Shown: one piece after another, positions 1 through 64,000 of the stretch
Layout of the letters: every line of letters begins with the position of its first letter
How positions within the stretch are numbered: the stretch's first letter is position 1
NCBI RefSeq assembly: GCF_003991425.1
Contig: NZ_CP034346.1
Coordinates: 5,455,001 to 5,519,000, forward strand
DNA: 64,000 bases
Direction: 5' to 3'
Source of the DNA: Paenibacillus lutimineralis
GTDB lineage: Bacteria > Bacillota > Bacilli > Paenibacillales > Paenibacillaceae
Notes under the pieces: generated by a model
What the model was told of the DNA's origin: nothing
What the model saw: the letters and a program-made list of their open reading frames with translations, nothing else
The model's database searches: none
Position numbers and translations under genes: made by a program

Positions 1-40
1 CCTCACTCAACAACTTTCTTGTCTTTCAGGGGCGAGATTT

Positions 41-70
41 AATTTATCATAGAACTGCTCAGGGAGTCAA
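41..70 (-). promoter_or_regulatory. sigma-A-like promoter reading out of the window to the left
   Basis: On the minus strand TTGACT (65-70) and TAAATT (41-46) are separated by 18 bp. The promoter sits just downstream of ygxA. In B. subtilis ygxA is followed by an rRNA operon, so this could be an rRNA operon promoter, but no rRNA sequence is inside the window. The match is seen; the rRNA link is inference. Confidence 0.3.
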
Positions 71-138
71 GCAATTTAGCATATTAAATTTATTGGAAAA
101 ATATCACACTAGAATGAGGGTAATATTCTTCTCTGAAA

Positions 139-1008
139 CTACGCCTTGTAGCGAATCTCTCTACCTTCCCCATAACCATTCGCCGCCGCTAACGTTACCT
201 CTTTTATTAGAGAATGATGTACCAGCTTACTAAGGACAAGCGGAAGATCTTCCTTCGCATGCTTCAGTTCAGGAAATTGCGACAGCTCATGGACACTCCA
301 CGTATCTTTGCGGCACTCCATCACACGCAATAGAGGCGTACAGCAATCTTCCATCTTGGATACAATCGAGAACTCATTGGTCAGTAGCAAGAGATCAATC
401 CTTTGGCTTAAGGTCTCCTTGCTATTGGTAAGCTCATGGAACAATTTATACACCACAGGGTTCAAAGAAAGCATTTGTTCCCAAGTAACGCTCTCCGGCA
501 ATACCCCCTGCTCAATCAATTCGATATTGGCATAGTGCTTCAATGCTTGCATCACGCAGTAATAAGCGTCCATGAAGTCTTTTGCTTGCTCATAATGCTT
601 GGCTTCAGTGTACATCCGCAGCATACGTGAATACTCCTTGAAGCGCCGACGGCTTCTTAAGTCCCCTTTGAATTGAATCAACTCGCCGCGAAATGCTGTG
701 AGCTCTCCTTCAACATCCCAGATCACACCCCCCTGCAAGAAGCAGCGCAGAATATCTGGATTATCCCCGGAGACAAGAGAACGCAGCAAGTAGCTCTTCC
801 CTACCTGCAGCAATTGATAACGTACATCCCGGTTGATAAAATGTTCTATCCTGACGTCATCCTCCAGGTCATGACAGACAGCTATGATCAGTAAATCATA
901 ATCATTCGGCAATGGGGAATGACGTTCCCCTCCTTGACGATAGACTATTGCTCCAATTGCCCCAGGGCAACGATCTGTATCTGGAAAAGAGAAAATGGTC
1001 GGCTCCAC
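139..1008 (-). CDS. ygxA: nucleotidyltransferase-like protein, YgxA family
   Basis: A 289-residue cytoplasmic protein that resembles B. subtilis YgxA in length and context. The family has an N-terminal nucleotidyltransferase-like fold followed by helical segments; the early DYDLLIIAV stretch (about residues 37-45) would be the fold's core. No reaction is established for the family. It starts at GTG after a GGAGG motif 5 bp upstream. The neighbour order perR - ygzB - ygxA matches B. subtilis, which is the strongest support for the name. It has its own predicted promoter at 1044-1072. Confidence 0.7.
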   Translation of the reverse strand: MEPTIFSFPDTDRCPGAIGAIVYRQGGERHSPLPNDYDLLIIAVCHDLEDDVRIEHFINRDVRYQLLQVGKSYLLRSLVSGDNPDILRCFLQGGVIWDVEGELTAFRGELIQFKGDLRSRRRFKEYSRMLRMYTEAKHYEQAKDFMDAYYCVMQALKHYANIELIEQGVLPESVTWEQMLSLNPVVYKLFHELTNSKETLSQRIDLLLLTNEFSIVSKMEDCCTPLLRVMECRKDTWSVHELSQFPELKHAKEDLPLVLSKLVHHSLIKEVTLAAANGYGEGREIRYKA

Positions 1009-1043
1009 AGTAACCTCCTACCTTGGCGTATCCTTGCCAATTC

Positions 1044-1072
1044 GATATAATATAGTTCTACACCACATTCAA
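1044..1072 (-). promoter_or_regulatory. predicted sigma-A promoter of ygxA
   Basis: TTGAAT (1067-1072) and TATATC (1044-1049) on the minus strand, spaced 17 bp, about 36 bp upstream of the ygxA GTG start. Confidence 0.5.
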
Positions 1073-1086
1073 GTTTCCTCCTTGCA

Positions 1087-1420
1087 AGGTTGTTCAAAAA
1101 GTTCGCTTTTGATAAGAAAACCGATCGAAGTCATTCAGGGATGAGCGACCGCGATCCTAAGGTAGGTTTTCTTGCGATATAGAATTTCATCAGCTACGCT
1201 GATAACTTATAAATTCTATATCTAACACGAAGTAACATTGAATGCTTATTCGACATCGAATCTTGAATTCAGCCGGTTCTAAGCATATGCTTACGAAGTC
1301 ATGTTTCCTACGGAAACATCTCAGGTGCTCGCGTACACAAAACGTACGCTCCGCTCATCAAACCCTAGCTTCATCCAATCTTCTCGATGGTGAAAACGAC
1401 ACTTTTTGAACACGCACTTA
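1087..1420 (+). repeat. palindromic interspersed element, long copy A
   Basis: Fills most of the 482-bp gap between the divergent ygxA and ygzB. It begins with GTTCAAAAAGT and ends with ACTTTTTGAAC followed by ACGCACTTA. Inside are hairpin modules: AAGAAAACC pairing with GGTTTTCTT, GATATAGAATTT pairing with AAATTCTATATC, AAGCATATGCTT, and ATGTTTCC pairing with GGAAACAT. The central ATTCGACATCGAAT core is shared with the copies near 4.4, 6.7, 22.4, 41.8 and 60.1 kb. No ORF of useful size is present. Confidence 0.85.
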
Positions 1421-1490
1421 TGGGGATTGCGTCATTTAGTTCTTTCATTTATATAGTTCAAATTTAAAATAAGAATAGAGGTTGCTGCTA

Positions 1491-1868
1491 ATGTTCTTCA
1501 AATCCAGCAAAATCAACGAATTCCGTTTATGGGGCCTACTTCTGACAATGTTCGGAATGGGACTTATGGTGCTAGGTACAGCCGGCATCGTCTTCTGGGG
1601 CCAATCCGGCAAGATTATCGCCGGTATAGGCCTTGCCATCGGACTGATCGCTATGCTAGCCAGTCTGGCGGTTTATTTCTGGGCCGGAATGCTCTCGACC
1701 TCCGCAGTACAGTTAGAATGCCCCGAATGCCATAAATTAACGAAAATGCTTGGCAAGACTGACCGCTGCATGTTCTGTAAGACCATTCTGACTCGCGATC
1801 CTGAGCAGGCGACAATTACTGCTGAAGAACTGGAACAGCAAGCTGCAGCATCCACCATGAATGAATAG
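1491..1868 (+). CDS. ygzB: UPF0295 family membrane protein YgzB
   Basis: A 125-residue protein of the YgzB/UPF0295 family, function unknown. Two hydrophobic segments occupy roughly residues 15-40 and 45-70. A C-terminal cytosolic zinc-ribbon-like part follows with CPECHK and CMFCK motifs. The ATG at 1491 is chosen over an in-frame TTG at 1482 because an AGAGGT motif lies at proper distance. It is one of the few plus-strand genes and has long repeat A directly upstream. A bidirectional hairpin terminator follows. The C-terminal tail is acidic and alanine-rich. Confidence 0.75.
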   Translation: MFFKSSKINEFRLWGLLLTMFGMGLMVLGTAGIVFWGQSGKIIAGIGLAIGLIAMLASLAVYFWAGMLSTSAVQLECPECHKLTKMLGKTDRCMFCKTILTRDPEQATITAEELEQQAAASTMNE

Positions 1869-1902
1869 ACGCCAACGAGAACATACATAACATTCGCATA
1901 AA

Positions 1903-1948
1903 AAAAGGACCATCATTTTCGCGCTCAAGCGGAATAGATGGTCCTTTT
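1903..1948. terminator. bidirectional terminator between ygzB and the GH18 gene
   Basis: AAAAGGACCATC pairs with GATGGTCCTTTT around a 22-bp loop region. A and T runs on the two flanks suit both convergent genes. Confidence 0.75.
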
Positions 1949-2006
1949 GCATTCTTTTAGCTTATTTATAACAGGTTTGCAGACCTCGGATTTGCCTTGG
2001 TCCAGA

Positions 2007-3749
2007 TTATTTCGCCTGCGTTACTTCTTTCAAGGTCTCCCAGGCCTTGTCCGAAGCAAAGCTGCGATTCCAGGAAGCGACTCCCCCCAGCTTGAGAGAC
2101 TTGATGAGATCCACCCTCGCCTTCAATGATACTTCATCCTCAAGCCATATCCGATAGCGTACCTGATCTTCCGTATACTCTACATAGTTCTGTCCTGCTT
2201 CCTCCGAGAATACAGGCTTCAGCTTCTTCTCCTCAATGATCTTCTGAGCCTTGGTCATACCAATCGCCTTCGACTTCACTTCTACCTTGCCATCCTTCTC
2301 TGTCTCCGACCATACCCGAGTGTACAGCGGTACAGCAAGGATCATCTTCTCAGGCGGTACATTATCCTCATCGAGAATCCGACTGGCCGATGATGCTGCC
2401 CACGGTAGTGAAGCTACGGAGCCTGCTACAGGGCTCGCCGCCCAATGCTCGTCGTATGCCATCAGAATTAGATAGTCTACAATCTCACCAAGCGATTTGC
2501 GATCCAGGAACGCGGACCACATCTCACTGTTCGATTTTGGCGTTACATCGATCGAGACGACAAGACCATATTCTTGGGCAAGTGGGCGCAGCTCCCTCAT
2601 AAATTGAGTCAGGTTGTCTCCATCCTTAGTATACACATTCTCATAATCGATATTTATTCCATCAAGATCATACAATTTTGCATAATGCAGCATTTGCAGA
2701 ATCGTCGTCATCCGATTTTCAAAGCTGGCTAACGCTCCCGAGGTCAAATCTGGATCAAAGCTATTATTGAACAAGCCCCATACTTGCATGCCTCGCCCAT
2801 GAGCCCATTTTACATAGTTGATATCCGCTTTGCTCTTCACGTTGCCTTCGTCATCGGTCAACGAGAACCAGGTTGGGCTGACAACGTTTACTCCAGGCAG
2901 TTCTCCGATATTCGCTGTCTTAGGTGCAACCTCATAGACTGCTTCCCAGGTCAGGTTCACCGCTTTGGACTTCCATTTCTGCTTGGCAGGCGACAATTCC
3001 TCCACTGCCTTCGGGATATCGATCGACTCACCAATCTCTACATGCTTGGCCTGCAAATAACCCGTGTATCCATTATCCAATTGCACATGGTACCAGTCGT
3101 CCACATCGCCCAATATACGAAACTTCGTACCTGGTTTCACGTCTGCCACGATTGGTTTATGAATGTTCGGCTCTACCCGCAGAGGGTATTTCAAGCTTTC
3201 CTTCTTCTTGCCAGGTTCTGACACCTCACCCTTCTGAACGTTCTCCCCAGCCGTATACAGCAGAACTGCTCCGGAGGCCATATCTTCGTGAATCTCTATG
3301 CCATATAGTTCCTTAAGCAAATGAACAGGTAAATACAGCACTCCATCCTTCTCTTCCGGTGAGAACAGCAGCTTCATCGGTTTATTGTTAATCTTCGCTG
3401 TCTTCTCATCTGTCTTCAGAAAGACCAGCTTCTTAGGCGTCGTCAAAATAACTAACTTGTTCTCTTCTTCATAGCGGATATGCGGGTCGATCACTTCTTG
3501 TATTACGGGTAAAGGAAGCTTGAGCGAATCCTCCGAGCCTAGAGCAGAATAATCCATAATAGCTCCATCATAGAAGATAGGTTTATCAAATTTCCCCTTC
3601 CAATCCGGGTCGACATGCTGACGATTCGGTAGAAATTGCGAAGAGACTAAATAACCGCCAATAATAATGAGAATGAGTCCAAATAGCCATTTAACGCCAC
3701 GTCTCTTTCGTCTTCTGCTTCCGTAATATGCGCTTCTTGTGCTCTTCAA
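2007..3749 (-). CDS. membrane-anchored glycoside hydrolase family 18 protein with SH3 and stalk domains
   Basis: A 580-residue enzyme likely to act on peptidoglycan or other amino-sugar polymers outside the membrane. In order: a basic N-terminus, one membrane anchor (residues about 18-40), a copper-amine-oxidase-N-like stalk region (about 85-170), a bacterial SH3 domain (about 186-245) and a GH18 barrel (about 250-575). The GH18 signature DGINIDYEN near residue 365 supplies the catalytic glutamate. The start is TTG at 3749, eight bases after a perfect GGAGGT; no better ATG is nearby. Family relatives include spore-cortex and germination hydrolases (YaaH/YdhD type). Substrate is inference. Confidence 0.8.
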   Translation of the reverse strand: MKSTRSAYYGSRRRKRRGVKWLFGLILIIIGGYLVSSQFLPNRQHVDPDWKGKFDKPIFYDGAIMDYSALGSEDSLKLPLPVIQEVIDPHIRYEEENKLVILTTPKKLVFLKTDEKTAKINNKPMKLLFSPEEKDGVLYLPVHLLKELYGIEIHEDMASGAVLLYTAGENVQKGEVSEPGKKKESLKYPLRVEPNIHKPIVADVKPGTKFRILGDVDDWYHVQLDNGYTGYLQAKHVEIGESIDIPKAVEELSPAKQKWKSKAVNLTWEAVYEVAPKTANIGELPGVNVVSPTWFSLTDDEGNVKSKADINYVKWAHGRGMQVWGLFNNSFDPDLTSGALASFENRMTTILQMLHYAKLYDLDGINIDYENVYTKDGDNLTQFMRELRPLAQEYGLVVSIDVTPKSNSEMWSAFLDRKSLGEIVDYLILMAYDEHWAASPVAGSVASLPWAASSASRILDEDNVPPEKMILAVPLYTRVWSETEKDGKVEVKSKAIGMTKAQKIIEEKKLKPVFSEEAGQNYVEYTEDQVRYRIWLEDEVSLKARVDLIKSLKLGGVASWNRSFASDKAWETLKEVTQAK

Positions 3750-3775
3750 ATAATTGTACCTCCGTTACGTTAATA

Positions 3776-3810
3776 GTCCGTGTTCAAAAGTACGGTTTGC
3801 AGCCCCGAAC
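3776..3810 (-). repeat. end fragment of the palindromic element
   Basis: GTGTTCAAAAGTACGG followed by TTGCAGCCCCGA closely matches one end of the interspersed element (GTGTTCAAAAAGTACGG, then TTTTCAGCACCGA). No core or opposite end is present here. Confidence 0.6.
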
Positions 3811-3819
3811 CTCTAATAA

Positions 3820-3859
3820 AATAAAAACGTGAAGGATTCCCGAAGGTACCCTGCACGTT
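3820..3859 (-). terminator. terminator of perR
   Basis: On the minus strand an AACGTG arm pairs with CACGTT around a loop containing an AGG/CCT extension. TTATTTTATT follows. It lies 20 bp after the perR stop. Confidence 0.6.
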
Positions 3860-3878
3860 CTCTCAAACATCAGGAAAA

Positions 3879-4307
3879 TCAATGATTACGACGGCAATCC
3901 TTGCACACGCCGTATAGCTCCAATCGGTGCCCATGTACTTCAAAACCGGTTACCTCTTCGGCCTTACGTTCTACCTCGTCCAGCGAAGGGTAAGTGAAAT
4001 CTTCGATTTTTCCGCATTTTTCACAAATAATATGATAATGATTCGAAACATCGGCATCGAAACGGCTTGAGCTATCGCCATACGTCAGCTCTCTGACCAA
4101 GCCAGCCTCAATGAACATTTTTAGGTTGTTATATACCGTAGCCACGCTCATATTCGGAAAACGCGGCTCCAGTGCTCGGTAAATCTCATCCGCGGTCGGA
4201 TGTCCCATCGTATCCATAAGATAGCTAAGGATGGCATGACGTTGCGGCGTTATGCGGACACCATTCATTTTCAGTTGTTCTAACGCATGTTGAACGCGCG
4301 AAGCCAT
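3879..4307 (-). CDS. perR: peroxide-responsive repressor PerR, Fur family
   Basis: DNA-binding metal-dependent repressor that senses hydrogen peroxide by metal-catalysed histidine oxidation and controls peroxide defence and iron efflux genes. The 142-residue form starting at ATG 4307 has H36, D84, H90, H92 and D103, each one position before the B. subtilis regulatory ligands. The zinc cysteines C95, C98, C135 and C138 are likewise shifted by one. The aspartate at the D104-equivalent site supports PerR rather than Fur. A longer GTG start at 4316 is rejected because that GTG is part of the AGGCGGTG ribosome binding site. A strong promoter lies at 4358-4387. Confidence 0.93.
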
Positions 4308-4357
4308 TATGTCCACCGCCTTTTTGATAGTGCAGAAGAACTAACCCCTGCAATGTT

Positions 4358-4387
4358 ATTGTACGGTTAGGTTAAAACGTTTGTCAA
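4358..4387 (-). promoter_or_regulatory. predicted sigma-A promoter of perR
   Basis: TTGACA (4382-4387) and TACAAT (4358-4363) on the minus strand, spacer 18 bp. Palindromic element copy B begins about 9 bp further upstream. I see no convincing PerR box around it. Confidence 0.65.
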
Positions 4388-4395
4388 CGCAACTT

Positions 4396-4580
4396 TAAAT
4401 GTAGTTCAAAAAGTCAGCTTTTGATCACGAAGTAACACTGAGAGCTTATTCGACATCGAATCTTGAATTCACCCGGGCCTTCCGGTGCTCACGTAAAAAC
4501 TACGTACGCTCCGCTCCTCACTCCCTAGCTTCATCCAACCTTCTCGGTGCTGAAAACCGGCCTTTTTGAACACTCACTTT
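4396..4580 (+). repeat. palindromic interspersed element, short copy B
   Basis: Runs from GTTCAAAAAGTC, CTTTTGATCACGAAG, the ATTCGACATCGAAT core and the ACGTACGCTCCGCTCCTCA stretch to GCTGAAAACCGG and CTTTTTGAAC. It is about 185 bp and lacks the two extra hairpin modules found in copies A, G and K. Both flanks read TTTAAATG. Confidence 0.85.
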
Positions 4581-4613
4581 AAATGTAGCTCAAAAAGTAG
4601 ACTTTTGATGATT
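4581..4613 (+). repeat. second left-end fragment of the palindromic element
   Basis: AAATGTAGCTCAAAAAGTAG then ACTTTTGATGATT repeats the left end of copy B directly after it. It stops 5 bp before the stop codon of the DUF4097 gene. It looks like a truncated tandem copy. Confidence 0.65.
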
Positions 4614-4618
4614 CCGCG

Positions 4619-6439
4619 TTAACGTCTATTCACAATTAAGTCACTATTGCCCTCGACTTGAATTTCATGATCGCCATTCCCGGAAATGCCAGAAATTTCT
4701 TTACCATTTATGGTAAACGGAAGGTTGCTCGTAATATTCCCATATCCACTCGAGCCCATGATCATATAATCACCGATTTCCGGTAGCGCCAGGTTGATTT
4801 CTCCTACAGCGCTGTATACATTCCAATCTCCGCCGACAACTGACGAGGATACTTGAATCCTGCCATTAAGCGATTCCGCCTTAAGCTCCTCTGGAACAGC
4901 GTCAACCTGGATATTTCCGTTCTTGGTCGTAACGTTGATGTTCCCCTGCGAGTTCACCAGCGAAATATTGCCGACCAGTGTGGATAGCGCCGCATCTCCG
5001 GCAATCCCCTTAGCCTTGATATTACCGCCCTGCGTATCCACTTGCGCGTTGCCGAATATCCGATACAGCTCTGCGTTACCGTTCAAGGTTCTTGCCGAGA
5101 CCTCACCGACGATATCCCAGAACTTGAAGTTACCACCTCCGGTCTGCAGCTTGAATTGATTCATCGCCTGCAGGCCAGTTAAGGTAATAGATCCGCTAGT
5201 CGTACTAACATCGAGATCAAGGAAGCGGTTCTGCGGAACAATCAGCGTTATATTCACACGAGGGTGGCGTCTGCCGCTCTCGCCATAGGTATGATCCTTC
5301 ACCGAAAGATCTAATATCTTGCCTTCACCCACAACAACAGAAGTTTCCTCGGCAATGTCCCTCGCCTCTTCCTCGGGAACTTGGTCGATCCATACCGTGG
5401 ATTTAATGATTACCTCATTAATCTCCGCGCTCTTGACATCGATATCACCATTTATCCCGTTCACTACAATCTTTCCGGTGTCCAGATCAATTGGAATCTC
5501 TACAGCTGACTTATCCGTCCTGTACCCTTCTTCCCCGCTGAACTCAGCGCCTGCTGAAGCAAGATCAAGGCTGACCCGGTTCCATAAATGCATATAATGA
5601 TCCTGCTGTGTAATGGCGAATACCGAAACGCCGATGCATAACGACAAGAGCAGCCCTTTGAAGTCGATACGCAGTCTACGGATCGGTCTGCATACCTTCC
5701 TCCGGTTCCAGACCATCGCTAGCATAAGCTCCAATCCACCAAGTACCAGCAACAGAGGCCACCATTTAAGCAATAAGAGCATATAATCCTGTCCGCTTCT
5801 AACATCGATCCACATGAGTATAGCAACTGCAATCAGTAATACTGAAGCCGTAAGCCGACCTGCCCGTAATATATGTCGCCTGCCCTCCATGACAATCCAG
5901 ATGAGTCCCGTGAGCATCATAGCTACTGATACACCGTAGCTGCCATAATTCTGAATTAGTCCTTCCAGCCAGGCTGGCTTCATGCGCAATATAAAAGCGA
6001 TAATCCCACCACTGATTAGAATGATCCCGGTTAATGCACCTACCTCCGAACCCAATGGGTCCACTGCTTCAACCTGCTCCGCTGTTCCACTCTCTTCGCC
6101 CCGTTTCAAGCTGGCGTTGACAGCATCTGTTGTCTGAAGAACATCATAGATGCTATAGAAATATACAACAGTCACTAGCAAGCCAAGTACGAGTAACAAC
6201 GGTACATTGATTCTCATATGAGCCGAAGAGAAGTACACAAGCAGCGCCAAATCGATAAGAAAAACATCTATAAAAAGACTGCCTTTTATGAATTTTTGCA
6301 AATATAAATGACCAAATCCCGGGAAAAGCGTAGAGAGCAGACAAGCAATGAATTTCCTTTTGCGGCGCCTTGGTTTGTAGCCAGCCTTATGCTTCTGCTT
6401 AAGCTCTTCCGGGCTTATCAACGAATTTGAGGGTTCCAT
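4619..6439 (-). CDS. membrane protein with LiaI/LiaF-like helices and DUF4097 beta-repeat domain
   Basis: A 606-residue protein with a basic N-terminus and membrane helices in two clusters (about residues 28-90 and 130-270). A long C-terminal beta-strand repeat domain of the DUF4097 type follows (about 310-600), with recurring G-x-I/V-x-V-x-x-x-G-x-I turns. The membrane part resembles LiaI/LiaF-like modules; the beta part resembles putative adhesin domains. This architecture is common in Firmicute envelope-stress loci, but no LiaRS-type two-component genes are adjacent. The ATG at 6439 follows GGGAGGAGATGG. Role in envelope sensing is inference. Confidence 0.7.
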   Translation of the reverse strand: MEPSNSLISPEELKQKHKAGYKPRRRKRKFIACLLSTLFPGFGHLYLQKFIKGSLFIDVFLIDLALLVYFSSAHMRINVPLLLVLGLLVTVVYFYSIYDVLQTTDAVNASLKRGEESGTAEQVEAVDPLGSEVGALTGIILISGGIIAFILRMKPAWLEGLIQNYGSYGVSVAMMLTGLIWIVMEGRRHILRAGRLTASVLLIAVAILMWIDVRSGQDYMLLLLKWWPLLLVLGGLELMLAMVWNRRKVCRPIRRLRIDFKGLLLSLCIGVSVFAITQQDHYMHLWNRVSLDLASAGAEFSGEEGYRTDKSAVEIPIDLDTGKIVVNGINGDIDVKSAEINEVIIKSTVWIDQVPEEEARDIAEETSVVVGEGKILDLSVKDHTYGESGRRHPRVNITLIVPQNRFLDLDVSTTSGSITLTGLQAMNQFKLQTGGGNFKFWDIVGEVSARTLNGNAELYRIFGNAQVDTQGGNIKAKGIAGDAALSTLVGNISLVNSQGNINVTTKNGNIQVDAVPEELKAESLNGRIQVSSSVVGGDWNVYSAVGEINLALPEIGDYMIMGSSGYGNITSNLPFTINGKEISGISGNGDHEIQVEGNSDLIVNRR

Positions 6440-6533
6440 TTACACCATCTCCTCCCCTCTTGACTTATTGTAACCGAAAATAGGCCTCTTTGTAATTTAT
6501 AATAATTTCTCTTTTCAAGAAACGCTCTCCTAA

Positions 6534-6584
6534 TTTAAAAAATAGCACTCCCTATCCGCCTGACGGCAGATAAGTGTGCTATTT
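6534..6584 (-). terminator. terminator-like hairpin upstream of the DUF4097 gene
   Basis: AATAGCAC pairs with GTGCTATT with additional GATAG/TTATC and GCC/GGC pairing. The minus strand then runs into TTTTTTAAATT. It would end transcription coming from the GNAT gene through repeat C. Confidence 0.65.
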
Positions 6585-6610
6585 GCGGACTCTTTGAACT
6601 ACGTCTTTAA

Positions 6611-6795
6611 ATGCATGTTCAAAAAGTACGGTTTTCAGCACCGAGAAGGTTGAATGAAGCTAGGGACTGAGGAGCGGAGCGTACGTAGTTTGTACGTGAG
6701 CACCGTAAGGCCCGGCTGAATTCAAGATTCGATGTCGAATATGCTCTCAGTGTTACTTCGTGATCAAAAGCGGACTTTTTGAACTACATCTATAA
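6611..6795 (-). repeat. palindromic interspersed element, short copy C
   Basis: Inverse orientation to copy B and about 180 bp. On the plus strand it reads GTTCAAAAAGTACGG, TTTTCAGCACCGAGAAGG, GCGTACGTAG, the ATTCGATGTCGAAT core, TGATCAAAAGCGG and ACTTTTTGAAC. Its right edge is 13 bp from the stop of the GNAT gene. Flanks are TTTAAATG and CATCTATAAA. Confidence 0.85.
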
Positions 6796-6807
6796 AATCA
6801 TCTGTAA

Positions 6808-7287
6808 CTAGCGATGGAGATGAAATAGCGTCAGATCTACACCCGCCGTCGACCTTACTGTCTCTCCCGGCATGAAGCCAAATTTCTGGTACAAGGATAC
6901 GGCCGGAGCATTAAGCGTTCCCGCCGTAACGGAGAAATGCTGGATATTATCGTAATGATCGAGAAGATAACTAACCAAGGCAGTTCCGATGCCTTCACGC
7001 ATATGTTCTGGATGTACCATTAACCGGGTAAGGGACAGATGGACAGATGATTCTGCCCGGATTGAGATCACTCCCAGCAGCTCCCCGCCTTCCTCATTAT
7101 GTCCCGGCTCGTCCGATAAGTACCCATAGAAATCTTCCTCACTGCATCTGATTGAATCGAACGTATCACTCAGAGGCGGATATGAAGCAAGTCCTATCGC
7201 CAATGCCTCCAAACGGTAAGCCGTATGCTGTAGGCTCCATATCTGCTCCACTACGTCCGGGTCCTGAAGAGATAACAATCTGATCAC
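6808..7287 (-). CDS. GNAT family N-acetyltransferase
   Basis: Small acetyl-CoA-dependent acyltransferase; substrate unknown. The protein carries the GNAT core: a beta strand with LTRLMVHPEHMREGIGTAL (acetyl-CoA pyrophosphate-binding loop, about residues 88-106) and a later motif with NAPAVSLYQKFGF (about 128-140). The likely start is GTG at 7287, six bases after AAAGGATGG. An ATG 12 bp further upstream has no ribosome binding site of its own. It lies directly downstream of gatB, 63 bp away, so it may be read as the last gene of that operon. Palindromic element C follows it. Confidence 0.8.
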   Translation of the reverse strand: MIRLLSLQDPDVVEQIWSLQHTAYRLEALAIGLASYPPLSDTFDSIRCSEEDFYGYLSDEPGHNEEGGELLGVISIRAESSVHLSLTRLMVHPEHMREGIGTALVSYLLDHYDNIQHFSVTAGTLNAPAVSLYQKFGFMPGETVRSTAGVDLTLFHLHR

Positions 7288-7350
7288 ACGGCTTCCCATC
7301 CTTTTCGTAGCCCAAATCTGATAATTTTGATAGAGTGTTAAGCCAAGTCT

Positions 7351-8790
7351 CTATTGCTTCAACACTTCGACTAACAGCTTGTTCACAAGTCCAGGATTGG
7401 CTTTTCCTTTGCTCTGTTTCATCACTTGACCAACGAGGAAGCCGATCGCCTTCTCCTTGCCTGCCTGATAATCCTGTACAGAGGCCGGGTTATTGGCCAC
7501 AACTTCCTGCACGATGGCCAAAATTGCGCCTTCATCGCTAATTTGCACAAGACCTTGCTCCTCAACAATTTGCTGTGGGAGCTTGCCGCTCTGCAGCATC
7601 TCTTTGAAGACCGTCTTAGCGATCTTGGAACTGATCGTCCCTTTCTCAATCAGGTTGACCATTTCGCCAAGACCCTGACCTGTCAGCTTCACTGCAGCCA
7701 ATTCCAATCCGTTGCTGTTCAAATAGCCAAGCAATTCGCCCATAATCCAGTTGGATATGGATTTTGAATCAGATGTATGCTCCAGGCTGCTCTCGAACAG
7801 ATCGGCAAGTGGCTTCGAGGATGTAATAACCGCGGCATCATAATCCGGCAGACCATAGTCCTTCGTATAACGTGCCTTACGGGCATCTGGAAGCTCAGGA
7901 ATCGACGCACGTATCCGTGCCTTCCAATCTTCATCAATATACAGTTTAACCAGATCCGGATCTGGGAAGTAGCGATAATCATGAGCTTCTTCCTTACCGC
8001 GCATCGAGAATGTCTTGCCTTGGGAATCATCCCAGCGACGAGTCTCCTGTACAACTTCCCCGCCTTCGTCCAAAATCTCAGCTTGACGGTACTGCTCATA
8101 TTCCAAGCCGCGTTGTACACCGCGGAAGGAGTTCATATTCTTCAATTCGGCACGAGTCCCGAATTCCTTCTGCCCATGAGGACGAAGGCTGATGTTCGCA
8201 TCACAGCGCATCGAACCTTCTTCCATTTTTACGTCGGATACATCGCAGTACTGCATAATTGCCCGCATCTTCTCCAGATAAGCCTTCGCCTCTTCCGGCG
8301 TAGAGATTTCCGGCTCAGACACGATTTCGACGAGTGGAGTTCCGACACGGTTGAAGTCGACCAACGAAGCATAGCCGCCGTCTACATGCGTCAACTTACC
8401 CGCATCTTCTTCCAGATGAAGGCGAGTAATGCCGATGCGCTTCGTATATCCGTCCATCTCAATGTCGATATAGCCGTTCAATCCGATCGGCTGATCAAAT
8501 TGAGAGATTTGATAAGCTTTTGGTGAATCAGGATAGAAGTAGTTCTTGCGGTCGAACTTGCACACATCGCCAATTTCACAATTTAGCGCCATCGCCGCCT
8601 TCATAGCATAATCTACCGCCTGGCGGTTTAACACAGGCAGCACGCCGGGGTGTCCAAGACAGACAGGACAAGTATGGCTGTTGGGTGGTGCGCCGAATTC
8701 CGTGGAGCATCCGCAGAAAATCTTCGATTTCGTATGCAGCTCCACATGCACTTCCAGTCCGATCACCGTTTCATATTTAGATGTTGACAT
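7351..8790 (-). CDS. gatB: aspartyl/glutamyl-tRNA(Asn/Gln) amidotransferase subunit B
   Basis: Subunit B of the GatCAB complex, which converts Glu-tRNA(Gln) and/or Asp-tRNA(Asn) to the amidated forms in the cytosol. At 479 residues it has the usual family length. The N-terminal [13 protein letters not shown] motif, the [11 protein letters not shown] zinc-site region, the [17 protein letters not shown] block and the C-terminal YqeY-like tail ([15 protein letters not shown]) are all present. ATG at 8790 follows AGGAGG. It is the last gat gene, separated from gatA by 146 bp holding a shrunken palindromic element. Confidence 0.97.
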
Positions 8791-8884
8791 ATCGATCCTC
8801 CTGCTAACTTTAATACTGCCTCATCGCAAGATGCGAAGGGCTGTCCCATCAACTTAAGAGCGTCTTAACAGACACCGCCCATTA

Positions 8885-8940
8885 TAGTACTTGTTTAAAA
8901 AGTCGGACTTTCAGCACCGGCTTTTTAAACTACCTCTTAT
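8885..8940 (-). repeat. palindromic element, minimal copy D
   Basis: About 55 bp: GTTTAAAAAGTCGGAC, then TTTCAGCACCGG, then CTTTTTAAAC. Both inverted ends remain but almost the whole core is gone. The right edge overlaps the gatA stop codon: TAA is followed at once by GAGGTAGTTTAAAAAG on the minus strand. Confidence 0.75.
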
Positions 8941-10391
8941 AGAGATGGGCGGTGTTTATGATGATCCGTATGCGCCTCATAGGCATGAGCCACACGCAGA
9001 ATTGTACTCTCATCAAATGCCTTGCCGATAATTTGCAGACCAACAGGCAAGCCATCTGCAAAGCCGCAAGGCACGCTCATGGCAGGCACCCCAGCCAAGC
9101 TCATCGGTATCGTCAAAATATCGTTGAGATACATCGTAAGCGGATCATCTACCTGGGAACCAAGCTGGAAAGCCGTCGTCGGAGCAGTAGGTCCGATAAT
9201 GACATCATATTTCTCAAAGGTCCGATCGAAGTCTTGTTTGATCAGCGTGCGTACCTTCTGTGCTTTTAAATAATAAGCATCATAATAACCGGAGCTAAGA
9301 GCATAAGTTCCAAGCATAATCCGCCGCTTCACTTCCGGTCCGAAGCCCTGGCTGCGCGAATCCAGATACAGATCCAGCAGATTGCCGCCTTGCTCCGCAC
9401 GTACTCCATAACGTACACCATCAAAACGCGACAGGTTGGATGACGCTTCTGAGGAAGCTAGCAAGTAGTAAGCAGCTACAGCATACTCTGTATGCGGCAA
9501 CGATACTTCCTCCCATTCTGCGCCGAGCCCTTCCAATACCCGCAGAGCTTCCAGCACTGCAGCCTTGACCTGAGGATCAATGCCATCCAGATATTCCTTA
9601 GGCACCGCAATTTTAAGCCCGGAGATCTCGCCTGACAATGCACTCACATAATCCGGAATATCCACATTCGCCGAAGTAGAATCCTTCGCATCATGCCCCG
9701 CAATAGCTTGCAGCACGTAAGCAGCGTCCTCGACATTCTTCGTAATAGGTCCGATCTGATCCAGAGAAGATGCGAATGCGACCAATCCGTACCGCGATAC
9801 GAGTCCATAAGTCGGCTTCAACCCAACTACTCCGCAATAGGATGCCGGTTGGCGAATCGAGCCACCTGTATCGGAACCGAGAGTGAAATAAGCTTCGCCC
9901 GCTGCAACTGCCGCAGCCGAGCCGCCACTGGAACCGCCAGGTACTCGAGTCAAATCCCATGGATTACGCACCGGATGGAAGCTTGAATTCTCATTCGAGC
10001 CGCCCATGGCGAACTCGTCCATATTCAGCTTGCCGATCGTCACAGTTTCAGCCTGCTTCAGCTTGGTTACAACCGTAGCATCATAGATCGGATTATAATT
10101 GGACAAAAATTGGCTGGCACAAGTCGTTCTTAGACCCTCTGTCACCATATTATCCTTAATTCCTGCCGGCAAACCGAATAGCAAGCCTTTGGCCTCATCG
10201 CTGCCAAGCTTGTTATCGAGGCGGGCCGCCTCAGCATGAGCCCCCTCTTCATTTAAAGTCAAATAAGCACCTACACGCTCATCATGCTCCTTAATTCTGG
10301 CGAACGCTTCCCCTACCAGATCCGTTACGGACAGCTCCTTCTTGCTGAGCTGATTATGTAGTTCCTGCAAGCGCAAATCTAATAACGTCAC
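8937..10391 (-). CDS. gatA: aspartyl/glutamyl-tRNA(Asn/Gln) amidotransferase subunit A
   Basis: Glutaminase subunit of GatCAB; releases ammonia from glutamine for transamidation by GatB. At 484 residues it is the normal length. The amidase-signature triad is visible: lysine in GIKDN (about residue 79), the [15 protein letters not shown] loop with the cis-serine, and the nucleophile serine in [16 protein letters not shown]. The GTG start at 10391 follows GGAAGGAGGAAG. It lies 63 bp after gatC. Confidence 0.97.
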
Positions 10392-10454
10392 TCCATCTTC
10401 CTCCTTCCAAAATTTTCAGGACTAATACTTTTATTACGAGTTGAACTACCTCTT

Positions 10455-10742
10455 CTATTCCAATACGGCCGGAACTTTAAATTGTCCGTCTTCCTCGTCC
10501 GGTGCATTGCGGAATACTTGCTCCTGCGACAGGCTCTCATGAACCTGATCCTCCCGCATGACGTTGCTAAGCGGCAGAACATGCGTCGTCGGCTCCACAT
10601 TTTCCGTATCGAGTTCATTCAATTTCTCGGCATATTGTAAAATCGCATTCAATTGTCCAGTGAACATTTCCCGCTCTTCATCATTCAATTTCAGACGTGC
10701 CAGTTTTGCAACATGTTCCACGTCTTGTACCTGGATACCCAT
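10455..10742 (-). CDS. gatC: aspartyl/glutamyl-tRNA(Asn/Gln) amidotransferase subunit C
   Basis: Small 95-residue subunit that stabilises the GatA-GatB interface. The family pattern [16 protein letters not shown] near the N-terminus and the C-terminal [19 protein letters not shown] region are clear. The ATG at 10742 is chosen because GGGAGG lies 7 bp upstream. The longer frame (to 10796) overlaps the promoter and has no ribosome binding site. First gene of gatCAB. Confidence 0.95.
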
Positions 10743-10772
10743 AGTCGTCCTCCCTTTATTCGGATGAATAAA

Positions 10773-10801
10773 ATTATATTGTAGAATGAGGTGCAATTCA
10801 A
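10773..10801 (-). promoter_or_regulatory. predicted sigma-A promoter of gatCAB
   Basis: TTGAAT (10796-10801) and TATAAT (10773-10778), spacer 17 bp, 31 bp upstream of the gatC start. Confidence 0.7.
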
Positions 10802-10842
10802 TCCGTTAACGCGAAACCAAACAAAAGCCATCTACCCGTACA

Positions 10843-10876
10843 GAAAAAAAGAGTCCGCCCTACACAGGCCGACTCT
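10843..10876 (-). terminator. terminator after the 127-residue unknown gene
   Basis: AGAGTC and GGCC/GGGC arms form a hairpin with a short loop. On the minus strand it is followed by seven T. It insulates gatC from upstream transcription. Confidence 0.8.
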
Positions 10877-10896
10877 CTTATAGAGGTTGGACACAC

Positions 10897-11280
10897 TTAT
10901 ATCCAAGCTCGCAAATTCACTTGCTTAATAAACTCTGCCTGCGATAGAGGTTCCTTGGCGGATTCCTCCTGCTCTTCTACTTCTTCATTCTCGCCATTCA
11001 TAATATGCATGAACAGTTTCTCATTATAAGTAGCCAGAGCATAGTCGATCAGAGCTTCTCTCGTAGTCAACTCTACTTCTTGCTGGGTTAGCAGTTCTTC
11101 GGATTCGATATCGCTCGAAGGGACGAAGTAATTCCGTCCAGTCTTCGGAGACCGAACAAGATAATCAAAAGCATTGTCCGGATTACGGTCGTAAGCAATG
11201 ACGTAACCATATTCCCCAACAGGAAGATTCTGCTCAAAAGCATCGCCGACGATTACAATTCTCTCTCCCAAAGGCAGCAT
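10897..11280 (-). CDS. conserved hypothetical protein, 127 residues
   Basis: Not recognised. The N-terminal half (about residues 1-60) is beta-rich and reads like a small barrel or SH3-like domain (GERIVIVGD, GEYGYVIAYD). It continues with a helical part and an acidic glutamate-rich stretch (about 98-112) before LSQAEFIKQVNLRAWI. No signal peptide or membrane segment, so probably cytosolic. It stands between gatC and the mgtC-like gene with its own terminator. The leader carries a fragment of the palindromic element. Confidence 0.6.
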   Translation of the reverse strand: MLPLGERIVIVGDAFEQNLPVGEYGYVIAYDRNPDNAFDYLVRSPKTGRNYFVPSSDIESEELLTQQEVELTTREALIDYALATYNEKLFMHIMNGENEEVEEQEESAKEPLSQAEFIKQVNLRAWI

Positions 11281-11311
11281 CGTCTTACCTCCCTGATATA
11301 TACTTAGAAAT

Positions 11312-11332
11312 ATTTTTGAACACGCAATATAA
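11312..11332 (+). repeat. end fragment of the palindromic element in a 5' leader
   Basis: TTTTTGAACACGCAATATAA matches the right end and flank of the element (CTTTTTGAACACGCACTTATA). The rest is missing. Confidence 0.45.
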
Positions 11333-11416
11333 GCGGGCTCTCCTTACTTTTATATAATCCTACTAAAAAACAAAGAGAAGGGCAAGATATCTCTATGATG
11401 AACTATTATCTCACGA

Positions 11417-12082
11417 CTACTCCCCGATCTTCATTTTCTTGACAACGCTCTCTTCTTCCATAAATGACAATAACTTCTCAATATCCGAACCTGCTTTGAA
11501 TTGCACGGTGAGACGCAGAACCATCTCCTTATCCTTACGTTCTGCTTCAAAGCCGATAATCGTAATATGCCGCTTAGACAACCTATCCATGAATCCAGGA
11601 ATAATCTCTTCATCATTATCAATCGTAACCAGCAGCTTCTCTGTCTTGGGAGATGCTAGCCAGTTGAAGCGGCCATGCAGTACGAGCTGCCCGATCACGA
11701 TAATGATCATAACCCCGATTCCGATAAAATACATCCCTGCACCAACCGCCATGCCAATGCCTGCTGTTGCCCATATCCCTGCGGCCGTTGTAAGTCCGCG
11801 AACGGTATTCTTCTGCATGAAGATCATCCCAGCACCGAGAAAGCCAACACCGCTAACCACACCTGCGGCCACCCTCGATGGGTCCAAAGACAGATTACTC
11901 CAGCCAATCTGGTCCTGAAATCCATACTTGGACACAATAATCATCAATGCCGCACCAACCGAGACGACAAAATGGGTACGAACCCCGGCTTCCTTCATGC
12001 GGTTCTTGCGTTCAAGACCGATCGTTACACCGCAGAGCCCAGCGATCAGAACCCGCAACAGCAGTTCGAAATCCATATTCAT
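11417..12082 (-). CDS. MgtC/SapB family membrane protein
   Basis: About 221 residues with four to five N-terminal membrane helices (about 5-145) and a C-terminal soluble domain resembling an ACT fold (about 150-220). Signature elements are GLCGVTIGLERKNRMKEAGVR near residue 15, then TTAAGIWATAGIGMAVG. MgtC-type proteins influence magnesium adaptation and virulence in some bacteria; the molecular activity here is unknown. The start is ATG 12082 or ATG 12076, both after GGAAGGTGA. The upstream GTG at 12109 is less likely. I see no M-box-like leader in the 165 bp upstream. Confidence 0.8.
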   Translation of the reverse strand: MNMDFELLLRVLIAGLCGVTIGLERKNRMKEAGVRTHFVVSVGAALMIIVSKYGFQDQIGWSNLSLDPSRVAAGVVSGVGFLGAGMIFMQKNTVRGLTTAAGIWATAGIGMAVGAGMYFIGIGVMIIIVIGQLVLHGRFNWLASPKTEKLLVTIDNDEEIIPGFMDRLSKRHITIIGFEAERKDKEMVLRLTVQFKAGSDIEKLLSFMEEESVVKKMKIGE

Positions 12083-12177
12083 ATGCTCACCTTCCTGCTG
12101 ACAAATCACAACTATCTGGAATTACAAGTATAACAAAGTCAGGGAGCGTTGTGGAGACTATATGGAAAACAAAGGAA

Positions 12178-12230
12178 TATAGGGTATCTATCCAGCCATT
12201 TGAAAAGCTTGCCGGAATAGATACCCTATT
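12178..12230. terminator. hairpin after the sigY operon
   Basis: TAGGGTATCTAT pairs with ATAGATACCCTA over a 25-bp loop, 18 bp beyond the yxlG stop. The T-run is weak on the minus strand. Confidence 0.55.
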
Positions 12231-12247
12231 AGATCAATGACGGATAT

Positions 12248-13027
12248 TTAAGGCTGATCCTGAATAGCCTGATTGCGCATAATATAAGATGCTCCCATAA
12301 CACATAACAGAACAGCAAGCACAGTTAACAGCAGCGGTCCAACAAGATTCACACTGCCGATTCCGCTAAGCAGACTCATCGCATCTACCGCCAACCTGGC
12401 CGGACTCCAGCTGAACCAAGAAGGGAGCAGACTATGGGTCATAGTTAACACCACCAGGAGCAGGATTGAAGCGAGCGCAGCCGCTCCCCCCTTCAACACT
12501 GTGCTAAATAGTAAAATAATCGAGGCCGCCAGCAAAATCCAGCATAAATAGATCGCCCCAGCTTGAAGGGTCGTCTGCCATGCTAAGCTGCCCAGCATAA
12601 TACTGCTATAATACCATGCCGCCAAATAACTGAGCGAATACGAGACTGCGATAAGTGTTATATGTCCTAGCCACTTCGCAACAATGAACTGTGTAGGGCT
12701 TACTCTTCGAACCAATATCAAGGCTGCTGTTCCTGAGTACCGTTCCCCAGCAACCAAATTCATACCGGCAATCACGACTAGAAGAATACCGATTGTATTA
12801 TATTGATTCAACACCTGAGCCATGACTTCAGGTGCGCTAGGTACAGCAAGGGTACTTGCTAGTTCAGCGGGTATATCACCAGAAGCGGCTAGCAATTCAG
12901 GCAGATAGTACATCATAACCGGCTGCATGACACCAAGCAATATAAAAACGACGGGAACCCACAGCAATTTATAGCTCCGGCTCATCTCCAGCATTTCCTT
13001 GCCATATAGCAACAGTGTATTCCTCAT
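12248..13027 (-). CDS. yxlG: ABC-2 type transporter permease, YxlG-like
   Basis: A 259-residue membrane protein with six predicted helices, the permease partner of YxlF. The first helix follows a short cytosolic N-terminus (FILLGVMQPVMMYYLPE region). A long extracytoplasmic loop precedes helix 2, and the ERYSGTAALILVRRVSPTQF coupling stretch is at about residues 95-114. It overlaps yxlF by 4 bp (ATGA), so expression is coupled. Last gene of the sigY operon here. The exported substrate is unknown. In B. subtilis the operon is linked to sigma-Y control. Confidence 0.85.
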   Translation of the reverse strand: MRNTLLLYGKEMLEMSRSYKLLWVPVVFILLGVMQPVMMYYLPELLAASGDIPAELASTLAVPSAPEVMAQVLNQYNTIGILLVVIAGMNLVAGERYSGTAALILVRRVSPTQFIVAKWLGHITLIAVSYSLSYLAAWYYSSIMLGSLAWQTTLQAGAIYLCWILLAASIILLFSTVLKGGAAALASILLLVVLTMTHSLLPSWFSWSPARLAVDAMSLLSGIGSVNLVGPLLLTVLAVLLCVMGASYIMRNQAIQDQP

Positions 13028-13953
13028 GACTGAACCACCTTCATAAACATTTTCTCCAGTGAGGATGAACCTGCCTCGAAGCGCTGCAAAGGGATATGGC
13101 GCTCCGCCGCTTCGGATAAGATGACCGCTCTGGCCTCCTTCATATTGCTGACCGTAATTGTCGCAGCGCCACCCTGCTGCTCATATTCCAACACAAATGA
13201 ACGATCCTGCAGCGATCTCAACCAATCAGCAGCACGCTGACTGCTATGATGTTCAAGCTGCAAATTCAATACCGGCAAGCTGTACTTGGCGAGCAGGTCG
13301 GACAATTCACCATTCTCAACAATCTCGCCCTCTCTCATCATCATTACGCGATCACAGACTTCCTCAGCATCATGAAGCACATGCGTAGATAAGAGGATCG
13401 TCGTCTCCCCCTTCAATTCCTGCAGCAACTCCATGACCTCTCTTCGTCCAACCGGATCAAGTGCCGAGACTGGCTCGTCGAGCAGCAGCAGATCCGGGTG
13501 ATGGACAAGCGCTTGTGCCAGACCAAGGCGCTGCTTCATTCCGCCAGAGTAACCGGAGATCCGACGACGAGCTGCTGATTTTAAGCCTACTCGCTCCAGG
13601 ACAGCCTCCGCCTCGCTTCTTGCCTCCTGTTTGCTCATTCCGCTAAGTCTTGCTGCATAGACGACGAACTCCATACCGCTCATCCATTTATAGAAGGACG
13701 GATGCTGCGGCAAGTATCCGATCTGACTATGATTATTGGATAGACGTCCTTTACTCTGATCCCGGCCTGACCTCGTAATTGTTCCACTGCTTGGGGTGAG
13801 CAGTCCCGCCAGCATCCGCAAAGTTGTTGTCTTGCCTGCTCCATTGGGACCAAGCAGTGCTGTACAACTTCCCTTCTCTAGCGCAAAGGATATTCCCTTC
13901 ACTGTAGTGCGTTCTCCGAACTTTCTCGTTAACTGATTAACTTGTATGATCAT
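13024..13953 (-). CDS. yxlF: ABC transporter ATP-binding protein, YxlF-like
   Basis: A 309-residue ATPase subunit. Walker A GPNGAGKTT (about residues 36-44), signature YSGGMKQRLGLAQAL (about 136-150) and Walker B LLLLDEPVSALDP (about 155-167) are intact. The C-terminal about 90 residues form the extra domain typical of drug/antibiotic-export ABC ATPases. Overlaps yxlE and yxlG by 4 bp on either side. Energises the YxlG permease. Confidence 0.9.
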   Translation of the reverse strand: MIIQVNQLTRKFGERTTVKGISFALEKGSCTALLGPNGAGKTTTLRMLAGLLTPSSGTITRSGRDQSKGRLSNNHSQIGYLPQHPSFYKWMSGMEFVVYAARLSGMSKQEARSEAEAVLERVGLKSAARRRISGYSGGMKQRLGLAQALVHHPDLLLLDEPVSALDPVGRREVMELLQELKGETTILLSTHVLHDAEEVCDRVMMMREGEIVENGELSDLLAKYSLPVLNLQLEHHSSQRAADWLRSLQDRSFVLEYEQQGGAATITVSNMKEARAVILSEAAERHIPLQRFEAGSSSLEKMFMKVVQS

Positions 13954-14150
13954 GCCCCATCATCCTTTCTGCCAGCGACGAAATAGACGATGCTGCCGAT
14001 GATATTTCCAAATAGAATAATGACGACCCACAGCAACTTCGTGCCTCGGACCGTCTCCGCCTCCGCCTTGGCCAGCGATACGAGCGCAATGACGACCAGT
14101 ATCAATTGCAGTAAAATAACAGGGGCGATTATTTGCCACTGAATATCCAT
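13950..14150 (-). CDS. yxlE: YxlE-like membrane protein, phospholipase D N-terminal-like
   Basis: A 66-residue protein with two membrane helices (about 8-28 and 40-58) and the family pattern LLWVVIILFGNIIGSIVYF, ending in a short basic tail. YxlD and YxlE act together with YxlC as negative regulators of sigma-Y in B. subtilis. The ATG follows GAGGGG. It overlaps yxlF by 4 bp. Confidence 0.85.
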   Translation of the reverse strand: MDIQWQIIAPVILLQLILVVIALVSLAKAEAETVRGTKLLWVVIILFGNIIGSIVYFVAGRKDDGA

Positions 14151-14178
14151 CTAGATCCCCTCACTTCTTCATCCATAT

Positions 14179-14391
14179 TTATTTTCTGGACTTCTTCTTT
14201 CTCCGGCTATACAACCATACGACGATCAAATAGACCACGGAGGGAAGCGGGAAACTTGTAAGGCCCCAAAGTCCCCATAGCCAGGCCCTTCCGCCCCTTC
14301 TGCGCGCATCCAGGAACATGTAAATTCCTTGGGTTAACAAAGTCAATCCGATCAGCAACCAGGCCCAAAGCGGCAAACTGTCAGTTTTCAT
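14179..14391 (-). CDS. yxlD: YxlD-like small membrane protein
   Basis: A 70-residue protein with two membrane segments (about 8-28 and 40-60) and a strongly basic C-terminus (SRRKKKSRK). Position and size match YxlD, part of the negative control of sigma-Y in B. subtilis. Its ATG overlaps the yxlC stop (ATGA), 28 bp separate it from yxlE. Confidence 0.8.
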   Translation of the reverse strand: MKTDSLPLWAWLLIGLTLLTQGIYMFLDARRRGGRAWLWGLWGLTSFPLPSVVYLIVVWLYSRRKKKSRK

Positions 14392-14726
14392 TGCCGCCCC
14401 TCCCTCCAGAGCTTAGGCATGGTCCACACGATGACACCAAGCCCGATAACAGTGGTCATCACCTGAAGCATGATGAATAGCTGCGGCTCGCGATATAAGA
14501 ACCAGCCTCCGCCAAGAGTCAGCATAAGGGCGACGATGACAAACAGGACTGTCTCCCACTGTTTCCAACGCCTGCGCTCTCTTCGCTTTTCGTGGACGAT
14601 ACCCATCCAGGCCTCAGGAGTAAAGTTTTGATTCGGCGATACAACTTGATCAATTTTCCTTAAATCTTCAAGCAGACCGGTAAGCAGTTGATCTTCATCC
14701 TTATCGGATATACGATTATGTCCCAT
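14388..14726 (-). CDS. yxlC: YxlC-like anti-sigma-Y factor
   Basis: A 112-residue protein: a soluble N-terminal part (about 1-55) able to bind the sigma factor, then two membrane helices (about 60-80 and 85-105). The start ATG 14726 sits nine bases after AAAGGAG and overlaps the sigY end by 11 bp, implying coupled translation. A longer frame to 14762 lies wholly inside sigY and is rejected. Assignment as anti-sigma rests on position, topology and the B. subtilis operon. Confidence 0.82.
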   Translation of the reverse strand: MGHNRISDKDEDQLLTGLLEDLRKIDQVVSPNQNFTPEAWMGIVHEKRRERRRWKQWETVLFVIVALMLTLGGGWFLYREPQLFIMLQVMTTVIGLGVIVWTMPKLWREGRQ

Positions 14727-15246
14727 TGTTTTTAAGCTCCTTTCGCAGCGCGCTAAGTCCATAGGAAACGCGGGATTTGACCGTTCCGGGAGAAACTTTC
14801 AATATATCTCCAATCTCGTCATAACTGTATCCGTAGTAATGCTTAAGCAAAATGGCAATTCGCTGCTCTGAAGGCAGCCTAGACAACAGCTCCAGTGCTT
14901 CCGACCATTCTTCATGAACATGTGAAAATTGCCATTGCAAGGAACGTGCCTCGCCTTCCTTCTTCAGCCATTGCCTTTCCGTCTTCCTGCGCCGGGTTCG
15001 GTCTATGAATAGACGCGTAGCAATCGTGATCAGCCAGGAGGAGAAGGATGAGCTGCCATCATAATACTCGAGCTTCTCTATACACCGCAGCATCGTATCC
15101 TGCGTTAAATCCTCAGCCAGCTTCGTGTCCATCGTGACTTTCACCAAATATTTAAATACGAAGGAATAGTGCTCATGAATGAGCGAAGCCAGGGCTGCAT
15201 CATCCCCGTTTTGCGCCTCAATTATCCGTTCCTTCATCAGATCCAT
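14716..15246 (-). CDS. sigY: ECF RNA polymerase sigma factor SigY
   Basis: A 176-residue ECF sigma factor with sigma-2 (about 10-80, with AEDLTQDTMLRCIEKL for region 2.2 and SWLITIATRLFIDRTRRRK for 2.4) and sigma-4 (about 115-170, with YYGYSYDEIGDILKVSPGTVKSR helix-turn-helix). The full downstream set yxlCDEFG supports the SigY identity. An ECF-type promoter directly upstream suggests autoregulation. ATG at 15246 follows AAAGGGGTG; a second ATG three codons on is possible. Confidence 0.9.
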   Translation of the reverse strand: MDLMKERIIEAQNGDDAALASLIHEHYSFVFKYLVKVTMDTKLAEDLTQDTMLRCIEKLEYYDGSSSFSSWLITIATRLFIDRTRRRKTERQWLKKEGEARSLQWQFSHVHEEWSEALELLSRLPSEQRIAILLKHYYGYSYDEIGDILKVSPGTVKSRVSYGLSALRKELKNNGT

Positions 15247-15283
15247 CCAAGCACCCCTTTTGTTTTACCGGTAAACATCTATA

Positions 15284-15310
15284 TTACGATCTACTATTCG
15301 ATTCCGTTCA
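15284..15310 (-). promoter_or_regulatory. ECF-type promoter of sigY, probably autoregulated
   Basis: TGAAC (15306-15310) and CGTAA (15284-15288) on the minus strand with a 17-bp spacer. This resembles the TGAAC...CGTC pattern known for SigY autoregulation in B. subtilis. It lies 38 bp upstream of the sigY start. Confidence 0.6.
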
Positions 15311-15571
15311 ATCCACAGAAAAATTATTTTATTCCTCTTAATCTCTTGATGGAGATACGCTACAACAATCAATATTGATTAAATAACTGCAAAATGTAGG
15401 AATTTCAAGTCAATTATATCCCACTCGATAATAACCAGACGAAAAAAAGACACGCTTCGGAATATCAGCCACCCTCGCTTCTATTCCAACATGTCCAGTT
15501 TGTCTTAACCATTATAATATTTCTACTGAGTCATCCCGTGCTCACTCTAAATTGAATCTAACGAATTGATC
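15311..15571. other. spacer upstream of sigY with no clear gene
   Basis: AT-rich sequence between the sigY promoter and the small ORF at 15572. The only structure I see is a weak GGAATA/TATTCC stem near 15460-15489 (minus strand) followed 10 bases later by seven T. This may terminate the small ORF's transcript. Confidence 0.35.
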
Positions 15572-15784
15572 TCAATACCTGCTCCTCCGAAGCTCACAAA
15601 GCTTCTCATGCCAAGGTTGCCGAATTGTACCGGAACGGAGTACAAGCCGATCCCATAGGAGCAGCCGTTCTTTATCATGTATGTAATTGTTTGAATCTTC
15701 TGGACTTCGGCTCTCCCTCTTATGCTCCTGTGAATATGCCAAAGACTGACTCGCATCTATAATATGCGACAATCGGCTTTTCAT
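15572..15784 (-). CDS. small hypothetical protein, 70 residues
   Basis: Not recognised. It is charged, rich in Arg, Ser and Glu, with no membrane segment. The case for a real gene is the near-perfect ribosome binding site AAAGGAGG eight bases before the ATG. A rival frame covers 15547-15756 without such a site, and codon use does not clearly decide. Upstream lies a GAACG-ATC-CGTTC inverted repeat (about 15812-15824) that could be an operator, then palindromic element F. Confidence 0.45.
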   Translation of the reverse strand: MKSRLSHIIDASQSLAYSQEHKRESRSPEDSNNYIHDKERLLLWDRLVLRSGTIRQPWHEKLCELRRSRY

Positions 15785-15854
15785 TGATCTGCCTCCTTTT
15801 ACCTCTCGAACGATCCGTTCAATGTATTTCAGAAGCTAAAAAAAACCGCTATAG

Positions 15855-15916
15855 ATGTTGTTCAAAAAGTCCGCTTGTAATCATGAAGTAAAACCGACCT
15901 TTTTGAACACGCATAA
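15855..15916 (+). repeat. palindromic element, minimal copy F
   Basis: GTTCAAAAAGTCCGCTTG, then TAATCATGAAGTAAAACCG, then CTTTTTGAACACGCATA. Only about 60 bp: left end joined to right end with nearly all of the core deleted. Confidence 0.8.
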
Positions 15917-15917
15917 A

Positions 15918-15965
15918 AAAACAAAAAAAAGAACGCAAACCGGGAATACTCCTCAGCTTGCGTGC
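15918..15965 (-). terminator. terminator of the MBL/thioredoxin/DedA group
   Basis: AACGCAA pairs with TTGCGTG. The minus strand continues with a long T-rich run (TTCTTTTTTTTG). It lies about 127 bp beyond the MBL gene stop. Confidence 0.7.
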
Positions 15966-16091
15966 TTCGCAAAAGTTACAAATATTTAATGACTATATTC
16001 TAGCAAGTGAATACACTTTTGTCCAGTATCTTTGTACTTTTTGTGTACAAATTTGTTGCAAATTTGCTGGTTGAGTCACTCATTACCCAGA

Positions 16092-16718
16092 TTATGTCAA
16101 ATATGGATTGTCTACGCGTTCATAACCGATCGTCGTCTTAGGTCCATGCCCCGGATAGACGATCACATCATCTGCAAATTGGAACAGCTTACCACGGATT
16201 GAATTATATAAATCGACTTCTCTACCACCAGGCAAATCAGTCCTTCCTACACCCATACGGAAGAGCACATCGCCTGAAAATAAGTCTTTACCGCACAAGA
16301 AACTTACGCTGCCCGGCGAATGTCCTGGCGTATGGTATACCGTGAATTCATGTCCGATCAGATGTAACTTCTGTCCTTCCGCAAGTTCATATTCGGCTGG
16401 CTCAAGTGCTATCGGACCGCCGATCTGCGGCCACATTAGTGAACCGTTTAGCTTAGGCGTCGTCAGCCAATCGCTCTCAAGTGCGTGCAAATAAACCGGG
16501 CACTTCTTCAGCTTGCGAATCTCATCTACTCCACCAATATGATCGAAATGGGCATGTGTCAGCAGTATTGCTTCAATCTCCAGTCCTTCGATCCTGCGCA
16601 AGAGTGGGCCAGAATTCATGCCTGGATCGATGATGATGGCCCTTTTCTCATCTTCTCCCCGCAATAAATAAGCATTTGTCTGCAATGGTCCCAGGGAGAA
16701 TGTCTCTATTCTCAACAT
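16092..16718 (-). CDS. MBL-fold metallo-hydrolase, glyoxalase II-like
   Basis: A 208-residue beta-lactamase-fold hydrolase of the YqgX/glyoxalase-II-like type, probably a thioester hydrolase. Metal ligands are visible: HAHFDH motif (about residues 56-61), HTPGHS (about 129-134), D in SGDVLF (about 149) and the final histidine in VYPGHGP. The gene starts 5 bp after the thioredoxin-like gene and has only a weak ribosome binding site, so translation may be coupled. Terminator at 15918-15965. Confidence 0.85.
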   Translation of the reverse strand: MLRIETFSLGPLQTNAYLLRGEDEKRAIIIDPGMNSGPLLRRIEGLEIEAILLTHAHFDHIGGVDEIRKLKKCPVYLHALESDWLTTPKLNGSLMWPQIGGPIALEPAEYELAEGQKLHLIGHEFTVYHTPGHSPGSVSFLCGKDLFSGDVLFRMGVGRTDLPGGREVDLYNSIRGKLFQFADDVIVYPGHGPKTTIGYERVDNPYLT

Positions 16719-16723
16719 ATGAT

Positions 16724-17290
16724 TTAAAACCCGGAGATGAGTGCGCGCAGTTCGGATACGACCGTCGCATTCACTCCGCCCCCTTCCTTATATTTATCAG
16801 TCATCTGCTGTCTCACTACACTGATCTTGTCTTGATAATCAAGTGCTTCCCGGTCCGGGTTCTCCTGCTTGAACTGAATCATTAGTGCCTGCACATGCTG
16901 TGGACGTGGTCCCCAACTGCCAAGTACATGTCCGCCCGTGTCCGTAAAAATAATAATCGGAACGGAACGTCCCCCCAACGTCAGGAAATGATCCATCGTA
17001 TCCTCATGCTGTTCAAGGATGAGTACTTCCGTCTCCAGACCGGATTCCTCCAATGCACGGAATACCACTGGCACACTACGGACAACATCGCCGCACCAAT
17101 CAGCCGCAAGGACCAATATACGCAAGTCATCGCGATAATTCAAACTTTTGAAAAACGCGCGATCCTCTTCATTTATCCAGTTAAAGGCTTCATATCCTGC
17201 TGCGAATTCCTCTTTATTCTTCTGCATCCCCTCCATAAACTGCCGGGGGGTAATTCCTTGTCCGAACTTATGTGCCAGATTGATACTCAC
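16724..17290 (-). CDS. thioredoxin-fold family protein
   Basis: A 188-residue cytosolic protein of the Firmicute thioredoxin-like family. The active-site region reads ILVLAADWCGDVVRS (about residues 59-73), so a single cysteine (CGDV) replaces the CxxC of thioredoxin. The start is GTG at 17290, six bases after AAAGGAGATG. It overlaps the dedA stop as GTGA, so the two are coupled. The first cysteine could still act as a monothiol; substrate unknown. Confidence 0.75.
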   Translation of the reverse strand: MSINLAHKFGQGITPRQFMEGMQKNKEEFAAGYEAFNWINEEDRAFFKSLNYRDDLRILVLAADWCGDVVRSVPVVFRALEESGLETEVLILEQHEDTMDHFLTLGGRSVPIIIFTDTGGHVLGSWGPRPQHVQALMIQFKQENPDREALDYQDKISVVRQQMTDKYKEGGGVNATVVSELRALISGF

Positions 17291-17904
17291 TTTGCATCTC
17301 CTTTCTTTTTGGAAGAACCGAACCACTTAATAAGTACATATACGATAAGTAGAGCGACCGCAACCAGCAGAATTGGCATAATGTATGGGCCCGCCTTCTC
17401 ATCGACATGCTTCCATTGATCCCCAAGCAGCATCCCCAAATATACGAACAAAATCGACCACGGAATGACTGCCAGAGTGGTCAGGGTAATAAATTTGCCG
17501 ATCGGCATCTTGGCCATCCCGGCTGGAATCGAAATAGCATGTCTTGCTACAGGAATGAAGCGGGCGCTAAAAATGACTCCGGAACCATATTTCAGGAACC
17601 AGTTCTCGGCAACGTCGATATGCTTTTTATGAATAAAAATATATTTGCCGTACTTCTCGAGAATAGGACGTCCGCCATACCGCCCGATCCAATAAATGAA
17701 CAATTGTGCGATAACGCCGCCCACAACACCAAAAATAACAGCTCCGATAAAATTGATCCGGCCAGTGTGTACCAGGTAGCCACCATATGCCAATACGATC
17801 TCACTAGGAATGACCTCGATCATCAAGCCGAGCATTATGCCGAAATACCCCAGTTGTTGAACCCAATCCAACAGAGTCCCAATTACATTAGAAATCCATT
17901 CCAC
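17287..17904 (-). CDS. DedA family membrane protein
   Basis: About 205 residues with four to five helices. Family motifs are the IEVIPSEIVLAYGGYLV stretch (about 29-45), G-x-x-x-G-x-x-x-G glycine repeats, and FSARFIPVARHAISIPAG (about 113-130) with the conserved arginines. DedA proteins act in membrane lipid (undecaprenyl phosphate or phosphatidylethanolamine) flipping and membrane homeostasis. The GTG start at 17904 is preferred since AGGAGAG is well spaced; the ATG at 17925 has a poorly placed site. First gene of the dedA - thioredoxin-like - MBL group. Confidence 0.85.
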   Translation of the reverse strand: MEWISNVIGTLLDWVQQLGYFGIMLGLMIEVIPSEIVLAYGGYLVHTGRINFIGAVIFGVVGGVIAQLFIYWIGRYGGRPILEKYGKYIFIHKKHIDVAENWFLKYGSGVIFSARFIPVARHAISIPAGMAKMPIGKFITLTTLAVIPWSILFVYLGMLLGDQWKHVDEKAGPYIMPILLVAVALLIVYVLIKWFGSSKKKGDAK

Positions 17905-18043
17905 CGCGCGTCTCTCTCCTAACATGTCCTTTTTTCTAATCTATTCTATCATAGCCGAGGACATGCATTCTACTTAGCTCTTCCAGCTCCGGTGTCGCTT
18001 GTGGCCAATCACGCATATGTTGTGGAAAAGGAGGCGTACCCCT

Positions 18044-18355
18044 ATGAAGAATTCCCCCGGCAAACATCAGACTCCCCTGCCAACGCCGCGCAAAATACGT
18101 AGAGGGTGCAATAAGGAATTATACCGAACCGTTAAAAGACTGGGCGTCTATATACCGCAGGATAAAATCGCTGAGGGAGAAACGTTATATTACAAAAAGG
18201 TGATTGAAAACCTGCTCTGGATCGCTGAACAAAACAGCAATCGCAAGGCACTTGCCGATTGGTGGGACGAAGCAGTCAGCGGAGAGCTGGCAGAGCTATG
18301 GCAGGTCGATCAAGGCCAGCTGGAACGTGCATTCCGCAGCGCGTTTGGAGGCTAA
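18044..18355 (+). CDS. hypothetical protein, about 103 residues
   Basis: Not recognised. A basic N-terminal 30 residues are followed by a helical, tryptophan-containing part (LLWIAEQNSN, LADWWDEAV, LWQVDQGQLERAF). No membrane segment. The ATG at 18044 sits nine bases after AAAGGAGG, which decides the start over an upstream in-frame ATG at 17999. It is convergent with the ligase gene. The two stop codons overlap in the tetranucleotide at 18352-18355, so there is no room for a terminator. Confidence 0.65.
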   Translation: MKNSPGKHQTPLPTPRKIRRGCNKELYRTVKRLGVYIPQDKIAEGETLYYKKVIENLLWIAEQNSNRKALADWWDEAVSGELAELWQVDQGQLERAFRSAFGG

Positions 18356-20667
18356 TGCGCATACTTAAACGCGTATAATTGCCTGCCTCTCACTCTGGCT
18401 TCCAAGGTTAATCTAAACTTGCGGTCATTACGCCAGGATGGATGCTGGACAATCAGGTCAGACAAACGGGAATAATTACAGTACAATCGGACCCCCGCTT
18501 CAGCTGCGATTCTAGCCTCATCTTCTTTCCCAGTTGCCTTGAGCCATCTCGCCAGATGATAAGCTTGCTGCAGCATATTCGTCTGAGCCGCTCCATTGAA
18601 ACGGTCCAAGGCTGCGGCCCGCTGGAAGGCCGTGAGAGCGCTCAGGTCTCCTTGCTGTGCCGCCACCGTACCCAGCGCCGCCAATAATTCGGGATTCTCC
18701 CGTTCATATCGAAGACCTTGCTGCAGGAGCGTGAAGGACTTCTGCGGGAGGGAATGGGCCGCCAGAGCCAGCCGAGCGGCCGTATTAGACGGCGATGCGG
18801 CAAGCGATCGTTGCAACAGCAGGGGCTGCTCCGTCCCTGCTGTTGCCTCGGCGCGAGCGAGCAGAAGCTGGCTGGCCACAAGGTGCAAGCCAGCTACGCT
18901 TGCCGCTAGCAGTACAGCGGCAAGCAGCCCGGTCGCCGCAAAGCGTACCGTTGATGCGGCCATTGTTATTGTTCGATCCGGAACAATAGCAACCATCTCC
19001 GGCATAACTGCGCTATTAACGGTTGAAGCCCCCCGGCTGCACGACTTCGATGGGATCGGTGATTCAGGCGAAGAAACCGTTGGGACAAGCGCCACCACGG
19101 CAAACATAAGTATCAGTACCCAATACAGACCATAGCTCATATCAAAATCAATCAAGCTGTGTAGACATAACACGATCAAAGAGGGAAATAAGCTGCTGCG
19201 CACCCTGTGCAATCGGAGCATCTGCCAAGCAATAGCTCCCAGCCAGAGCAGTACGACCATCAGCCCAACCAAACCCAGATCGAGCGCAATATCGATGAAG
19301 CCGCTATGCACCTCGGCGCCAACATAGGGGCGGCTCTGTATGCTGCGGAACGACAGCCGCCATGTATCCCCGCCTCGCCCGATCCAAGGCGAGCGCTGAA
19401 ATAGCTTCCATGCGTCAGCATACATATCCCAGCGCGCGGAGAGCGTAGCGATCCTCAGTCCGCGCGTAAGCAGCGGGGCGAGCGCCAGGAGCAGCCCTAG
19501 GCCCGTCAGCGACAGGGCCAGCCCCTTGATGTAGGCGCTCTTCCCCGCGCCCCAAGCGGCCACAAGCGGGCCGCTTGAACCCCGCGCTGCGGCGGCGCCA
19601 TGCGCCCGCCCGCCGCGATGGACACGCCCGGACAGGGCCAGCGCAGCCGCCATCACGGCGGCAAGTAGCAGCAGTCCGGGCAGCGGGGACGGCGCCAGTT
19701 GCGCTGCGCTCAACTGGCGGGCAAGCAGCGCAGCGGCGGCGAGGAATACGCCGCTGTGCCGCACAAATCTGCTGCGCTCGGCACCACGCAGCAGCAGCCA
19801 GCCTGCTGCCCAGCCGACCGCGCCGGCGATGTATGCGCCGCGCGACTCCGTCAGCAGCAGGCAGAGCAGGAGCAGCAGCACCTGCGCTCCCCCCTGCTGC
19901 CCCTTCCATCCGGCGGAACGTTTGAAATCAGAAGAGGGCCGGTGAACGAGGAGCAGTAGACGTTCCAATAGCAAGGCCGCTGCAACTGCTCCGAAAGTAT
20001 TCGGATATTGCAGCAATCCGCCTAACCTTGCCCCTGTAAGGCTGACCTCGCTGTCCCCTGTACGCAATATCGCATAAGGCATGGAGACAATGCCCAGAAT
20101 AGATCCAACAGCGGACAGGCTTAATAAACTAGAGGTCCAAGACAAGCCGTGTTGGATTAGCTTCCTCCCCCTCTCCCGGTCGCCCATACCCAGCCTGAAC
20201 ATCGCTAACCCTAGCAGAGCATAGAATAGCCATTCGAGAGCAGAGATCATCGTTGCATACGCCGATAACCGTACAGACGACATCACTAGATGCAAGCTAT
20301 AAATCCCTGCGATAACGAACGGCGCACTACAAATCCATACATACAAATAAGGAGTCCGCTGGGTGGGGGATAGATTGGGAAGCGGAAACATGATCTTTTC
20401 ATTATGAAGGCTCCCGATAATCCCCTTCACCAGGTATCCAACAACAAGAAGAAATGCACAAACAAACCACAACCCCATCAGGACCAAGGATGAAATGCTA
20501 TCCGTGAAGAACATTCCACTATTCAGGCAAATAGCCATAATGGTAATCCATACGAGTCCACCTAGTCCCCCGACAGCCCCCAGCGGCTTGGTCAAGATAA
20601 TAAAAGCGTCCCACCAAAGTCCGAACGACGTCTTATCCCTTACTTGCTCAGAGATCCTTCTCCACAC
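18352..20667 (-). CDS. O-antigen ligase/polymerase-like membrane protein with TPR-like tail
   Basis: About 771 residues with roughly a dozen helices. The Wzy_C/WaaL-type periplasmic loop is seen around HSGFIDIALDLGLVGL and SPWIGRGGDTW (mid-protein). A C-terminal helical-repeat part is alanine- and leucine-rich, ending in a soluble tail. Such proteins join or polymerise surface glycans. The GTG at 20667 follows AGGGGGG at good spacing; ATG 20688 is an alternative. The codons between about 19415 and 19910 are extremely GC-rich. A terminator stands just upstream of the gene, so expression may be attenuated. Confidence 0.75.
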   Translation of the reverse strand: MWRRISEQVRDKTSFGLWWDAFIILTKPLGAVGGLGGLVWITIMAICLNSGMFFTDSISSLVLMGLWFVCAFLLVVGYLVKGIIGSLHNEKIMFPLPNLSPTQRTPYLYVWICSAPFVIAGIYSLHLVMSSVRLSAYATMISALEWLFYALLGLAMFRLGMGDRERGRKLIQHGLSWTSSLLSLSAVGSILGIVSMPYAILRTGDSEVSLTGARLGGLLQYPNTFGAVAAALLLERLLLLVHRPSSDFKRSAGWKGQQGGAQVLLLLLCLLLTESRGAYIAGAVGWAAGWLLLRGAERSRFVRHSGVFLAAAALLARQLSAAQLAPSPLPGLLLLAAVMAAALALSGRVHRGGRAHGAAAARGSSGPLVAAWGAGKSAYIKGLALSLTGLGLLLALAPLLTRGLRIATLSARWDMYADAWKLFQRSPWIGRGGDTWRLSFRSIQSRPYVGAEVHSGFIDIALDLGLVGLMVVLLWLGAIAWQMLRLHRVRSSLFPSLIVLCLHSLIDFDMSYGLYWVLILMFAVVALVPTVSSPESPIPSKSCSRGASTVNSAVMPEMVAIVPDRTITMAASTVRFAATGLLAAVLLAASVAGLHLVASQLLLARAEATAGTEQPLLLQRSLAASPSNTAARLALAAHSLPQKSFTLLQQGLRYERENPELLAALGTVAAQQGDLSALTAFQRAAALDRFNGAAQTNMLQQAYHLARWLKATGKEDEARIAAEAGVRLYCNYSRLSDLIVQHPSWRNDRKFRLTLEARVRGRQLYAFKYAH

Positions 20668-20732
20668 CCTTATTTCCCCCCTCTCCATAGGTAAAATCAA
20701 TCCATTAACAAATCTCGCTGGACAACAAACAC

Positions 20733-20763
20733 AAAAAAAGGCCAACACATTTAGTGTTGACCT
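20733..20763 (-). terminator. hairpin terminator in the leader of the ligase gene, first of a duplicated pair
   Basis: AGGCCAACAC pairs with GTGTTGACCT. On the minus strand seven T follow. It lies only 72 bp upstream of the ligase start. It is duplicated, same orientation, at 21025-21053. Confidence 0.7.
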
Positions 20764-20802
20764 ACGGACTGTCGAGAAAGTGATGGTTTTTTATCGACTA
20801 GC

Positions 20803-20829
20803 TCTAACGAAACTGGATATCGCTATTTG
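20803..20829 (+). repeat. TCTAACGAAACT repeat, copy 1 (direct)
   Basis: TCTAACGAAACTGG then ATATCGCTATTTGAG. One of four near-identical 26-27 bp motifs in this gap. Confidence 0.75.
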
Positions 20830-20852
20830 AGCCATAAAGGGCTTCCCCAACT

Positions 20853-20879
20853 TCTAACGAAACTAGGTATCGCTATTGA
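20853..20879 (+). repeat. TCTAACGAAACT repeat, copy 2 (direct)
   Basis: TCTAACGAAACTAG then GTATCGCTATTGAG. Same orientation as copy 1, 50 bp further on. Confidence 0.75.
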
Positions 20880-20913
20880 GGTGGATTAGGAGCTACAAGC
20901 ACAGATTTCTCCC

Positions 20914-20939
20914 CAATAACGATATGGTGTTTCGTTAGA
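20914..20939 (-). repeat. TCTAACGAAACT repeat, copy 3 (inverted)
   Basis: On the minus strand TCTAACGAAACACC then ATATCGTTATTG. It can pair with copies 1 and 2. Confidence 0.75.
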
Positions 20940-20962
20940 TTTTATTTACCGTTGTTTTTGAG

Positions 20963-20989
20963 GAAATAACGATCCGTAGTTTCGTTAGA
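20963..20989 (-). repeat. TCTAACGAAACT repeat, copy 4 (inverted)
   Basis: On the minus strand TCTAACGAAACTAC then GGATCGTTATTTCC. It closes a two-plus-two inverted arrangement. Confidence 0.75.
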
Positions 20990-21024
20990 CGTCCAAAGGA
21001 CTGACGCAAGTATTCTCAATACTT

Positions 21025-21053
21025 AAAAAGGCCAACACATACAGTGTTGACCT
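21025..21053 (-). terminator. hairpin terminator of the methyltransferase gene, second of the duplicated pair
   Basis: AGGCCAACAC and GTGTTGACCT arms with five T on the minus strand, 58 bp past the stop of the METTL25-like gene. Stem and orientation are the same as at 20733-20763. Confidence 0.75.
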
Positions 21054-21110
21054 GAAATCACGGCTGCAAACCGCTACTTCACATAAATCCATGCGGCTTC
21101 TCGCCAATTT

Positions 21111-22304
21111 TTATTCTTCTGTCGGCAGAAGATCCCGGCAGGCTCTTTCCAGATATGGAGAGGCACCAAGGAAATCGCGGAAGGCCGTATATTCGCGCCA
21201 TAGGGCAGCGGTATTTCCGGCTGGTGACTTCACCGCCCGGATCAGAATATTTTTCGGCGTATGCTCCATATCGATAAATTCAAGCAGTTGCGTCTTGTAT
21301 CCGAGAATATCCAGCAGCTTGGCCCGGATTCCGTCTGTTGCCAGAGCAGAGAAACGCTCCTTCAGAATGCCATGACTGAGCAGCGGCTCCATCACTTCAT
21401 TATGGATCTGAGCGAACAATTCATGCTGACAGCAAGGCACGGATAGAATCACCGAAGCATCCCAGCGTACGGCCTTCTCCAGCGCAGCATCGGTTGCTGT
21501 GTCACAGGCATGTAGCGTAACGACCATATCCACCTTGCTCAGCTCGTCATAGTCAGCAATGTCGCCGACAAGGAAGCGTAGGTTGTTATATTTCAGCTTC
21601 TCTGCCAGTGCACTGCAATGTTCGATTACATCCGCCTTCAAGTCGAGACCAACGACCTTCAGCTCCCTGCGCTGCTCGACCGATAAATAATGATAGAGAG
21701 CGAATGTCAGATAAGACTTACCGCAGCCGAAATCTACAATCGTAAGCGGTCGGTCCGCGGGCAGATGAGGCATGACATCCTGAACCATTTCAAGGAAGCG
21801 GTTGATCTGACGGAATTTATCGTATTTCTTTGCCAATACCTTCCCGTCCCGATTCATAATACCGAGCTCTACCAGGAAAGGAACAGCTCTTCCATCCTCC
21901 AGAATATATTCCTTACGCCGGTTATGAAGCAAGGAGCCCGGCTGCTTGCTCGGCGACTTCGTCAGAATTGACACCTTGTATTTCTTGCTGATCAGCACCT
22001 GATAATCAGCTGCCTCTGTGCAAAGCAGGCCTTGCCGGAAGGTCTCCTCGAACTGCTTCATGAGATACTCAGCCAACTGCTCAGCCGGTATATTCTCATG
22101 CGTCACTTTGTTGCTATAATAATAAGTGAACTGATAATGCAGTCGCTGCTTCAATAGGGCAGGCTTCACTGTTACCTTGCTGTATTCCGTCTCTCCGGGC
22201 TTGCGCCGCTGGCTGAGCGTCGCGGTAATTAAGCTGCCCTCCTGAGCGATTTGTTGTATAAGATGTCTTAGTGCTTCCATGAATCTATAACAGCTCACTT
22301 TCAT
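21111..22304 (-). CDS. METTL25-like SAM-dependent methyltransferase
   Basis: A 397-residue class I methyltransferase. The N-terminal about 150 residues are family-specific. The SAM-binding motif IVDFGCGKSYLTFAL is near residue 188, motif II around VVGLDLKADVIEH and VTLHACDTATDAAL (about 265). SVPCCQHEL follows near 290. It belongs to the Methyltransf_32 (METTL25-like) group, several members of which methylate rRNA or proteins; the substrate here is unknown. No good ribosome binding site precedes the first ATG, and ATG 22280 is an alternative start. A palindromic element directly upstream separates it from the DUF6483 gene. Confidence 0.78.
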   Translation of the reverse strand: MKVSCYRFMEALRHLIQQIAQEGSLITATLSQRRKPGETEYSKVTVKPALLKQRLHYQFTYYYSNKVTHENIPAEQLAEYLMKQFEETFRQGLLCTEAADYQVLISKKYKVSILTKSPSKQPGSLLHNRRKEYILEDGRAVPFLVELGIMNRDGKVLAKKYDKFRQINRFLEMVQDVMPHLPADRPLTIVDFGCGKSYLTFALYHYLSVEQRRELKVVGLDLKADVIEHCSALAEKLKYNNLRFLVGDIADYDELSKVDMVVTLHACDTATDAALEKAVRWDASVILSVPCCQHELFAQIHNEVMEPLLSHGILKERFSALATDGIRAKLLDILGYKTQLLEFIDMEHTPKNILIRAVKSPAGNTAALWREYTAFRDFLGASPYLERACRDLLPTEE

Positions 22305-22324
22305 TCCAAGTATACAGTTTTTTA

Positions 22325-22731
22325 AAGAGGTTGTTCAAAAAGTCCGCTTTTGATAAGAAAACAAACCGAAGCCAATTCAAAGATGAGCGTTCGGCAATAC
22401 AAAGGTAGGTTTATTTGCGATATAGATTTCATCAACTCCGTTGATAACGTATAAATTCTATATCTAACACGAAGTAAATCAGGAAGCTACCCGGCATCGA
22501 ATCTTGAATTCACCTGGGCCTAAGCAGATGCTTACGTAGTTATGTTTCCTCCAGAAACATCTATTGTGCTCACGTACCCACTACAAGTATATGCTTCCGA
22601 AGTCGTTTTCTACGAAAACGCGTAGCTACGCTCCTTAGACCCTAGCTTCATCCAACTGAAGCATTTTGAAAAAACGCACATCGGTAGCATAAGCTTCGGT
22701 GCAGAAAACTGCACTTTTTGAACACGCACTT
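22325..22731 (+). repeat. palindromic interspersed element, longest copy G
   Basis: About 407 bp. It has the left end GTTCAAAAAGTCCGC, a decayed AAGAAAAC/GGTTTA module, the GATATAGATTT ... AAATTCTATATC module and the ATTCGA-type core. Two related inserts follow: AAGCAGATGCTT with ATGTTTCC/AGAAACAT, and AAGTATATGCTT with GTTTTC/GAAAAC. The right end is CACTTTTTGAACACGC. It abuts the stop codon of the DUF6483 gene; the TTAA next to the end supplies that TAA. Confidence 0.85.
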
Positions 22732-23374
22732 AAAATTTCTCTACTTCCATAAGGCCTTCGCGAACCTCGTCCAAGGGAAGTCCTCCATCACTAAGCCGCT
22801 CAGGCTCATATTGCAGCAGACGTTCATAGAAAGCTATCGCCTGCTGCTTGGGTATCACGCTAGCCTGAAGCAGATAATACAATATGTTCTCTGCCTGATC
22901 GAATCGACCGTGGGCTTCTTCGTAATCGAGCAGTAAAATCTCAGTATCCACAGGTAGACGATAATCCTTCAGACGCGACAGCAGTTTGGCTGTCTCCTTC
23001 TCCATATCCCATAATGAGCGATCGGCACCATGCAGGTCAGCAGCCAGGTAGAGATGGAGCGACTTCATAAGCCGGAACAGCCCCTCATCCTGACGTCCCT
23101 GAGCGATATAGATATCTCCCTCCTCCTGCAATAGCCTTGCCAAGCTTTGCAGCTTATCGGCCTCTACCTTTCCGCCGGTACGGAATATCTCCACAAGATC
23201 CCGGGCCGATAGAGAACCAATCATCTTTGAGTTCAGCCTGAACTGCGCTTTATACAGATCGTCAAGCTTCCACAACGCTTCTATTAACTTGTTCTGCTGC
23301 TTCAATCCGAATACTTGACCGATGACGTCCAGCATTTCCTCGATCATGCGGACCAGGTAATCCTTCCTCAGCAT
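22730..23374 (-). CDS. DUF6483 family protein
   Basis: A 214-residue soluble, almost wholly helical protein of a Paenibacillus-type family with no known activity. The N-terminus MLRKDYLVRMIEEML is characteristic. TPR-like helices run through the middle (LIEALWKLDDLY, ILYYLLQA). The stop codon coincides with the edge of palindromic element G, so the element may have set the present C-terminus (..EVEKF). Spacing to the alpha/beta hydrolase is 71 bp. Confidence 0.75.
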   Translation of the reverse strand: MLRKDYLVRMIEEMLDVIGQVFGLKQQNKLIEALWKLDDLYKAQFRLNSKMIGSLSARDLVEIFRTGGKVEADKLQSLARLLQEEGDIYIAQGRQDEGLFRLMKSLHLYLAADLHGADRSLWDMEKETAKLLSRLKDYRLPVDTEILLLDYEEAHGRFDQAENILYYLLQASVIPKQQAIAFYERLLQYEPERLSDGGLPLDEVREGLMEVEKF

Positions 23375-23445
23375 TATAATCCAGTCCCTTCACTGAACTT
23401 TACATCTGGAAATTTCGTACCTATGCGGCAGATTCCATCAGCTTC

Positions 23446-24234
23446 CTATGCAAGATTCCTCATAAAATCACTGATGACCGTAGCGAGTTGGTCTGGAGCT
23501 TCATACATGCCCATATGTCCAGCAGCTTTAATAACCGCCTTGATCACCCCATCGCCTTCCACCGTAAATGTACGCTCCAAAGGAATCACCCCATCGTTCT
23601 CACCAGCCACGAGCAAGATTGGCAATTCGGACTGGTCCAGCACTTCACGCCGATCCACGCGCTCACGCATTGCCAGCGCTGCCCCTTGTGCTCCTTGTGA
23701 CGAAGTAAGATACCCGATCTCCTTAGTCCGGTTTACATCCTGCATCATCGTCTGGAGATGCTTCGGCGCAAACAATCCTGGTACCAGGCCATCGACGAAA
23801 GCATGTATTCCTTCAGCCTGTATTTTCTCCACTGCTTTTAGCCGCTTCTCCTTCGCCTCCTCGCTGTCTGGATAAGGGGTCGAATGAATCAGACCGAAGC
23901 CGTCCAAACGAGATGAATAGCGTTCGGCTAAGGATAAGGTGATGTAGCCCCCGAGGGAATGACCCAAAAGTGTATACTTCGGAACACCCATTTGCTCCAT
24001 CAATACGGCGATATCATCCGCCATCTGTTCAATTGTATAAGGACCCTCAGGAGCACCAGACGCACCATGACCGCGTAAATCCGGCATTACAATGTGGTAT
24101 TCCCTTGATAATAGAGGGGCTAGCTTCTCCCAATAAGCAGAACTGCCACAGAAGCCATGCAGCAAGACGATCGTCTGCCCCTGTCCTTGCTCCTGATAGG
24201 CTACGGATATTCCATTTGCTAATATGCTTGTCAT
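23446..24234 (-). CDS. alpha/beta hydrolase
   Basis: A 262-residue cytosolic alpha/beta-fold hydrolase. Nucleophile elbow GHSLGG (serine near residue 94), oxyanion region LLHGFCGSS (about 28-36), the acid in VAGENDGVIPLE (about 215) and the histidine in AAGHMGMYEAP (about 240) complete the triad. Sequence style is that of small esterases or lactonases; substrate unknown. The ATG follows GAGGGG. It may be cotranscribed with yyaC, 38 bp upstream. Confidence 0.85.
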   Translation of the reverse strand: MTSILANGISVAYQEQGQGQTIVLLHGFCGSSAYWEKLAPLLSREYHIVMPDLRGHGASGAPEGPYTIEQMADDIAVLMEQMGVPKYTLLGHSLGGYITLSLAERYSSRLDGFGLIHSTPYPDSEEAKEKRLKAVEKIQAEGIHAFVDGLVPGLFAPKHLQTMMQDVNRTKEIGYLTSSQGAQGAALAMRERVDRREVLDQSELPILLVAGENDGVIPLERTFTVEGDGVIKAVIKAAGHMGMYEAPDQLATVISDFMRNLA

Positions 24235-24272
24235 AACAAATCCCCTCTCTATCGCTTATTATTCATAGATTC

Positions 24273-24806
24273 TCACTTAAATGCCGTGACAATCGCTCTC
24301 GTAATCTCTTCCGCCATCTGCATGACCTTATATAATGAGGTCATCTGCAGCGTCCAATAAGGCTTGGGTCCCTTCACATTAACAACTGCAGCCACACTGT
24401 AATGTCCCGCCGCTGGCAGCGCATATCCTACCGATTGCGCCGGGAACAAGGGCTGAGCAGACACAAGATAGCAGCCTACTGAAGCCGAGGCACCCAAGCT
24501 GGCATCAATGGCCACAATAATGTGCCCGACAGGAATAGCAGCTAGTCTCTGCTCCAGATTGTCCGCATCACATGGATGCGACAATGAACCAACTACATTA
24601 ACGAAGCCATGCTCCTCAAGCCGGGAGCCGACGAGAGGACCCAGCGCGTCCCCAGTAGAGCGATCCGTCCCAATACATAAGAAGGTGATCGTATCCCCTT
24701 CATGCCGCTTGCGAATTTCCTGGAAGAAGCTTATCAGCTCGTTGCCAGAAATTCTCTTTCGTTCTGTTCCCAAGACAGACATCTCCCATAAATCATGTTG
24801 TCCCAT
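24273..24806 (-). CDS. yyaC: spore protease YyaC
   Basis: A 177-residue member of the YyaC family (DUF1256), a Gpr/HybD-fold protein expressed in the forespore in bacilli. Motifs are FLCIGTDRSTGDALGPLVG (about 43-61), a SHPCDADNL stretch and IIVAIDASLG (about 95-104). The Gpr-like acid residues fit a peptidase-type fold, but its exact substrate is not settled. The ATG follows GGGGAGGAGG. Its presence supports a spore-forming host. Confidence 0.85.
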   Translation of the reverse strand: MGQHDLWEMSVLGTERKRISGNELISFFQEIRKRHEGDTITFLCIGTDRSTGDALGPLVGSRLEEHGFVNVVGSLSHPCDADNLEQRLAAIPVGHIIVAIDASLGASASVGCYLVSAQPLFPAQSVGYALPAAGHYSVAAVVNVKGPKPYWTLQMTSLYKVMQMAEEITRAIVTAFK

Positions 24807-25038
24807 GCTCCGCCTCCTCCCCTGCCAACTTACCCTGATTGTACATTACTAGCACCTGATCCGCAAAATGTGAAAGTCACTGACCTCATTTACATCACTA
24901 AAGTATAGTACTTTGCTTTCATCATGGCTACACAAGCTTGAGAAATCATGATTTGTCCATTTGGGGAATAATGAGGAGGTGCTTGGGACAGAAAGATAGA
25001 TAGGGATCGAGTAACGATCAGTGAAGGAGCGGTGCCGC

Positions 25039-25263
25039 ATGAGTAGTAAAACCCCGGAAGAACGGCAAGGGGAATATGTTATGGAACAGATCAACAATGC
25101 AATGGAGGGAGAATACCCCGCCCACAAGCCTATCGAAGAAGCCGAGAACGGCTCAATGGTTAATGATATGGAGGATTTGGTTCAGCTCGGAGAGGATATG
25201 GAGCAGATGAAGACTCAACAAGAGGATGAGGAACAAGGCCTAAGACAGGACCCTGAACAATAG
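25039..25263 (+). CDS. small acidic hypothetical protein, 74 residues
   Basis: Not recognised. It is highly acidic and Gln/Met-rich, probably unstructured or helical (DMEDLVQLGEDMEQMKTQQ). No membrane segment. ATG 25039 is chosen because AAGGAGCGG precedes it by eight bases; that site itself contains the upstream GTG of a longer frame. It is divergent from yyaC, and the 232-bp spacer between them holds no structure I recognise. A terminator follows. Confidence 0.65.
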   Translation: MSSKTPEERQGEYVMEQINNAMEGEYPAHKPIEEAENGSMVNDMEDLVQLGEDMEQMKTQQEDEEQGLRQDPEQ

Positions 25264-25301
25264 CCTATAACTTATCTCTGCAAACCCCAATTTCAAATCT
25301 A

Positions 25302-25352
25302 TTAAAAACAGCTCCGGGACCTATCCTTAGATAGGCAAGCCCAGAACTGCTT
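25302..25352. terminator. bidirectional terminator between the acidic ORF and the DUF948 gene
   Basis: CAG, GGG and CTATC arms pair in order with CTG, CCC and GATAG. TGTTTTTAAT lies on the minus side. Confidence 0.6.
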
Positions 25353-25378
25353 ATATCATAGACATATTAGTAACTTGA

Positions 25379-25879
25379 TCAGGAACGATATTTCTGCCAT
25401 ACGCTAGCAGCGACATCTACCCATTTGACCCAGCCCGTCGGCTTATCTGCCGGACCTGCTGGCAGAGCGGCCGGGGGTTCTGGAGCTGGCGGGGCGACAG
25501 GTGCCTGGGGCGTCTCCGTCTCAGCACGCCGTGCTCGTCTGGCAGCTCTGGGCGAATTTTTCATTCTGTCGATCAGAGCGGTCGATACCTGCTTGGCAGC
25601 CAGGGTGACCTCATTCAGCACCTCTCCGACATTTTTGACAGATTCCAGCACGGGATCGATCTGCTCCATCTTATGTTGCAAATCCCCAGTAATATCATTA
25701 GCTTGTCTGACAACTCCTTTAATCTCCGTGCTTAGATCATTAACTGTTTCTTTAATTTCCTGCAATGTTTCCGTCGTCTGATTCAATGATTTTTGCGCCG
25801 ACTGCAGCGTTCTGACCAGGAAGACGACCAGAACTACAAAGGCTACCGCGATTAGCGCAACGCTAATTTGCCAAATCAT
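25379..25879 (-). CDS. DUF948 domain-containing protein, YtxG-like
   Basis: A 166-residue protein with one N-terminal membrane helix (about 4-25) and a long coiled-coil region (about 28-110) of the DUF948/YtxG general-stress type. An Arg-rich patch (RAARRARRAE) and a proline/alanine-rich linker (about 122-145) precede GWVKWVDVAASVW. Function unknown; the helix plus coiled-coil suggests a cytosolic scaffold at the membrane. The ATG follows a GAGGT site. Confidence 0.75.
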   Translation of the reverse strand: MIWQISVALIAVAFVVLVVFLVRTLQSAQKSLNQTTETLQEIKETVNDLSTEIKGVVRQANDITGDLQHKMEQIDPVLESVKNVGEVLNEVTLAAKQVSTALIDRMKNSPRAARRARRAETETPQAPVAPPAPEPPAALPAGPADKPTGWVKWVDVAASVWQKYRS

Positions 25880-26043
25880 CTCTCAACCTCGCTTTCTGAC
25901 TATGTACTCTTGTTCCAAGAACACCATTTCACATTCTTCTCTTACCTAACACTATACAATATTTTACCATGTAAGAGTGAGCCTTCTCATGTTAAACTGC
26001 CATTTAAATTTTCAATTCTAGAAAATCTGCAGGCGGTCCAATA

Positions 26044-26082
26044 CAAACAGGCCCGCTGGGTGAAACCCAAACGAGCCTGCTT
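26044..26082 (-). terminator. terminator of the YpmS-like gene
   Basis: CAGGC pairs with GCCTG, with an inner GGT/ACC stem. It lies 16 bp beyond the stop. Confidence 0.5.
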
Positions 26083-26097
26083 ATAATGTGATAATGC

Positions 26098-26670
26098 TTA
26101 TGCGGACCGAAGATAATTAATAAGCTCCAGCCAATCTACTGAAAATTGGATGCGCACGATTTTACCGGGAAATTCTACTCCATCAATTGTAATCAGCTTG
26201 GGAATATAAGAAGCGACATTGATATTCAGCGGTTCCAACCCGAACTGTTCTGGAGGAATCGATATTTGGCGTACCTTAACCGATTCCGGCCGCAGAGAGA
26301 GGATTCCCTTGGAGTAATCGATCCGATACTGGACTTTGGCTCCCACATCGAGGAACTTCCAGGTCCCATTAAGGTTCGCGGTAACCTCATTCCCATTCAG
26401 CCTGAATTCGGCCCCCTTGACCTCGATAGGCAGGTCATGATTGGCCATATATTCAGTGATCCCCTGCTTCGCCAGATTGTTAACATCACTCTCTGAGAGG
26501 ATAAGTTCCGTGTTCCGGTTCTCTGCCATCTGTATCAGCTTTTCCTTCCAATTGACGTCCGAATAATTCATATCCAGCGTGCGCGATGGTCTGATATACA
26601 ACACAGCCGCGACGATAACTACAATAAGAAAAATCAGAATGCCACCTATGATTAATCTGCCTTTACGCAT
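26098..26670 (-). CDS. membrane-anchored protein, YpmS-like (DUF2140 type)
   Basis: A 190-residue protein with an N-terminal membrane anchor (residues about 7-27) and an extracytoplasmic domain. The DUF2140-like features are ELILSESDVNNLAKQGI (about 54-70) and beta strands with a repeated GxxVxANLNGTWKF pattern. It resembles B. subtilis YpmS in size and layout but is divergent, so the family assignment is tentative. The ATG follows GAGGAG. A terminator separates it from the NlpC/P60 gene on one side. Confidence 0.6.
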   Translation of the reverse strand: MRKGRLIIGGILIFLIVVIVAAVLYIRPSRTLDMNYSDVNWKEKLIQMAENRNTELILSESDVNNLAKQGITEYMANHDLPIEVKGAEFRLNGNEVTANLNGTWKFLDVGAKVQYRIDYSKGILSLRPESVKVRQISIPPEQFGLEPLNINVASYIPKLITIDGVEFPGKIVRIQFSVDWLELINYLRSA

Positions 26671-26772
26671 AATAATGCTCCTCTTTATGATGTATTTAAT
26701 GATCTGGTGTCTCTATTTCATCTCTATAGAGTTTATTATATGAATAGCAGGATTTCAAAAAATGACGCTGAC

Positions 26773-26805
26773 ATAAAAAAGCCACCGAGAAAATTCCCGG
26801 CGGCT
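26773..26805 (-). terminator. terminator of the NlpC/P60 gene
   Basis: AGCCACCGAGAA pairs with TTCCCGGCGGCT, and six T follow on the minus strand. Confidence 0.8.
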
Positions 26806-26823
26806 GATGATTGGTGCGCCCAA

Positions 26824-27834
26824 TTATTTCAATACACTTCCTCCATACAGGAAGCGATATTCCCACGAACCATCAAGCTGATCGATCCGTACGCCACCCG
26901 ACTCCTTGGAGTAGGTGTGGATCACTTTACCTTCACCCAAATACATAGCTACATGAGTAATCGTCTCCTTGCTCTTGTCGACATTCTTATATGCCGCTGC
27001 AGATGAGCCCTTGTAGCTCATGAAGAAGATCAGATCGCCTGCCTTCAGCTTGCTAATGCTCGATACCGCCGTGCCGTTGTCCTTCACCCATGCCCCTTGC
27101 TTACGCGAATCGGCGGGAAGCACGATCCCGAGTGCCTCTTTATAGGCCTGTCTTACAAAATCAGAGCAATCAAATGTCGTCGTTGTATTACGGTCCGATC
27201 CATATTCATAGGGAGTACCTAGATATTTCTTGCCTGTGCTGATGACTTTGGCAATTTTCGCCTGATTGGATTCCGATACTCCATCATTCGAACCCGGAGC
27301 GTCCCCCTCGAGCTGCAAATATTTGCTTGAACTACTCACATAACCGGACTGTCCGCCCGACGTTTTAACCTTGTAGAAGCTATCATTGCTCTTCTCCAGA
27401 ATTGTAACTACCGTTCCCTTCTTGAGCATCGTGATTACCTTGCCGGAGGTGGTAGACGGAGCAGTTCGCAAATTCACTCCATAGATGACGGTTGCGATTG
27501 CCTGTTCAGGTGCCTCAGGCGCCGAATTCCCACCGCTAGTAGAGATATAATTGCTGGACGAGCTGACATAGCCGGTCTTCCCGTCCGAAGTCTTCACTTT
27601 ATAGAAGTAATTATTGCTATTCTCCAAAATAGTTACCGTTGTCCCCTTCTTCACCAGCCCGATAATTTTACCGGAAGTGGAAGGTTGATCACGAAGATTG
27701 ACACTGCTTACAATTTGTCCCTTCGTCGACGTCTGCGTCGCAGCTGCAGCTGCTGATGCCCTGTCCTGTACAGCTGTGTAAGAGGTAGTTAGTAGAATTG
27801 CGCTCAATATCAGGATTGTCGTGCTGCGTTTCAT
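26824..27834 (-). CDS. secreted SH3-SH3-NlpC/P60 cell-wall endopeptidase
   Basis: A 336-residue exported enzyme that likely cleaves peptidoglycan stem peptides. Signal peptide about 1-28 (cleavage near ASAAAA). Two bacterial SH3 domains (about 38-98 and 112-173) bind the wall. The NlpC/P60 domain covers about 190-336, with catalytic cysteine in TTFDCSDFV (near 222), histidine in THVAMYLGEG (near 291) and a third polar residue in VIHTYS. It is monocistronic: its own promoter at 27910-27937 and terminator at 26773-26805. Confidence 0.9.
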   Translation of the reverse strand: MKRSTTILILSAILLTTSYTAVQDRASAAAAATQTSTKGQIVSSVNLRDQPSTSGKIIGLVKKGTTVTILENSNNYFYKVKTSDGKTGYVSSSSNYISTSGGNSAPEAPEQAIATVIYGVNLRTAPSTTSGKVITMLKKGTVVTILEKSNDSFYKVKTSGGQSGYVSSSSKYLQLEGDAPGSNDGVSESNQAKIAKVISTGKKYLGTPYEYGSDRNTTTTFDCSDFVRQAYKEALGIVLPADSRKQGAWVKDNGTAVSSISKLKAGDLIFFMSYKGSSAAAYKNVDKSKETITHVAMYLGEGKVIHTYSKESGGVRIDQLDGSWEYRFLYGGSVLK

Positions 27835-27909
27835 AGTTGCCTCCTTGTGGATGATATTGGTCTGATTAGACGAATATTATATAAGTCGCCTTTCTCTGGA
27901 CTCGTCCCC

Positions 27910-27937
27910 ATTATATCCCTTATCGAATTTTGTCTAA
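27910..27937 (-). promoter_or_regulatory. predicted sigma-A promoter of the NlpC/P60 gene
   Basis: TTAGAC (27932-27937) and TATAAT (27910-27915), spacer 16 bp. This gives a leader of about 70 bases. I see no c-di-AMP riboswitch motif. Confidence 0.6.
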
Positions 27938-28044
27938 ATGCGTCGATTTTCGTGTTATGTATTGCTTTTACGACAAAGTGCCTAAACTACACCCCAAAAA
28001 GAAGGACATATTACCCACAATCCCAATAATAACCAACACTATCA

Positions 28045-28080
28045 TAAAAAAAAGCCGGCAGAGCTCTCTCCGCCGACTTC
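28045..28080 (-). terminator. terminator of the cation diffusion facilitator gene
   Basis: AGTCGGCGGAG pairs with CTCTGCCGGCTT on the minus strand, followed by eight T. Confidence 0.85.
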
Positions 28081-28119
28081 GCTTATGTGTGATCTACTAT
28101 ATTTGTGAGATATGGGCTT

Positions 28120-29007
28120 CTATTCTTCTTGTTCTGTCCCTTCTTCCCTGGGCTCTACATGGACATGGACATGCATCACATTCTTGATCCGACTCATCCG
28201 CTCTTCCACCGTATCACAAATTTTGTGGCCCTCAAGCACAGTTAAATGTGGATCAACCTCGATCACCACATCGACGAGAACGTGGTTGCCATGGACACGG
28301 GCCTTCAGATCCTTAATTCTCTCTACCCCGGGAATCCGCGAGATCGTTCCGCGCAGGTCCCCAAGCTGTTCCTCATCAAAGCCGTCCGTCAAGCGATATG
28401 TCGAGTCCCTGAAAATGTCCCAAGCGGTCTTGCATATTAACACCCCTACCGCTAGAGCGGCTACGATATCAAGCCATGGCATACCGAATTGCGCCCCAAT
28501 AATCCCTACAGCCGCTCCTACACTGACCAGGGCGTCTGAGAAATTGTCCTTAGCCGCCGCCATTAGCGCCTGATTGTTAATCTGCTGGGCCAGTCCACGA
28601 TTATATAAGTAGACACCACCCATCACAACAGCACAGAGGATGGCTATCCCCGCAGACCATAAATCAGGCTTCGTCTCATTTCCCGCAAATAGCGAGCGGA
28701 TCGCCCCAATAATAACCTGAATTCCAACCATCGCCATAATGAAAGAAGCAATAAGTGCGGCAACGGTCTCCGCACGAAAATGCCCGTACGCATGATCGGA
28801 GTCTGGCGGTTTCTGCGAAATCCGCAACCCGATCAATACAGCGAGCGAAGCGACAATATCCGTTAAATTGTTGAATCCGTCCGCGAGCAGCGCGCTCGAA
28901 GCAAATAAATAACCGCTAATCAGCTTAAAAGCAGACAATATTACGTAGGCTGCGATGCTTACCCAAGCCCCGCGTTCGCCTTTGCGTATATCCTCGTATA
29001 CATTCAA
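28120..29007 (-). CDS. cation diffusion facilitator family metal exporter
   Basis: About 295 residues with six helices (residues 15-205) and a cytosolic ferredoxin-like C-terminal domain (about 205-285). Metal-site residues appear in LLADGFNNLTD (helix 2) and AAAKDNFSDALVS (helix 5). The loop SDHAYGHFRAETVAA is a family hallmark. It exports divalent metal, perhaps Mn or Zn, by proton antiport; specificity cannot be read from sequence. The preferred start is TTG 29007, six bases after a perfect GGAGGTG. The GTG at 29022 would lie inside that site. Confidence 0.82.
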   Translation of the reverse strand: MNVYEDIRKGERGAWVSIAAYVILSAFKLISGYLFASSALLADGFNNLTDIVASLAVLIGLRISQKPPDSDHAYGHFRAETVAALIASFIMAMVGIQVIIGAIRSLFAGNETKPDLWSAGIAILCAVVMGGVYLYNRGLAQQINNQALMAAAKDNFSDALVSVGAAVGIIGAQFGMPWLDIVAALAVGVLICKTAWDIFRDSTYRLTDGFDEEQLGDLRGTISRIPGVERIKDLKARVHGNHVLVDVVIEVDPHLTVLEGHKICDTVEERMSRIKNVMHVHVHVEPREEGTEQEE

Positions 29008-29048
29008 GCCCCACACCTCCACACTTGCCTTACAAACTGCAACACTAT

Positions 29049-29077
29049 TAGTGCACGTTCAAAAACTACCTCTAATA
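29049..29077. repeat. collapsed palindromic element H (ends fused)
   Basis: GTGCACGTTCAAAAACTACC then TCTAATATC looks like the right-end flank GTGCGTGTTCAAAAA joined to the left-end flank CTACCTCTTATA, without any core. It resembles an excision or deletion scar. Confidence 0.5.
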
Positions 29078-29212
29078 TCAAAAGGGTTACTACATCGTAC
29101 CAGATGAAAATCGTGTGGGTCTATAGAAACAGTGTTGCACCAAGGAAAAGTCAGCTGAGACCGCCCGAAACTCCCCATTTTGCGTACTTTTCAATTTAAA
29201 TCATCATTCCCG

Positions 29213-29241
29213 TTGTTCCTCTTTTTAAAAACGTATACAAT
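29213..29241 (+). promoter_or_regulatory. predicted promoter of the 61-residue basic ORF
   Basis: TTGTTC (29213-29218) and TACAAT (29236-29241), spacer 17 bp, 40 bp before the start codon. Confidence 0.5.
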
Positions 29242-29281
29242 AAGGTCAAGCTTGTTCTTGAATTAAAAGGGGATGATATCG

Positions 29282-29467
29282 ATGACAGAAAATAATGAGC
29301 CTCGTAAGATTGACTTGGCCGAAGCAATGCGCCAGAAACTTCAGCAAAAAAAGGAGCAGCAGGCGGCCAACAAGCCAGGGGCCAAAAATGCCAATCAAAT
29401 AAAAACACTCAAGAGCCAAAACAACAAAAAGCCGAACAACCAGCGCCGCCGTACTGGCGGATCATAG
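29282..29467 (+). CDS. small basic hypothetical protein, 61 residues
   Basis: Not recognised by name. The ATG at 29282 follows AAGGGGATG at seven bases. The product starts with an acidic segment (TENNEPRKIDLAEAMRQ) and becomes Lys/Gln/Asn-rich with a basic tail (NQRRRTGG). It is likely cytosolic and possibly nucleic-acid binding, by composition only. It has its own promoter and a strong terminator, so it is probably a real gene. Confidence 0.65.
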   Translation: MTENNEPRKIDLAEAMRQKLQQKKEQQAANKPGAKNANQIKTLKSQNNKKPNNQRRRTGGS

Positions 29468-29493
29468 GCGCCCATTACAATAAGAACAAAGAC

Positions 29494-29536
29494 AAAGAGC
29501 CGAGAAACCGTCTATTTAGACAGTTCCCGGCTCTTT
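29494..29536. terminator. bidirectional terminator between the basic ORF and the ABC-F gene
   Basis: AAAGAGCCG pairs with CGGCTCTTT, with an inner GTCT/AGAC stem. Confidence 0.8.
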
Positions 29537-29594
29537 GATTTATACGAGTCTCTCTTCCGATAGTCAAACGGCGAAACAAAAGGTCGAAGGGTTA

Positions 29595-31220
29595 TTAAGC
29601 TTCTTCAGGATACATGCTCTTACGCAAAGCCTGAATCTCTTCGCTCTCCAAGTACTCATCATAGCTCATAATACGATCGATGATTCCGTTTGGCGTAATC
29701 TCGATAATGCGGTTGGCGATCGTCTGAATGAATTGATGGTCATGGGAAGTAAACAGAATTGTTCCATCAAAATCGATTAATCCGTTATTCAGCGCCGTGA
29801 TCGATTCCAAATCAAGGTGGTTGGTCGGCTCATCGAACAACAACACGTTAGCGCCATTCAACATCATCTTCGCCAGCATGCAGCGCACCTTCTCGCCCCC
29901 GGACAATACAGAAGCCTTCTTGAGCGCCTCTTCACCAGAGAATAACATGCGTCCAAGGAAGCCGCGCAGGAATGTCTCATCCTGGTCATTAGAATATTCG
30001 CGCAGCCAATCGACTAGATTCATTTCTACGCCATCGAAATAACTGGAGTTGTCCTTAGGGAAGTATGCTTGAGACGTTGTTACCCCCCAAGTATATTCAC
30101 CGGCTTCAGCTTCAATCTCACCCATAAGCACCTGGAACATAGTTGTCTTCGGCAAGCTGTTAGGACCGACAAAAGCAATCTTGTCGCCTTTATTCACGAC
30201 AAAGTTAACATTGTCTAGTACCTTCTCACCTTCCACCGTCTTCATAATACTATCAACCGTAAGCAACTGTTTGCCTGCTTCACGCTCAGACTTGAAGTGC
30301 AGGAATGGATATTTCCGGTTCGAAGGACGAATATCATCGAGTGTAATTTTGTCGAGCTGCTTCTTACGCGAGGTCGCTTGCTTCGATTTCGAAGCATTCG
30401 CAGAGAACCTTTGAATAAAGGCTTGCAACTCTTTAATTTTCTCTTCCTTCTTCTTGTTCGCATCCCGCTGCAATTGTAGTGCAAGCTGACTGGATTCATA
30501 CCAGAAGTCGTAGTTGCCGACATACATCTGGATTTTGCCAAAGTCAATATCCGCAATATGCGTACATACTTTGTTCAGGAAGTGACGGTCATGGGATACC
30601 ACGATTACGGTACCTTCATAATCCATTAAGAAATTCTCAAGCCATTGAATAGATTCCAAGTCCAAATGGTTGGTAGGCTCGTCAAGCAGCAGATTGTTAG
30701 GACGTCCGAACAAAGCTTGCGCCAAGAGGACACGGACTTTCTCATTACCACTGAGTTCAGCCATCTTCTTATCGTGCAATTCACGTGGAATACCGAGACC
30801 TATAAGCAATGCGGCCGCATCCGGTTCAGCATCCCAGCCGTTCAATTCGGCAAATTCGCCTTCCAGCTCACCAGCGCGCATTCCGTCTTCCTCGGAGAAA
30901 TCCGCCTTGGCATACAGGGCATCCTTCTCTTTCATAATCGAGTACAAGCGCTCATGCCCCATAATTACAGTCTCTAATGCAGGGAACTCATCATATTCAT
31001 AATGATTCTGCTTGAGGACTGCCATCCGCTCATTCGGAGTCATGAACACTTCGCCCTGATTCGGTTCAATTTCGCCGGACAGGATCTTGAGGAACGTCGA
31101 TTTCCCCGCCCCGTTAGCCCCGATCAGGCCATAGCAGTTGCCTGCCGTAAATTTTATATTTACATCCTCAAAAAGTGGTCGTTTTCCATAACGGAGTGTT
31201 ACACCGCTAGTACTTATCAT
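29595..31220 (-). CDS. ABC-F family ATPase, YkpA-like
   Basis: A 541-residue cytosolic protein with two ABC domains joined by a P-site-tRNA-interaction-type linker (about 240-310); no membrane part. ABC-F proteins act on the ribosome (translation factors or antibiotic protection). Domain 1: Walker A GANGAGKST (about 36-44), signature LSGNEKVR, Walker B LLLDEPTNHLDLES. Domain 2: signature LSGGEKVR and LLFDEPTNHLDLES are canonical. However, its Walker A reads GPNSLPKTT (about 352-360), with proline where glycine is usual. Length and sequence style fit B. subtilis YkpA. ATG follows AAGGATGG; an extended -10 (TGTTATAAT) lies at 31266-31274. Confidence 0.88.
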   Translation of the reverse strand: MISTSGVTLRYGKRPLFEDVNIKFTAGNCYGLIGANGAGKSTFLKILSGEIEPNQGEVFMTPNERMAVLKQNHYEYDEFPALETVIMGHERLYSIMKEKDALYAKADFSEEDGMRAGELEGEFAELNGWDAEPDAAALLIGLGIPRELHDKKMAELSGNEKVRVLLAQALFGRPNNLLLDEPTNHLDLESIQWLENFLMDYEGTVIVVSHDRHFLNKVCTHIADIDFGKIQMYVGNYDFWYESSQLALQLQRDANKKKEEKIKELQAFIQRFSANASKSKQATSRKKQLDKITLDDIRPSNRKYPFLHFKSEREAGKQLLTVDSIMKTVEGEKVLDNVNFVVNKGDKIAFVGPNSLPKTTMFQVLMGEIEAEAGEYTWGVTTSQAYFPKDNSSYFDGVEMNLVDWLREYSNDQDETFLRGFLGRMLFSGEEALKKASVLSGGEKVRCMLAKMMLNGANVLLFDEPTNHLDLESITALNNGLIDFDGTILFTSHDHQFIQTIANRIIEITPNGIIDRIMSYDEYLESEEIQALRKSMYPEEA

Positions 31221-31320
31221 TTAAGCATTACCATCCTTTTTAAATAATGACACTACTGGTTCAACATTATAACATAGTTCCAGATATAAGTTGAGTGCTA
31301 ACGGCGATCAGGAACGACTC

Positions 31321-31360
31321 TACAATAAAATAAGGCGACCGCTTCTCTTACGGCCACCTT
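31321..31360 (-). terminator. terminator overlapping the end of the MBL hydrolase gene
   Basis: AAGGTGGCCG pairs with CGGTCGCCTT, then ATTTTATT on the minus strand. The first arm lies inside the last codons of the gene. Confidence 0.65.
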
Positions 31361-32298
31361 AATGTCTCTCCATGGTGCAATACGCGAATCTGTTCCTCCG
31401 GAATGCCGCGGCGAGTCCGGTCCGCTTCAAGTCGATCCAGCGCCTCGCGCGCCGTATCATCCGCCAGCCTGAACGTGCCATAATGCATCGGCACCATCAG
31501 TTTGGCCCGAACGTCCTCGAACGCCTGCAGCGCCTCTTCCGGTGTCGTATGCTGGGAGGTCATGAACCATTCCGGCTCATAAGCACCGATCGGCAAGAGA
31601 GCGATGTCGATCTCAAAGCGCTGGCCGATCTCGGCGAACCCTCTGAAATATCCGCTATCGCCGGCAAAATACACGATAGGATGCTTCTGCAATCTCGCCT
31701 CTACCGTCTCACCAAACAACTCAAGCACGAATCCGCCCCAATGCGACGTATTCGTATCCCATGGGGTTCGGCGTGTCCAGTGCTGGGTAGGGACAAATGT
31801 GATCTTCACATTGTCAAGCTGCAGCTCCTCCCACCAGCCGAGCTCATAAGTGCGCTCGAAGCCTTTGCGAACCATTTTACGCTTTAACCCACTGGGGACG
31901 ACAAGCTTTGTCTTGCTCCCATATAATTTGCGGATCGAAGCTAAATGCATATGATCATAATGAGAATGAGATATAAGAATTACGTCAATCTCCGGAATGT
32001 CCTGCAGCGGTATTCCCGGGGTGCCTAACCTCCGTTGGAATCCCATCCGCTTAGCCCAGACCGGATCGGTAACTAGATTCAAACCCGCATACTGAATTAG
32101 GAAGGTTGCATGCCCAATCCAGGTAACGGATAGTTCAGAGCGGTTCCCCTTCAAAAAGGCCAGATCCGGGGGGAAATTAGGAATGACGTACGAATAATCC
32201 TTACGCTTTCTACGGCGTTCATCCCGCCACTGCTTGAACTGCTTCAGTGTCCGGTCAGTCCCGATATTGTCCAAATTGTTGTAACGCTTCCTTGCCAT
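31348..32298 (-). CDS. MBL-fold hydrolase, NAPE-PLD/UlaG-like
   Basis: About 316 residues of metallo-beta-lactamase fold similar to N-acylphosphatidylethanolamine phospholipase D and UlaG-type hydrolases. Metal ligands: SHSHYDHM (HxHxDH), the TQHW histidine, aspartate in YFAGDSGYF and the final MHYGTF histidine. The N-terminal basic region (KRYNN...RRRKRKDY) precedes the WIGHATFLIQ strand. The start is uncertain: ATG 32298 has AAGGAGGAG about 10 bases upstream, the longer forms have no site. No secretion signal is evident. Substrate unknown. Confidence 0.78.
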   Translation of the reverse strand: MARKRYNNLDNIGTDRTLKQFKQWRDERRRKRKDYSYVIPNFPPDLAFLKGNRSELSVTWIGHATFLIQYAGLNLVTDPVWAKRMGFQRRLGTPGIPLQDIPEIDVILISHSHYDHMHLASIRKLYGSKTKLVVPSGLKRKMVRKGFERTYELGWWEELQLDNVKITFVPTQHWTRRTPWDTNTSHWGGFVLELFGETVEARLQKHPIVYFAGDSGYFRGFAEIGQRFEIDIALLPIGAYEPEWFMTSQHTTPEEALQAFEDVRAKLMVPMHYGTFRLADDTAREALDRLEADRTRRGIPEEQIRVLHHGETLRWP

Positions 32299-32411
32299 CT
32301 TGTATTGGCTCCTCCTTCCAGTCCCCTTCATCCTATGAGAGCCATTGAAATTCCGCCTGTACGACTTAGCTCCATTGTAAAACAACTATCCCATCATTCC
32401 AAATTTCAATT

Positions 32412-32513
32412 TCAATCCGAGGGGTCTTTATAACGGAATGAATACAGGAACAGAAAAGCGACGGCGATGACGATCACTAGCTCAGGAGCTACAAAAATAA
32501 TAAATTTCTCCAT
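32412..32513 (-). CDS. cydS: 33-residue CydS-like subunit of cytochrome bd oxidase
   Basis: A 33-codon gene starting 6 bp after the cydB stop. The product is a single membrane helix with MEKFIIFVAPELV at the N-terminus and a short charged tail (RYKDPSD). Length and the F-x-I-x-x-A-P pattern match the 33-residue CydS subunit seen in the Geobacillus bd oxidase structure. The ribosome binding region AAAGGATAGGAG spans the cydB stop codon. CydS/CydX subunits sit beside the haem-bearing helices of CydA and stabilise the oxidase. Identity is by size, position and short motif, so moderately sure. Confidence 0.7.
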   Translation of the reverse strand: MEKFIIFVAPELVIVIAVAFLFLYSFRYKDPSD

Positions 32514-32519
32514 GCTCTC

Positions 32520-33551
32520 CTATCCTTTCTTTGGCGAACTGCCGCGCACGTATTTGGCATCAAACAAGAACAACCGAAGTAGGATGATCAGCGAAGGAAT
32601 GAGCACGAACAGCCCGGCGATAAAAACAGTAATTAAGGCCACTGCCATCGTCTCATTGGTGAAGCTCTCATGAATGCTGACTTGCTTATACAGAATATAC
32701 GGTAGATGAGAATGTCCATAGCCATACCAGGCAAACCCGAACTGCAACATGACAAGTATGAAGGTCCAGCCGAGGTTCCTCCGCTTCCATACCAGATAGA
32801 CAGCAACCAGGTAGCAAATCAGTGAGAGAATGAACACCCAGGCGATGCCTAGCATATTGCTGAAATGCTCGGGATTCTGTCTGTTGATCTGGAAGAAGGC
32901 GAATACACAGGCAAGAATAGTCGGACCGCTCCACCAGAGCGCATAACCACGCAGCACTTCAAAGGCTGCACGGTCTCCCGCTTTGTCTGCATAGTAGGTC
33001 AGGAACATCGCAGAGATATAGAGCACGGATACAAGCGCCAGGATGATGACCGACCAGGTATACGGATTGCTGAAGAAGGAGCCCCAGTTCAGATGTACCT
33101 TGTTATTTACTTCCGTAATGATGCCGCCTTCGGAAATGGCCAGTATCGTAGAGAGAGCCGCAGGGATTAGAAGGCCGGTCGCTCCATAGATCGCCATGTA
33201 TATTTTGTTGTCTTCTTTACTGCTGCCATAAGTGTTATAGGCATAGTAGGCACCCCGAAGTGCAAGCAGAACTGTCACCAGACTGCCGGGAATGAGCAGC
33301 GCCGTGCCGTAATAATAAGCAGAGTCGGGAAAGAAGCCGACAAGGCCAACCACGAAGAAGATCAGAAATACGTTAGTGACTTCCCATACCGGGGACAAAT
33401 AGCGCTGAATAATGCTATGCACCTTGTTCTCATGCCCCGTAATCACGCTGTAATAGCTGAAAAACCCCGCTCCGAAATCGACAGAGGCAACGATTAAATA
33501 TCCGAACAGAAACGTCCACAGTACCGTGATACCGACTAATTCATAGCTCAT
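32520..33551 (-). CDS. cydB: cytochrome bd ubiquinol/menaquinol oxidase subunit II
   Basis: A 343-residue membrane protein with about eight to nine helices and the family N-terminus of a helix containing FLFGYLIVASVDFGAGFFSYY. Subunit II supports CydA and in many bd oxidases provides proton or oxygen pathways. It overlaps cydA by 4 bp (ATGA), so it is translationally coupled. No cydCD maturation genes are in the window. Confidence 0.93.
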   Translation of the reverse strand: MSYELVGITVLWTFLFGYLIVASVDFGAGFFSYYSVITGHENKVHSIIQRYLSPVWEVTNVFLIFFVVGLVGFFPDSAYYYGTALLIPGSLVTVLLALRGAYYAYNTYGSSKEDNKIYMAIYGATGLLIPAALSTILAISEGGIITEVNNKVHLNWGSFFSNPYTWSVIILALVSVLYISAMFLTYYADKAGDRAAFEVLRGYALWWSGPTILACVFAFFQINRQNPEHFSNMLGIAWVFILSLICYLVAVYLVWKRRNLGWTFILVMLQFGFAWYGYGHSHLPYILYKQVSIHESFTNETMAVALITVFIAGLFVLIPSLIILLRLFLFDAKYVRGSSPKKG

Positions 33552-34897
33552 TTTACCGTTCCTCCTTCAATCCCAAGCTCACGCATTTCATCAACGACAT
33601 CCTTGCTGCGGAACAATCTGGCTAACACGATGACGCATGAGCCGCACAGCACGATGTACAGCAACGCGAACAGTAGGAGCATAGAACCCACGTTATTCGA
33701 GGTCGTGGCCGCTTCTCCCACCTTCATATACCCGCGCACAATCCAAGGCTGACGACCAAATTCGGCAAACAACCAGCCTAACTCGATCGCTACGACCGCC
33801 AGTGGTCCCAGCAGCAAAATCCCCAGCAGCAGCCATTTCGGATATCCGCCATGCCGGTTCCCTGGCAGCAAACGCCTGACCATATATAGAAATGGGATCA
33901 GAACAAGGAGTATACCGATCGTCACCTTCAAATCGAACATATAGTGAATGAATAGAGGCGGACGTTCATCCTCTGGGAATTCATTCAACCCGATCACCTT
34001 CGTATCCGGCTTATTTCCAGCTAGAATACTGAGTGCATAGGGGATTTCAAGCCCGTACTTAACTTTATTGTTCTCATCCAACACGCCACCAAAAACTAAG
34101 GGCGCCTCTCGCCTCGTCTCGAAATGCCATTCGGCAGCGGCCAGCTTCTCCGGCTGATACTTGGCCAGGAACTTGCCCGAGAAATCTCCGATGATCGCTG
34201 TCGACAGAGCGAATATGAAGGCGGACATTACCGTTAGCTTTAACGCTTTTTTGAAATAGGCTTCCTTCCGTCCCATCAGCAAGCTGTACGCAGCGATCCC
34301 CGCCAATAGACAAGCGCTCACCGTATAGGAAGAAGCGAGTACATGAGATACCTTGGTCGGTGTAGCCGGGTTGAACATGGCGATGAGCGGATGCACATCG
34401 GTAAATACTCCGTTCTTGAGTGTGAAGCCCTGCGGCGTGTTCATAAATGCGTTCAAAGTCGTAATAAAAAAGGCTGAGGCGGACGATCCGATCGCTACGG
34501 GAATCAATAGAAGCAAGTGCAGCATCGGACGCTTGAAGCGATCCCAGGTATACAAATAAATCCCGAGGAAGATCGCTTCGATGAAAAAAGCGAATGTCTC
34601 CATGAAGAGCGGCAGTGCGATAGCATGTCCTGCTACACGCATAAAGGTCGGCCAGAGCAGGCTAAGCTGCAGCCCGATCGATGTCCCGGTAACGACACCA
34701 ACTGCAACGGAGATCACGAAGCCGCGCGCCCATCTTCGAGCCAGCAAGGAATAATGAGGATCCTGGGTCTGAATCCCTCTCCACTCTGCCAGTGCGATCA
34801 TTAATGGTACACCAACGCCAAGCGAAGCAAACACGATATGCACGAACAGGGTAAGTCCGGTAAGAATACGACTGAGCGTAACCGGATCATAAGACAT
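33548..34897 (-). CDS. cydA: cytochrome bd oxidase subunit I
   Basis: A 449-residue haem-bearing subunit that oxidises quinol and reduces oxygen to water. N-terminal helix with the haem ligand histidine (LTLFVHIVFASLGVG, about residue 19), a second histidine in VAGHAIALPLFMETFAFFIEAI with the haem-d/b595 glutamates, and a Q-loop that is short (FPEDERPP region, about 265-300), as in Firmicute enzymes. The C-terminal QPWIVRGYMKV motif is conserved. Start ATG after GAGAGGAAG. It is probably read together with the 36-codon ORF upstream. Confidence 0.95.
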   Translation of the reverse strand: MSYDPVTLSRILTGLTLFVHIVFASLGVGVPLMIALAEWRGIQTQDPHYSLLARRWARGFVISVAVGVVTGTSIGLQLSLLWPTFMRVAGHAIALPLFMETFAFFIEAIFLGIYLYTWDRFKRPMLHLLLLIPVAIGSSASAFFITTLNAFMNTPQGFTLKNGVFTDVHPLIAMFNPATPTKVSHVLASSYTVSACLLAGIAAYSLLMGRKEAYFKKALKLTVMSAFIFALSTAIIGDFSGKFLAKYQPEKLAAAEWHFETRREAPLVFGGVLDENNKVKYGLEIPYALSILAGNKPDTKVIGLNEFPEDERPPLFIHYMFDLKVTIGILLVLIPFLYMVRRLLPGNRHGGYPKWLLLGILLLGPLAVVAIELGWLFAEFGRQPWIVRGYMKVGEAATTSNNVGSMLLLFALLYIVLCGSCVIVLARLFRSKDVVDEMRELGIEGGTVK

Positions 34898-34953
34898 GAC
34901 GATCTTCCTCTCTAGTTGGACATAGTGGTCTGCAGGATGAGCCTACTTCTATA

Positions 34954-35064
34954 TCAATAGTAATTCAGAAATCTCAGCAGGCTTTTGATGAAGGCATACA
35001 GCATAATAACTGCAATCACAAGGCTGACCAGTGCCAGCTTCTTCTCCTGTCTTCTCGAACTCAT
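34954..35064 (-). CDS. 36-residue single-helix membrane protein upstream of cydA
   Basis: Not recognised. ATG at 35064 follows AAGGGGGC at six bases. The product has a basic start (SSRRQEKK), one hydrophobic helix of about 17 residues (LALVSLVIAVIMLYAFI) and an aromatic tail (RFLNYY). It ends 56 bp before cydA with no terminator between, so it probably belongs to the cyd transcript. It could be another small oxidase-associated or regulatory protein; that is inference. Confidence 0.5.
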   Translation of the reverse strand: MSSRRQEKKLALVSLVIAVIMLYAFIKSLLRFLNYY

Positions 35065-35135
35065 GATCCTGCCCCCTTAAATTTCCATAAGCTTATTGTG
35101 TCTTTCATGTTCCTTTTTATTCCTGAATACAATGC

Positions 35136-35165
35136 AAAGGGCTGCCCCTACGGGACAGCCCTTTG
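35136..35165. terminator. terminator of the giant nuclease gene
   Basis: CAAAGGGCTG pairs with CAGCCCTTTG, with an inner CCC/GGG stem. It lies 25 bp after the nuclease stop. The T-run is weak. Confidence 0.6.
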
Positions 35166-35189
35166 ATTACAATATGCTAGAACATGGCC

Positions 35190-38100
35190 TTACTTCTCGT
35201 ATGTCAACTTCTCCATCATCCGATTCAGCACAGCGGCACTCTCAGCTCTTGTCGCATTCAACTTCGGCGCGAATTGATTGCGACTGTCACCGTTCATAAT
35301 ACGAAGTTCGTTCAGCAGCTGAACCGCATCCTTGGCCCATGGGCTAACATTGGCCTCATCGGCGAACTCCGTTTGCGAAGCATCGCCGCGTTGGTATCCG
35401 GCATATTGGAGCGCCCTGGAAACCATCATAGCCATCTCTTCACGTGTAATCGACTGATCCGGTCGGAACGAACCGTCGGCATAACCGTTAATGATGCCCG
35501 CATTCACAGCGGCTCGTACCTGTGCGGCATGCCAATCGGTTGCCGCTACATCCTGGAAGCCGTCTGGATCAGAAGGAACGGACAGTCCTAATGCCCTTAC
35601 GATCAGAGACGTGAATTCTGCCCGTGTAACCGGAGCGTCTGGTACATAAGTCGTATGCGTGCGCCCGGTAACAATCATTTTAGAAGCAAGAGACTCCACA
35701 TCGATCTTGGACCAGTGATCGGCAATATCCACGAAGGTGACGGAGTTCTGGATAACCAGATAAGTCCCGTTCGCCTGACTGTAAATATCGATCTGACTTC
35801 CGTTCACTTTGAATGGTACAGGGATATAGTTGCCGCCAACCAGACGAACCACCGCAATCGATGCTGCTGGATTTGGATGCTGTTCCAAGGCAATCACTCT
35901 CTTGACATAGGAGGCATATTCGTTCAAATCAAGCGTCTTACCATTGCCCGTTTGCGCAGCTACATTGTAGTTCACCGCTTGCAGCACTCGGTACCCCTGG
36001 GCTGCTGCTGTTTTCACTGCATTGGCATCTACGGCGAGCCTAATCACCAGCCGAATGTCATCGGTAGTGTTCGAGCCCACCCGCTTCGCCAATGCTTGAA
36101 GATCAACTTCCTTCTGAGGTAGATCATAGCTTCCAAACGGCGTTACGAAATTCAGAATTCCGGCGTCTGCTTGAGCAAGCCATGCTTGGAGCGCCCCATT
36201 ATCTACGGTAATAGCAACGGACTGGAACGGCTCTTTGCTTGCTGCCTCAATGGTGACCTTACCGCCTGTTGGCTGTTTCAAAGCTCCCTTCATTTCCTCA
36301 GCATTCACCGTGCCGATCGCCTCTCCTTGCTTCATTTGAAGCTGTACCTTTACTTTCCCCGTCTCTACCGATGGCGTCGCCCCTGAGCTTGGAGGATTTG
36401 TCGAACCCGTTGATCCTGATGAACCTGAAGTACCCGGTGTGCCCGGAGTCCCTCCTCCTTCTCCAGGCTGTCCTGGTCCTTCGGGAAGCGGTGTCCCCTT
36501 CAGATCAATGATCCGTCCTTCCACGGCCGAAGTTTTATCCGTAATGGTGCCCATTTTCTTCACGTAGTCTGAGAAGACCTCGTAGTCCGGCAGATAAAGA
36601 AGGTTGACGCGTCCTTCCAGATACGCCTTTTCAAGCGAGGTATAGAAATCGCCGCCCTTTGCGGTGAATACGTTCGTAGCTACCTCGTACGACTTGTTCA
36701 GGTTCAGCGGCTCATAGCCGTTCTTGCCCTTCACCTCAATACGGAGCACACGCTCGCCTTCCGACTTTGTGGAATCATAGTAGAACCTCATTCCGGCAAT
36801 ATGCGGGAATCGCCCGTCCTGAGCAGGAACTTTGGACACGCCATTCTCCATCGCTTCCTTGATTTCCTTGCCTGTCAGCGTAATGGTAACGAGATCATTA
36901 TTGAACGGCAGAACCGTCATCACATCACCCATGGTAACTTTACCAGCTGCGATGGACTCCCGGATACCTCCCCCATTCTGCAAGGCAATCACTGCATTCG
37001 TCCCCGCTGCCTGAGCCGCATCGAGCATGCCGTCGGCAATCAAGTTCCCGAGGTTAGTCTCCTTCGTCCGCACATCAGCGCGCACACCATTTAGCATCAC
37101 TTCCGTCAGACCGACTTCGATCTGCTTCAGTTCCTCAATACCCGGTTTGTATTTGGTATTCAGAATGTCCAGTGCTTCCTGATCCGGCTGGATAACATAC
37201 TGCCCACTCGCATTCTTCTCATCAATGGAGATAAGGCGGCTGTCCCAATCTTGGAGTACTCCCTCGTCGTCAAAGACCACTTCGAGCTTGCCGAGGAATT
37301 GCCCCTTCTCACCCGTCTGCACAATCAGCTTCGGCTCATTGCCGCTGCGGTCCACGACCGCTTGATCGAGCTTGGTATGACTGTGACCGCCTACGACAAT
37401 GTCAATCCCATCAACCGCTTTAGCAAGATTGACGTCAACATCATACCCGAGATGTGTTAGGGCTATAATTTTGTTAACCCCTTCACTCTGCAGCATGGCG
37501 ACGGTATCTTTGGCCTTCTGCACCGCATTATCGAATGTAACCAGACCTGGCGATGCAATATTGGCCGTATCCTCCGTAGTCAGGCCGAACACACCAACCT
37601 GTTGGCCGTCCACCTCCATAATTACCGCCGGATAGACGGTGCCAGCTTCTTCATTCCGTGAGACCTCGTTCTTGAATTTCCCTTTTAGCACAGGATCGGC
37701 TGAGAAATTAACGTTCGAAGATATGAATGGGAAATCTGCATGTTCAATGAATGAGTTCAGCACCTCCGAGCCTTTATCGAACTCATGGTTGCCGAAGGTC
37801 ATCCCATCATATTGAACCAAATTCATGAACTCCAGGTCCGCTAAGCCCAAGTATTTATTGAAGTACAGTGTACCGGAGAATACATCCCCTGCATCCAGAA
37901 GCAGCGGGTTGATCGAGCTCGCCTTCTGTTCCCGAATAGCAGCAACCCGACGCGCAATATTATCCGGTGAACTCACGGTATCCAGGTTGGCATGCGTATC
38001 ATTCGTATGCAGTATCGTTAGCGGGAATCCGTCGATCGTCTGCTTTTGCAGATCGATCTGGGCCACAACCGGATCATGATCGGACACACGGCCTTTGGAA

Positions 38101-41100
38101 GCCGGGAAATCTGCATTGAGATGAACAACATCCACCTCTGCAGACCGAGTCAGGTTCTTGCTAACCAGGATTTGGTCCAGTACCTGCGAGTTGCCGTCAT
38201 AGGTGTATGTGTATTGTTCTTCTAGCGGCAATGTCTCAATCAGACTGTCCAGTTCATTTCCTTTCAAAATCTTCGCAGTTTCCGTAAATTGGAAATCATT
38301 CAAGTCGCCCATTACGATGATGTTCGACTTCGGATTCCCCTTCAGAACATCCTGGACAAATCCGTTCACAACAGCGGCGATCTCATGGCGCTGAGCTTCG
38401 CTGGAGAGTACCGGCGGCTGCGTGCTGCCAAAAGGCCCCTGGTCGCCGGACTTCGAGTTGAAATGATTCGCGATTACGATTACTTTCTCACCGCGGAACT
38501 CGAACTGGGCTGCCAGCGGTTTACGTGAGGCATTGAACGCGCTATTGGTCGGATCAATCCGGCCCGGATTGAAGGTCAACTGATCCTTGTCTGTATCATA
38601 AGCTACCGCATCAGCAGACGATCCTTTTTTGCCATGGACACTGTCTGACAACTGAACGCGATCCGGATTGTAGAGGAAGCCTACCCGGATATTTGCCCCA
38701 GGCGCTCCGCCATCGCTGTTGTTGACCGGCGCGATATCCGTGAAGCTGTAAGCTGGCCCGCCAGCCACCCGAATCGCATCTACCAAGGCTTGATAGCTCT
38801 GATCTGCTGCTGTTGTTCCATCGTTCTTCTCCCCATTGTTGTCTTGGACTTCCACCAGACTGATGATATCCGGGGATTTCATATTCATGACGATCGACTC
38901 TGCCAGCTTGTTGATCTTAGCAGAACCTACTCCCGGATAGTAGTTCTCAATATTATAGGTTGCAACTCTCAATTGGTCGTCCTTGACATCAATAGTCGAT
39001 ACTTCTTGTTGGAAAGGACTGCTTTTGATAGCTGGCAGTTTGCCCAGCTCTGGAATCACTTTGAAATTGCCGTTATTATAGCCGATAACCCCAACGACAT
39101 CGCCTGCGAATGTATCGCCGGTGCTTACTTCCTGACCAGGATTACCGTAAGCAATAATAAGGCGCTGCGGGTTGAAGTTTCCCTGCTCCTTCAGTACCAG
39201 CCCACCGGCCGGCGTAATTACATCCGGTATATCATTCTCAACGCGAGTGGCAATATTGTAAGTCCCACTGCTTGTCCAGTATGGACTGATGATCGTCGGT
39301 TCTGTGAGTCTGATTCGCATCCCTTCCAATGATTCATAGAAATCAATCGCATCCTCATCCGGGTCGAAGCTCTGCAATCCATCATTATCAATAATCGATG
39401 CAGGGATTGAACGCCCGCCCTTACCTAATGTGATCGCCTCCGGCAGTGGCTGATTCTCCTTGAGGGTCTGGTAAGATTGAAGCTCGATCTGGGTTGTCGT
39501 CAAATTGCTGGAGCTTCCTTCGTTATATTCAGCTACTTTGCCGTTGACGGATACTAGATCGCCCACTTTAGGCCGATTAATGCTCGTAGAGTATACAAAA
39601 ATAGCATCCGACGTTTTCGGATTAGAATCTGGTGCGGCATCCTGGATGTAGAAACCTTTGATATTTCCATTAGAGAAGGTATAGCCGTATTGCGTAACGA
39701 TTCCCTCGACGTTCTTGACCGTCTGTCCATTGTAAGGCGAGGAATGGTCCTCTCCCTGAATATTCGCGATGCGCGGCTGCTCCGTGGCCATATAAGCGAA
39801 TTCGAACACTTTACTCACATTACCACCGGACTCAACGATCGCTTTAATGGTCATATCATGGTCGACCTGAATTGGCGTGCTGTAAGCTGTGCTCGCTGTC
39901 GTTGGCACGGTTCCGTCGACAGTATAATAGATGTTTGCATTTGGAGTTGGACTGGACAGTGTGACCATACTCCCAACAATAATCAGACCTGCTCCTGGAC
40001 TTGCAATGACAGAGAACATGTCTTCTATCAGGGCCGCATCATTCAGCGGGATCAGCTCATATATATTGCCATACTGTTTCACCACGCCCGTTACACGGCT
40101 GAAGGTCTTGCCTGCCTTCAACTTGGACAGGCCGGAATAAATAATAAATTCATCTCCGCCCTGTACAGCCGTATACTCACTTGGTCGGTTCTCAGACTTA
40201 ATAGAGACATCCTCCAGGTAGACGAGCCTGGCTTCGTATGCTTCCCCTTGATTGGCGGAGAGATCCGCTCCTTGAATTTGAATAGCCTGCGGCAATCCGA
40301 TATCTTTGTCGGTTACTTGATACGGCAGCAGTGTATGCGATTTAAGCTCCTGAAGATTGTTGTAAATCTCCATAACTCCGGCCGCACTGACCCGGTCTCC
40401 GACACCCGCAGTTTGCGGGTAATCGTAGAGTACGATGCCGGCTGTATCGTCTTGAATATAGATCTCTTTGCCCTCGATATGTGTGATGATACCTTCCGTC
40501 CAGACATGCTCGCCTTTTGCCTTAACACGCGCTTCAGCGACAGATGTCTTCGCTAGAATATCGTAATCGAAAGAGGTTGTTGGGCCATCTGCGACCCCAT
40601 CCATGGCCGCATAAGCATCCACTCGCATCGGCTCGTCTAGCACGATCGGTCCATTTACAGGCTGGAATCCTGTTCCGCTCCCGCCTGACCGATAAATATC
40701 CGCATAGACCGAAGCCGTGACTGAAGGTGGGCTTAGCGTGATCTCCGTCCCTTGCGGCCAAGCATTAGGCTCTGGATTCGCCGTTACACGTCCCAGCCCG
40801 CTGCCAGGATCCACTGGCGTGTGGGGAGATGCGCTGTTGCGTGGATCAGGTGTATCAACTCTAAAATCAGTTGCGTTATTATCTGTATCCAAGCCGCGAT
40901 CATCTGCTTGACCATTGGTTAATTGTTTACGAATCGCAGCCGTTGAATTTGACAGCGCTTTCGTAGCGCTGTCCTCGAAATCATTTGCAGAGCCATACCC
41001 AATCAGATCGATGCGGTTGCCATTTACATCTACCAGATCAACTTTACCATTAGTGCCGCTTAAGTCTATTTGCCCTTGAACGTCAGGTGTAGGCAAAGAT

Positions 41101-41462
41101 TTTCCGTTGCCTGAAACACCGTTCTTCTCTTGAATCAATAAATATGAATAAGGCTCGATCATACCGTTCAAAGAAGTAATATTAGTAGTATTAAAACTAC
41201 CGGTTGCGCTGGCATAACGAACTTTCCAGCCTGTAAGATCAACTGCTTGACTTGTAGGATTGAACAATTCGATGAAATCGTGGGTGTACTCGGCTCCGCT
41301 GTTCCCGCCGCCCCCATAAACCTGGCTGATCACAATTTGATCATTTTGCGGTGAAGCTTGTACCCTTTGCCCAGAACCGAAAGGAACAATCGTGCTCAAG
41401 AGCATGACGACAGCCAACAATAAGCTTATCTGCTTACAGAACCTTTTAAATCGCAAGCCCAT
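35190..41462 (-). CDS. secreted multidomain nuclease/5'-nucleotidase with SLH anchor
   Basis: A 2090-residue exported enzyme. Signal peptide 1-36. Then a lamin-tail domain (about 38-180), a chitobiase/Fn3-associated repeat (about 220-305), an OB-fold nucleic-acid-binding domain as in YhcR (about 308-480), a second chitobiase-type repeat (about 485-555) and an OB-like region (about 561-820). The ExeM-type endonuclease/exonuclease/phosphatase domain (about 826-1140) has RVATYNIENY, VEVQDN, MGDLNDF and SDHDPV. The 5'-nucleotidase metallophosphatase (about 1150-1370) has LHTNDTHAN, DAGDVFSG, FGNHEFD and GGHSHT, with its C-terminal substrate domain at 1450-1650. A Gly/Pro/Ser linker and three SLH repeats (about 1908-2090) follow. 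It can plausibly degrade extracellular DNA or RNA to nucleosides at the cell surface. Confidence 0.92.
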   Translation of the reverse strand: MGLRFKRFCKQISLLLAVVMLLSTIVPFGSGQRVQASPQNDQIVISQVYGGGGNSGAEYTHDFIELFNPTSQAVDLTGWKVRYASATGSFNTTNITSLNGMIEPYSYLLIQEKNGVSGNGKSLPTPDVQGQIDLSGTNGKVDLVDVNGNRIDLIGYGSANDFEDSATKALSNSTAAIRKQLTNGQADDRGLDTDNNATDFRVDTPDPRNSASPHTPVDPGSGLGRVTANPEPNAWPQGTEITLSPPSVTASVYADIYRSGGSGTGFQPVNGPIVLDEPMRVDAYAAMDGVADGPTTSFDYDILAKTSVAEARVKAKGEHVWTEGIITHIEGKEIYIQDDTAGIVLYDYPQTAGVGDRVSAAGVMEIYNNLQELKSHTLLPYQVTDKDIGLPQAIQIQGADLSANQGEAYEARLVYLEDVSIKSENRPSEYTAVQGGDEFIIYSGLSKLKAGKTFSRVTGVVKQYGNIYELIPLNDAALIEDMFSVIASPGAGLIIVGSMVTLSSPTPNANIYYTVDGTVPTTASTAYSTPIQVDHDMTIKAIVESGGNVSKVFEFAYMATEQPRIANIQGEDHSSPYNGQTVKNVEGIVTQYGYTFSNGNIKGFYIQDAAPDSNPKTSDAIFVYSTSINRPKVGDLVSVNGKVAEYNEGSSSNLTTTQIELQSYQTLKENQPLPEAITLGKGGRSIPASIIDNDGLQSFDPDEDAIDFYESLEGMRIRLTEPTIISPYWTSSGTYNIATRVENDIPDVITPAGGLVLKEQGNFNPQRLIIAYGNPGQEVSTGDTFAGDVVGVIGYNNGNFKVIPELGKLPAIKSSPFQQEVSTIDVKDDQLRVATYNIENYYPGVGSAKINKLAESIVMNMKSPDIISLVEVQDNNGEKNDGTTAADQSYQALVDAIRVAGGPAYSFTDIAPVNNSDGGAPGANIRVGFLYNPDRVQLSDSVHGKKGSSADAVAYDTDKDQLTFNPGRIDPTNSAFNASRKPLAAQFEFRGEKVIVIANHFNSKSGDQGPFGSTQPPVLSSEAQRHEIAAVVNGFVQDVLKGNPKSNIIVMGDLNDFQFTETAKILKGNELDSLIETLPLEEQYTYTYDGNSQVLDQILVSKNLTRSAEVDVVHLNADFPASKGRVSDHDPVVAQIDLQKQTIDGFPLTILHTNDTHANLDTVSSPDNIARRVAAIREQKASSINPLLLDAGDVFSGTLYFNKYLGLADLEFMNLVQYDGMTFGNHEFDKGSEVLNSFIEHADFPFISSNVNFSADPVLKGKFKNEVSRNEEAGTVYPAVIMEVDGQQVGVFGLTTEDTANIASPGLVTFDNAVQKAKDTVAMLQSEGVNKIIALTHLGYDVDVNLAKAVDGIDIVVGGHSHTKLDQAVVDRSGNEPKLIVQTGEKGQFLGKLEVVFDDEGVLQDWDSRLISIDEKNASGQYVIQPDQEALDILNTKYKPGIEELKQIEVGLTEVMLNGVRADVRTKETNLGNLIADGMLDAAQAAGTNAVIALQNGGGIRESIAAGKVTMGDVMTVLPFNNDLVTITLTGKEIKEAMENGVSKVPAQDGRFPHIAGMRFYYDSTKSEGERVLRIEVKGKNGYEPLNLNKSYEVATNVFTAKGGDFYTSLEKAYLEGRVNLLYLPDYEVFSDYVKKMGTITDKTSAVEGRIIDLKGTPLPEGPGQPGEGGGTPGTPGTSGSSGSTGSTNPPSSGATPSVETGKVKVQLQMKQGEAIGTVNAEEMKGALKQPTGGKVTIEAASKEPFQSVAITVDNGALQAWLAQADAGILNFVTPFGSYDLPQKEVDLQALAKRVGSNTTDDIRLVIRLAVDANAVKTAAAQGYRVLQAVNYNVAAQTGNGKTLDLNEYASYVKRVIALEQHPNPAASIAVVRLVGGNYIPVPFKVNGSQIDIYSQANGTYLVIQNSVTFVDIADHWSKIDVESLASKMIVTGRTHTTYVPDAPVTRAEFTSLIVRALGLSVPSDPDGFQDVAATDWHAAQVRAAVNAGIINGYADGSFRPDQSITREEMAMMVSRALQYAGYQRGDASQTEFADEANVSPWAKDAVQLLNELRIMNGDSRNQFAPKLNATRAESAAVLNRMMEKLTYEK

Positions 41463-41521
41463 TCTGATGATTCACTCCTCTATTAAATTTTTATAGACTC
41501 ACTCTCAATATATGCCAGCAT

Positions 41522-41560
41522 TGTTATAGCAGAAGTAACTGATAGTATGTTTTGTGTAAA
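41522..41560 (-). promoter_or_regulatory. possible PhoP-box-like array upstream of the nuclease gene
   Basis: On the minus strand TTTACA and ATAACA lie exactly 33 bp apart (three 11-bp steps), with poorer hexamers CATACT and TTACTT at the intermediate steps. Firmicute PhoP sites are TTAACA-like hexamers repeated every 11 bp. Only two of four match well. Confidence 0.25.
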
Positions 41561-41642
41561 AAGAACTTGAGACTGACCGCGCAATCTTTTCATTGCATTG
41601 TTACTGTCGTTATACTTACTTGTCCCCCCTTCTAAAATTTGT

Positions 41643-41757
41643 AGTGGTCGTTCAAAAAGTTCTACCTCTGAGATCCGATCTAAGTCGTTTTGAAAAAACC
41701 ACAGCAGAATCCGTAAACTTTGGTGCTATGAGCACTCCCTTTTTTAACTCGCACTTA
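41643..41757. repeat. degenerate palindromic element copy I
   Basis: Ends GTTCAAAAAGTTC and TTTTTTAACTCGCACTTATGG resemble the element termini, but the interior matches poorly (only TCCGTAAACTTTGGTGC-type remnants). It lies next to copy J. Confidence 0.55.
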
Positions 41758-41946
41758 TGGTGCGTGTTTAAAAGTACGGTTTTCAGCACCGAGAAGGTTG
41801 GATGAAGCTAGGGTCTGAGGAGCGCAGCGTACGTAGTGGGTACGTGAGCACCGGAAGGCCCGGCTAAATTCAAGATTCGATGCCGAATAGGCTCTCAGTG
41901 TTACTTCGTGATCAAAAGCGGACTTTTTGAACAACCTCTTATAGCG
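41758..41946 (-). repeat. palindromic interspersed element, short copy J
   Basis: About 189 bp, same orientation as copy C. GTGCGTGTTTAAAAGTACGG, TTTTCAGCACCGAGAAGG, GATGAAGCTAGGG, AGCGTACGTAGTGGGTACG, a core with GATTCGATGCCGAAT, TGATCAAAAGCGG and ACTTTTTGAACAACCTCTTA. Confidence 0.85.
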
Positions 41947-42007
41947 TAAAAAGACCCTCTTACCGGGTTCTTGCCTTCTAGAGACTGAACTAGTGTAAGA
42001 GGGTCTT
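41947..42007 (-). terminator. terminator of the nucleoside ABC transporter operon
   Basis: AAGACCCTCTTAC pairs with GTAAGAGGGTCTT, a 13-bp perfect stem with a long loop, followed by TTTTTACGC on the minus strand. Confidence 0.75.
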
Positions 42008-42069
42008 CATGCTATTGTATGGTAGACTTGGATGTCTGCAATGCTACTATATGCAATCCTATGCCGATT

Positions 42070-43023
42070 TTACCGTTTTCCAGAATCAAAAGGCTCTCCG
42101 ACGGCTTTCGGTGCATTGGACGATTTCGAGAAGATAACCAGGGCGATCAGTGTCACCACATAAGGGAGAATCTTCAGAATGACTGGCGGGAATACGGCCA
42201 GCGACGGAATGACCTGCGATACGTTAGCTACGGTGCTGGCGAAGCCGAAGAATAGGGTTGCCAGCAAGATGCCCATCGGCTTCCATTGACCGAAAATTAA
42301 CGAAGCCAAGGCAAGGAAACCAAGGCCCGCCACATTCCCGGTAAACTCTCCCGAGTAAGTCAATAGAATTGTCGCACCGCCCAACCCGGCAAATGCCCCG
42401 GAGATCATAACGCCGATGTAACGCATAGATCTCACATGGATACCAGCTGCTTCGGCAGCATGCGGATGCTCACCGCAAGAACGAAGGCGGAGGCCAAATG
42501 GCGTCTTGTACAGCAGAAATGTACTGAGCAAGAGAATGATTACGACTAACAATGTCGATGCATACATTTTGGTGAAGAATAAGGGACCAATAATCGGAAT
42601 CTTGGATAGCACCGGTATATCGAAAGGCAAGAAGCCCTGTGTGATCCGAATATTCCCACTACCAGTCATGTTACGTGCCAGGAAGATGGTCAAGGCGCCG
42701 GCAATCATATTGATCGCCGTTCCACTAATGATCTGGTTGGCGCTCAGATTGATACTCGCGAAGGCATGCAACATGGAGAATAATGCGCTTACCACAGCAG
42801 CAGCTAGCAATCCTACCCACAGAACCCACCACGAGCCCTGATAATGTTCCTGTAGCTTCGATACGACAAAAGCACCGGTAAAGGAACCGACAATCATCAA
42901 CCCGTCGAGACCGATATTCACGACCCCGCTTCGTTCACTGAACAATGCGCCCAAGGCGGTAATCAAAAGCGGGATAGTGAACACGATAGCATACGGAAAA
43001 ATCTGTTCAAGCGTTGTCCACAT
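42070..43023 (-). CDS. nupQ: nucleoside ABC transporter permease, NupQ-like
   Basis: About 317 residues, eight or more helices, BPD_transp_2 family. It carries LFSERSGVVNIGLDGLMIVG (about 27-46) and the coupling stretch GEHPHAAEAAGIHV (about 204-217). The start ATG 43023 follows AGGGGG; it lies 17 bp inside the end of nupP, so it is coupled. The longer reading to 43056 is rejected. Partner of NupP and NupO in guanosine/nucleoside uptake. Confidence 0.85.
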   Translation of the reverse strand: MWTTLEQIFPYAIVFTIPLLITALGALFSERSGVVNIGLDGLMIVGSFTGAFVVSKLQEHYQGSWWVLWVGLLAAAVVSALFSMLHAFASINLSANQIISGTAINMIAGALTIFLARNMTGSGNIRITQGFLPFDIPVLSKIPIIGPLFFTKMYASTLLVVIILLLSTFLLYKTPFGLRLRSCGEHPHAAEAAGIHVRSMRYIGVMISGAFAGLGGATILLTYSGEFTGNVAGLGFLALASLIFGQWKPMGILLATLFFGFASTVANVSQVIPSLAVFPPVILKILPYVVTLIALVIFSKSSNAPKAVGEPFDSGKR

Positions 43024-44083
43024 GGTCTTGTTCCCCCTGCTTTTTATTTGCTGCACGACGCACCTTCAGCTTGCGAATCAGTCGTTCGATAAGAATGCTT
43101 GTCGCGGCAAAATAAATAATGATGGCAATGATAGTGTCTGCAATTTCCGGCGGGATATCGGTCATGGCATTCATGAATCCCCGGCCGGAATATAGTAAAC
43201 CGAAGAACAGAGCCGACGCAAATACCCCTAATGGCGCGTTCGCACCAAGCAGTGCGACAGCGATGCCGTCAAAGCCCTGGGTCGGCAATATGCCAATTTG
43301 AATGCTGGACGCATTCCCTGTGTATTGTGCCACCCCTGCCAGGCCAGCGATGCCGCCAGAAATGAACATAGACAGCACAATGCTCCGTTTAACGGCGATG
43401 CCTGCATATTCAGCCGCGTGTCGGTTGAATCCGACCGCCTTCAGCTCATAACCAAGCGTCGTCTTGTTAATCAGGAATGCGACCAACAGCACGACGAGAA
43501 CCGCGACAAAAAAGCCCAAATTGATATAGGATCCCTGGAATAAGTTGCTTAACCATTCCTGATGCAGCATCGCTCCTGACGGAAGCTGGCGCGATTCTGT
43601 CTCCAGGCTAGTCCCTTTGAAGTAAGCTGGAACAACATAATATACCGTCCAGTAAGCGATCCAGTTCATCATGATCGTGGATACGACTTCATGCACGTTA
43701 TACTTGGCCTTCAAGAAGCCTGGGATAACAGCCCACAGAGCACCGCCGATAAACCCGATGATTACCATTAACGGCAAAAGAATTGCGCTAGGCAGATCCA
43801 GCGAAAGACCTATAGCTGTTGCTGCGAAACCGCCGATAAGCATCTGTCCAGCCGCTCCGATATTAAACAATCCAGTACGGAACGCAAACGCAACCGATAA
43901 ACCTGTCAGGATAAGCGGAGTTGCTGTAGCCAACGTATTTCCGATTCTTTCTGGGTTCTTAAGTCCGCCCTGGATGAGATACATATACCCTTCTACCGGA
44001 TTATGACCAGTCACCGCCATAAGCAATGCCCCTGCGATAAGTCCAAACACAACGGCAAGCAACGATTTTACGCTGTTATTCAT
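43007..44083 (-). CDS. nupP: nucleoside ABC transporter permease, NupP-like
   Basis: A 358-residue permease of the same family with about ten helices. The TGLSVAFAFRTGLFNIGAAG motif lies near residues 57-76 and GFNRHAAEYAGIAVKRSI (coupling helix) near 220. It overlaps nupO by 4 bp. It forms the channel with NupQ. Confidence 0.87.
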   Translation of the reverse strand: MNNSVKSLLAVVFGLIAGALLMAVTGHNPVEGYMYLIQGGLKNPERIGNTLATATPLILTGLSVAFAFRTGLFNIGAAGQMLIGGFAATAIGLSLDLPSAILLPLMVIIGFIGGALWAVIPGFLKAKYNVHEVVSTIMMNWIAYWTVYYVVPAYFKGTSLETESRQLPSGAMLHQEWLSNLFQGSYINLGFFVAVLVVLLVAFLINKTTLGYELKAVGFNRHAAEYAGIAVKRSIVLSMFISGGIAGLAGVAQYTGNASSIQIGILPTQGFDGIAVALLGANAPLGVFASALFFGLLYSGRGFMNAMTDIPPEIADTIIAIIIYFAATSILIERLIRKLKVRRAANKKQGEQDHVDNA

Positions 44084-45609
44084 GCGGTGCCCTCCTCCTT
44101 ATGATACCCGGCCATCATGAGCCCGAGCTCTCTTTCGTTCGTTTCGGAGGCATTAACAATCCCTATCAGCTCGCCATTATTTATAACTGCGATGCGATCC
44201 GCCAAGTTCATTACTTCGTCCAGTTCCAACGAGACGAGTAGAACAGCTTTGCCCTTGTCTCGCTGCTCCACAAGGCGCTTGTGTATATATTCAATAGAAC
44301 CCACATCAAGCCCCCGGGTCGGTTGAACCGCTATCAGAAGATCGGGATCACGTTCTACTTCGCGTCCGATAACCGCCTTCTGCTGGTTGCCTCCAGACAT
44401 CGAGCGAACGATTGAACTTCCGCCAGTACCTGACCGGACATCGAAGCTCTGAATAATATGCTCTGCATGCTCGCTGATCGCTGCTGACTGAAGCAGACCC
44501 TTCTTGGAGTATGGCGGTCTGTTGTACACTTCAAGAATTAGATTCTCCTCGAGCGTGTAATCCAGCACAAGCCCCCGCTTATGGCGGTCTTCGGGAATAT
44601 GTCCAATTCCACTGTCATTGCGCTGGCGAACGGACAAGTCATTTAGAGTCTTCCCGTTTAAGGTTACGGTTCCGCTCTCTATAGAACGAAGACCGGTAAT
44701 GGCCTCAATTAGCTCAGACTGCCCGTTGCCATCTACCCCTGCAATCCCTAATATCTCGCCGGCTTTTAGACTAAGACTGAAGGATTTAAGTGCTTCGACC
44801 TTCTTACTGTTCTTAACCGTGAGCGATTGGACCTCAAGCACAGTTTTACCCGGCTTGCTCTCTTCTTTGTCTACCTTAAAGGATACGCTACGTCCTACCA
44901 TCATTTCAGCCATTTCTTCGCGGCTGGTGTCGGCAACATTCACTGTTCCGATCGTCTTGCCACGGCGAATAACGGTACATCGGTCTGCTACTGCTTTGAT
45001 CTCCTTCAGCTTGTGGGTTATCAAAATAATGGACTTACCTTCGTTAACCAGATTCTTCATGATATCCTGAAGGTCTTTGATCTCCTGCGGAGTCAACACG
45101 GCGGTTGGCTCGTCGAAGATGAGTACTTCCGCATCGCGGTATAGCATCTTAAGAATCTCAACCCTCTGCTGCATGCCCACCGAAATATCTTCGATTTTGG
45201 CATAAGGGTCTACATTGAGGCCGTATTTCTTGGACAGTTCCTCTACCCGCTTGGCAGCGGTTCTCACGTCCAGGCCGAAGAAAAATTTGCGAGTCTCACT
45301 GCCTAGAATAATATTCTCGGTCACGGTAAATGGCTCAACCAGCTTGAAATGCTGGTGCACCATCCCGATGCCAAGCTTGTTCGCCACATTCGGATTCGAA
45401 ATCCGCACTTCCTGGCCTTTCACCTTAATGACTCCACGGTCAGGCTGATACATGCCGAACAGGATACTCATCAGTGTTGATTTGCCTGCCCCGTTCTCAC
45501 CCAGTAGGGCATGAATCTCGCCCTTCTGCAGCCTAATCGTAATGTCATCATTGGCTACGATACCCGGAAATTCCTTGCGGATGCCCACCATCTCGACAAC
45601 ATAGTCCAT
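44080..45609 (-). CDS. nupO: nucleoside ABC transporter ATP-binding protein, NupO-like
   Basis: A 509-residue double ATPase like sugar/nucleoside importers. Domain 1 has Walker A GENGAGKST (about 37-45), an ISVGMQQRVEILKML signature and Walker B VLIFDEPTAVLTP. Domain 2 keeps SMSGGNQQKAVIGREV and LLIAVQPTRGLDVGS, with a degenerate Walker A GVDGNGQSELIEAI as usual in this family. It energises the NupP/NupQ permeases. A strong hairpin separates it from bmpA and probably lowers its expression relative to the binding protein. Confidence 0.9.
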   Translation of the reverse strand: MDYVVEMVGIRKEFPGIVANDDITIRLQKGEIHALLGENGAGKSTLMSILFGMYQPDRGVIKVKGQEVRISNPNVANKLGIGMVHQHFKLVEPFTVTENIILGSETRKFFFGLDVRTAAKRVEELSKKYGLNVDPYAKIEDISVGMQQRVEILKMLYRDAEVLIFDEPTAVLTPQEIKDLQDIMKNLVNEGKSIILITHKLKEIKAVADRCTVIRRGKTIGTVNVADTSREEMAEMMVGRSVSFKVDKEESKPGKTVLEVQSLTVKNSKKVEALKSFSLSLKAGEILGIAGVDGNGQSELIEAITGLRSIESGTVTLNGKTLNDLSVRQRNDSGIGHIPEDRHKRGLVLDYTLEENLILEVYNRPPYSKKGLLQSAAISEHAEHIIQSFDVRSGTGGSSIVRSMSGGNQQKAVIGREVERDPDLLIAVQPTRGLDVGSIEYIHKRLVEQRDKGKAVLLVSLELDEVMNLADRIAVINNGELIGIVNASETNERELGLMMAGYHKEEGTA

Positions 45610-45776
45610 GGTATAGGGATCTCTCCTTCTTCAATAGTAAGTTTTGTGTGGTTCGGAAGTTAACCAGAAAAACGCCAATCGACGCACCTCAACGAGAAAG
45701 ACCTCGGCAAATGGTCAATTTGCTTGCGATATCAGGATGTATAGCTCCTGCTGCATATTATTCTCTTCGTTACCTT

Positions 45777-45807
45777 AAAAAAAGACGGAGGAAACTCCGT
45801 CTTTTTT
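45777..45807 (-). terminator. intercistronic terminator between bmpA and nupO
   Basis: AAAAAGACGGAG pairs with CTCCGTCTTTTTT around GAAA, a textbook bidirectional hairpin. It probably causes partial termination within the operon. Confidence 0.85.
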
Positions 45808-45867
45808 ATTAAACTCGATGTCGCTTGCTTCTAGGATTACGTCGATTCAGTTGATCCTTGATAGGGA

Positions 45868-46974
45868 TTACTTAATCAGGTCGCCTTGCTCACCAGCTAC
45901 AGTAATCTCTCCGGATTTAATCTTGCCATATACTTCGTCCACTTGCTTAAGAATGTCTTCGCTAAGGTTCGGATTCTTCTCTGGAAGACCTACGCCATCG
46001 CTCTTCGCATCAAGGGTAAGTGTCTGTCCGCCTGGGAACTTGCCTTCCATCTCAGCCTTAATCATGTCATAAGCAGCTTGGTCAATCTTCTTGACAGCGG
46101 AAGTAAGGATAACTGATTTGTCTCCTTCATAAATGCCGTCTTGATATTGGTCAACGTCAACGCCTACGACCCAAACGTCTGAACCGTTCTTAACACGAGT
46201 CTTCGTCTCGTTGATAGCGCCTACACCTACGCCGCCAGCAGCTGCGAAAATAACGTTTACGCCGCGGTCATACATTTGTGCAGCGAGTTGGCTGCCTGCT
46301 GCAACATTATCGAAGGAACCTTGGTATACTACGTTCTCTTTGTTGATCACTAGTTTCGTACCTAGATTTTCATTTGCATACTTCACACCCTGTTGGAAGC
46401 CCCAGTTGAACTTCTGTACAGGAGGAATTTCCATACCGCCGATAAAGCCGGCTTGCCCGTCCTTCACGTGCAGGGCCGCCGCTACGCCAGCCACGAACCC
46501 AGCCTCATGCTCCGCGAAGAAGATGGAGACAGTATTCTCTTTTACGACCGGCTTAGCGTCCCCAGAGTGTGGTGCTCCGTCGATAATAACGAATTTAGCA
46601 TCAGTATATTTGTCTTGAGCACTAAAAATAGCGGTTTCAAATTTGAAGCCAGGTGTTACGATAAATTTGAAGCCAGCATCGTACAGATTACCGATCTCTT
46701 TCGAATAATCTGCTTCCGTTGTTCCGGCTGGTTTCAAGTATTTGTAATCCATCTTGAAATCCTTGTTAGCCATCACGATGCCCTCATAGGTACCCTGGTT
46801 AAAAGACTTATCATCGATTGTTCCAGCGTCCGTAACCATCCCTACTTTAAAGTTCGCTTTAGGCGTATTTTCTCCACCATTACCGCTGGATTCCGATGTC
46901 GATTTGTCTCCGCATCCCGCCAACATGGTGACCGATAACACCAAAGTTAATAAAGCTATGACCCCTTTTTTCAT
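45868..46974 (-). CDS. BMP family nucleoside-binding lipoprotein
   Basis: A 368-residue substrate-binding lipoprotein of the BmpA/NupN (PnrA-like) family. The lipobox LAGC gives lipidated cysteine 21. The mature domain begins with KVGMVTDAGTIDDKSFNQG (about 42-60), the classic PnrA nucleoside-site strand; FAAAGGVGVGAI near 237 is also conserved. First gene of the importer operon: bmpA - nupO - nupP - nupQ. With the nuclease/5'-nucleotidase next door it may collect nucleosides. ATG follows AGGAGGG. Promoter at 47033-47061. Confidence 0.92.
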   Translation of the reverse strand: MKKGVIALLTLVLSVTMLAGCGDKSTSESSGNGGENTPKANFKVGMVTDAGTIDDKSFNQGTYEGIVMANKDFKMDYKYLKPAGTTEADYSKEIGNLYDAGFKFIVTPGFKFETAIFSAQDKYTDAKFVIIDGAPHSGDAKPVVKENTVSIFFAEHEAGFVAGVAAALHVKDGQAGFIGGMEIPPVQKFNWGFQQGVKYANENLGTKLVINKENVVYQGSFDNVAAGSQLAAQMYDRGVNVIFAAAGGVGVGAINETKTRVKNGSDVWVVGVDVDQYQDGIYEGDKSVILTSAVKKIDQAAYDMIKAEMEGKFPGGQTLTLDAKSDGVGLPEKNPNLSEDILKQVDEVYGKIKSGEITVAGEQGDLIK

Positions 46975-47032
46975 TTAGGACAACCCTCCTATGAATGTGT
47001 GCACAAATAAATGATAGATTCGTGCTACCTAC

Positions 47033-47061
47033 AATATATTAATAAATTTTGCTCTTTTCAA
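47033..47061 (-). promoter_or_regulatory. predicted sigma-A promoter of the bmpA-nup operon
   Basis: TTGAAA (47056-47061) and TATATT (47033-47038), spacer 17 bp, about 58 bp upstream of bmpA. I see no purine riboswitch in this leader. Confidence 0.65.
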
Positions 47062-47302
47062 CATGAATTCGTAGGATTGTATCAAACTGCATCAATACCG
47101 CGGTAAATCATTCAAGTCCCTATTGGAGAAATTATGTAAAAAACACCTTGAACGAATGCTCACATTTTCCCAAGGTTTAATTTACCAATTCCTTTAGCTG
47201 GCTTGGGATTCACGGCTTATTAAGGTAGAATAACTATAAATAGAGCGAATTCAAAAATCCAAATTTTTAATTTCTTTGTGAAGGGAGAATTGTGAACAAA
47301 TT
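47062..47302. other. spacer between bmpA and the cvfC-like gene
   Basis: Rest of the 328-bp divergent spacer. It is AT-rich, with no repeat, ORF or structured element I can identify. The promoter for the plus-strand gene must lie here but no clear -35/-10 pair stands out. Confidence 0.4.
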
Positions 47303-48436
47303 ATGAAAATTATTTTTATAGAACCTACCCCTAGCCCCAACTCTATGAAGCTACATCTGGACGAGAGCCTGGAGCCAGGGATTCGCAGAACATACACATT
47401 GGACAATGAACGCTCCGCTCCGGCCTGGATCAGACAAATGCTGAACATCCCAGGGGTGAAAAGCGTCTTCCACACCGCAGATTTCGTAGCATTGGATCGT
47501 AAGGGTGGTGCAGACTGGGCCGCAATTCTGGCCGCCGTCCAAGAACAATTCGGCCAGGATCATGTGGAATCCGCCTGGAATCCGGAGGATGGAGAAGCCC
47601 ATGGCTTTGGCGAGGCACAAGTATTCGTGCAGTTCTTCCGTGGTATTCCAATGCAGATTCGTGTTAAATCTGGCAATCAGGAGGAGCGTATTGGACTATC
47701 CTCCCGTTTTGTTGATGCCGTCACTGAGGTCGCCAGCGCCACATTGATTAAAGAGCGTAAGCTGGTCGACTACGGTGTGCGTTATGGCGAATTGCCAGAT
47801 ATCGCCCGCGAAGTAGAGCAGGAGCTTGAAGCTGCTTATCCGGCTGAACGGCTGCAGGAGATCGTGAGTCAAGCGATTGCCCATGGCCATAGCGATGCCG
47901 AATTTGTCGAGCATCGCCGCGTGCTCAGTCTAGTTGAAGTTGTTGAGCAAATGCAAGATAGCGACTGGCATGTACGGTATGCCGGGCTTGAGGCACTTCA
48001 GCAACCAGGACCAGAGGCGATGCCTCTGCTTACAGAGGCACTGCGTGACAAACAGATGCAGGTCCGCCGTCTGGTGGTCGTCTACCTTGGCGACATCCGT
48101 ACGCCAGAAGCAATGGAACTGCTCTATGAGGCGCTGCGCGATGCTTCCGCAGCCGTTCGCCGTACCGCTGGCGATACGTTGTCCGATATCGGCGATCCGG
48201 CTGCGACAGGGCCAATGATCGAGGCGCTGCAGGACAAGAGCAAGCTTGTCCGCTGGCGGGCGGCGCGCTTCCTGTACGAGGCGGGCACCGACGATGCGCT
48301 TGAGGCATTGCGTGCCGCAGCGGGCGATCCAGAATTCGAGGTCGGCCTACAGGCCAGAATGGCCGTGGAGCGGATCGAATCCGGAGAACAGGCCGCCGGC
48401 ACCGTCTGGCAGCAAATGGCGAAGCGCGAAAGATAA
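47303..48436 (+). CDS. CvfC/YpgR family protein (Nfu-N-like domain plus HEAT repeats)
   Basis: A 377-residue cytosolic protein, the same length as B. subtilis YpgR. Residues about 1-90 form an Nfu N-terminal-like scaffold domain (IFIEPTPSPNSMKLHLD, GVKSVFHTADFVAL). The middle is family-specific. Residues about 205-365 carry HEAT/PBS-like repeats (DWHVRYAGLEALQ, QVRRLVVVYLGDI, VRRTAGDTLSDIGD, VRWRAARFLYEAG). The homologue in S. aureus is called conserved virulence factor C; molecular role unknown. The only strong ribosome binding site lies 15 bases upstream and precedes a tiny GTG minicistron ending in ATGA at this start. Confidence 0.82.
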   Translation: MKIIFIEPTPSPNSMKLHLDESLEPGIRRTYTLDNERSAPAWIRQMLNIPGVKSVFHTADFVALDRKGGADWAAILAAVQEQFGQDHVESAWNPEDGEAHGFGEAQVFVQFFRGIPMQIRVKSGNQEERIGLSSRFVDAVTEVASATLIKERKLVDYGVRYGELPDIAREVEQELEAAYPAERLQEIVSQAIAHGHSDAEFVEHRRVLSLVEVVEQMQDSDWHVRYAGLEALQQPGPEAMPLLTEALRDKQMQVRRLVVVYLGDIRTPEAMELLYEALRDASAAVRRTAGDTLSDIGDPAATGPMIEALQDKSKLVRWRAARFLYEAGTDDALEALRAAAGDPEFEVGLQARMAVERIESGEQAAGTVWQQMAKRER

Positions 48437-48572
48437 CGACAGTTAATTTTTAGTGGTTGCCCTACCAGATGGCATAAGATATACTTGCTAATGTTGTAAG
48501 GCAACTTGTTCAAATTCCCCTATAATTGAATATTTTAGCCTCATCATTGCGGGTGAGGTAGAGGTCGCAACT

Positions 48573-48737
48573 GTGAAGAGTATACCGGAGGAGGCGTATG
48601 AAGCCGCCTATGAATCCGGAGGAAAGGCACCGTTGCCGAAGCGTTCAATCAGCTTCAATCCGATTGAGCCGCTGGGGCTGTCGTCGAAAGAGACAGAACT
48701 GTCACAATTTCTTATGCCATATGGGAAATTGTGTTGA
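48573..48737 (+). CDS. possible 54-residue ORF or gene remnant
   Basis: Not recognised. The frame beginning at GTG 48573 has coding-like codon use (EEAYEAAYESGGKAPLPKRS, NPIEPLGLSSKETELSQF). It stays open upstream of the GTG, so it may be the tail of a decayed gene. A second frame starting at ATG 48598 with a good GGAGG site gives a 50-codon, Arg/Cys-rich product that looks less natural. A terminator follows. This is the only content in the 510-bp gap. Confidence 0.3.
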   Translation: MKSIPEEAYEAAYESGGKAPLPKRSISFNPIEPLGLSSKETELSQFLMPYGKLC

Positions 48738-48793
48738 GCTATCTTCATGAAGGAATGGTGCGGAGATTTCGTGTATATATTACATGTCCATAA

Positions 48794-48828
48794 CAGGACC
48801 GCGGATATTCTTCCGTGGTCCTTTTCTA
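48794..48828 (+). terminator. terminator hairpin upstream of the amino acid permease gene
   Basis: AGGACCGCGG pairs with CCGTGGTCCT, followed by TTTCTATTTT on the plus strand. Confidence 0.75.
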
Positions 48829-48946
48829 TTTTCCAACAGCTGCGGCCTCTGAGAGTGGGTTCCTGAAGAAGGTTTGACAAAATTTCCTTTGAACCCGAAT
48901 GTAATTCAATGTTTTATGGAACATTCATCTTAAGGAGTGCTGTTCA

Positions 48947-50419
48947 ATGAGTAAACAACCTAGCAAGATAAATTCGTCGTCTCTTAAGCCGGGACTCAAG
49001 GCGAGACATATGACGATGATCGCCCTCGGCGGTTCGATCGGAACGGGCCTGTTCCTCGCCAGCGGTGGCGCCATTGCCTCTGCAGGTCCGGGCGGAGCCC
49101 TGCTGGCTTATGCAGCGGTCGGCATCATGGTCTACTTCCTCATGACCAGTCTAGGAGAACTGGCCACTTATATACCAGACTCCGGGTCCTTCGAGACCTA
49201 TGCCTCTCGCTTCGTTGACCCGTCCCTTGGCTTCGCCATGGGCTGGAATTTCTGGTACAACTGGGCAATCACGATTGCAGCCGAGCTGTCGGCTGCCACG
49301 CTTATTATGAAATACTGGTTTCCGAACAGCTCCTCTTTTATCTGGAGCTTCCTGTTCCTGGCCTTGATCTTCGGACTGAACGTATTGTCTGTCAAAGGCT
49401 ACGGGGAATCAGAGTATTGGTTCGCCATCATTAAGATTGTTGTCGTCATCGTGTTTCTGATCGTCGGCGTTGCTATGATCTTTGGCATCTTAGGAGGCGA
49501 AGCTGTCGGCTTCAAAAACTTCACGATCGGGGATGCGCCATTTCACGGCGGGTTCTTCACCTTCCTTGGGGTATTTATGGCCGCAGGCTTCTCCTTCCAG
49601 GGCACTGAGATGATCGGGGTTGCTGCCGGAGAAAGTAATAACCCGCGGGAGCATGTCCCACGGGCGATCCGTCAAGTATTCTGGCGTATCCTGCTGTTCT
49701 ATATTTTCGCGATCCTAGTGATCGGACTTCTGATTCCATACACGAATCCAAACCTGCTTAAGAGTGGGATCGACAGTATCGGCGTCAGTCCGTTCACCCT
49801 TGTATTCGAGCGAGCTGGTCTGGCCTTCGCTGCTTCAGCAATGAATGCAGTCATCTTAACTTCGGTGCTATCCGCTGGCAACTCGGGAATGTACGCTTCC
49901 TCGCGCGTTCTCTATTCCCTGGCCAAGCGCGGTAAAGCTCCTCAATTCCTAGGCAGGCTGAACCGTCACGGTATCCCGATGAATGCTCTCCTGCTGACGA
50001 CAGCGGTCGGCATGATCGCTTTCTTGGCCTCGCTGTTTGGCGATGGTGTTGTCTACACCTGGCTGCTGAACGCATCCGGAATGTGCGGCTTCATCACTTG
50101 GCTTGGCATCGCCATTAGCCATTACCGGTTCCGCCGTGCCTTCATGGCTCAAGGCCATGATCTGAATGAACTGCCATATAGAGCAAAATGGTTCCCATTC
50201 GGCCCTATCTTTGCGTTCATACTGTGCCTGATCGTTATTATTGGACAGAGCATGTCCCTGATCACGGAACATGGCTTCGATTGGCAAGGCTTAATCGCGG
50301 CATATGTTACGATCCCGGTCTTCCTAATCGTCTGGCTCGGGTATAAATGGAAACATCATATTAAGCTTGTCCCACTCAAGGAATGTGATCTCTCCTCCCC
50401 TACTCGCGGCAATCAATAA
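48947..50419 (+). CDS. amino acid permease, APC family (LysP/RocE type)
   Basis: A 490-residue transporter with 12 helices. The N-terminal motif MTMIALGGSIGTGLFLASGGAI (about 21-42) marks the amino acid-transporter subfamily. ELATYIPDSGSFETYASRFVDPSLGFAMGWNFW (helices 2-3) and GFSFQGTEMIGVAAGE (helix 6 region) resemble lysine and arginine permeases. Uptake is by proton symport; lysine is the best guess but not proven by sequence. The ATG follows AAGGAG. A TTGACA at 48874 may be its -35, with no clear -10. Only 5 bp separate its stop from the convergent transglutaminase-like gene. Confidence 0.87.
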   Translation: MSKQPSKINSSSLKPGLKARHMTMIALGGSIGTGLFLASGGAIASAGPGGALLAYAAVGIMVYFLMTSLGELATYIPDSGSFETYASRFVDPSLGFAMGWNFWYNWAITIAAELSAATLIMKYWFPNSSSFIWSFLFLALIFGLNVLSVKGYGESEYWFAIIKIVVVIVFLIVGVAMIFGILGGEAVGFKNFTIGDAPFHGGFFTFLGVFMAAGFSFQGTEMIGVAAGESNNPREHVPRAIRQVFWRILLFYIFAILVIGLLIPYTNPNLLKSGIDSIGVSPFTLVFERAGLAFAASAMNAVILTSVLSAGNSGMYASSRVLYSLAKRGKAPQFLGRLNRHGIPMNALLLTTAVGMIAFLASLFGDGVVYTWLLNASGMCGFITWLGIAISHYRFRRAFMAQGHDLNELPYRAKWFPFGPIFAFILCLIVIIGQSMSLITEHGFDWQGLIAAYVTIPVFLIVWLGYKWKHHIKLVPLKECDLSSPTRGNQ

Positions 50420-50424
50420 GCGAG

Positions 50425-51546
50425 CTATTCCCAATGAATCTCCACCTGGAGATCATCGGTTCCATAGAGCGGAGACGCTAAATAGCTAATATTATCGATC
50501 GACAGATCATATAAACTAACCAGATCCTGAAGCAACTGTCTCTCAGAGCCGTCATAACGTACCGTAATGGTCGTTTTCCCGGCTTTGAGACCTTGCTTCA
50601 CTTTTTTTTGCATGTCAACTGAATCGGTTATTGCGGCATTCGGGTAATACAGGTTATAACCGAGCTGCTCCTCAAGTGCATGATACACATCCCTCTTATC
50701 TTCGTCCTGTATTGATAAAGAACGCAGGCTGTCACGGTACAGTGTCGATGCTGCAGGATAAAGCTTGGCCCACTGGTGATCCTGCCTCATTTGTTCATCG
50801 GTAAGCAAATAATAGTTGTACCTGACTCTTTCCGGGTTATCCGGCGAAGGATCATCCCAGGTTGTATCCAGGTGATACCACAAGTTATCTAGACTAACGA
50901 GGTTCCACGCATGAAGCTGCCCCCCCGCAGTACCTTCTACGATCATATTGTTGAATCCAGCCTCTTTTAATAATTGATAGGTCAGCAGTGAATACCCCTG
51001 ACAGACCGCCTTTCCGGTGAGAAGACCTTCGTAGGCCGTATATTTCTGCAAATCGCGGTCATATATAAGATGCAGCACAACATAATCATGAATCGCCTTA
51101 ACCTTCTGGTGAACATTCATCTCGGGCGTTAGAATCTCCCGTAGAATCTCCTGTACGCGCCGCTTAACATAAGCGGACTGCTCCGCTGTCTCTCGATAGC
51201 TTACTTGCAAGTTTATTTTCGCGTATCCGGACGTTCCTTTCCAGGAATATGTGTATCGGTCCACAATATATTTAGTGTATGGGTCGCTGTCCAGCGCCTC
51301 ATTGATCGCCTGTTTGAGCAACTGCTCCAGTTCCTTGGTCGGCCCTTTATACTTTAAGGTGATAGAGGCTTCTCTTGCTCCTAATCCTTCAGCAAGCTTC
51401 AACTGCAAGTCCGTAGACGATGTAACATAGACCGAATCTGACGCAGCGTGCACATGGGGAACTCCAATATGGGGCGGAATTACACCCAACATCACTGCAC
51501 CTAACAATCCTGCCGCCAGCCAGCGTCTAACCATGCTTCGTCTCAT
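50425..51546 (-). CDS. secreted transglutaminase-like domain protein
   Basis: A 373-residue exported protein: signal peptide about 1-35 (after MRRSMVRRW, cleavage near VHAAS). A mixed domain (about 40-135) precedes the transglutaminase-like core (about 140-260), with the triad cysteine in GKAVCQGYS (about 181), histidine in QLHAWNLV (about 212) and aspartate in LDTTWDDPS (about 226). The C-terminus contains a beta-rich domain. The core resembles the Firmicute YebA/TgpA-like transglutaminase-fold peptidases; crosslinking versus proteolysis cannot be told apart. ATG follows a GGGGGC/AGAGG region. Confidence 0.82.
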   Translation of the reverse strand: MRRSMVRRWLAAGLLGAVMLGVIPPHIGVPHVHAASDSVYVTSSTDLQLKLAEGLGAREASITLKYKGPTKELEQLLKQAINEALDSDPYTKYIVDRYTYSWKGTSGYAKINLQVSYRETAEQSAYVKRRVQEILREILTPEMNVHQKVKAIHDYVVLHLIYDRDLQKYTAYEGLLTGKAVCQGYSLLTYQLLKEAGFNNMIVEGTAGGQLHAWNLVSLDNLWYHLDTTWDDPSPDNPERVRYNYYLLTDEQMRQDHQWAKLYPAASTLYRDSLRSLSIQDEDKRDVYHALEEQLGYNLYYPNAAITDSVDMQKKVKQGLKAGKTTITVRYDGSERQLLQDLVSLYDLSIDNISYLASPLYGTDDLQVEIHWE

Positions 51547-51748
51547 GCCTCTTCATGCCCCCTTCACAAAAAGTTAATGACACAAGTGTTGGCCAACCCC
51601 TATGTAAGCTCATTGTAACATAGCCTGTACTGCAAAGGTTTTCTAGTTTTGTCGAGCAATAACGAATGGATCAAAAGATTAACATGGCAATAATTTCAAT
51701 AATATGACATGAATTTCACGGAATTTTCTACCTAATCTACCTGAAGTT

Positions 51749-51758
51749 TTGATATAAT
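51749..51758 (+). promoter_or_regulatory. extended -10 promoter of the 65-residue membrane ORF
   Basis: TTTTGATATAAT gives TGA-TATAAT (TATAAT at 51753-51758) with no good -35, 72 bp upstream of the start codon. Confidence 0.45.
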
Positions 51759-51829
51759 AAAAAAGTTAATAATTGTGATATATGTCACTGCAAATCATGC
51801 ACGTAGTAGAATGGGGAGACACTCTAACT

Positions 51830-52027
51830 ATGACCATCGTGGACCTTTCGGATATATCCGTCGAAATGTTCGTCACCGTCATGCTCTTTTTGCTTTTCAT
51901 TGCCCCACTTGTCAGTCTCGGAATATTGCGTCTATTTCAGGGCAAGAAAAAGGTCGGACTCAGTCTGATTGGTGGCGGAGTTGTTGTCTATTTGGTATTT
52001 CAGCTCATCATGTTATTACTTAATTGA
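51830..52027 (+). CDS. small two-helix membrane protein, 65 residues
   Basis: Not recognised. Two hydrophobic segments (about 11-33 and 40-62) are separated by a basic turn (QGKKKVG). The start ATG 51830 follows GGGGAG at about 11 bases; ATG 51782 and 51797 have no site. No signal or catalytic motif. It stands alone between the transglutaminase-like gene (divergent) and trxB (convergent). Confidence 0.6.
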   Translation: MTIVDLSDISVEMFVTVMLFLLFIAPLVSLGILRLFQGKKKVGLSLIGGGVVVYLVFQLIMLLLN

Positions 52028-52173
52028 TGCCCATATGGAGGATGTCAGTTCACAATTATGCTGAACGGCATCTTCTTTTATTTCAAGATATACGTAATAA
52101 AAGAGGGTTCCTGCTCAGAAAATAGCAAAATTTGTGTGAAAGAAAAACCCTATAAATGGACTCGAATTTTGTG

Positions 52174-52209
52174 TAAAAAAGAGGACGGATCAATGACGAT
52201 CCGTCCTCT
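52174..52209. terminator. terminator of trxB
   Basis: AGAGGACGGATC pairs with GATCCGTCCTCT around AATGAC, a 12-bp perfect stem with a T-run on the minus strand. Confidence 0.85.
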
Positions 52210-52243
52210 CTATTTTCACCAGTCCATGACCGGCTCAGAACCA

Positions 52244-53194
52244 TTACTTCGTGGCAAGTTCCTTCTGTTCATGCTCCAGAGCTTCGATATACTTCTCGCA
52301 ATCGAGCGCTGCCATACAACCACTACCAGCTGCGGTAATCGCTTGACGATAGCGTGTATCCTGAACATCGCCGCAGGCGAACACGCCGGGTACATTTGTC
52401 TCAGAGGTGCCTGGTTTGACGATGATATATCCGTTCTCATCCGTATCGATCTGACCACCTAAGAAGCCGGTATTCGGCGTGTGTCCAATTGCTACGAATA
52501 CACCGGTTGCGCTGATGACTTCTTCCTCTCCAGTTGCATTGTTGCGAACCTTCAGCCCGGTTACCCCCATATCATTTGTAACAACTTCAAGCGGTGTACG
52601 ATCCAGTGCCCATTCTACCTTCTCATTAGATCGAACACGGTCTTGCATAATCTTCGAGGCACGCAGTTCATCACGGCGATGAACGACCGTTACTTTGGAG
52701 GCAAAGCGAGTGAGGAAGCCAGCCTCTTCAAGCGCAGAGTCCCCGCCACCGATGACGATAATCTCTCTGTTGCGGAAGAAGAATCCGTCGCAGGTAGCGC
52801 AGGTGCTGACACCGCGGCCAACGTTATCCTGTTCACCTGGAATACCGAGATATTTTGCCGAAGCGCCTGTGGACAACACCAACGTCTCGGCCTCCAATTC
52901 ACCTAATCCATCTACATCCAGCTTAAATGGACGACGGCTCATATCGACGCTGTTCACCCAGCCAGTGCGGAATTCTGCGCCGAAGCGCTCCGCTTGCTTA
53001 CGCATATTCTCCATCAACACGGGTCCCATAATTCCATCCGGAAATCCTGGGAAGTTCTCAACATCCGTTGTAGTCGTCAATTGACCACCAGGTTGTGGTC
53101 CTTCTATAACCAATGGCTTCATATTGGCTCTAGCCAAATAAATGGCTGCCGTCAGTCCGGCAGGACCTGTACCGATTATAATCGTCTTATACAT
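52244..53194 (-). CDS. trxB: thioredoxin-disulfide reductase
   Basis: A 316-residue FAD-dependent enzyme that reduces thioredoxin with NADPH. FAD-binding GTGPAGLTAAIYLARA at the N-terminus (about 8-23), the redox CATCDG motif (cysteines about 134 and 137), the NADPH-binding GGGDSALEEA (about 153) and the C-terminal GVFACGDVQDTRYRQA FAD motif are all intact. The start ATG 53194 lies after a perfect AAGGAGG; the longer frame to 53233 is rejected. Confidence 0.97.
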   Translation of the reverse strand: MYKTIIIGTGPAGLTAAIYLARANMKPLVIEGPQPGGQLTTTTDVENFPGFPDGIMGPVLMENMRKQAERFGAEFRTGWVNSVDMSRRPFKLDVDGLGELEAETLVLSTGASAKYLGIPGEQDNVGRGVSTCATCDGFFFRNREIIVIGGGDSALEEAGFLTRFASKVTVVHRRDELRASKIMQDRVRSNEKVEWALDRTPLEVVTNDMGVTGLKVRNNATGEEEVISATGVFVAIGHTPNTGFLGGQIDTDENGYIIVKPGTSETNVPGVFACGDVQDTRYRQAITAAGSGCMAALDCEKYIEALEHEQKELATK

Positions 53195-53361
53195 AAATAA
53201 TTCCTCCTTGAACACGAGATACACACAGCTCATCTAAACTACTATATATTCATCATTATCTTATTAAAGGTTAGGGAAAGTCAATGTTCGTAACAGGAAG
53301 GTTCAGTGAAGTTCAAATGAAGAAATGATGAATAGCACTTATTCCCTCTTCCTGCTTAATT

Positions 53362-55296
53362 TTATCGCAGCAGACGCAATCCATTCAGAATAACCAAGAT
53401 CGTACTTCCCTCATGACCAACGACGCCCAGCGGAAGAGCGATGCCCTGCACAAAATTGCTAACCACTAATGTAAGAATCACACATGCTGCAAACACAAGG
53501 TTTTGTCTAACAATCCGTTTGGTGCGACGTGCCAGGGAGAATGTATCGGCAATCCGCTCAAGATTATCATTCATCAGCACAACGTCTGCGATTTCCAGCG
53601 CTGCACCGCTGCCTCCGCCGCCCATCGCGATCCCAACCGTAGCTGCAGCCAGAGCAGGAGCATCATTGACGCCATCGCCAACCATAACCACATGGCCATA
53701 TTTCTTTCTAAGCTCAGAGACATGGGAAACCTTATCTTGGGGCAAAAGATCACCAAAGACATAATCAACTCCGGCCTCATTGGCAATTGCCTGAGCGGTG
53801 GCACTCCGGTCTCCGGTTAACATCGCGGTGGCAATACCCAGTTCCCGCAGCTTACGAATTGTCTCCTTCGCTTGTGGACGGATATTATCACGCAGGGCAA
53901 TCAGTGCTACGTATTCGCCATCGCATTGAACCATTGATACTGTATTACCCGTTTCTGTTAAAGCTTGCATCCGATTACGCAGCTCAGTTGGCAAACCATC
54001 CGCATCTGCCTCGGCCTTGCCAATCCGCCATTTACGGCCTTCAACCAGAGCCTCGATCCCCCAGCCAGGCAAGTCCTGAAGCTCGTCTGCAGCTCTAAGC
54101 GTAATCCCTTCATCCATAGCCTTGCGTACGATAGCACGGGCAAGCGGATGCTGTGACAAACTCTCTGCCGCCGCACATGCTGCCAACACGGTCAATCGGT
54201 CATATCCCTCCATAACGACGAGGTCCGTGACCTCTGGCGATCCTGAGGTCAATGTCCCTGTCTTATCAAAAGCAACGACCTTCGCTTCACTAAGCAAATC
54301 CATATGCGCGGCCCCCTTGAACAGGACGCCCTTCCTGGCGCTCTTAGACATCGCCGATAATGTGGCGGGCATCACAGAAGCGACGACCGCACATGGGGAA
54401 GCGACGACCAGGAATACCATCGCCTTATAGAAGGCTTGAGACCAGGTCAAACCCAGTACCAGCGGGGTAAATAAGATCAACAATATCGTTATAGCAACAA
54501 CCGATTTGGCGTATATTCCTTCCAACTTCTTAATGAAGCGCTGGGAAGCAGGAGTTTCATTCTGGGCCTGTTCCACCATCGCAATAATCTTCGAGAATAA
54601 AGTGCCTTCTGCCGGGCTAGTCACTTCAACGTACAACGCGCCCTGACCGTTTAGAGTACCCGCATACACTTCATCGCCAGTACTTTTATCAACAGGAATC
54701 GACTCTCCTGTAATTGTTGACTGGTTCACGGAGGATCCGCCGCTCTGTACAACACCATCTGCCGGAATAACCTCTCCTGGCTTCACTAGCAACAGATCAC
54801 CAACGATCAGTTCTCCAACGGCTACCATGGAAATGCCATCTCCATCAACCTTCAGCGCTGTCTCCGGTCTCAAGGCGATCAATGCCGAGATATCCTTCAT
54901 GCTGCGCTCGCTCGCGAATGACTCTAACGCACCGCTAAGTGCAAAGATGAAGATGAGCATCGCCCCTTCGTTCCAATAGCCGATGGAAGCTGCTCCAAGT
55001 GCAGCCGCGATCATCAGCAGATTCACGTCAAGGTCGCGCTCCTTAACAAGCGTCTCAATTCCTTCCCGTGCTTTAATATAGCCTCCAACAGCATATGCAG
55101 CAATGTATACGATGATCGACAGCACATGTGACCAGGTTCCAATTCCCCAGGCCAATAACATAAGCGCCCCACTGCTGATGGCAAATACCATCTCCTTGTG
55201 TTTAAGCAAATGAATCAAATTCATACGCGGCTTTTGGTGTGGAGTCGGCTGATTAACAGAACTAACGGCTGAGTTGGATTTTTGGATGGCTTGCAT
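53362..55296 (-). CDS. P1B-type metal-transporting ATPase, PfeT/ZosA-like
   Basis: A 644-residue metal efflux pump with no N-terminal metal-binding domain, as in PfeT (637 residues in B. subtilis). Motifs: TITGES (about 193), FLVVASPCAVVAS metal site in helix 6 (about 300), DKTGT phosphorylation (about 346), HPLARAI, GDGVNDAPAL (about 543). The SPCA motif and lack of HMA fit the Fe(II)/Co group. In B. subtilis PfeT is PerR-controlled, and perR lies in this window. The leader has a 16-bp perfect hairpin between two Fur-like AATTGAGAA motifs. Actual metal is inference. Confidence 0.87.
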   Translation of the reverse strand: MQAIQKSNSAVSSVNQPTPHQKPRMNLIHLLKHKEMVFAISSGALMLLAWGIGTWSHVLSIIVYIAAYAVGGYIKAREGIETLVKERDLDVNLLMIAAALGAASIGYWNEGAMLIFIFALSGALESFASERSMKDISALIALRPETALKVDGDGISMVAVGELIVGDLLLVKPGEVIPADGVVQSGGSSVNQSTITGESIPVDKSTGDEVYAGTLNGQGALYVEVTSPAEGTLFSKIIAMVEQAQNETPASQRFIKKLEGIYAKSVVAITILLILFTPLVLGLTWSQAFYKAMVFLVVASPCAVVASVMPATLSAMSKSARKGVLFKGAAHMDLLSEAKVVAFDKTGTLTSGSPEVTDLVVMEGYDRLTVLAACAAAESLSQHPLARAIVRKAMDEGITLRAADELQDLPGWGIEALVEGRKWRIGKAEADADGLPTELRNRMQALTETGNTVSMVQCDGEYVALIALRDNIRPQAKETIRKLRELGIATAMLTGDRSATAQAIANEAGVDYVFGDLLPQDKVSHVSELRKKYGHVVMVGDGVNDAPALAAATVGIAMGGGGSGAALEIADVVLMNDNLERIADTFSLARRTKRIVRQNLVFAACVILTLVVSNFVQGIALPLGVVGHEGSTILVILNGLRLLR

Positions 55297-55316
55297 ATTT
55301 ATCTCCTCCTTAAATA

Positions 55317-55345
55317 ATGAGCTAATTGAGAATGAATACTATTGT
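55317..55345. promoter_or_regulatory. Fur/PerR-like half-palindrome near the ATPase start
   Basis: AATTGAGAATGAATACTA resembles the TGATAATNATTATCA family of Fur boxes at about 10 of 14 positions. The TAATTGAGAA part is repeated exactly beyond the leader hairpin. Confidence 0.35.
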
Positions 55346-55363
55346 TAATACCCTAAAAATGGC

Positions 55364-55398
55364 ACATGCTGCTCCGGGAAGATCCCGGAGCAGCATGT
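55364..55398 (-). terminator. perfect 16-bp hairpin in the PfeT-like leader
   Basis: ACATGCTGCTCCGGGA and its exact complement flank a 3-base loop. Four bases later on the minus strand comes TTTTT. It can act as an attenuator or terminator before the ATPase gene. The cupin gene upstream already has its own terminator. Confidence 0.55.
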
Positions 55399-55435
55399 AA
55401 TTGAGAACGATAATCATTTTTGCAATTGTACAATT
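55398..55435. promoter_or_regulatory. Fur-like box and AATTGTACAATT palindrome in the PfeT-like control region
   Basis: TAATTGAGAACGATAATCA matches the 7-1-7 Fur/PerR/Zur-type box at about 12 of 14 positions. It is followed by a perfect 12-bp palindrome AATTGTACAATT (55424-55435). Candidate operators for the metal-efflux gene. Confidence 0.4.
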
Positions 55436-55554
55436 ATTTTTCCTTAGCGAAACTTTGATTTAATTTTAAACCATTCTCGATAATTTGTAAATACAGTTTT
55501 GGTATATACTCCATTGGGTTTAAAGGATCACCACCATTGATGACCGTTGGAAAA

Positions 55555-55604
55555 TAAAATGGAGCTACCCCTAGTAGTAAATACTACTTATGGGATAGCT
55601 CCAT
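55555..55604 (-). terminator. terminator of the cupin gene
   Basis: ATGGAGCTA/TAGCTCCAT arms with inner CCC/GGG and AGTAG/CTACT pairing. TTTTATTTT follows on the minus strand. Confidence 0.75.
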
Positions 55605-55652
55605 CCGGGAAACCCGTCTTAGCATACAAACCGATATATCTAGACCGATACA

Positions 55653-55994
55653 TTATACTTCTTGAGCGTATCTTTCATCCGGAATCGAACTAAGTAAGAC
55701 ATAGAGACTTGTAGGCTCAGTTCCCGTGCAACTGAAAGAAAAGACTTCATCCCCCTCGCAGCGGACCACATCGCCTTCTGAGACAGCTGTATCCTGTCCG
55801 TCTGTCGTGATAACCCCCTCTCCTTGTAGAACCGTCAAATACACAATCGCTCCTGGATGACGATGGGCAGGGAGCTGCTGTCCGGGCATAAAGTTCAGCA
55901 CAAATATAAGGCTCTGCTGATCCTTGAATAAGATCCTCTTCGTAAATTTCTCATTGCTATATTCGATACGTTCTTTCAACGCGATTTTCTCCAT
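55653..55994 (-). CDS. cupin domain protein
   Basis: A 113-residue single-cupin barrel. Motif 1 has histidines in PAHRHPGAIVYLTVLQGEG (about 42-60), motif 2 is GDVVRCEGDEVFSFS (about 74-88) and has lost the usual histidine. It could be a small metal-binding sensor-like or enzyme-like cupin; role unknown. It has its own terminator and sits between the ATPase and metY. Confidence 0.78.
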   Translation of the reverse strand: MEKIALKERIEYSNEKFTKRILFKDQQSLIFVLNFMPGQQLPAHRHPGAIVYLTVLQGEGVITTDGQDTAVSEGDVVRCEGDEVFSFSCTGTEPTSLYVLLSSIPDERYAQEV

Positions 55995-56140
55995 ATTGCT
56001 TCCACTCCTATCCAGCTATTTGTAGGATGTCTCCTCCTCTCTATCGTAGGCCGCAAACAAAGCAAAGATTGTGATTCCATGCACATCTTTTATGACATCT
56101 ATGAAAACGGGCATGTTTGCAATGCATTCGGGGCATAAGC

Positions 56141-56173
56141 AAAGCCGCTACCGGAAAATCCGATAGCGGCTTT
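56141..56173 (-). terminator. terminator of metY
   Basis: AAAGCCGCTA pairs with TAGCGGCTTT around a 13-base loop region; AAAG and TTTATTTTAT flanks. Confidence 0.8.
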
Positions 56174-56198
56174 ATTTTATTAAATAGGATATTTAAGA

Positions 56199-57506
<1,308 letters not shown>

Positions 57507-57610
57507 TTAAATACGAGATTTAAAAACAATCGCATAAAATGTTTTTCATATTCTCTCACATAATTTCTCATTTGAAAACTATAAATCCGATAATTTTTAT
57601 ATGAATTATT

Positions 57611-57638
57611 AAAAAAGGTCGCCGAAGCTCCGGCAACC
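57611..57638 (-). terminator. terminator of the ECF-sigma/ABC operon
   Basis: GGTTGCCGGAG pairs with CTTCGGCGACC and six T follow on the minus strand. Confidence 0.8.
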
Positions 57639-57673
57639 CTTGGTTATAATCAGAAATTATCAATATTCGCTTC

Positions 57674-58540
57674 TTACTTGCTCCGCGTGAATTTGCGAAT
57701 GAAATAAGCATCCTCCATCGTAGGGGAGACTTCATTCCAGCCGTGGAACGGCGCTTCTGCAGCTACAACCCGCAAGACCATCATTCCATTATCCACCTCG
57801 CGAAACTCTATGATGCTGCGATCTGACGTAAAATATAACTGGAACTGATCCTTTGTCAATCGGCCCTGCCATACTTTATACGGCAAATCGGATAACCAGC
57901 TCTCTTGATTCCCGTAAAATCCAGCCTGACCGTGATCCAGCCAGAGCAGTCGATCGCTGGCTGCCTCCCATTCACCAAGCTCATGAACCGCAGCTATAAT
58001 TGTTCGTCCCTCCGCGTATTTATTCAAATAAGCGATCACCAGCTTGCGCTCCGCAGAATCCATTCCGTTCAGCGGTTCATCCAGGAAGAGGAATTGCGGT
58101 GAGGCTAGTAAAGACTGGGCGATGGCAATTCGCCGCTGTATCCCTGCGGACAAACGCTTAATGCGTGTATTCCGGTAAACCGACAGACGAAAATCTTCAA
58201 TCAGGGCTTCGATCCGTTCCAGGTGGTACATCCCTTTGAGCTCTCCTAAATACTTCAGCAGCTTATACACCGTCATATCTTCATACAATTCAATATCGGA
58301 AGGGACATATCCAATTTGACTGCGCAGCAGAGGCAGAGCCTCCTGGGCGGAGCGTCCATCGTATTGGATGCTTCCACCGCGAGGCAGCTGTACCGTTGCG
58401 AGCAGTTCCAGCAGCGTTGATTTACCTGCTCCATTCGCGCCAACGAGTAAAGTAATGCCCCGGGCGATCCGTAGTTCATGGATGCGAAGGGAAAATTCCC
58501 CTACCTTCTGCTCCAACCTCTCAATCGAAATCATACGCAC
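57674..58540 (-). CDS. ABC transporter ATP-binding protein of the ECF-sigma operon
   Basis: A 288-residue ATPase. Walker A GANGAGKSTLLELL (about 34-47), signature LSAGIQRRIAIAQSLL (about 128-143; S-A-G instead of S-G-G), Walker B FLFLDEPLNGMDSAE (about 148-162). The C-terminal half is the extra domain typical of export-type ATPases. It overlaps the upstream membrane gene (coupled). The start is GTG 58540 or ATG 58534. No separate permease follows, so the membrane protein upstream may be its partner. Confidence 0.82.
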   Translation of the reverse strand: MRMISIERLEQKVGEFSLRIHELRIARGITLLVGANGAGKSTLLELLATVQLPRGGSIQYDGRSAQEALPLLRSQIGYVPSDIELYEDMTVYKLLKYLGELKGMYHLERIEALIEDFRLSVYRNTRIKRLSAGIQRRIAIAQSLLASPQFLFLDEPLNGMDSAERKLVIAYLNKYAEGRTIIAAVHELGEWEAASDRLLWLDHGQAGFYGNQESWLSDLPYKVWQGRLTKDQFQLYFTSDRSIIEFREVDNGMMVLRVVAAEAPFHGWNEVSPTMEDAYFIRKFTRSK

Positions 58541-59384
58541 CGTTGCTCCCGCCCGCTCCCGAGCGGATAATTCTACTACGATAATAGGAACGAACCAGCA
58601 ATACCAATCCGATCAGCAGCATGATTCCGTCCAGCGCAGATCCGTGCTCTACCTTGAACTGATGGAAACGGAAATACTCATTGAATATGAACCACATCAC
58701 GTACACGGTGCTGGCACAAATGATCCCCAGCCTCATTCCTCTGCGAAATAACACATACATGGCAATTCCTCCGATCAGCAGTGAAATTCCAAGCCACTGC
58801 AGTAGAAATGGAATGAACGGGATATGATATTCCCCGGCTACAGTAACCCGGATCCCAACAATCGCCGAACTGATCAGGGCCCAGCTTAGGATGAGTCCCA
58901 TGATCATTAGCATCCTGCTATACAGTACCAATGCCGGTGGATATGGAGTTATGCTCTCAACAGCCCGCATCCCAGGGTTCCATGAACGGTAACTGAACAG
59001 CATGCAGGCAATAAGCAGAAGCGGTGTGATAACAGGAAACAGACTGGTTGGTACAATATCAGCAAGAACGAAGCTGCTCAGAGGGCGTTTGGGATCCACT
59101 AGTAAAATCAGCATCAAAAATACAGCTGATCCTGTTAATACGAGTGTCTTCCAGTTCATAAGGAACTGGCTGCGCAGCAGTCTCCACAAGGAGGGTTCTT
59201 CCACCTGCGTATTAAACTGTAGCGACTTGGCCTGACTAGCTCTTAATACGTCAAACTCCGGTTGAAGCGCAGCAATAAGGGCCCCTGTCTCTGCTGGGGA
59301 TGGCGGCGGCATAACCGCTTGACGAAGCGGTTCGGACAGTTCCTGCTCCAATTGCTTCAATTCCTGGTCAATGGAAGGTCTCAT
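58521..59384 (-). CDS. membrane protein downstream of an ECF sigma factor, possible anti-sigma/permease
   Basis: A 287-residue protein not assigned to a named family. A cytosolic N-terminal part (about 1-78), rich in Glu/Gln, could bind the sigma factor. Six to seven helices (about 80-265) follow, ending in RIIRSGAGG. The arrangement sigma - membrane protein - ABC ATPase suggests an anti-sigma, a permease, or both. ATG after GAGGTG at seven bases; overlaps sigma by 17 bp and the ATPase by 14-20 bp. Confidence 0.6.
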   Translation of the reverse strand: MRPSIDQELKQLEQELSEPLRQAVMPPPSPAETGALIAALQPEFDVLRASQAKSLQFNTQVEEPSLWRLLRSQFLMNWKTLVLTGSAVFLMLILLVDPKRPLSSFVLADIVPTSLFPVITPLLLIACMLFSYRSWNPGMRAVESITPYPPALVLYSRMLMIMGLILSWALISSAIVGIRVTVAGEYHIPFIPFLLQWLGISLLIGGIAMYVLFRRGMRLGIICASTVYVMWFIFNEYFRFHQFKVEHGSALDGIMLLIGLVLLVRSYYRSRIIRSGAGGSNGAYDFD

Positions 59385-59985
59385 GCTGGAGCACCTCTCT
59401 TTCTTGTTTTTTCTCTGGTTCTCTATATTCCGTTAAATGAATCTCTTCTCGCTTGACAAGTACTCGTTTTAATTTGCGCAGTGCGCCGTACAGGTGTGAT
59501 TTGACAATGCTGAGCGGAATGTCCATCAACTCGGATATCTCCTGTAACTTAAGGTCATGAAAGAAACGCATGCGAACAACCTCTTGTTGGATCTCAGGCA
59601 GCCATTCCAGCGATTCGGCAACCGCCTGGGCCCGTTCCTGCTTCTCCAACAGCTCATCAGCACTGGGAGACGGATCGGCCTCCTCCGGCATCTCTAGAGC
59701 AGCTGTCTGCTCAGAGCGGTAAGAAGCAGTACGCCAGTAGTCCCGGCATAAATTAAGGGCTACCTTGTACAGCCAAGGACGTAGCTGTTCCAGCTCGCCA
59801 TATCTCTGTAAATGCCGGATCAAGCGGATAAATGTCTCTTGTACAATGTCTTCCGCCTTGCTTCGATCTTTAAGCTGCTGCGCAACATAGCTAAGCAATG
59901 GTCCATGATAGCGCGTTACCAGTAGCTCGAATGCTTCCTGATCTCCTTCGGCCATTTGCTGTGCCAATTGTTGATCGGATATCAT
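59368..59985 (-). CDS. ECF RNA polymerase sigma factor
   Basis: A 205-residue sigma factor. Sigma-2 (about 15-85) has AEDIVQETFIRLIRHL and LRPWLYKVALNLCRDYWR. Sigma-4 (about 120-175) has FFHDLKLQEISELMDIPLSIVKSH as helix-turn-helix. The C-terminus is a charged tail. The start is ATG 59985, six bases after GAGGGGG. The longer frame to 60126 runs through repeat K and is rejected. Palindromic element K lies directly upstream with only about 25 bp between, so any promoter must be in or before the element. It is distinct from SigY. Confidence 0.87.
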   Translation of the reverse strand: MISDQQLAQQMAEGDQEAFELLVTRYHGPLLSYVAQQLKDRSKAEDIVQETFIRLIRHLQRYGELEQLRPWLYKVALNLCRDYWRTASYRSEQTAALEMPEEADPSPSADELLEKQERAQAVAESLEWLPEIQQEVVRMRFFHDLKLQEISELMDIPLSIVKSHLYGALRKLKRVLVKREEIHLTEYREPEKKQEREVLQHETFH

Positions 59986-60008
59986 TTCTTTCCCCCTCTT
60001 CTTACTAA

Positions 60009-60308
60009 TTCGTATGTGTTCAAAAAGGTCGGTTTTCAGCACCGAGAAGGTTGGATGAAGCGAGGGTCTGAGGAGCGGAACGTACGTAGTGGGTACGTGA
60101 GCACCGGAAGACCCGGCTAAATTCAAGATTCGATGTCGAATATGCTCTCCGTGTTACTTCGTGTTAGATATAGGATTTATAAGTTATCAACGGAGTTGAT
60201 GAAATTCTATATCGCAAGAAAACCTACCTCTGAATCGCGGTCGCTCAGCCTTGAATTTGCCTCGATTGGTTTTCTTATCAAAAGCGGACTTTTTGAACAA
60301 CCTCTATT
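60009..60308 (-). repeat. palindromic interspersed element, long copy K
   Basis: About 300 bp, minus orientation. GTGTTCAAAAAGGTCGG, TTTTCAGCACCGAGAAGG, GCGTACGTAGT, a core with GATTCGATGTCGAAT, the GATATAGGATTT ... AAATTCTATATC module, the AAGAAAACC ... GGTTTTCTT module, AAAAGCGG and ACTTTTTGAACAACCTCTA. It overlaps the TAG stop of the gene upstream and fills the gap to the sigma gene. Confidence 0.88.
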
Positions 60309-61026
60309 CTTCTTCCTTTCCGATCCATCTCTCCCGATAACCAATTAGCCATAATGCTATAGTCAGCAGTAGTGCTGAGGCAAGCAGTAGAACCAACCGA
60401 TTGATCGGAAAGGAAGCCTCTTGCGGCAAGTAGGCTGTGTACAGTGTGAAAGATGACAACAGACTACCGCCGCTTATTGTATCTAATATCCAAAGTGCGA
60501 AGCCAGCAATTATACCTCCATAAATGCTGCGAAAGATGATAATTGCTGCCATCGTTAACGAGGCCAGCAGCAAGTAGGCCGGTAGGACTTGTATCAGCAG
60601 TTCCGGCATGCTTGCCGCACGGAATGCACCTTTTGCCCCATTCCAGGGATACATATCCGTACTTATCTCCCCGTACTTGAATAGATACACCATCATCCAC
60701 AGCAGACTGGCCAGCACAGATAGCAGCACTACATTCAACCATTTACGCAGGGCGATAAGCCGAAGCGATATGGGATAGGTGGAGATAATCTCCATCCCCC
60801 CGCCACCAATTTCATGCTGGAACATCAGGATCGTAAACATGATTACGAGCGGGAACATCCCCATCTCTGCAATGTAATTCACCGCTCGTGGCTTATCGGG
60901 CTGACCGGTAATAATCCCTAACAAATAGGAAATCAACAGAATAATCGTTAACAAGGCGACAGGCTGTTTATACAATCTCCAGTCGAAGCGGGAACCACGG
61001 CAAAAGTGTTTAAGCACCATTCTCAT
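60304..61026 (-). CDS. ABC-2 type permease subunit
   Basis: A 240-residue membrane protein with about six helices and a cytosolic N-terminus (VLKHFCRGSRFDWRLYKQP). The motif EMGMFPLVIMFTILMFQHEIGGGGMEIISTYP lies near residues 55-85. The start ATG 61026 overlaps the preceding stop (ATGA). It is likely the second permease of the transporter with the fused permease-peptidase-like protein. The stop is a TAG at the edge of repeat K. Confidence 0.75.
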   Translation of the reverse strand: MRMVLKHFCRGSRFDWRLYKQPVALLTIILLISYLLGIITGQPDKPRAVNYIAEMGMFPLVIMFTILMFQHEIGGGGMEIISTYPISLRLIALRKWLNVVLLSVLASLLWMMVYLFKYGEISTDMYPWNGAKGAFRAASMPELLIQVLPAYLLLASLTMAAIIIFRSIYGGIIAGFALWILDTISGGSLLSSFTLYTAYLPQEASFPINRLVLLLASALLLTIALWLIGYRERWIGKEEE

Positions 61027-63173
61027 TCGCCCATCACCTTCTTCCACTGCTCCTCCCATGCTGAATAAGGGATCGGGCGGTTCTGTTCCAACCCAGAGGC
61101 TTCTTGGTCCAATCCAATCGGAATCTCCAATCCTTGGACATAGAAGTGTTTCAGTAATTTTTTAATCTGATCGTACTTACCGAGCTTCACTGCTTCATCA
61201 ACCTGTTTACGCATTTGTATCCCGAGTTCCTTCTCGTCTTTGTCCCAATCCCTCGCATATAACTCCGATATCATATACCCGTTAATATTTTTCTCCTCAT
61301 TGAGTAATCCATTCTCGCAATAATACACATACCATAGGAGCGCCCGAAGTTGCATACGTATATCGCCCTGAACGTCGTCTATTAAATAGTCGCCGAGCCT
61401 CGTACCAACCAGCATCCTGTTTACTATTATCTGTGACATGTATTCCTGATCGACACTAATGTAGTTCAGAACATATGCATTGTTCTCAGTATCAGGATGG
61501 TTGTAATTCTGGTACGGAACAAAAAGCAATTGCTTAACCTTCCGTGCATCGGTGGGCAGCCATGCGTTGAAGTATTGATCCAATTCATTGATTCTCTGCA
61601 CGATCTGCTCCGTCCATACCTTGCTGTATGGAGTATACACGACATGCAGTGGTGTTGTACCTTGCTCCAGTTCCTCCAATTCTCCCCCGAATAGGGTCAC
61701 GCCATCATGAACCTCGCCGGAGTAAACCTGCTCACCGGATTCACGGGTGATTTCAGTAAGACTTGTGTATAACGGCTTCTCAAAACCGCTGAGCGTCAGT
61801 TTGAAATCCGATCTAGGAAAGCCTAAATTCGTAAATATCGAACCCAGCTCAATACCATCTTGATCCCTCAGGTAAATAGGCTGATCTCCTGGTATTGGAT
61901 ACCAGGCAAGATAACCGGGCAAGAATACGTCCTCTCCCTTAACAAAAGCATAATATCTTCCTGTACCACGGGAGGTCTTTGAATAATCCAAGACCTTTCC
62001 GGAATAGCTCATCTCAACCTTCAGCGGATCCGTCACAACTTGGGATAATTCAAGACTTAACTTCTCCCCTTGCCGCTTCACTGTTACTTCCTGACCGTTA
62101 ACTTTGACATGCCGAATCTGGAACATACGGTTCAGTGTCAAAGGTAGTTCCGTCTTCCCGACCAAATCATCGGCCGGTATGTTCATCGTCACTTCAGCCT
62201 GCAAAGTATCATCCTTCAGCTTCTGCAAACGAATGTCGTAGTCCTTGACACCATATATCTCAGGTTGTCTGTCAAATTGAATATTTTCTAATTTATACAA
62301 TGATGGGTCTGCTAATCTATTCTTATCCATCTTATTTAGTCCTTGCCAGATCATAGCATAAGGTACAAATACTGCTGCCGCGAGCATAACCGAGCAAATG
62401 CCCAGTCCCCATGTTCGTCTGCGATGCTTGCTTGGGCGCAACTGCTGCAGTACTGTTACTCCGATAACGAGCAGCATCAACGTGAAGGCGAGGACAAACA
62501 GATGGGAACTGTGCAGCTCGTCCTTTGCCAGAACGAGTCCCCATGTATCCGTGTAATTACCGCTACCAACAAACAATTGGCTGAGGTGAAAAGTGCGCAG
62601 TATATCCAGACTAAACCGTTCCAAAATGAATATTTCCATGAAAAAGGTGCCGAACATCCATGCACAGAAGCCAATTAAATAGACGATCCGGTTAGGAATG
62701 CAAATCGCCAGTAACATAGCAAGTGCTAAAGTGACCGCATAAGACACTTCAAAGTTTGCGGTGAAGAACATCGTATATTGCATCGTAATCTGAGATGTAA
62801 CCTGCTGCGATGAGAACCAGAAATAGATTCCACCGGCAAGAACTGTATAGCTCGTAAAATAGAGCAATCCGGCCATATATTTCGCCGAAATAATCGTTCC
62901 ATAGGACACCGGTAATCCGGCGCTCCATTCATAGGATGGTCGTCTGACATCTCTACGGATCGTCAGGATACCAAGCAGCATGACAAGACCCAAGGACATG
63001 GTATGAAGCATCGAATAATAACTGTAGGCTTCAGAAAACAAATGATCCGTAGGCTTGATTCTACTTAGACTCCACCAAAGTAGGGCGCCAAATAGGAAAG
63101 GCAGGGCAATTATAGACGGTCGGCGCAAAATCATGTCCAGCTCGAAGCGGAATTGACGCAGCCATTTATGCAT
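61023..63173 (-). CDS. ABC permease fused to M1-peptidase-like extracytoplasmic domain without catalytic motif
   Basis: About 716 residues. The N-terminus resembles ABC-2 permeases with six or seven helices (about 18-290). The C-terminal about 420 residues resemble the beta-domain plus helical region of M1/gluzincin aminopeptidases (LYKLENIQFDR, YFNAWLPTDARKVKQLLFVPYQNY). However, I find no HExxH zinc motif, so the enzyme part looks inactive or diverged. The start ATG 63173 overlaps the ATPase stop; the frame to 63209 is rejected. This permease-peptidase fusion arrangement is known in other bacteria. Confidence 0.7.
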   Translation of the reverse strand: MHKWLRQFRFELDMILRRPSIIALPFLFGALLWWSLSRIKPTDHLFSEAYSYYSMLHTMSLGLVMLLGILTIRRDVRRPSYEWSAGLPVSYGTIISAKYMAGLLYFTSYTVLAGGIYFWFSSQQVTSQITMQYTMFFTANFEVSYAVTLALAMLLAICIPNRIVYLIGFCAWMFGTFFMEIFILERFSLDILRTFHLSQLFVGSGNYTDTWGLVLAKDELHSSHLFVLAFTLMLLVIGVTVLQQLRPSKHRRRTWGLGICSVMLAAAVFVPYAMIWQGLNKMDKNRLADPSLYKLENIQFDRQPEIYGVKDYDIRLQKLKDDTLQAEVTMNIPADDLVGKTELPLTLNRMFQIRHVKVNGQEVTVKRQGEKLSLELSQVVTDPLKVEMSYSGKVLDYSKTSRGTGRYYAFVKGEDVFLPGYLAWYPIPGDQPIYLRDQDGIELGSIFTNLGFPRSDFKLTLSGFEKPLYTSLTEITRESGEQVYSGEVHDGVTLFGGELEELEQGTTPLHVVYTPYSKVWTEQIVQRINELDQYFNAWLPTDARKVKQLLFVPYQNYNHPDTENNAYVLNYISVDQEYMSQIIVNRMLVGTRLGDYLIDDVQGDIRMQLRALLWYVYYCENGLLNEEKNINGYMISELYARDWDKDEKELGIQMRKQVDEAVKLGKYDQIKKLLKHFYVQGLEIPIGLDQEASGLEQNRPIPYSAWEEQWKKVMGE

Positions 63174-64000
63174 CGGAAGATACCCCTCTCCGTCCCAATG
63201 CCCCATCACTAAGCAAAGCTAAGTAACCATCCTCCAATGTCGGGTTAACCCGCTTCATTTGAGAATTCACGTTAGGGATATCAGCAATGATCTTACACAG
63301 CATTCCTTCCTCCGTCCGACGCGTTGAGACTACGGACAAGGGGTCCAGCATCTCGTACTCTTGTTCAGTCAATACACCTTCCCATACTCTGCCTTGTCCT
63401 AAGGCTTGCAAATCAGCCAATTCACCTGACATTCGCACCCGCCCCTGATCGAGTACGGCAATCTGACGGCAATTGCTCTCAATATCCGCAACAATATGCG
63501 TTGACAGCAATACGACACGTCCCAAGCTAAACCTGGTAAGCAAATTGCGGAAGCGAACCCGCTCTTCTGGGTCGAGACCGGCCGTCGGCTCGTCAACGAT
63601 AAGCACCTGCGGTGAACCGATCAGGGCTTGAGCGATGCCGAGCCTACGCTTCATTCCACCCGAATAAGTACGGATCTTCTTGCGTGCCTTATCCTGGAGA
63701 TTCAACTGCTCCAACAGCTTATCGATTTCCACCTTACGATGCCTTTTATCGCTAATCCCCTTCATCGCAGCAACATAATCCAAAAATTCCGCCCCAGTCA
63801 GCTGGGGATAAACTTGAAATTGCTGCGGCAAATAACCGATCATTCTGCGAATATCCTCTGATTTGTGCAGCGGCACACCATTGATAAATGCCTCTCCGGA
63901 CGTTGGCGTAGACAGTGTCGATAGAATTCTCATCAGGGTCGACTTACCCGCCCCATTCGGCCCAAGCAATCCGACCATTCCTTCTGTAATCGTTAAATTC
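63166..64000 (-). CDS. ABC transporter ATP-binding protein, 5' end cut by window edge
   Basis: The reading frame stays open to the window edge (..NLTITEGMVGLLGPNGAGKST), so the gene starts outside. Walker A GLLGPNGAGKST, signature YSGGMKRRLGIAQAL, Walker B VLIVDEPTAGLDPEE, and a C-terminal extension of about 80 residues. It overlaps the fused permease gene by 8 bp and should energise the two permeases downstream. Confidence 0.9.
   Translation of the reverse strand, partial: NLTITEGMVGLLGPNGAGKSTLMRILSTLSTPTSGEAFINGVPLHKSEDIRRMIGYLPQQFQVYPQLTGAEFLDYVAAMKGISDKRHRKVEIDKLLEQLNLQDKARKKIRTYSGGMKRRLGIAQALIGSPQVLIVDEPTAGLDPEERVRFRNLLTRFSLGRVVLLSTHIVADIESNCRQIAVLDQGRVRMSGELADLQALGQGRVWEGVLTEQEYEMLDPLSVVSTRRTEEGMLCKIIADIPNVNSQMKRVNPTLEDGYLALLSDGALGRRGVSSDA

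Follow-up and report, generated by a model that had tools for sequence, protein, structure and literature searches.

The 64-kb stretch analysed here (the window) carries copies of a family of small palindromic elements that are probably non-autonomous, MITE-like DNA transposons moved in trans, with an interior fold most consistent with selection on RNA from the strand that we name after the R end. Transposition, in trans as we infer, is well supported by the ends, target duplications and varying insertions of the elements.

Ends and copies in the window

Terminal inverted repeats are present: TGTTCAAAAAGTCCGnTTTT is common to both ends, the repeats being imperfect beyond it, and the family's end motifs are GAGG(A/T)TGTTCAAAAAG and, in inverted orientation, GTGCGTGTTCAAAAAG. 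The element boundary lies 6 bp outside GTTC/GAAC, and beyond it stands a 5-bp AT-rich duplication, mostly TWWWA, which replaces the bare TA target tentatively suggested in an earlier note on this DNA; the inverted ends and the use of both orientations described there were borne out. The duplication was perfect (5/5) in 27 of 97 end pairs, a set that includes neighbours within one array, against a permuted mean of 3.9 and a permuted maximum of 11 (n = 2000), and was imperfect in the other 70; the 5-bp offset was the best of all offsets tested. Copies extracted from other genomes entered this test when their ends were clean (36 of 57). Within the window the duplication is perfect in two of eight copies (8.9 and 22.3 kb), matches at 4/5 positions at 6.6, 41.8 and 60.0 kb, and is poorer at 1.1, 4.4 and 15.8 kb.

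Short forms measure about 180 bp and long forms, which have extra modules, about 290–400 bp; paired ends, counted up to 460 bp apart, are spaced 49–395 bp, which is below 500 bp and insufficient for a transposase. With inverted ends, a duplication of fixed length and no room for a transposase, the proposal that the elements are non-autonomous and MITE-like stands.

The 11-mer terminus GTTCAAAAAGT, with up to one mismatch allowed, occurs at 18 sites in the window, against a mean of 1.13 and a maximum of 6 in shuffles (n = 100). A covariance model matched all six copies that had been called clear (E from 9e-8 to 1e-48) and both that had been called shortened (8885–8940 and 15855–15916), covering in the long forms only the part common to short forms (Table 1). 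End fragments had been proposed near 3776, 4581, 29049 and 41643, and the first two proved to be such, while by our reading the third is a two-ended stub and the fourth a degenerate tandem copy. The core ATTCGACATCGAAT, thought to mark complete copies, is exact in four of the six, with one mismatch at 41875 and three at 22489; when searched for loosely, it shows hardly any enrichment (17 occurrences where 8.7 were expected, with 2 of 100 shuffles reaching 17). That all copies are intergenic is broadly true, with 5 of 82 placed copies, including that at 60018 in the window, falling inside an ORF according to a crude ORF caller.

Table 1. Elements and fragments in the window; strand is that of the R end, which is also the best-folding strand
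Feature	Position	Strand	Model match (E)	Remarks
R-end fragment	3776..3809	+
Long-form copy, 332 bp	1086..1417	-	1205-1411 (2e-22)	Common to relative G031, truncated in relative G030
Short-form copy, 180 bp	4398..4577	-	4404-4571 (5e-46)	Followed by tandem L-end fragment, ~4582-4609
Short-form copy, 180 bp	6611..6790	+	6617-6784 (1e-48)	Flanks TTTAA / TATAA; end remnant only at the G031 site
Internally deleted copy, 50 bp	8887..8936	+	8893-8930 (6e-4)	Perfect TTATA duplication; G031 counterpart longer
Stub, outer ends without interior	10433..10452	.		Corresponding site in G031 holds a long copy
Possible end fragment TTTTTGAACACGCA	11313..11326	.		Too short to judge
Internally deleted copy, 61 bp	15854..15914	-	15860-15908 (5e-6)
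Long-form copy, 403 bp	22327..22729	-	22475-22656 (9e-8)	Several extra modules; perfect TTAAA duplication
Stub retaining only the two outer ends	29051..29073	.		Our own reading of the sequence
Degenerate copy	~41650-41750			In tandem with the 41760 copy; our own reading of the sequence
Short-form copy, 179 bp	41760..41938	+	41766-41932 (7e-44)	Flanks TTATG / TTATA; end remnant only in G031
Long-form copy, 293 bp	60012..60304	+	60018-60184 (2e-36)	Flanks AATTC / TATTC

Distribution, mobility and the search for a transposase

A search for further copies, set beforehand as a refuting test, found about 260 in the host, a Paenibacillus with a genome of 6.50 Mb, and others across the Paenibacillaceae, where the family is present in 128 of 295 sampled genomes and 12 of 19 genera. 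The family extends beyond the Paenibacillaceae: three other families of Bacilli carry elements whose ends are the same, and at four loci (L255, L256, L270 and L271) the duplication is a perfect TTATA or TATAA. Synteny with the close relatives G031 and G030 showed insertions varying by presence or absence and by reduction to stubs. Thus the 22.3-kb copy is absent from G031 and a stub in G030, and the 60.0-kb copy has no counterpart at the same place in either; only this last site looks empty in both, and small indels adjoin it. Several genera have tandem arrays that repeat about every 185 bp. Copies in the host genome are at most 96.4% identical to one another, so there is no sign of present activity.

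We propose that the inverted ends would be recognised by a trans-acting transposase, most probably of the DDE type and from an element that our searches did not reveal, which would insert copies at AT-rich TWWWA-like sites with duplication of 5 bp; copies would then decay by internal deletion into stubs or form head-to-tail tandem arrays. The fold, as transcript or hairpin, may be recognised in transposition, or may make insertions tolerable.

Searches for three transposase domains in the host genome (PF01609, one locus; PF00665, five; the Tn3 transposase PF01526, none) and for PF01526 in 39 Paenibacillus genomes did not yield the encoded transposase with matching ends that the earlier note advised looking for; eight of the 39 genomes had PF01526 loci, none with the family's ends and four with canonical-looking GGGG..TAAG ends. 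End pairs 0.5–7 kb apart in the host genome (872 kb, or 13% of it) gave four candidates, each with at least one end from an ordinary-size copy. When the 38–43-nt ends were compared by blast with plasmids and phages, good matches came only from Paenibacillus, the rest having E of about 1 or more. One of that rest, an end match in Radiobacillus, falls in the interval from spoVG to glmU and covers no transposase (an IS110 gene is 3.8 kb away). A viral contig with both ends carries a long-form copy, and an IS present as two identical copies in the host genome has ends that differ from the family's. The elements might instead be Tn3-derived miniature elements (TIMEs), as the 5-bp AT-rich duplication would fit and the inner end CACG..AAG weakly resembles Tn3 ends. 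Tn3 ends are 38 bp long, of the form GGGG...TAAG, however, and the family's start with GAGG or GTGC; with the PF01526 results above, this makes a TIME origin highly improbable.

The interior fold and its possible roles

Conservation and co-variation of the interior set the family apart from ordinary MITEs. The folded interior is a single long, branched hairpin in which G.A internal loops are conserved and whose centre is a hairpin of the form (G/C)AG-stem-loop-stem-UGA. Across the 45 base pairs of the fold 97.4% of cells are paired, and 21 of the 45 have changed on both sides; the doubly changed cells number 98, against 23.5 in shuffles that keep the relatedness of the copies (0 of 500 reached 98), and pairing drops to 32–48% when the partner position is slid. 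The consensus folds at -36.4 kcal/mol on the R-end strand versus -23.3 on the other, and the single-copy MFE is lower on the R-end strand in all 42 copies. Of the 42 copies, 40 retain one particular G-U pair, and a second position mixes G-U, A-U and G-C. Pairs common to both strands have no G-U excess (G-T 21 and A-C 37 when one helix is left out, 49 and 39 when it is included), whereas 30 lysine riboswitches, our control, gave 238 on the G-U side versus 22; the strand argument therefore rests on pairs chosen on the R-end strand. Selection on DNA only had been favoured on the equal G-T and A-C counts (L-to-R strand) and was demoted because the other strand folds better in every copy. Taken together, the co-variation and the better folding of the R-end strand are most consistent with selection on the interior as RNA from that strand, acting perhaps through whatever binds it.

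To relate the fold to neighbouring genes we placed 82 of 105 copies, namely those with at least 100 model positions and two neighbours. The R-end strand is sense to both neighbours in 29 of 77 cases and antisense to both in 27, and copies often lie near gene ends (within 30 nt in 23 of 70 cases for gene 3' ends and 17 of 84 for 5' ends). A pattern for a gene start near an element end yielded only further copies among the matches listed. Since copies show no preferred orientation relative to neighbouring genes, we take the element itself to be the most likely beneficiary of the fold.

These data bear on three other accounts of the fold. It might be a functionless by-product in an ordinary MITE, its conservation reflecting fairly recent spread and its paired changes arising from template switching between the palindrome arms (arm-to-arm correction), and indeed a full-length palindrome invites such correction, relatedness of sequences inflates co-variation, and the G-U excess is absent from the pairs common to both strands; yet correction should erase mismatched loops, which persist across 42 copies from 10 genera, and the same central loops stand within unrelated arms in other phyla (below), so that we think this account unlikely. 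We give a similarly low probability to a fold that works at the level of DNA, where the transposition machinery would read the R-end strand as a single-stranded hairpin or cruciform and no RNA would be needed: the retained G-U pair and the position that mixes G-U, A-U and G-C suit RNA better, although the near-equal G-T and A-C counts in symmetric pairs and the lack of orientation bias to genes would agree with it, and G.A loops can form in DNA too. Very improbable, in our judgement, is a regulatory RNA or terminator kept by the host for its effect on neighbouring genes, for which insertions near gene ends and one short copy that folds strongly on both strands (z -3.9 and -3.0) might speak, but which sits poorly with the even split of orientations and with presence or absence differing between close relatives.

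Relatives of the central hairpin and known repeat families

Palindromic repeats in other phyla contain the central hairpin too. In Rhizobiales and Sphingomonadales a long palindrome surrounds the same hairpin, its arms and ends being different, and our Paenibacillaceae model R1 matched 10 of 10 fetched plasmid copies of such alphaproteobacterial palindromes (E 1e-6 to 2e-3), in a test set made up of these ten, 13 of 131 core loci picked for variety, and ERIC. Core hits came from a pattern which itself fixes the stems: of 138, 28 were put to one side because they resembled those of Bacilli, 52 were selected as distinct, and 45 of the 52 were aligned. Among 136 core hits, 21 failed to beat all flank shuffles, several of them Paenibacillus long forms, and an earlier, cruder flank test put 84 past the 1% control level. 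A core region from Pseudomonas viridiflava had no match when compared with plasmids. It is possible, and we suggest it tentatively, that the elements belong, as one branch, to a class of mobile structured RNAs spanning the bacteria, in which the hairpin would be an ancient recognition element for a conserved host factor, arms and ends would be exchanged between lineages, and ERIC, the alphaproteobacterial palindromes and cores in rRNA operons would be relatives. Small palindromic repeats such as ERIC, bcr1, RUP and RPE have been described genome by genome; the depth of the present family (a few hundred copies in one genome, a dozen genera) lets the transposition signals of the ends be separated from the inner fold. 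A specific central hairpin that recurs in distant phyla makes two things testable, namely which transposase is behind the movement and whether, and by what, the hairpin is bound, and model R1 allows many Paenibacillus intergenic repeats to be annotated.

The novelty suspected in the earlier note held against Rfam and against a literature search confined largely to journals outside subscription, in which no naming paper was found. No Rfam 15 family above gathering threshold matched the elements in the whole window, one copy searched at E up to 10 drew only a CRISPR repeat (E 8.5), and in 16 plus 17 further loci no match covered the element, a T-box match at L262 starting at the element's edge. 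Like ERIC (IRU), the elements are intergenic imperfect palindromes of 100–200 bp spread over many genera. In the one E. coli ERIC copy that we folded, G.A loops underlie a central hairpin, [GA]GCUUAC-loop-GUAAGU[GA], and AAGGC and ACGCAG stand on the two sides; we know of no publication that makes a hairpin above G.A loops a defining ERIC feature. Model R1 had no match, at E up to 1, to the E. coli ERIC locus L421 (the ERIC consensus is 127 bp), and the likeness is one of resemblance only. For ERIC the source consulted in extract gives 5'-TA-3' at the termini and a 7-bp TIR (PMC2229807). CIR and Bru-RS, as far as their published descriptions go, are repeats to compare with the alphaproteobacterial palindromes.

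Also comparable are RUP and the Correia/NEMIS MITEs, which the same extract presents as short elements with inverted ends, target duplication, no gene and stem-loop transcripts; RUP is found at TA, and IS630-Spn1 has been proposed as its partner (PMC2229807), whereas the present family duplicates 5 bp and its partner was not found in the searches above. A parallel within Bacilli is bcr1, which the portions of the literature cited here report in the Bacillus cereus group at a mean of 39 and up to 130 copies per genome, MITE-like, with a repeated pentamer TTTAT, sometimes transcribed, and with a predicted conserved structure (PMC6542083, PMC3446304, PMC2267715). Compared by description alone, the two share Bacilli hosts, high copy number and a pentamer, and differ in that bcr1 is described, in those portions, from the B. 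cereus group only. The earlier note had left the choice between MITE-like and REP-like open. As many-copy extragenic palindromes the elements do recall REP/BIME repeats, which go with RAYT transposases, but REPs are described as 20–40 bp long, one of their ends bearing a GTAG or CGTC tag (PMC3733652), and at 180–400 bp, with two-sided ends and a target duplication, the elements fall on the MITE-like side.

Copies, ends and turnover

The interspersed repeat family that the earlier note had claimed for the window was borne out: six full copies, two internally deleted ones and several fragments all belong to one family, and the terminal 11-mer, with at most one mismatch, occurs at 18 sites, against a mean of 1.1 and a largest value of 6 in 100 shuffles. 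A first look by BLAST at the host genome (6.50 Mb, single contig) gave 337 copy candidates, 40 of which were scored; extrapolation from 20 evenly spaced 20-kb stretches, holding 16 copies, six of them full, puts the genome at ~260 copies and ~97 full ones. The best pairwise identity among its full copies is 96.4%, which argues against a recent burst. Long forms differ from short ones in extra hairpin-like modules inserted at seemingly fixed points, as if whole arms had been gained and lost.

Among 61 copies from this genome the left and right flanks co-vary along one diagonal, where a mostly conserved T and A enclose three W positions. With 36 copies from other genomes added, 27 of the 97 end pairs had five of five bases identical at positions -11 to -7 and +7 to +11 (permuted mean 3.9, maximum 11, 2000 permutations), and no other offset tried surpassed this one. 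The element therefore reads as GAGGTtGTTCAAAAAGTCCG...CGGACTTTTTGAACaCGCAC between 5-bp duplications, mostly TWWWA. The MITE-like reading largely stands, with a 5-bp target in place of the TA suggested with it. In head-to-tail tandem copies the intervening sequence is common to both neighbours, and arrays with a period of ~185 bp occur in several genera.

Presence and absence differ in an alignment of orthologous loci, as proposed in the earlier note, with the same-genus relatives G031 (91% identity at one locus) and G030 (81%), the 60.0-kb copy being one example. None of the elements and domains examined supplied a transposase with matching ends; the host genome has no Tn3 match, one match to DDE_Tnp_1 and five to rve.

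Copies compared between relatives, and other features located (window positions unless a genome or locus is named)
Location	Feature	In G031	In G030
1.1 kb	copy	present	truncated
4.4, 6.6 and 41.8 kb	copies	end remnants only	
8.9 and 10.4 kb	deleted copies	longer copies	
22.3 kb	copy	missing	stub
60.0 kb	copy	missing	missing
22327-22729	example of a long form		
20728-20763 and 21018-21053	a pair of similar 36-nt repeats around hairpin-like GGCCAACAC...GTGTTGACC; outside the palindromic family		
48551-48749 (+)	lysine riboswitch (RF00168, 108 bits), 5' of a 490-aa ORF		
G031:C10:2716700-2718500 (L165)	five copies head-to-tail, period 184 bp, ends nearly identical; comparable arrays in other genera		
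L261 and L274 (G471, family f12 of Bacilli), ~1501-1549	core hairpin within rRNA operons, between 5S and 23S rRNA		

The conserved interior and its strand

What is new here is a conserved, co-varying interior whose hairpin recurs far beyond the host group. Many interior columns are invariant across 42 aligned copies. On the R-end strand, the one that folds best, 45 base pairs fit 97.4% of cells and 21 vary on both sides; doubly changed cells number 98 versus 23.5 in shuffles, a count reached by 0 of 500, although these figures are not probabilities, since the shuffles leave relatedness in. Pairing falls to 32-48% once the partner is shifted one to three columns. G and A facing each other are conserved in three internal loops.

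The opposite strand likewise supports a structure (41 pairs, 16 varying on both sides), and the fold could possibly act as single-stranded DNA: among pairs common to both strands G-U is not in excess, which counts against a strand call, unlike in 30 lysine riboswitches of the genus used as a control (238 G-U versus 22 A-C). Against this, the R-end strand folds better in 42 of 42 single copies and by RNAalifold (-36.4 kcal/mol, or -32.3 after realignment, versus -23.3), and one G-U pair is kept in 40 of the 42. The R-end strand is likely, though not proven, to be the one that carries the fold. A cis-regulatory role should give an orientation bias to neighbouring genes; none is seen among 77 copies, where this strand reads sense to both neighbours 29 times and antisense to both 27 times, with 14 copies in a divergent and 7 in a convergent context.

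Recurrence beyond the host group

The family is present in 32 of 40 genomes of the genus and 128 of 295 of Paenibacillaceae (12 of 19 genera); three plasmid records, all Paenibacillus, carry it, and no phage record does. The 42 copies behind the covariance model comprised two of the window's own and 40 taken from 35 further genomes in 10 genera. Under strict filters, with at most seven candidates scored per genome, it found relatives in at least 50 of 398 genomes and at least 18 of 145 genera of Bacilli. A match at E ~1e-39 lies in genus g41 of family f23; families f42, f24, f49 and f12 gave weaker full-length matches. Copies from other Bacilli families mostly have identical GTTCAAAAAG ends, and perfect TTATA or TATAA duplications occur at four such loci (L255, L256, L270 and L271).

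G471 has 16 core matches of the rRNA-operon kind (Rfam check on two); the core adjoins 5S rRNA at L265 (G365) and L263 (G524), a T-box sequence, GGTGGTACCGCG, by eye at L258 (G376), and an Rfam T-box on the opposite strand at L262 (G303).

The pattern GCGGAGCGTA-N4-14-TACGTGAGCA, derived from the element itself, matched at least 118 stretches of genome_contigs versus ~5 expected at equal base frequencies (hand estimate), and 23 viral contigs; two variants whose loop bases had been permuted had no match among the viral contigs. Among the matches listed (80 of at least 118 titles) are Mesorhizobium, Agrobacterium, Rickettsia, Nitrospirae, Deltaproteobacteria, Acidobacteria, Spirochaeta, Fulvivirga, Listeria, Klebsiella oxytoca and Pseudomonas viridiflava, plus Paenibacillus and Cohnella. 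In 115 of 136 matches with flanks the fold is better than in each of 20 flank shuffles (median z -6.3). AAGGM upstream and ACGMHG downstream, motifs chosen post hoc, occur together in 14 of 45 diverse non-Bacilli matches versus 0.6 when shuffled (maximum 4, 300 shuffles). Viral contigs such as L401, L402, L407, L408, L411, L415 and L418 carry Alphaproteobacteria-like palindromes with identical core, then a common stretch ending CAGCAGCTTGATC, perhaps the end of one gene.

In a less circular test a Mesorhizobium element, itself one of the pattern matches, served as BLAST query against plasmids and matched 35 alphaproteobacterial records. The cores of ten taken for comparison vary (e.g., CGCAGTGGAC...GTCCATGAG), and the constant part is therefore (G/C)AG-stem-loop-stem-UGA. 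The Paenibacillaceae model matches all ten at the element (E 1e-6 to 2e-3), as it does all 13 added pattern-found loci (E 5e-7 to 0.11).

In L313 (a Rickettsia endosymbiont) and other Rickettsia matches the core hairpin lies inside palindromes with TATACTC...GAGTATA-like ends, which we take to be reminiscent of BOX elements and RPEs. ERIC gave no match to the Paenibacillaceae model; its central arrangement is, by fold and by eye only, like that of the Paenibacillaceae element.
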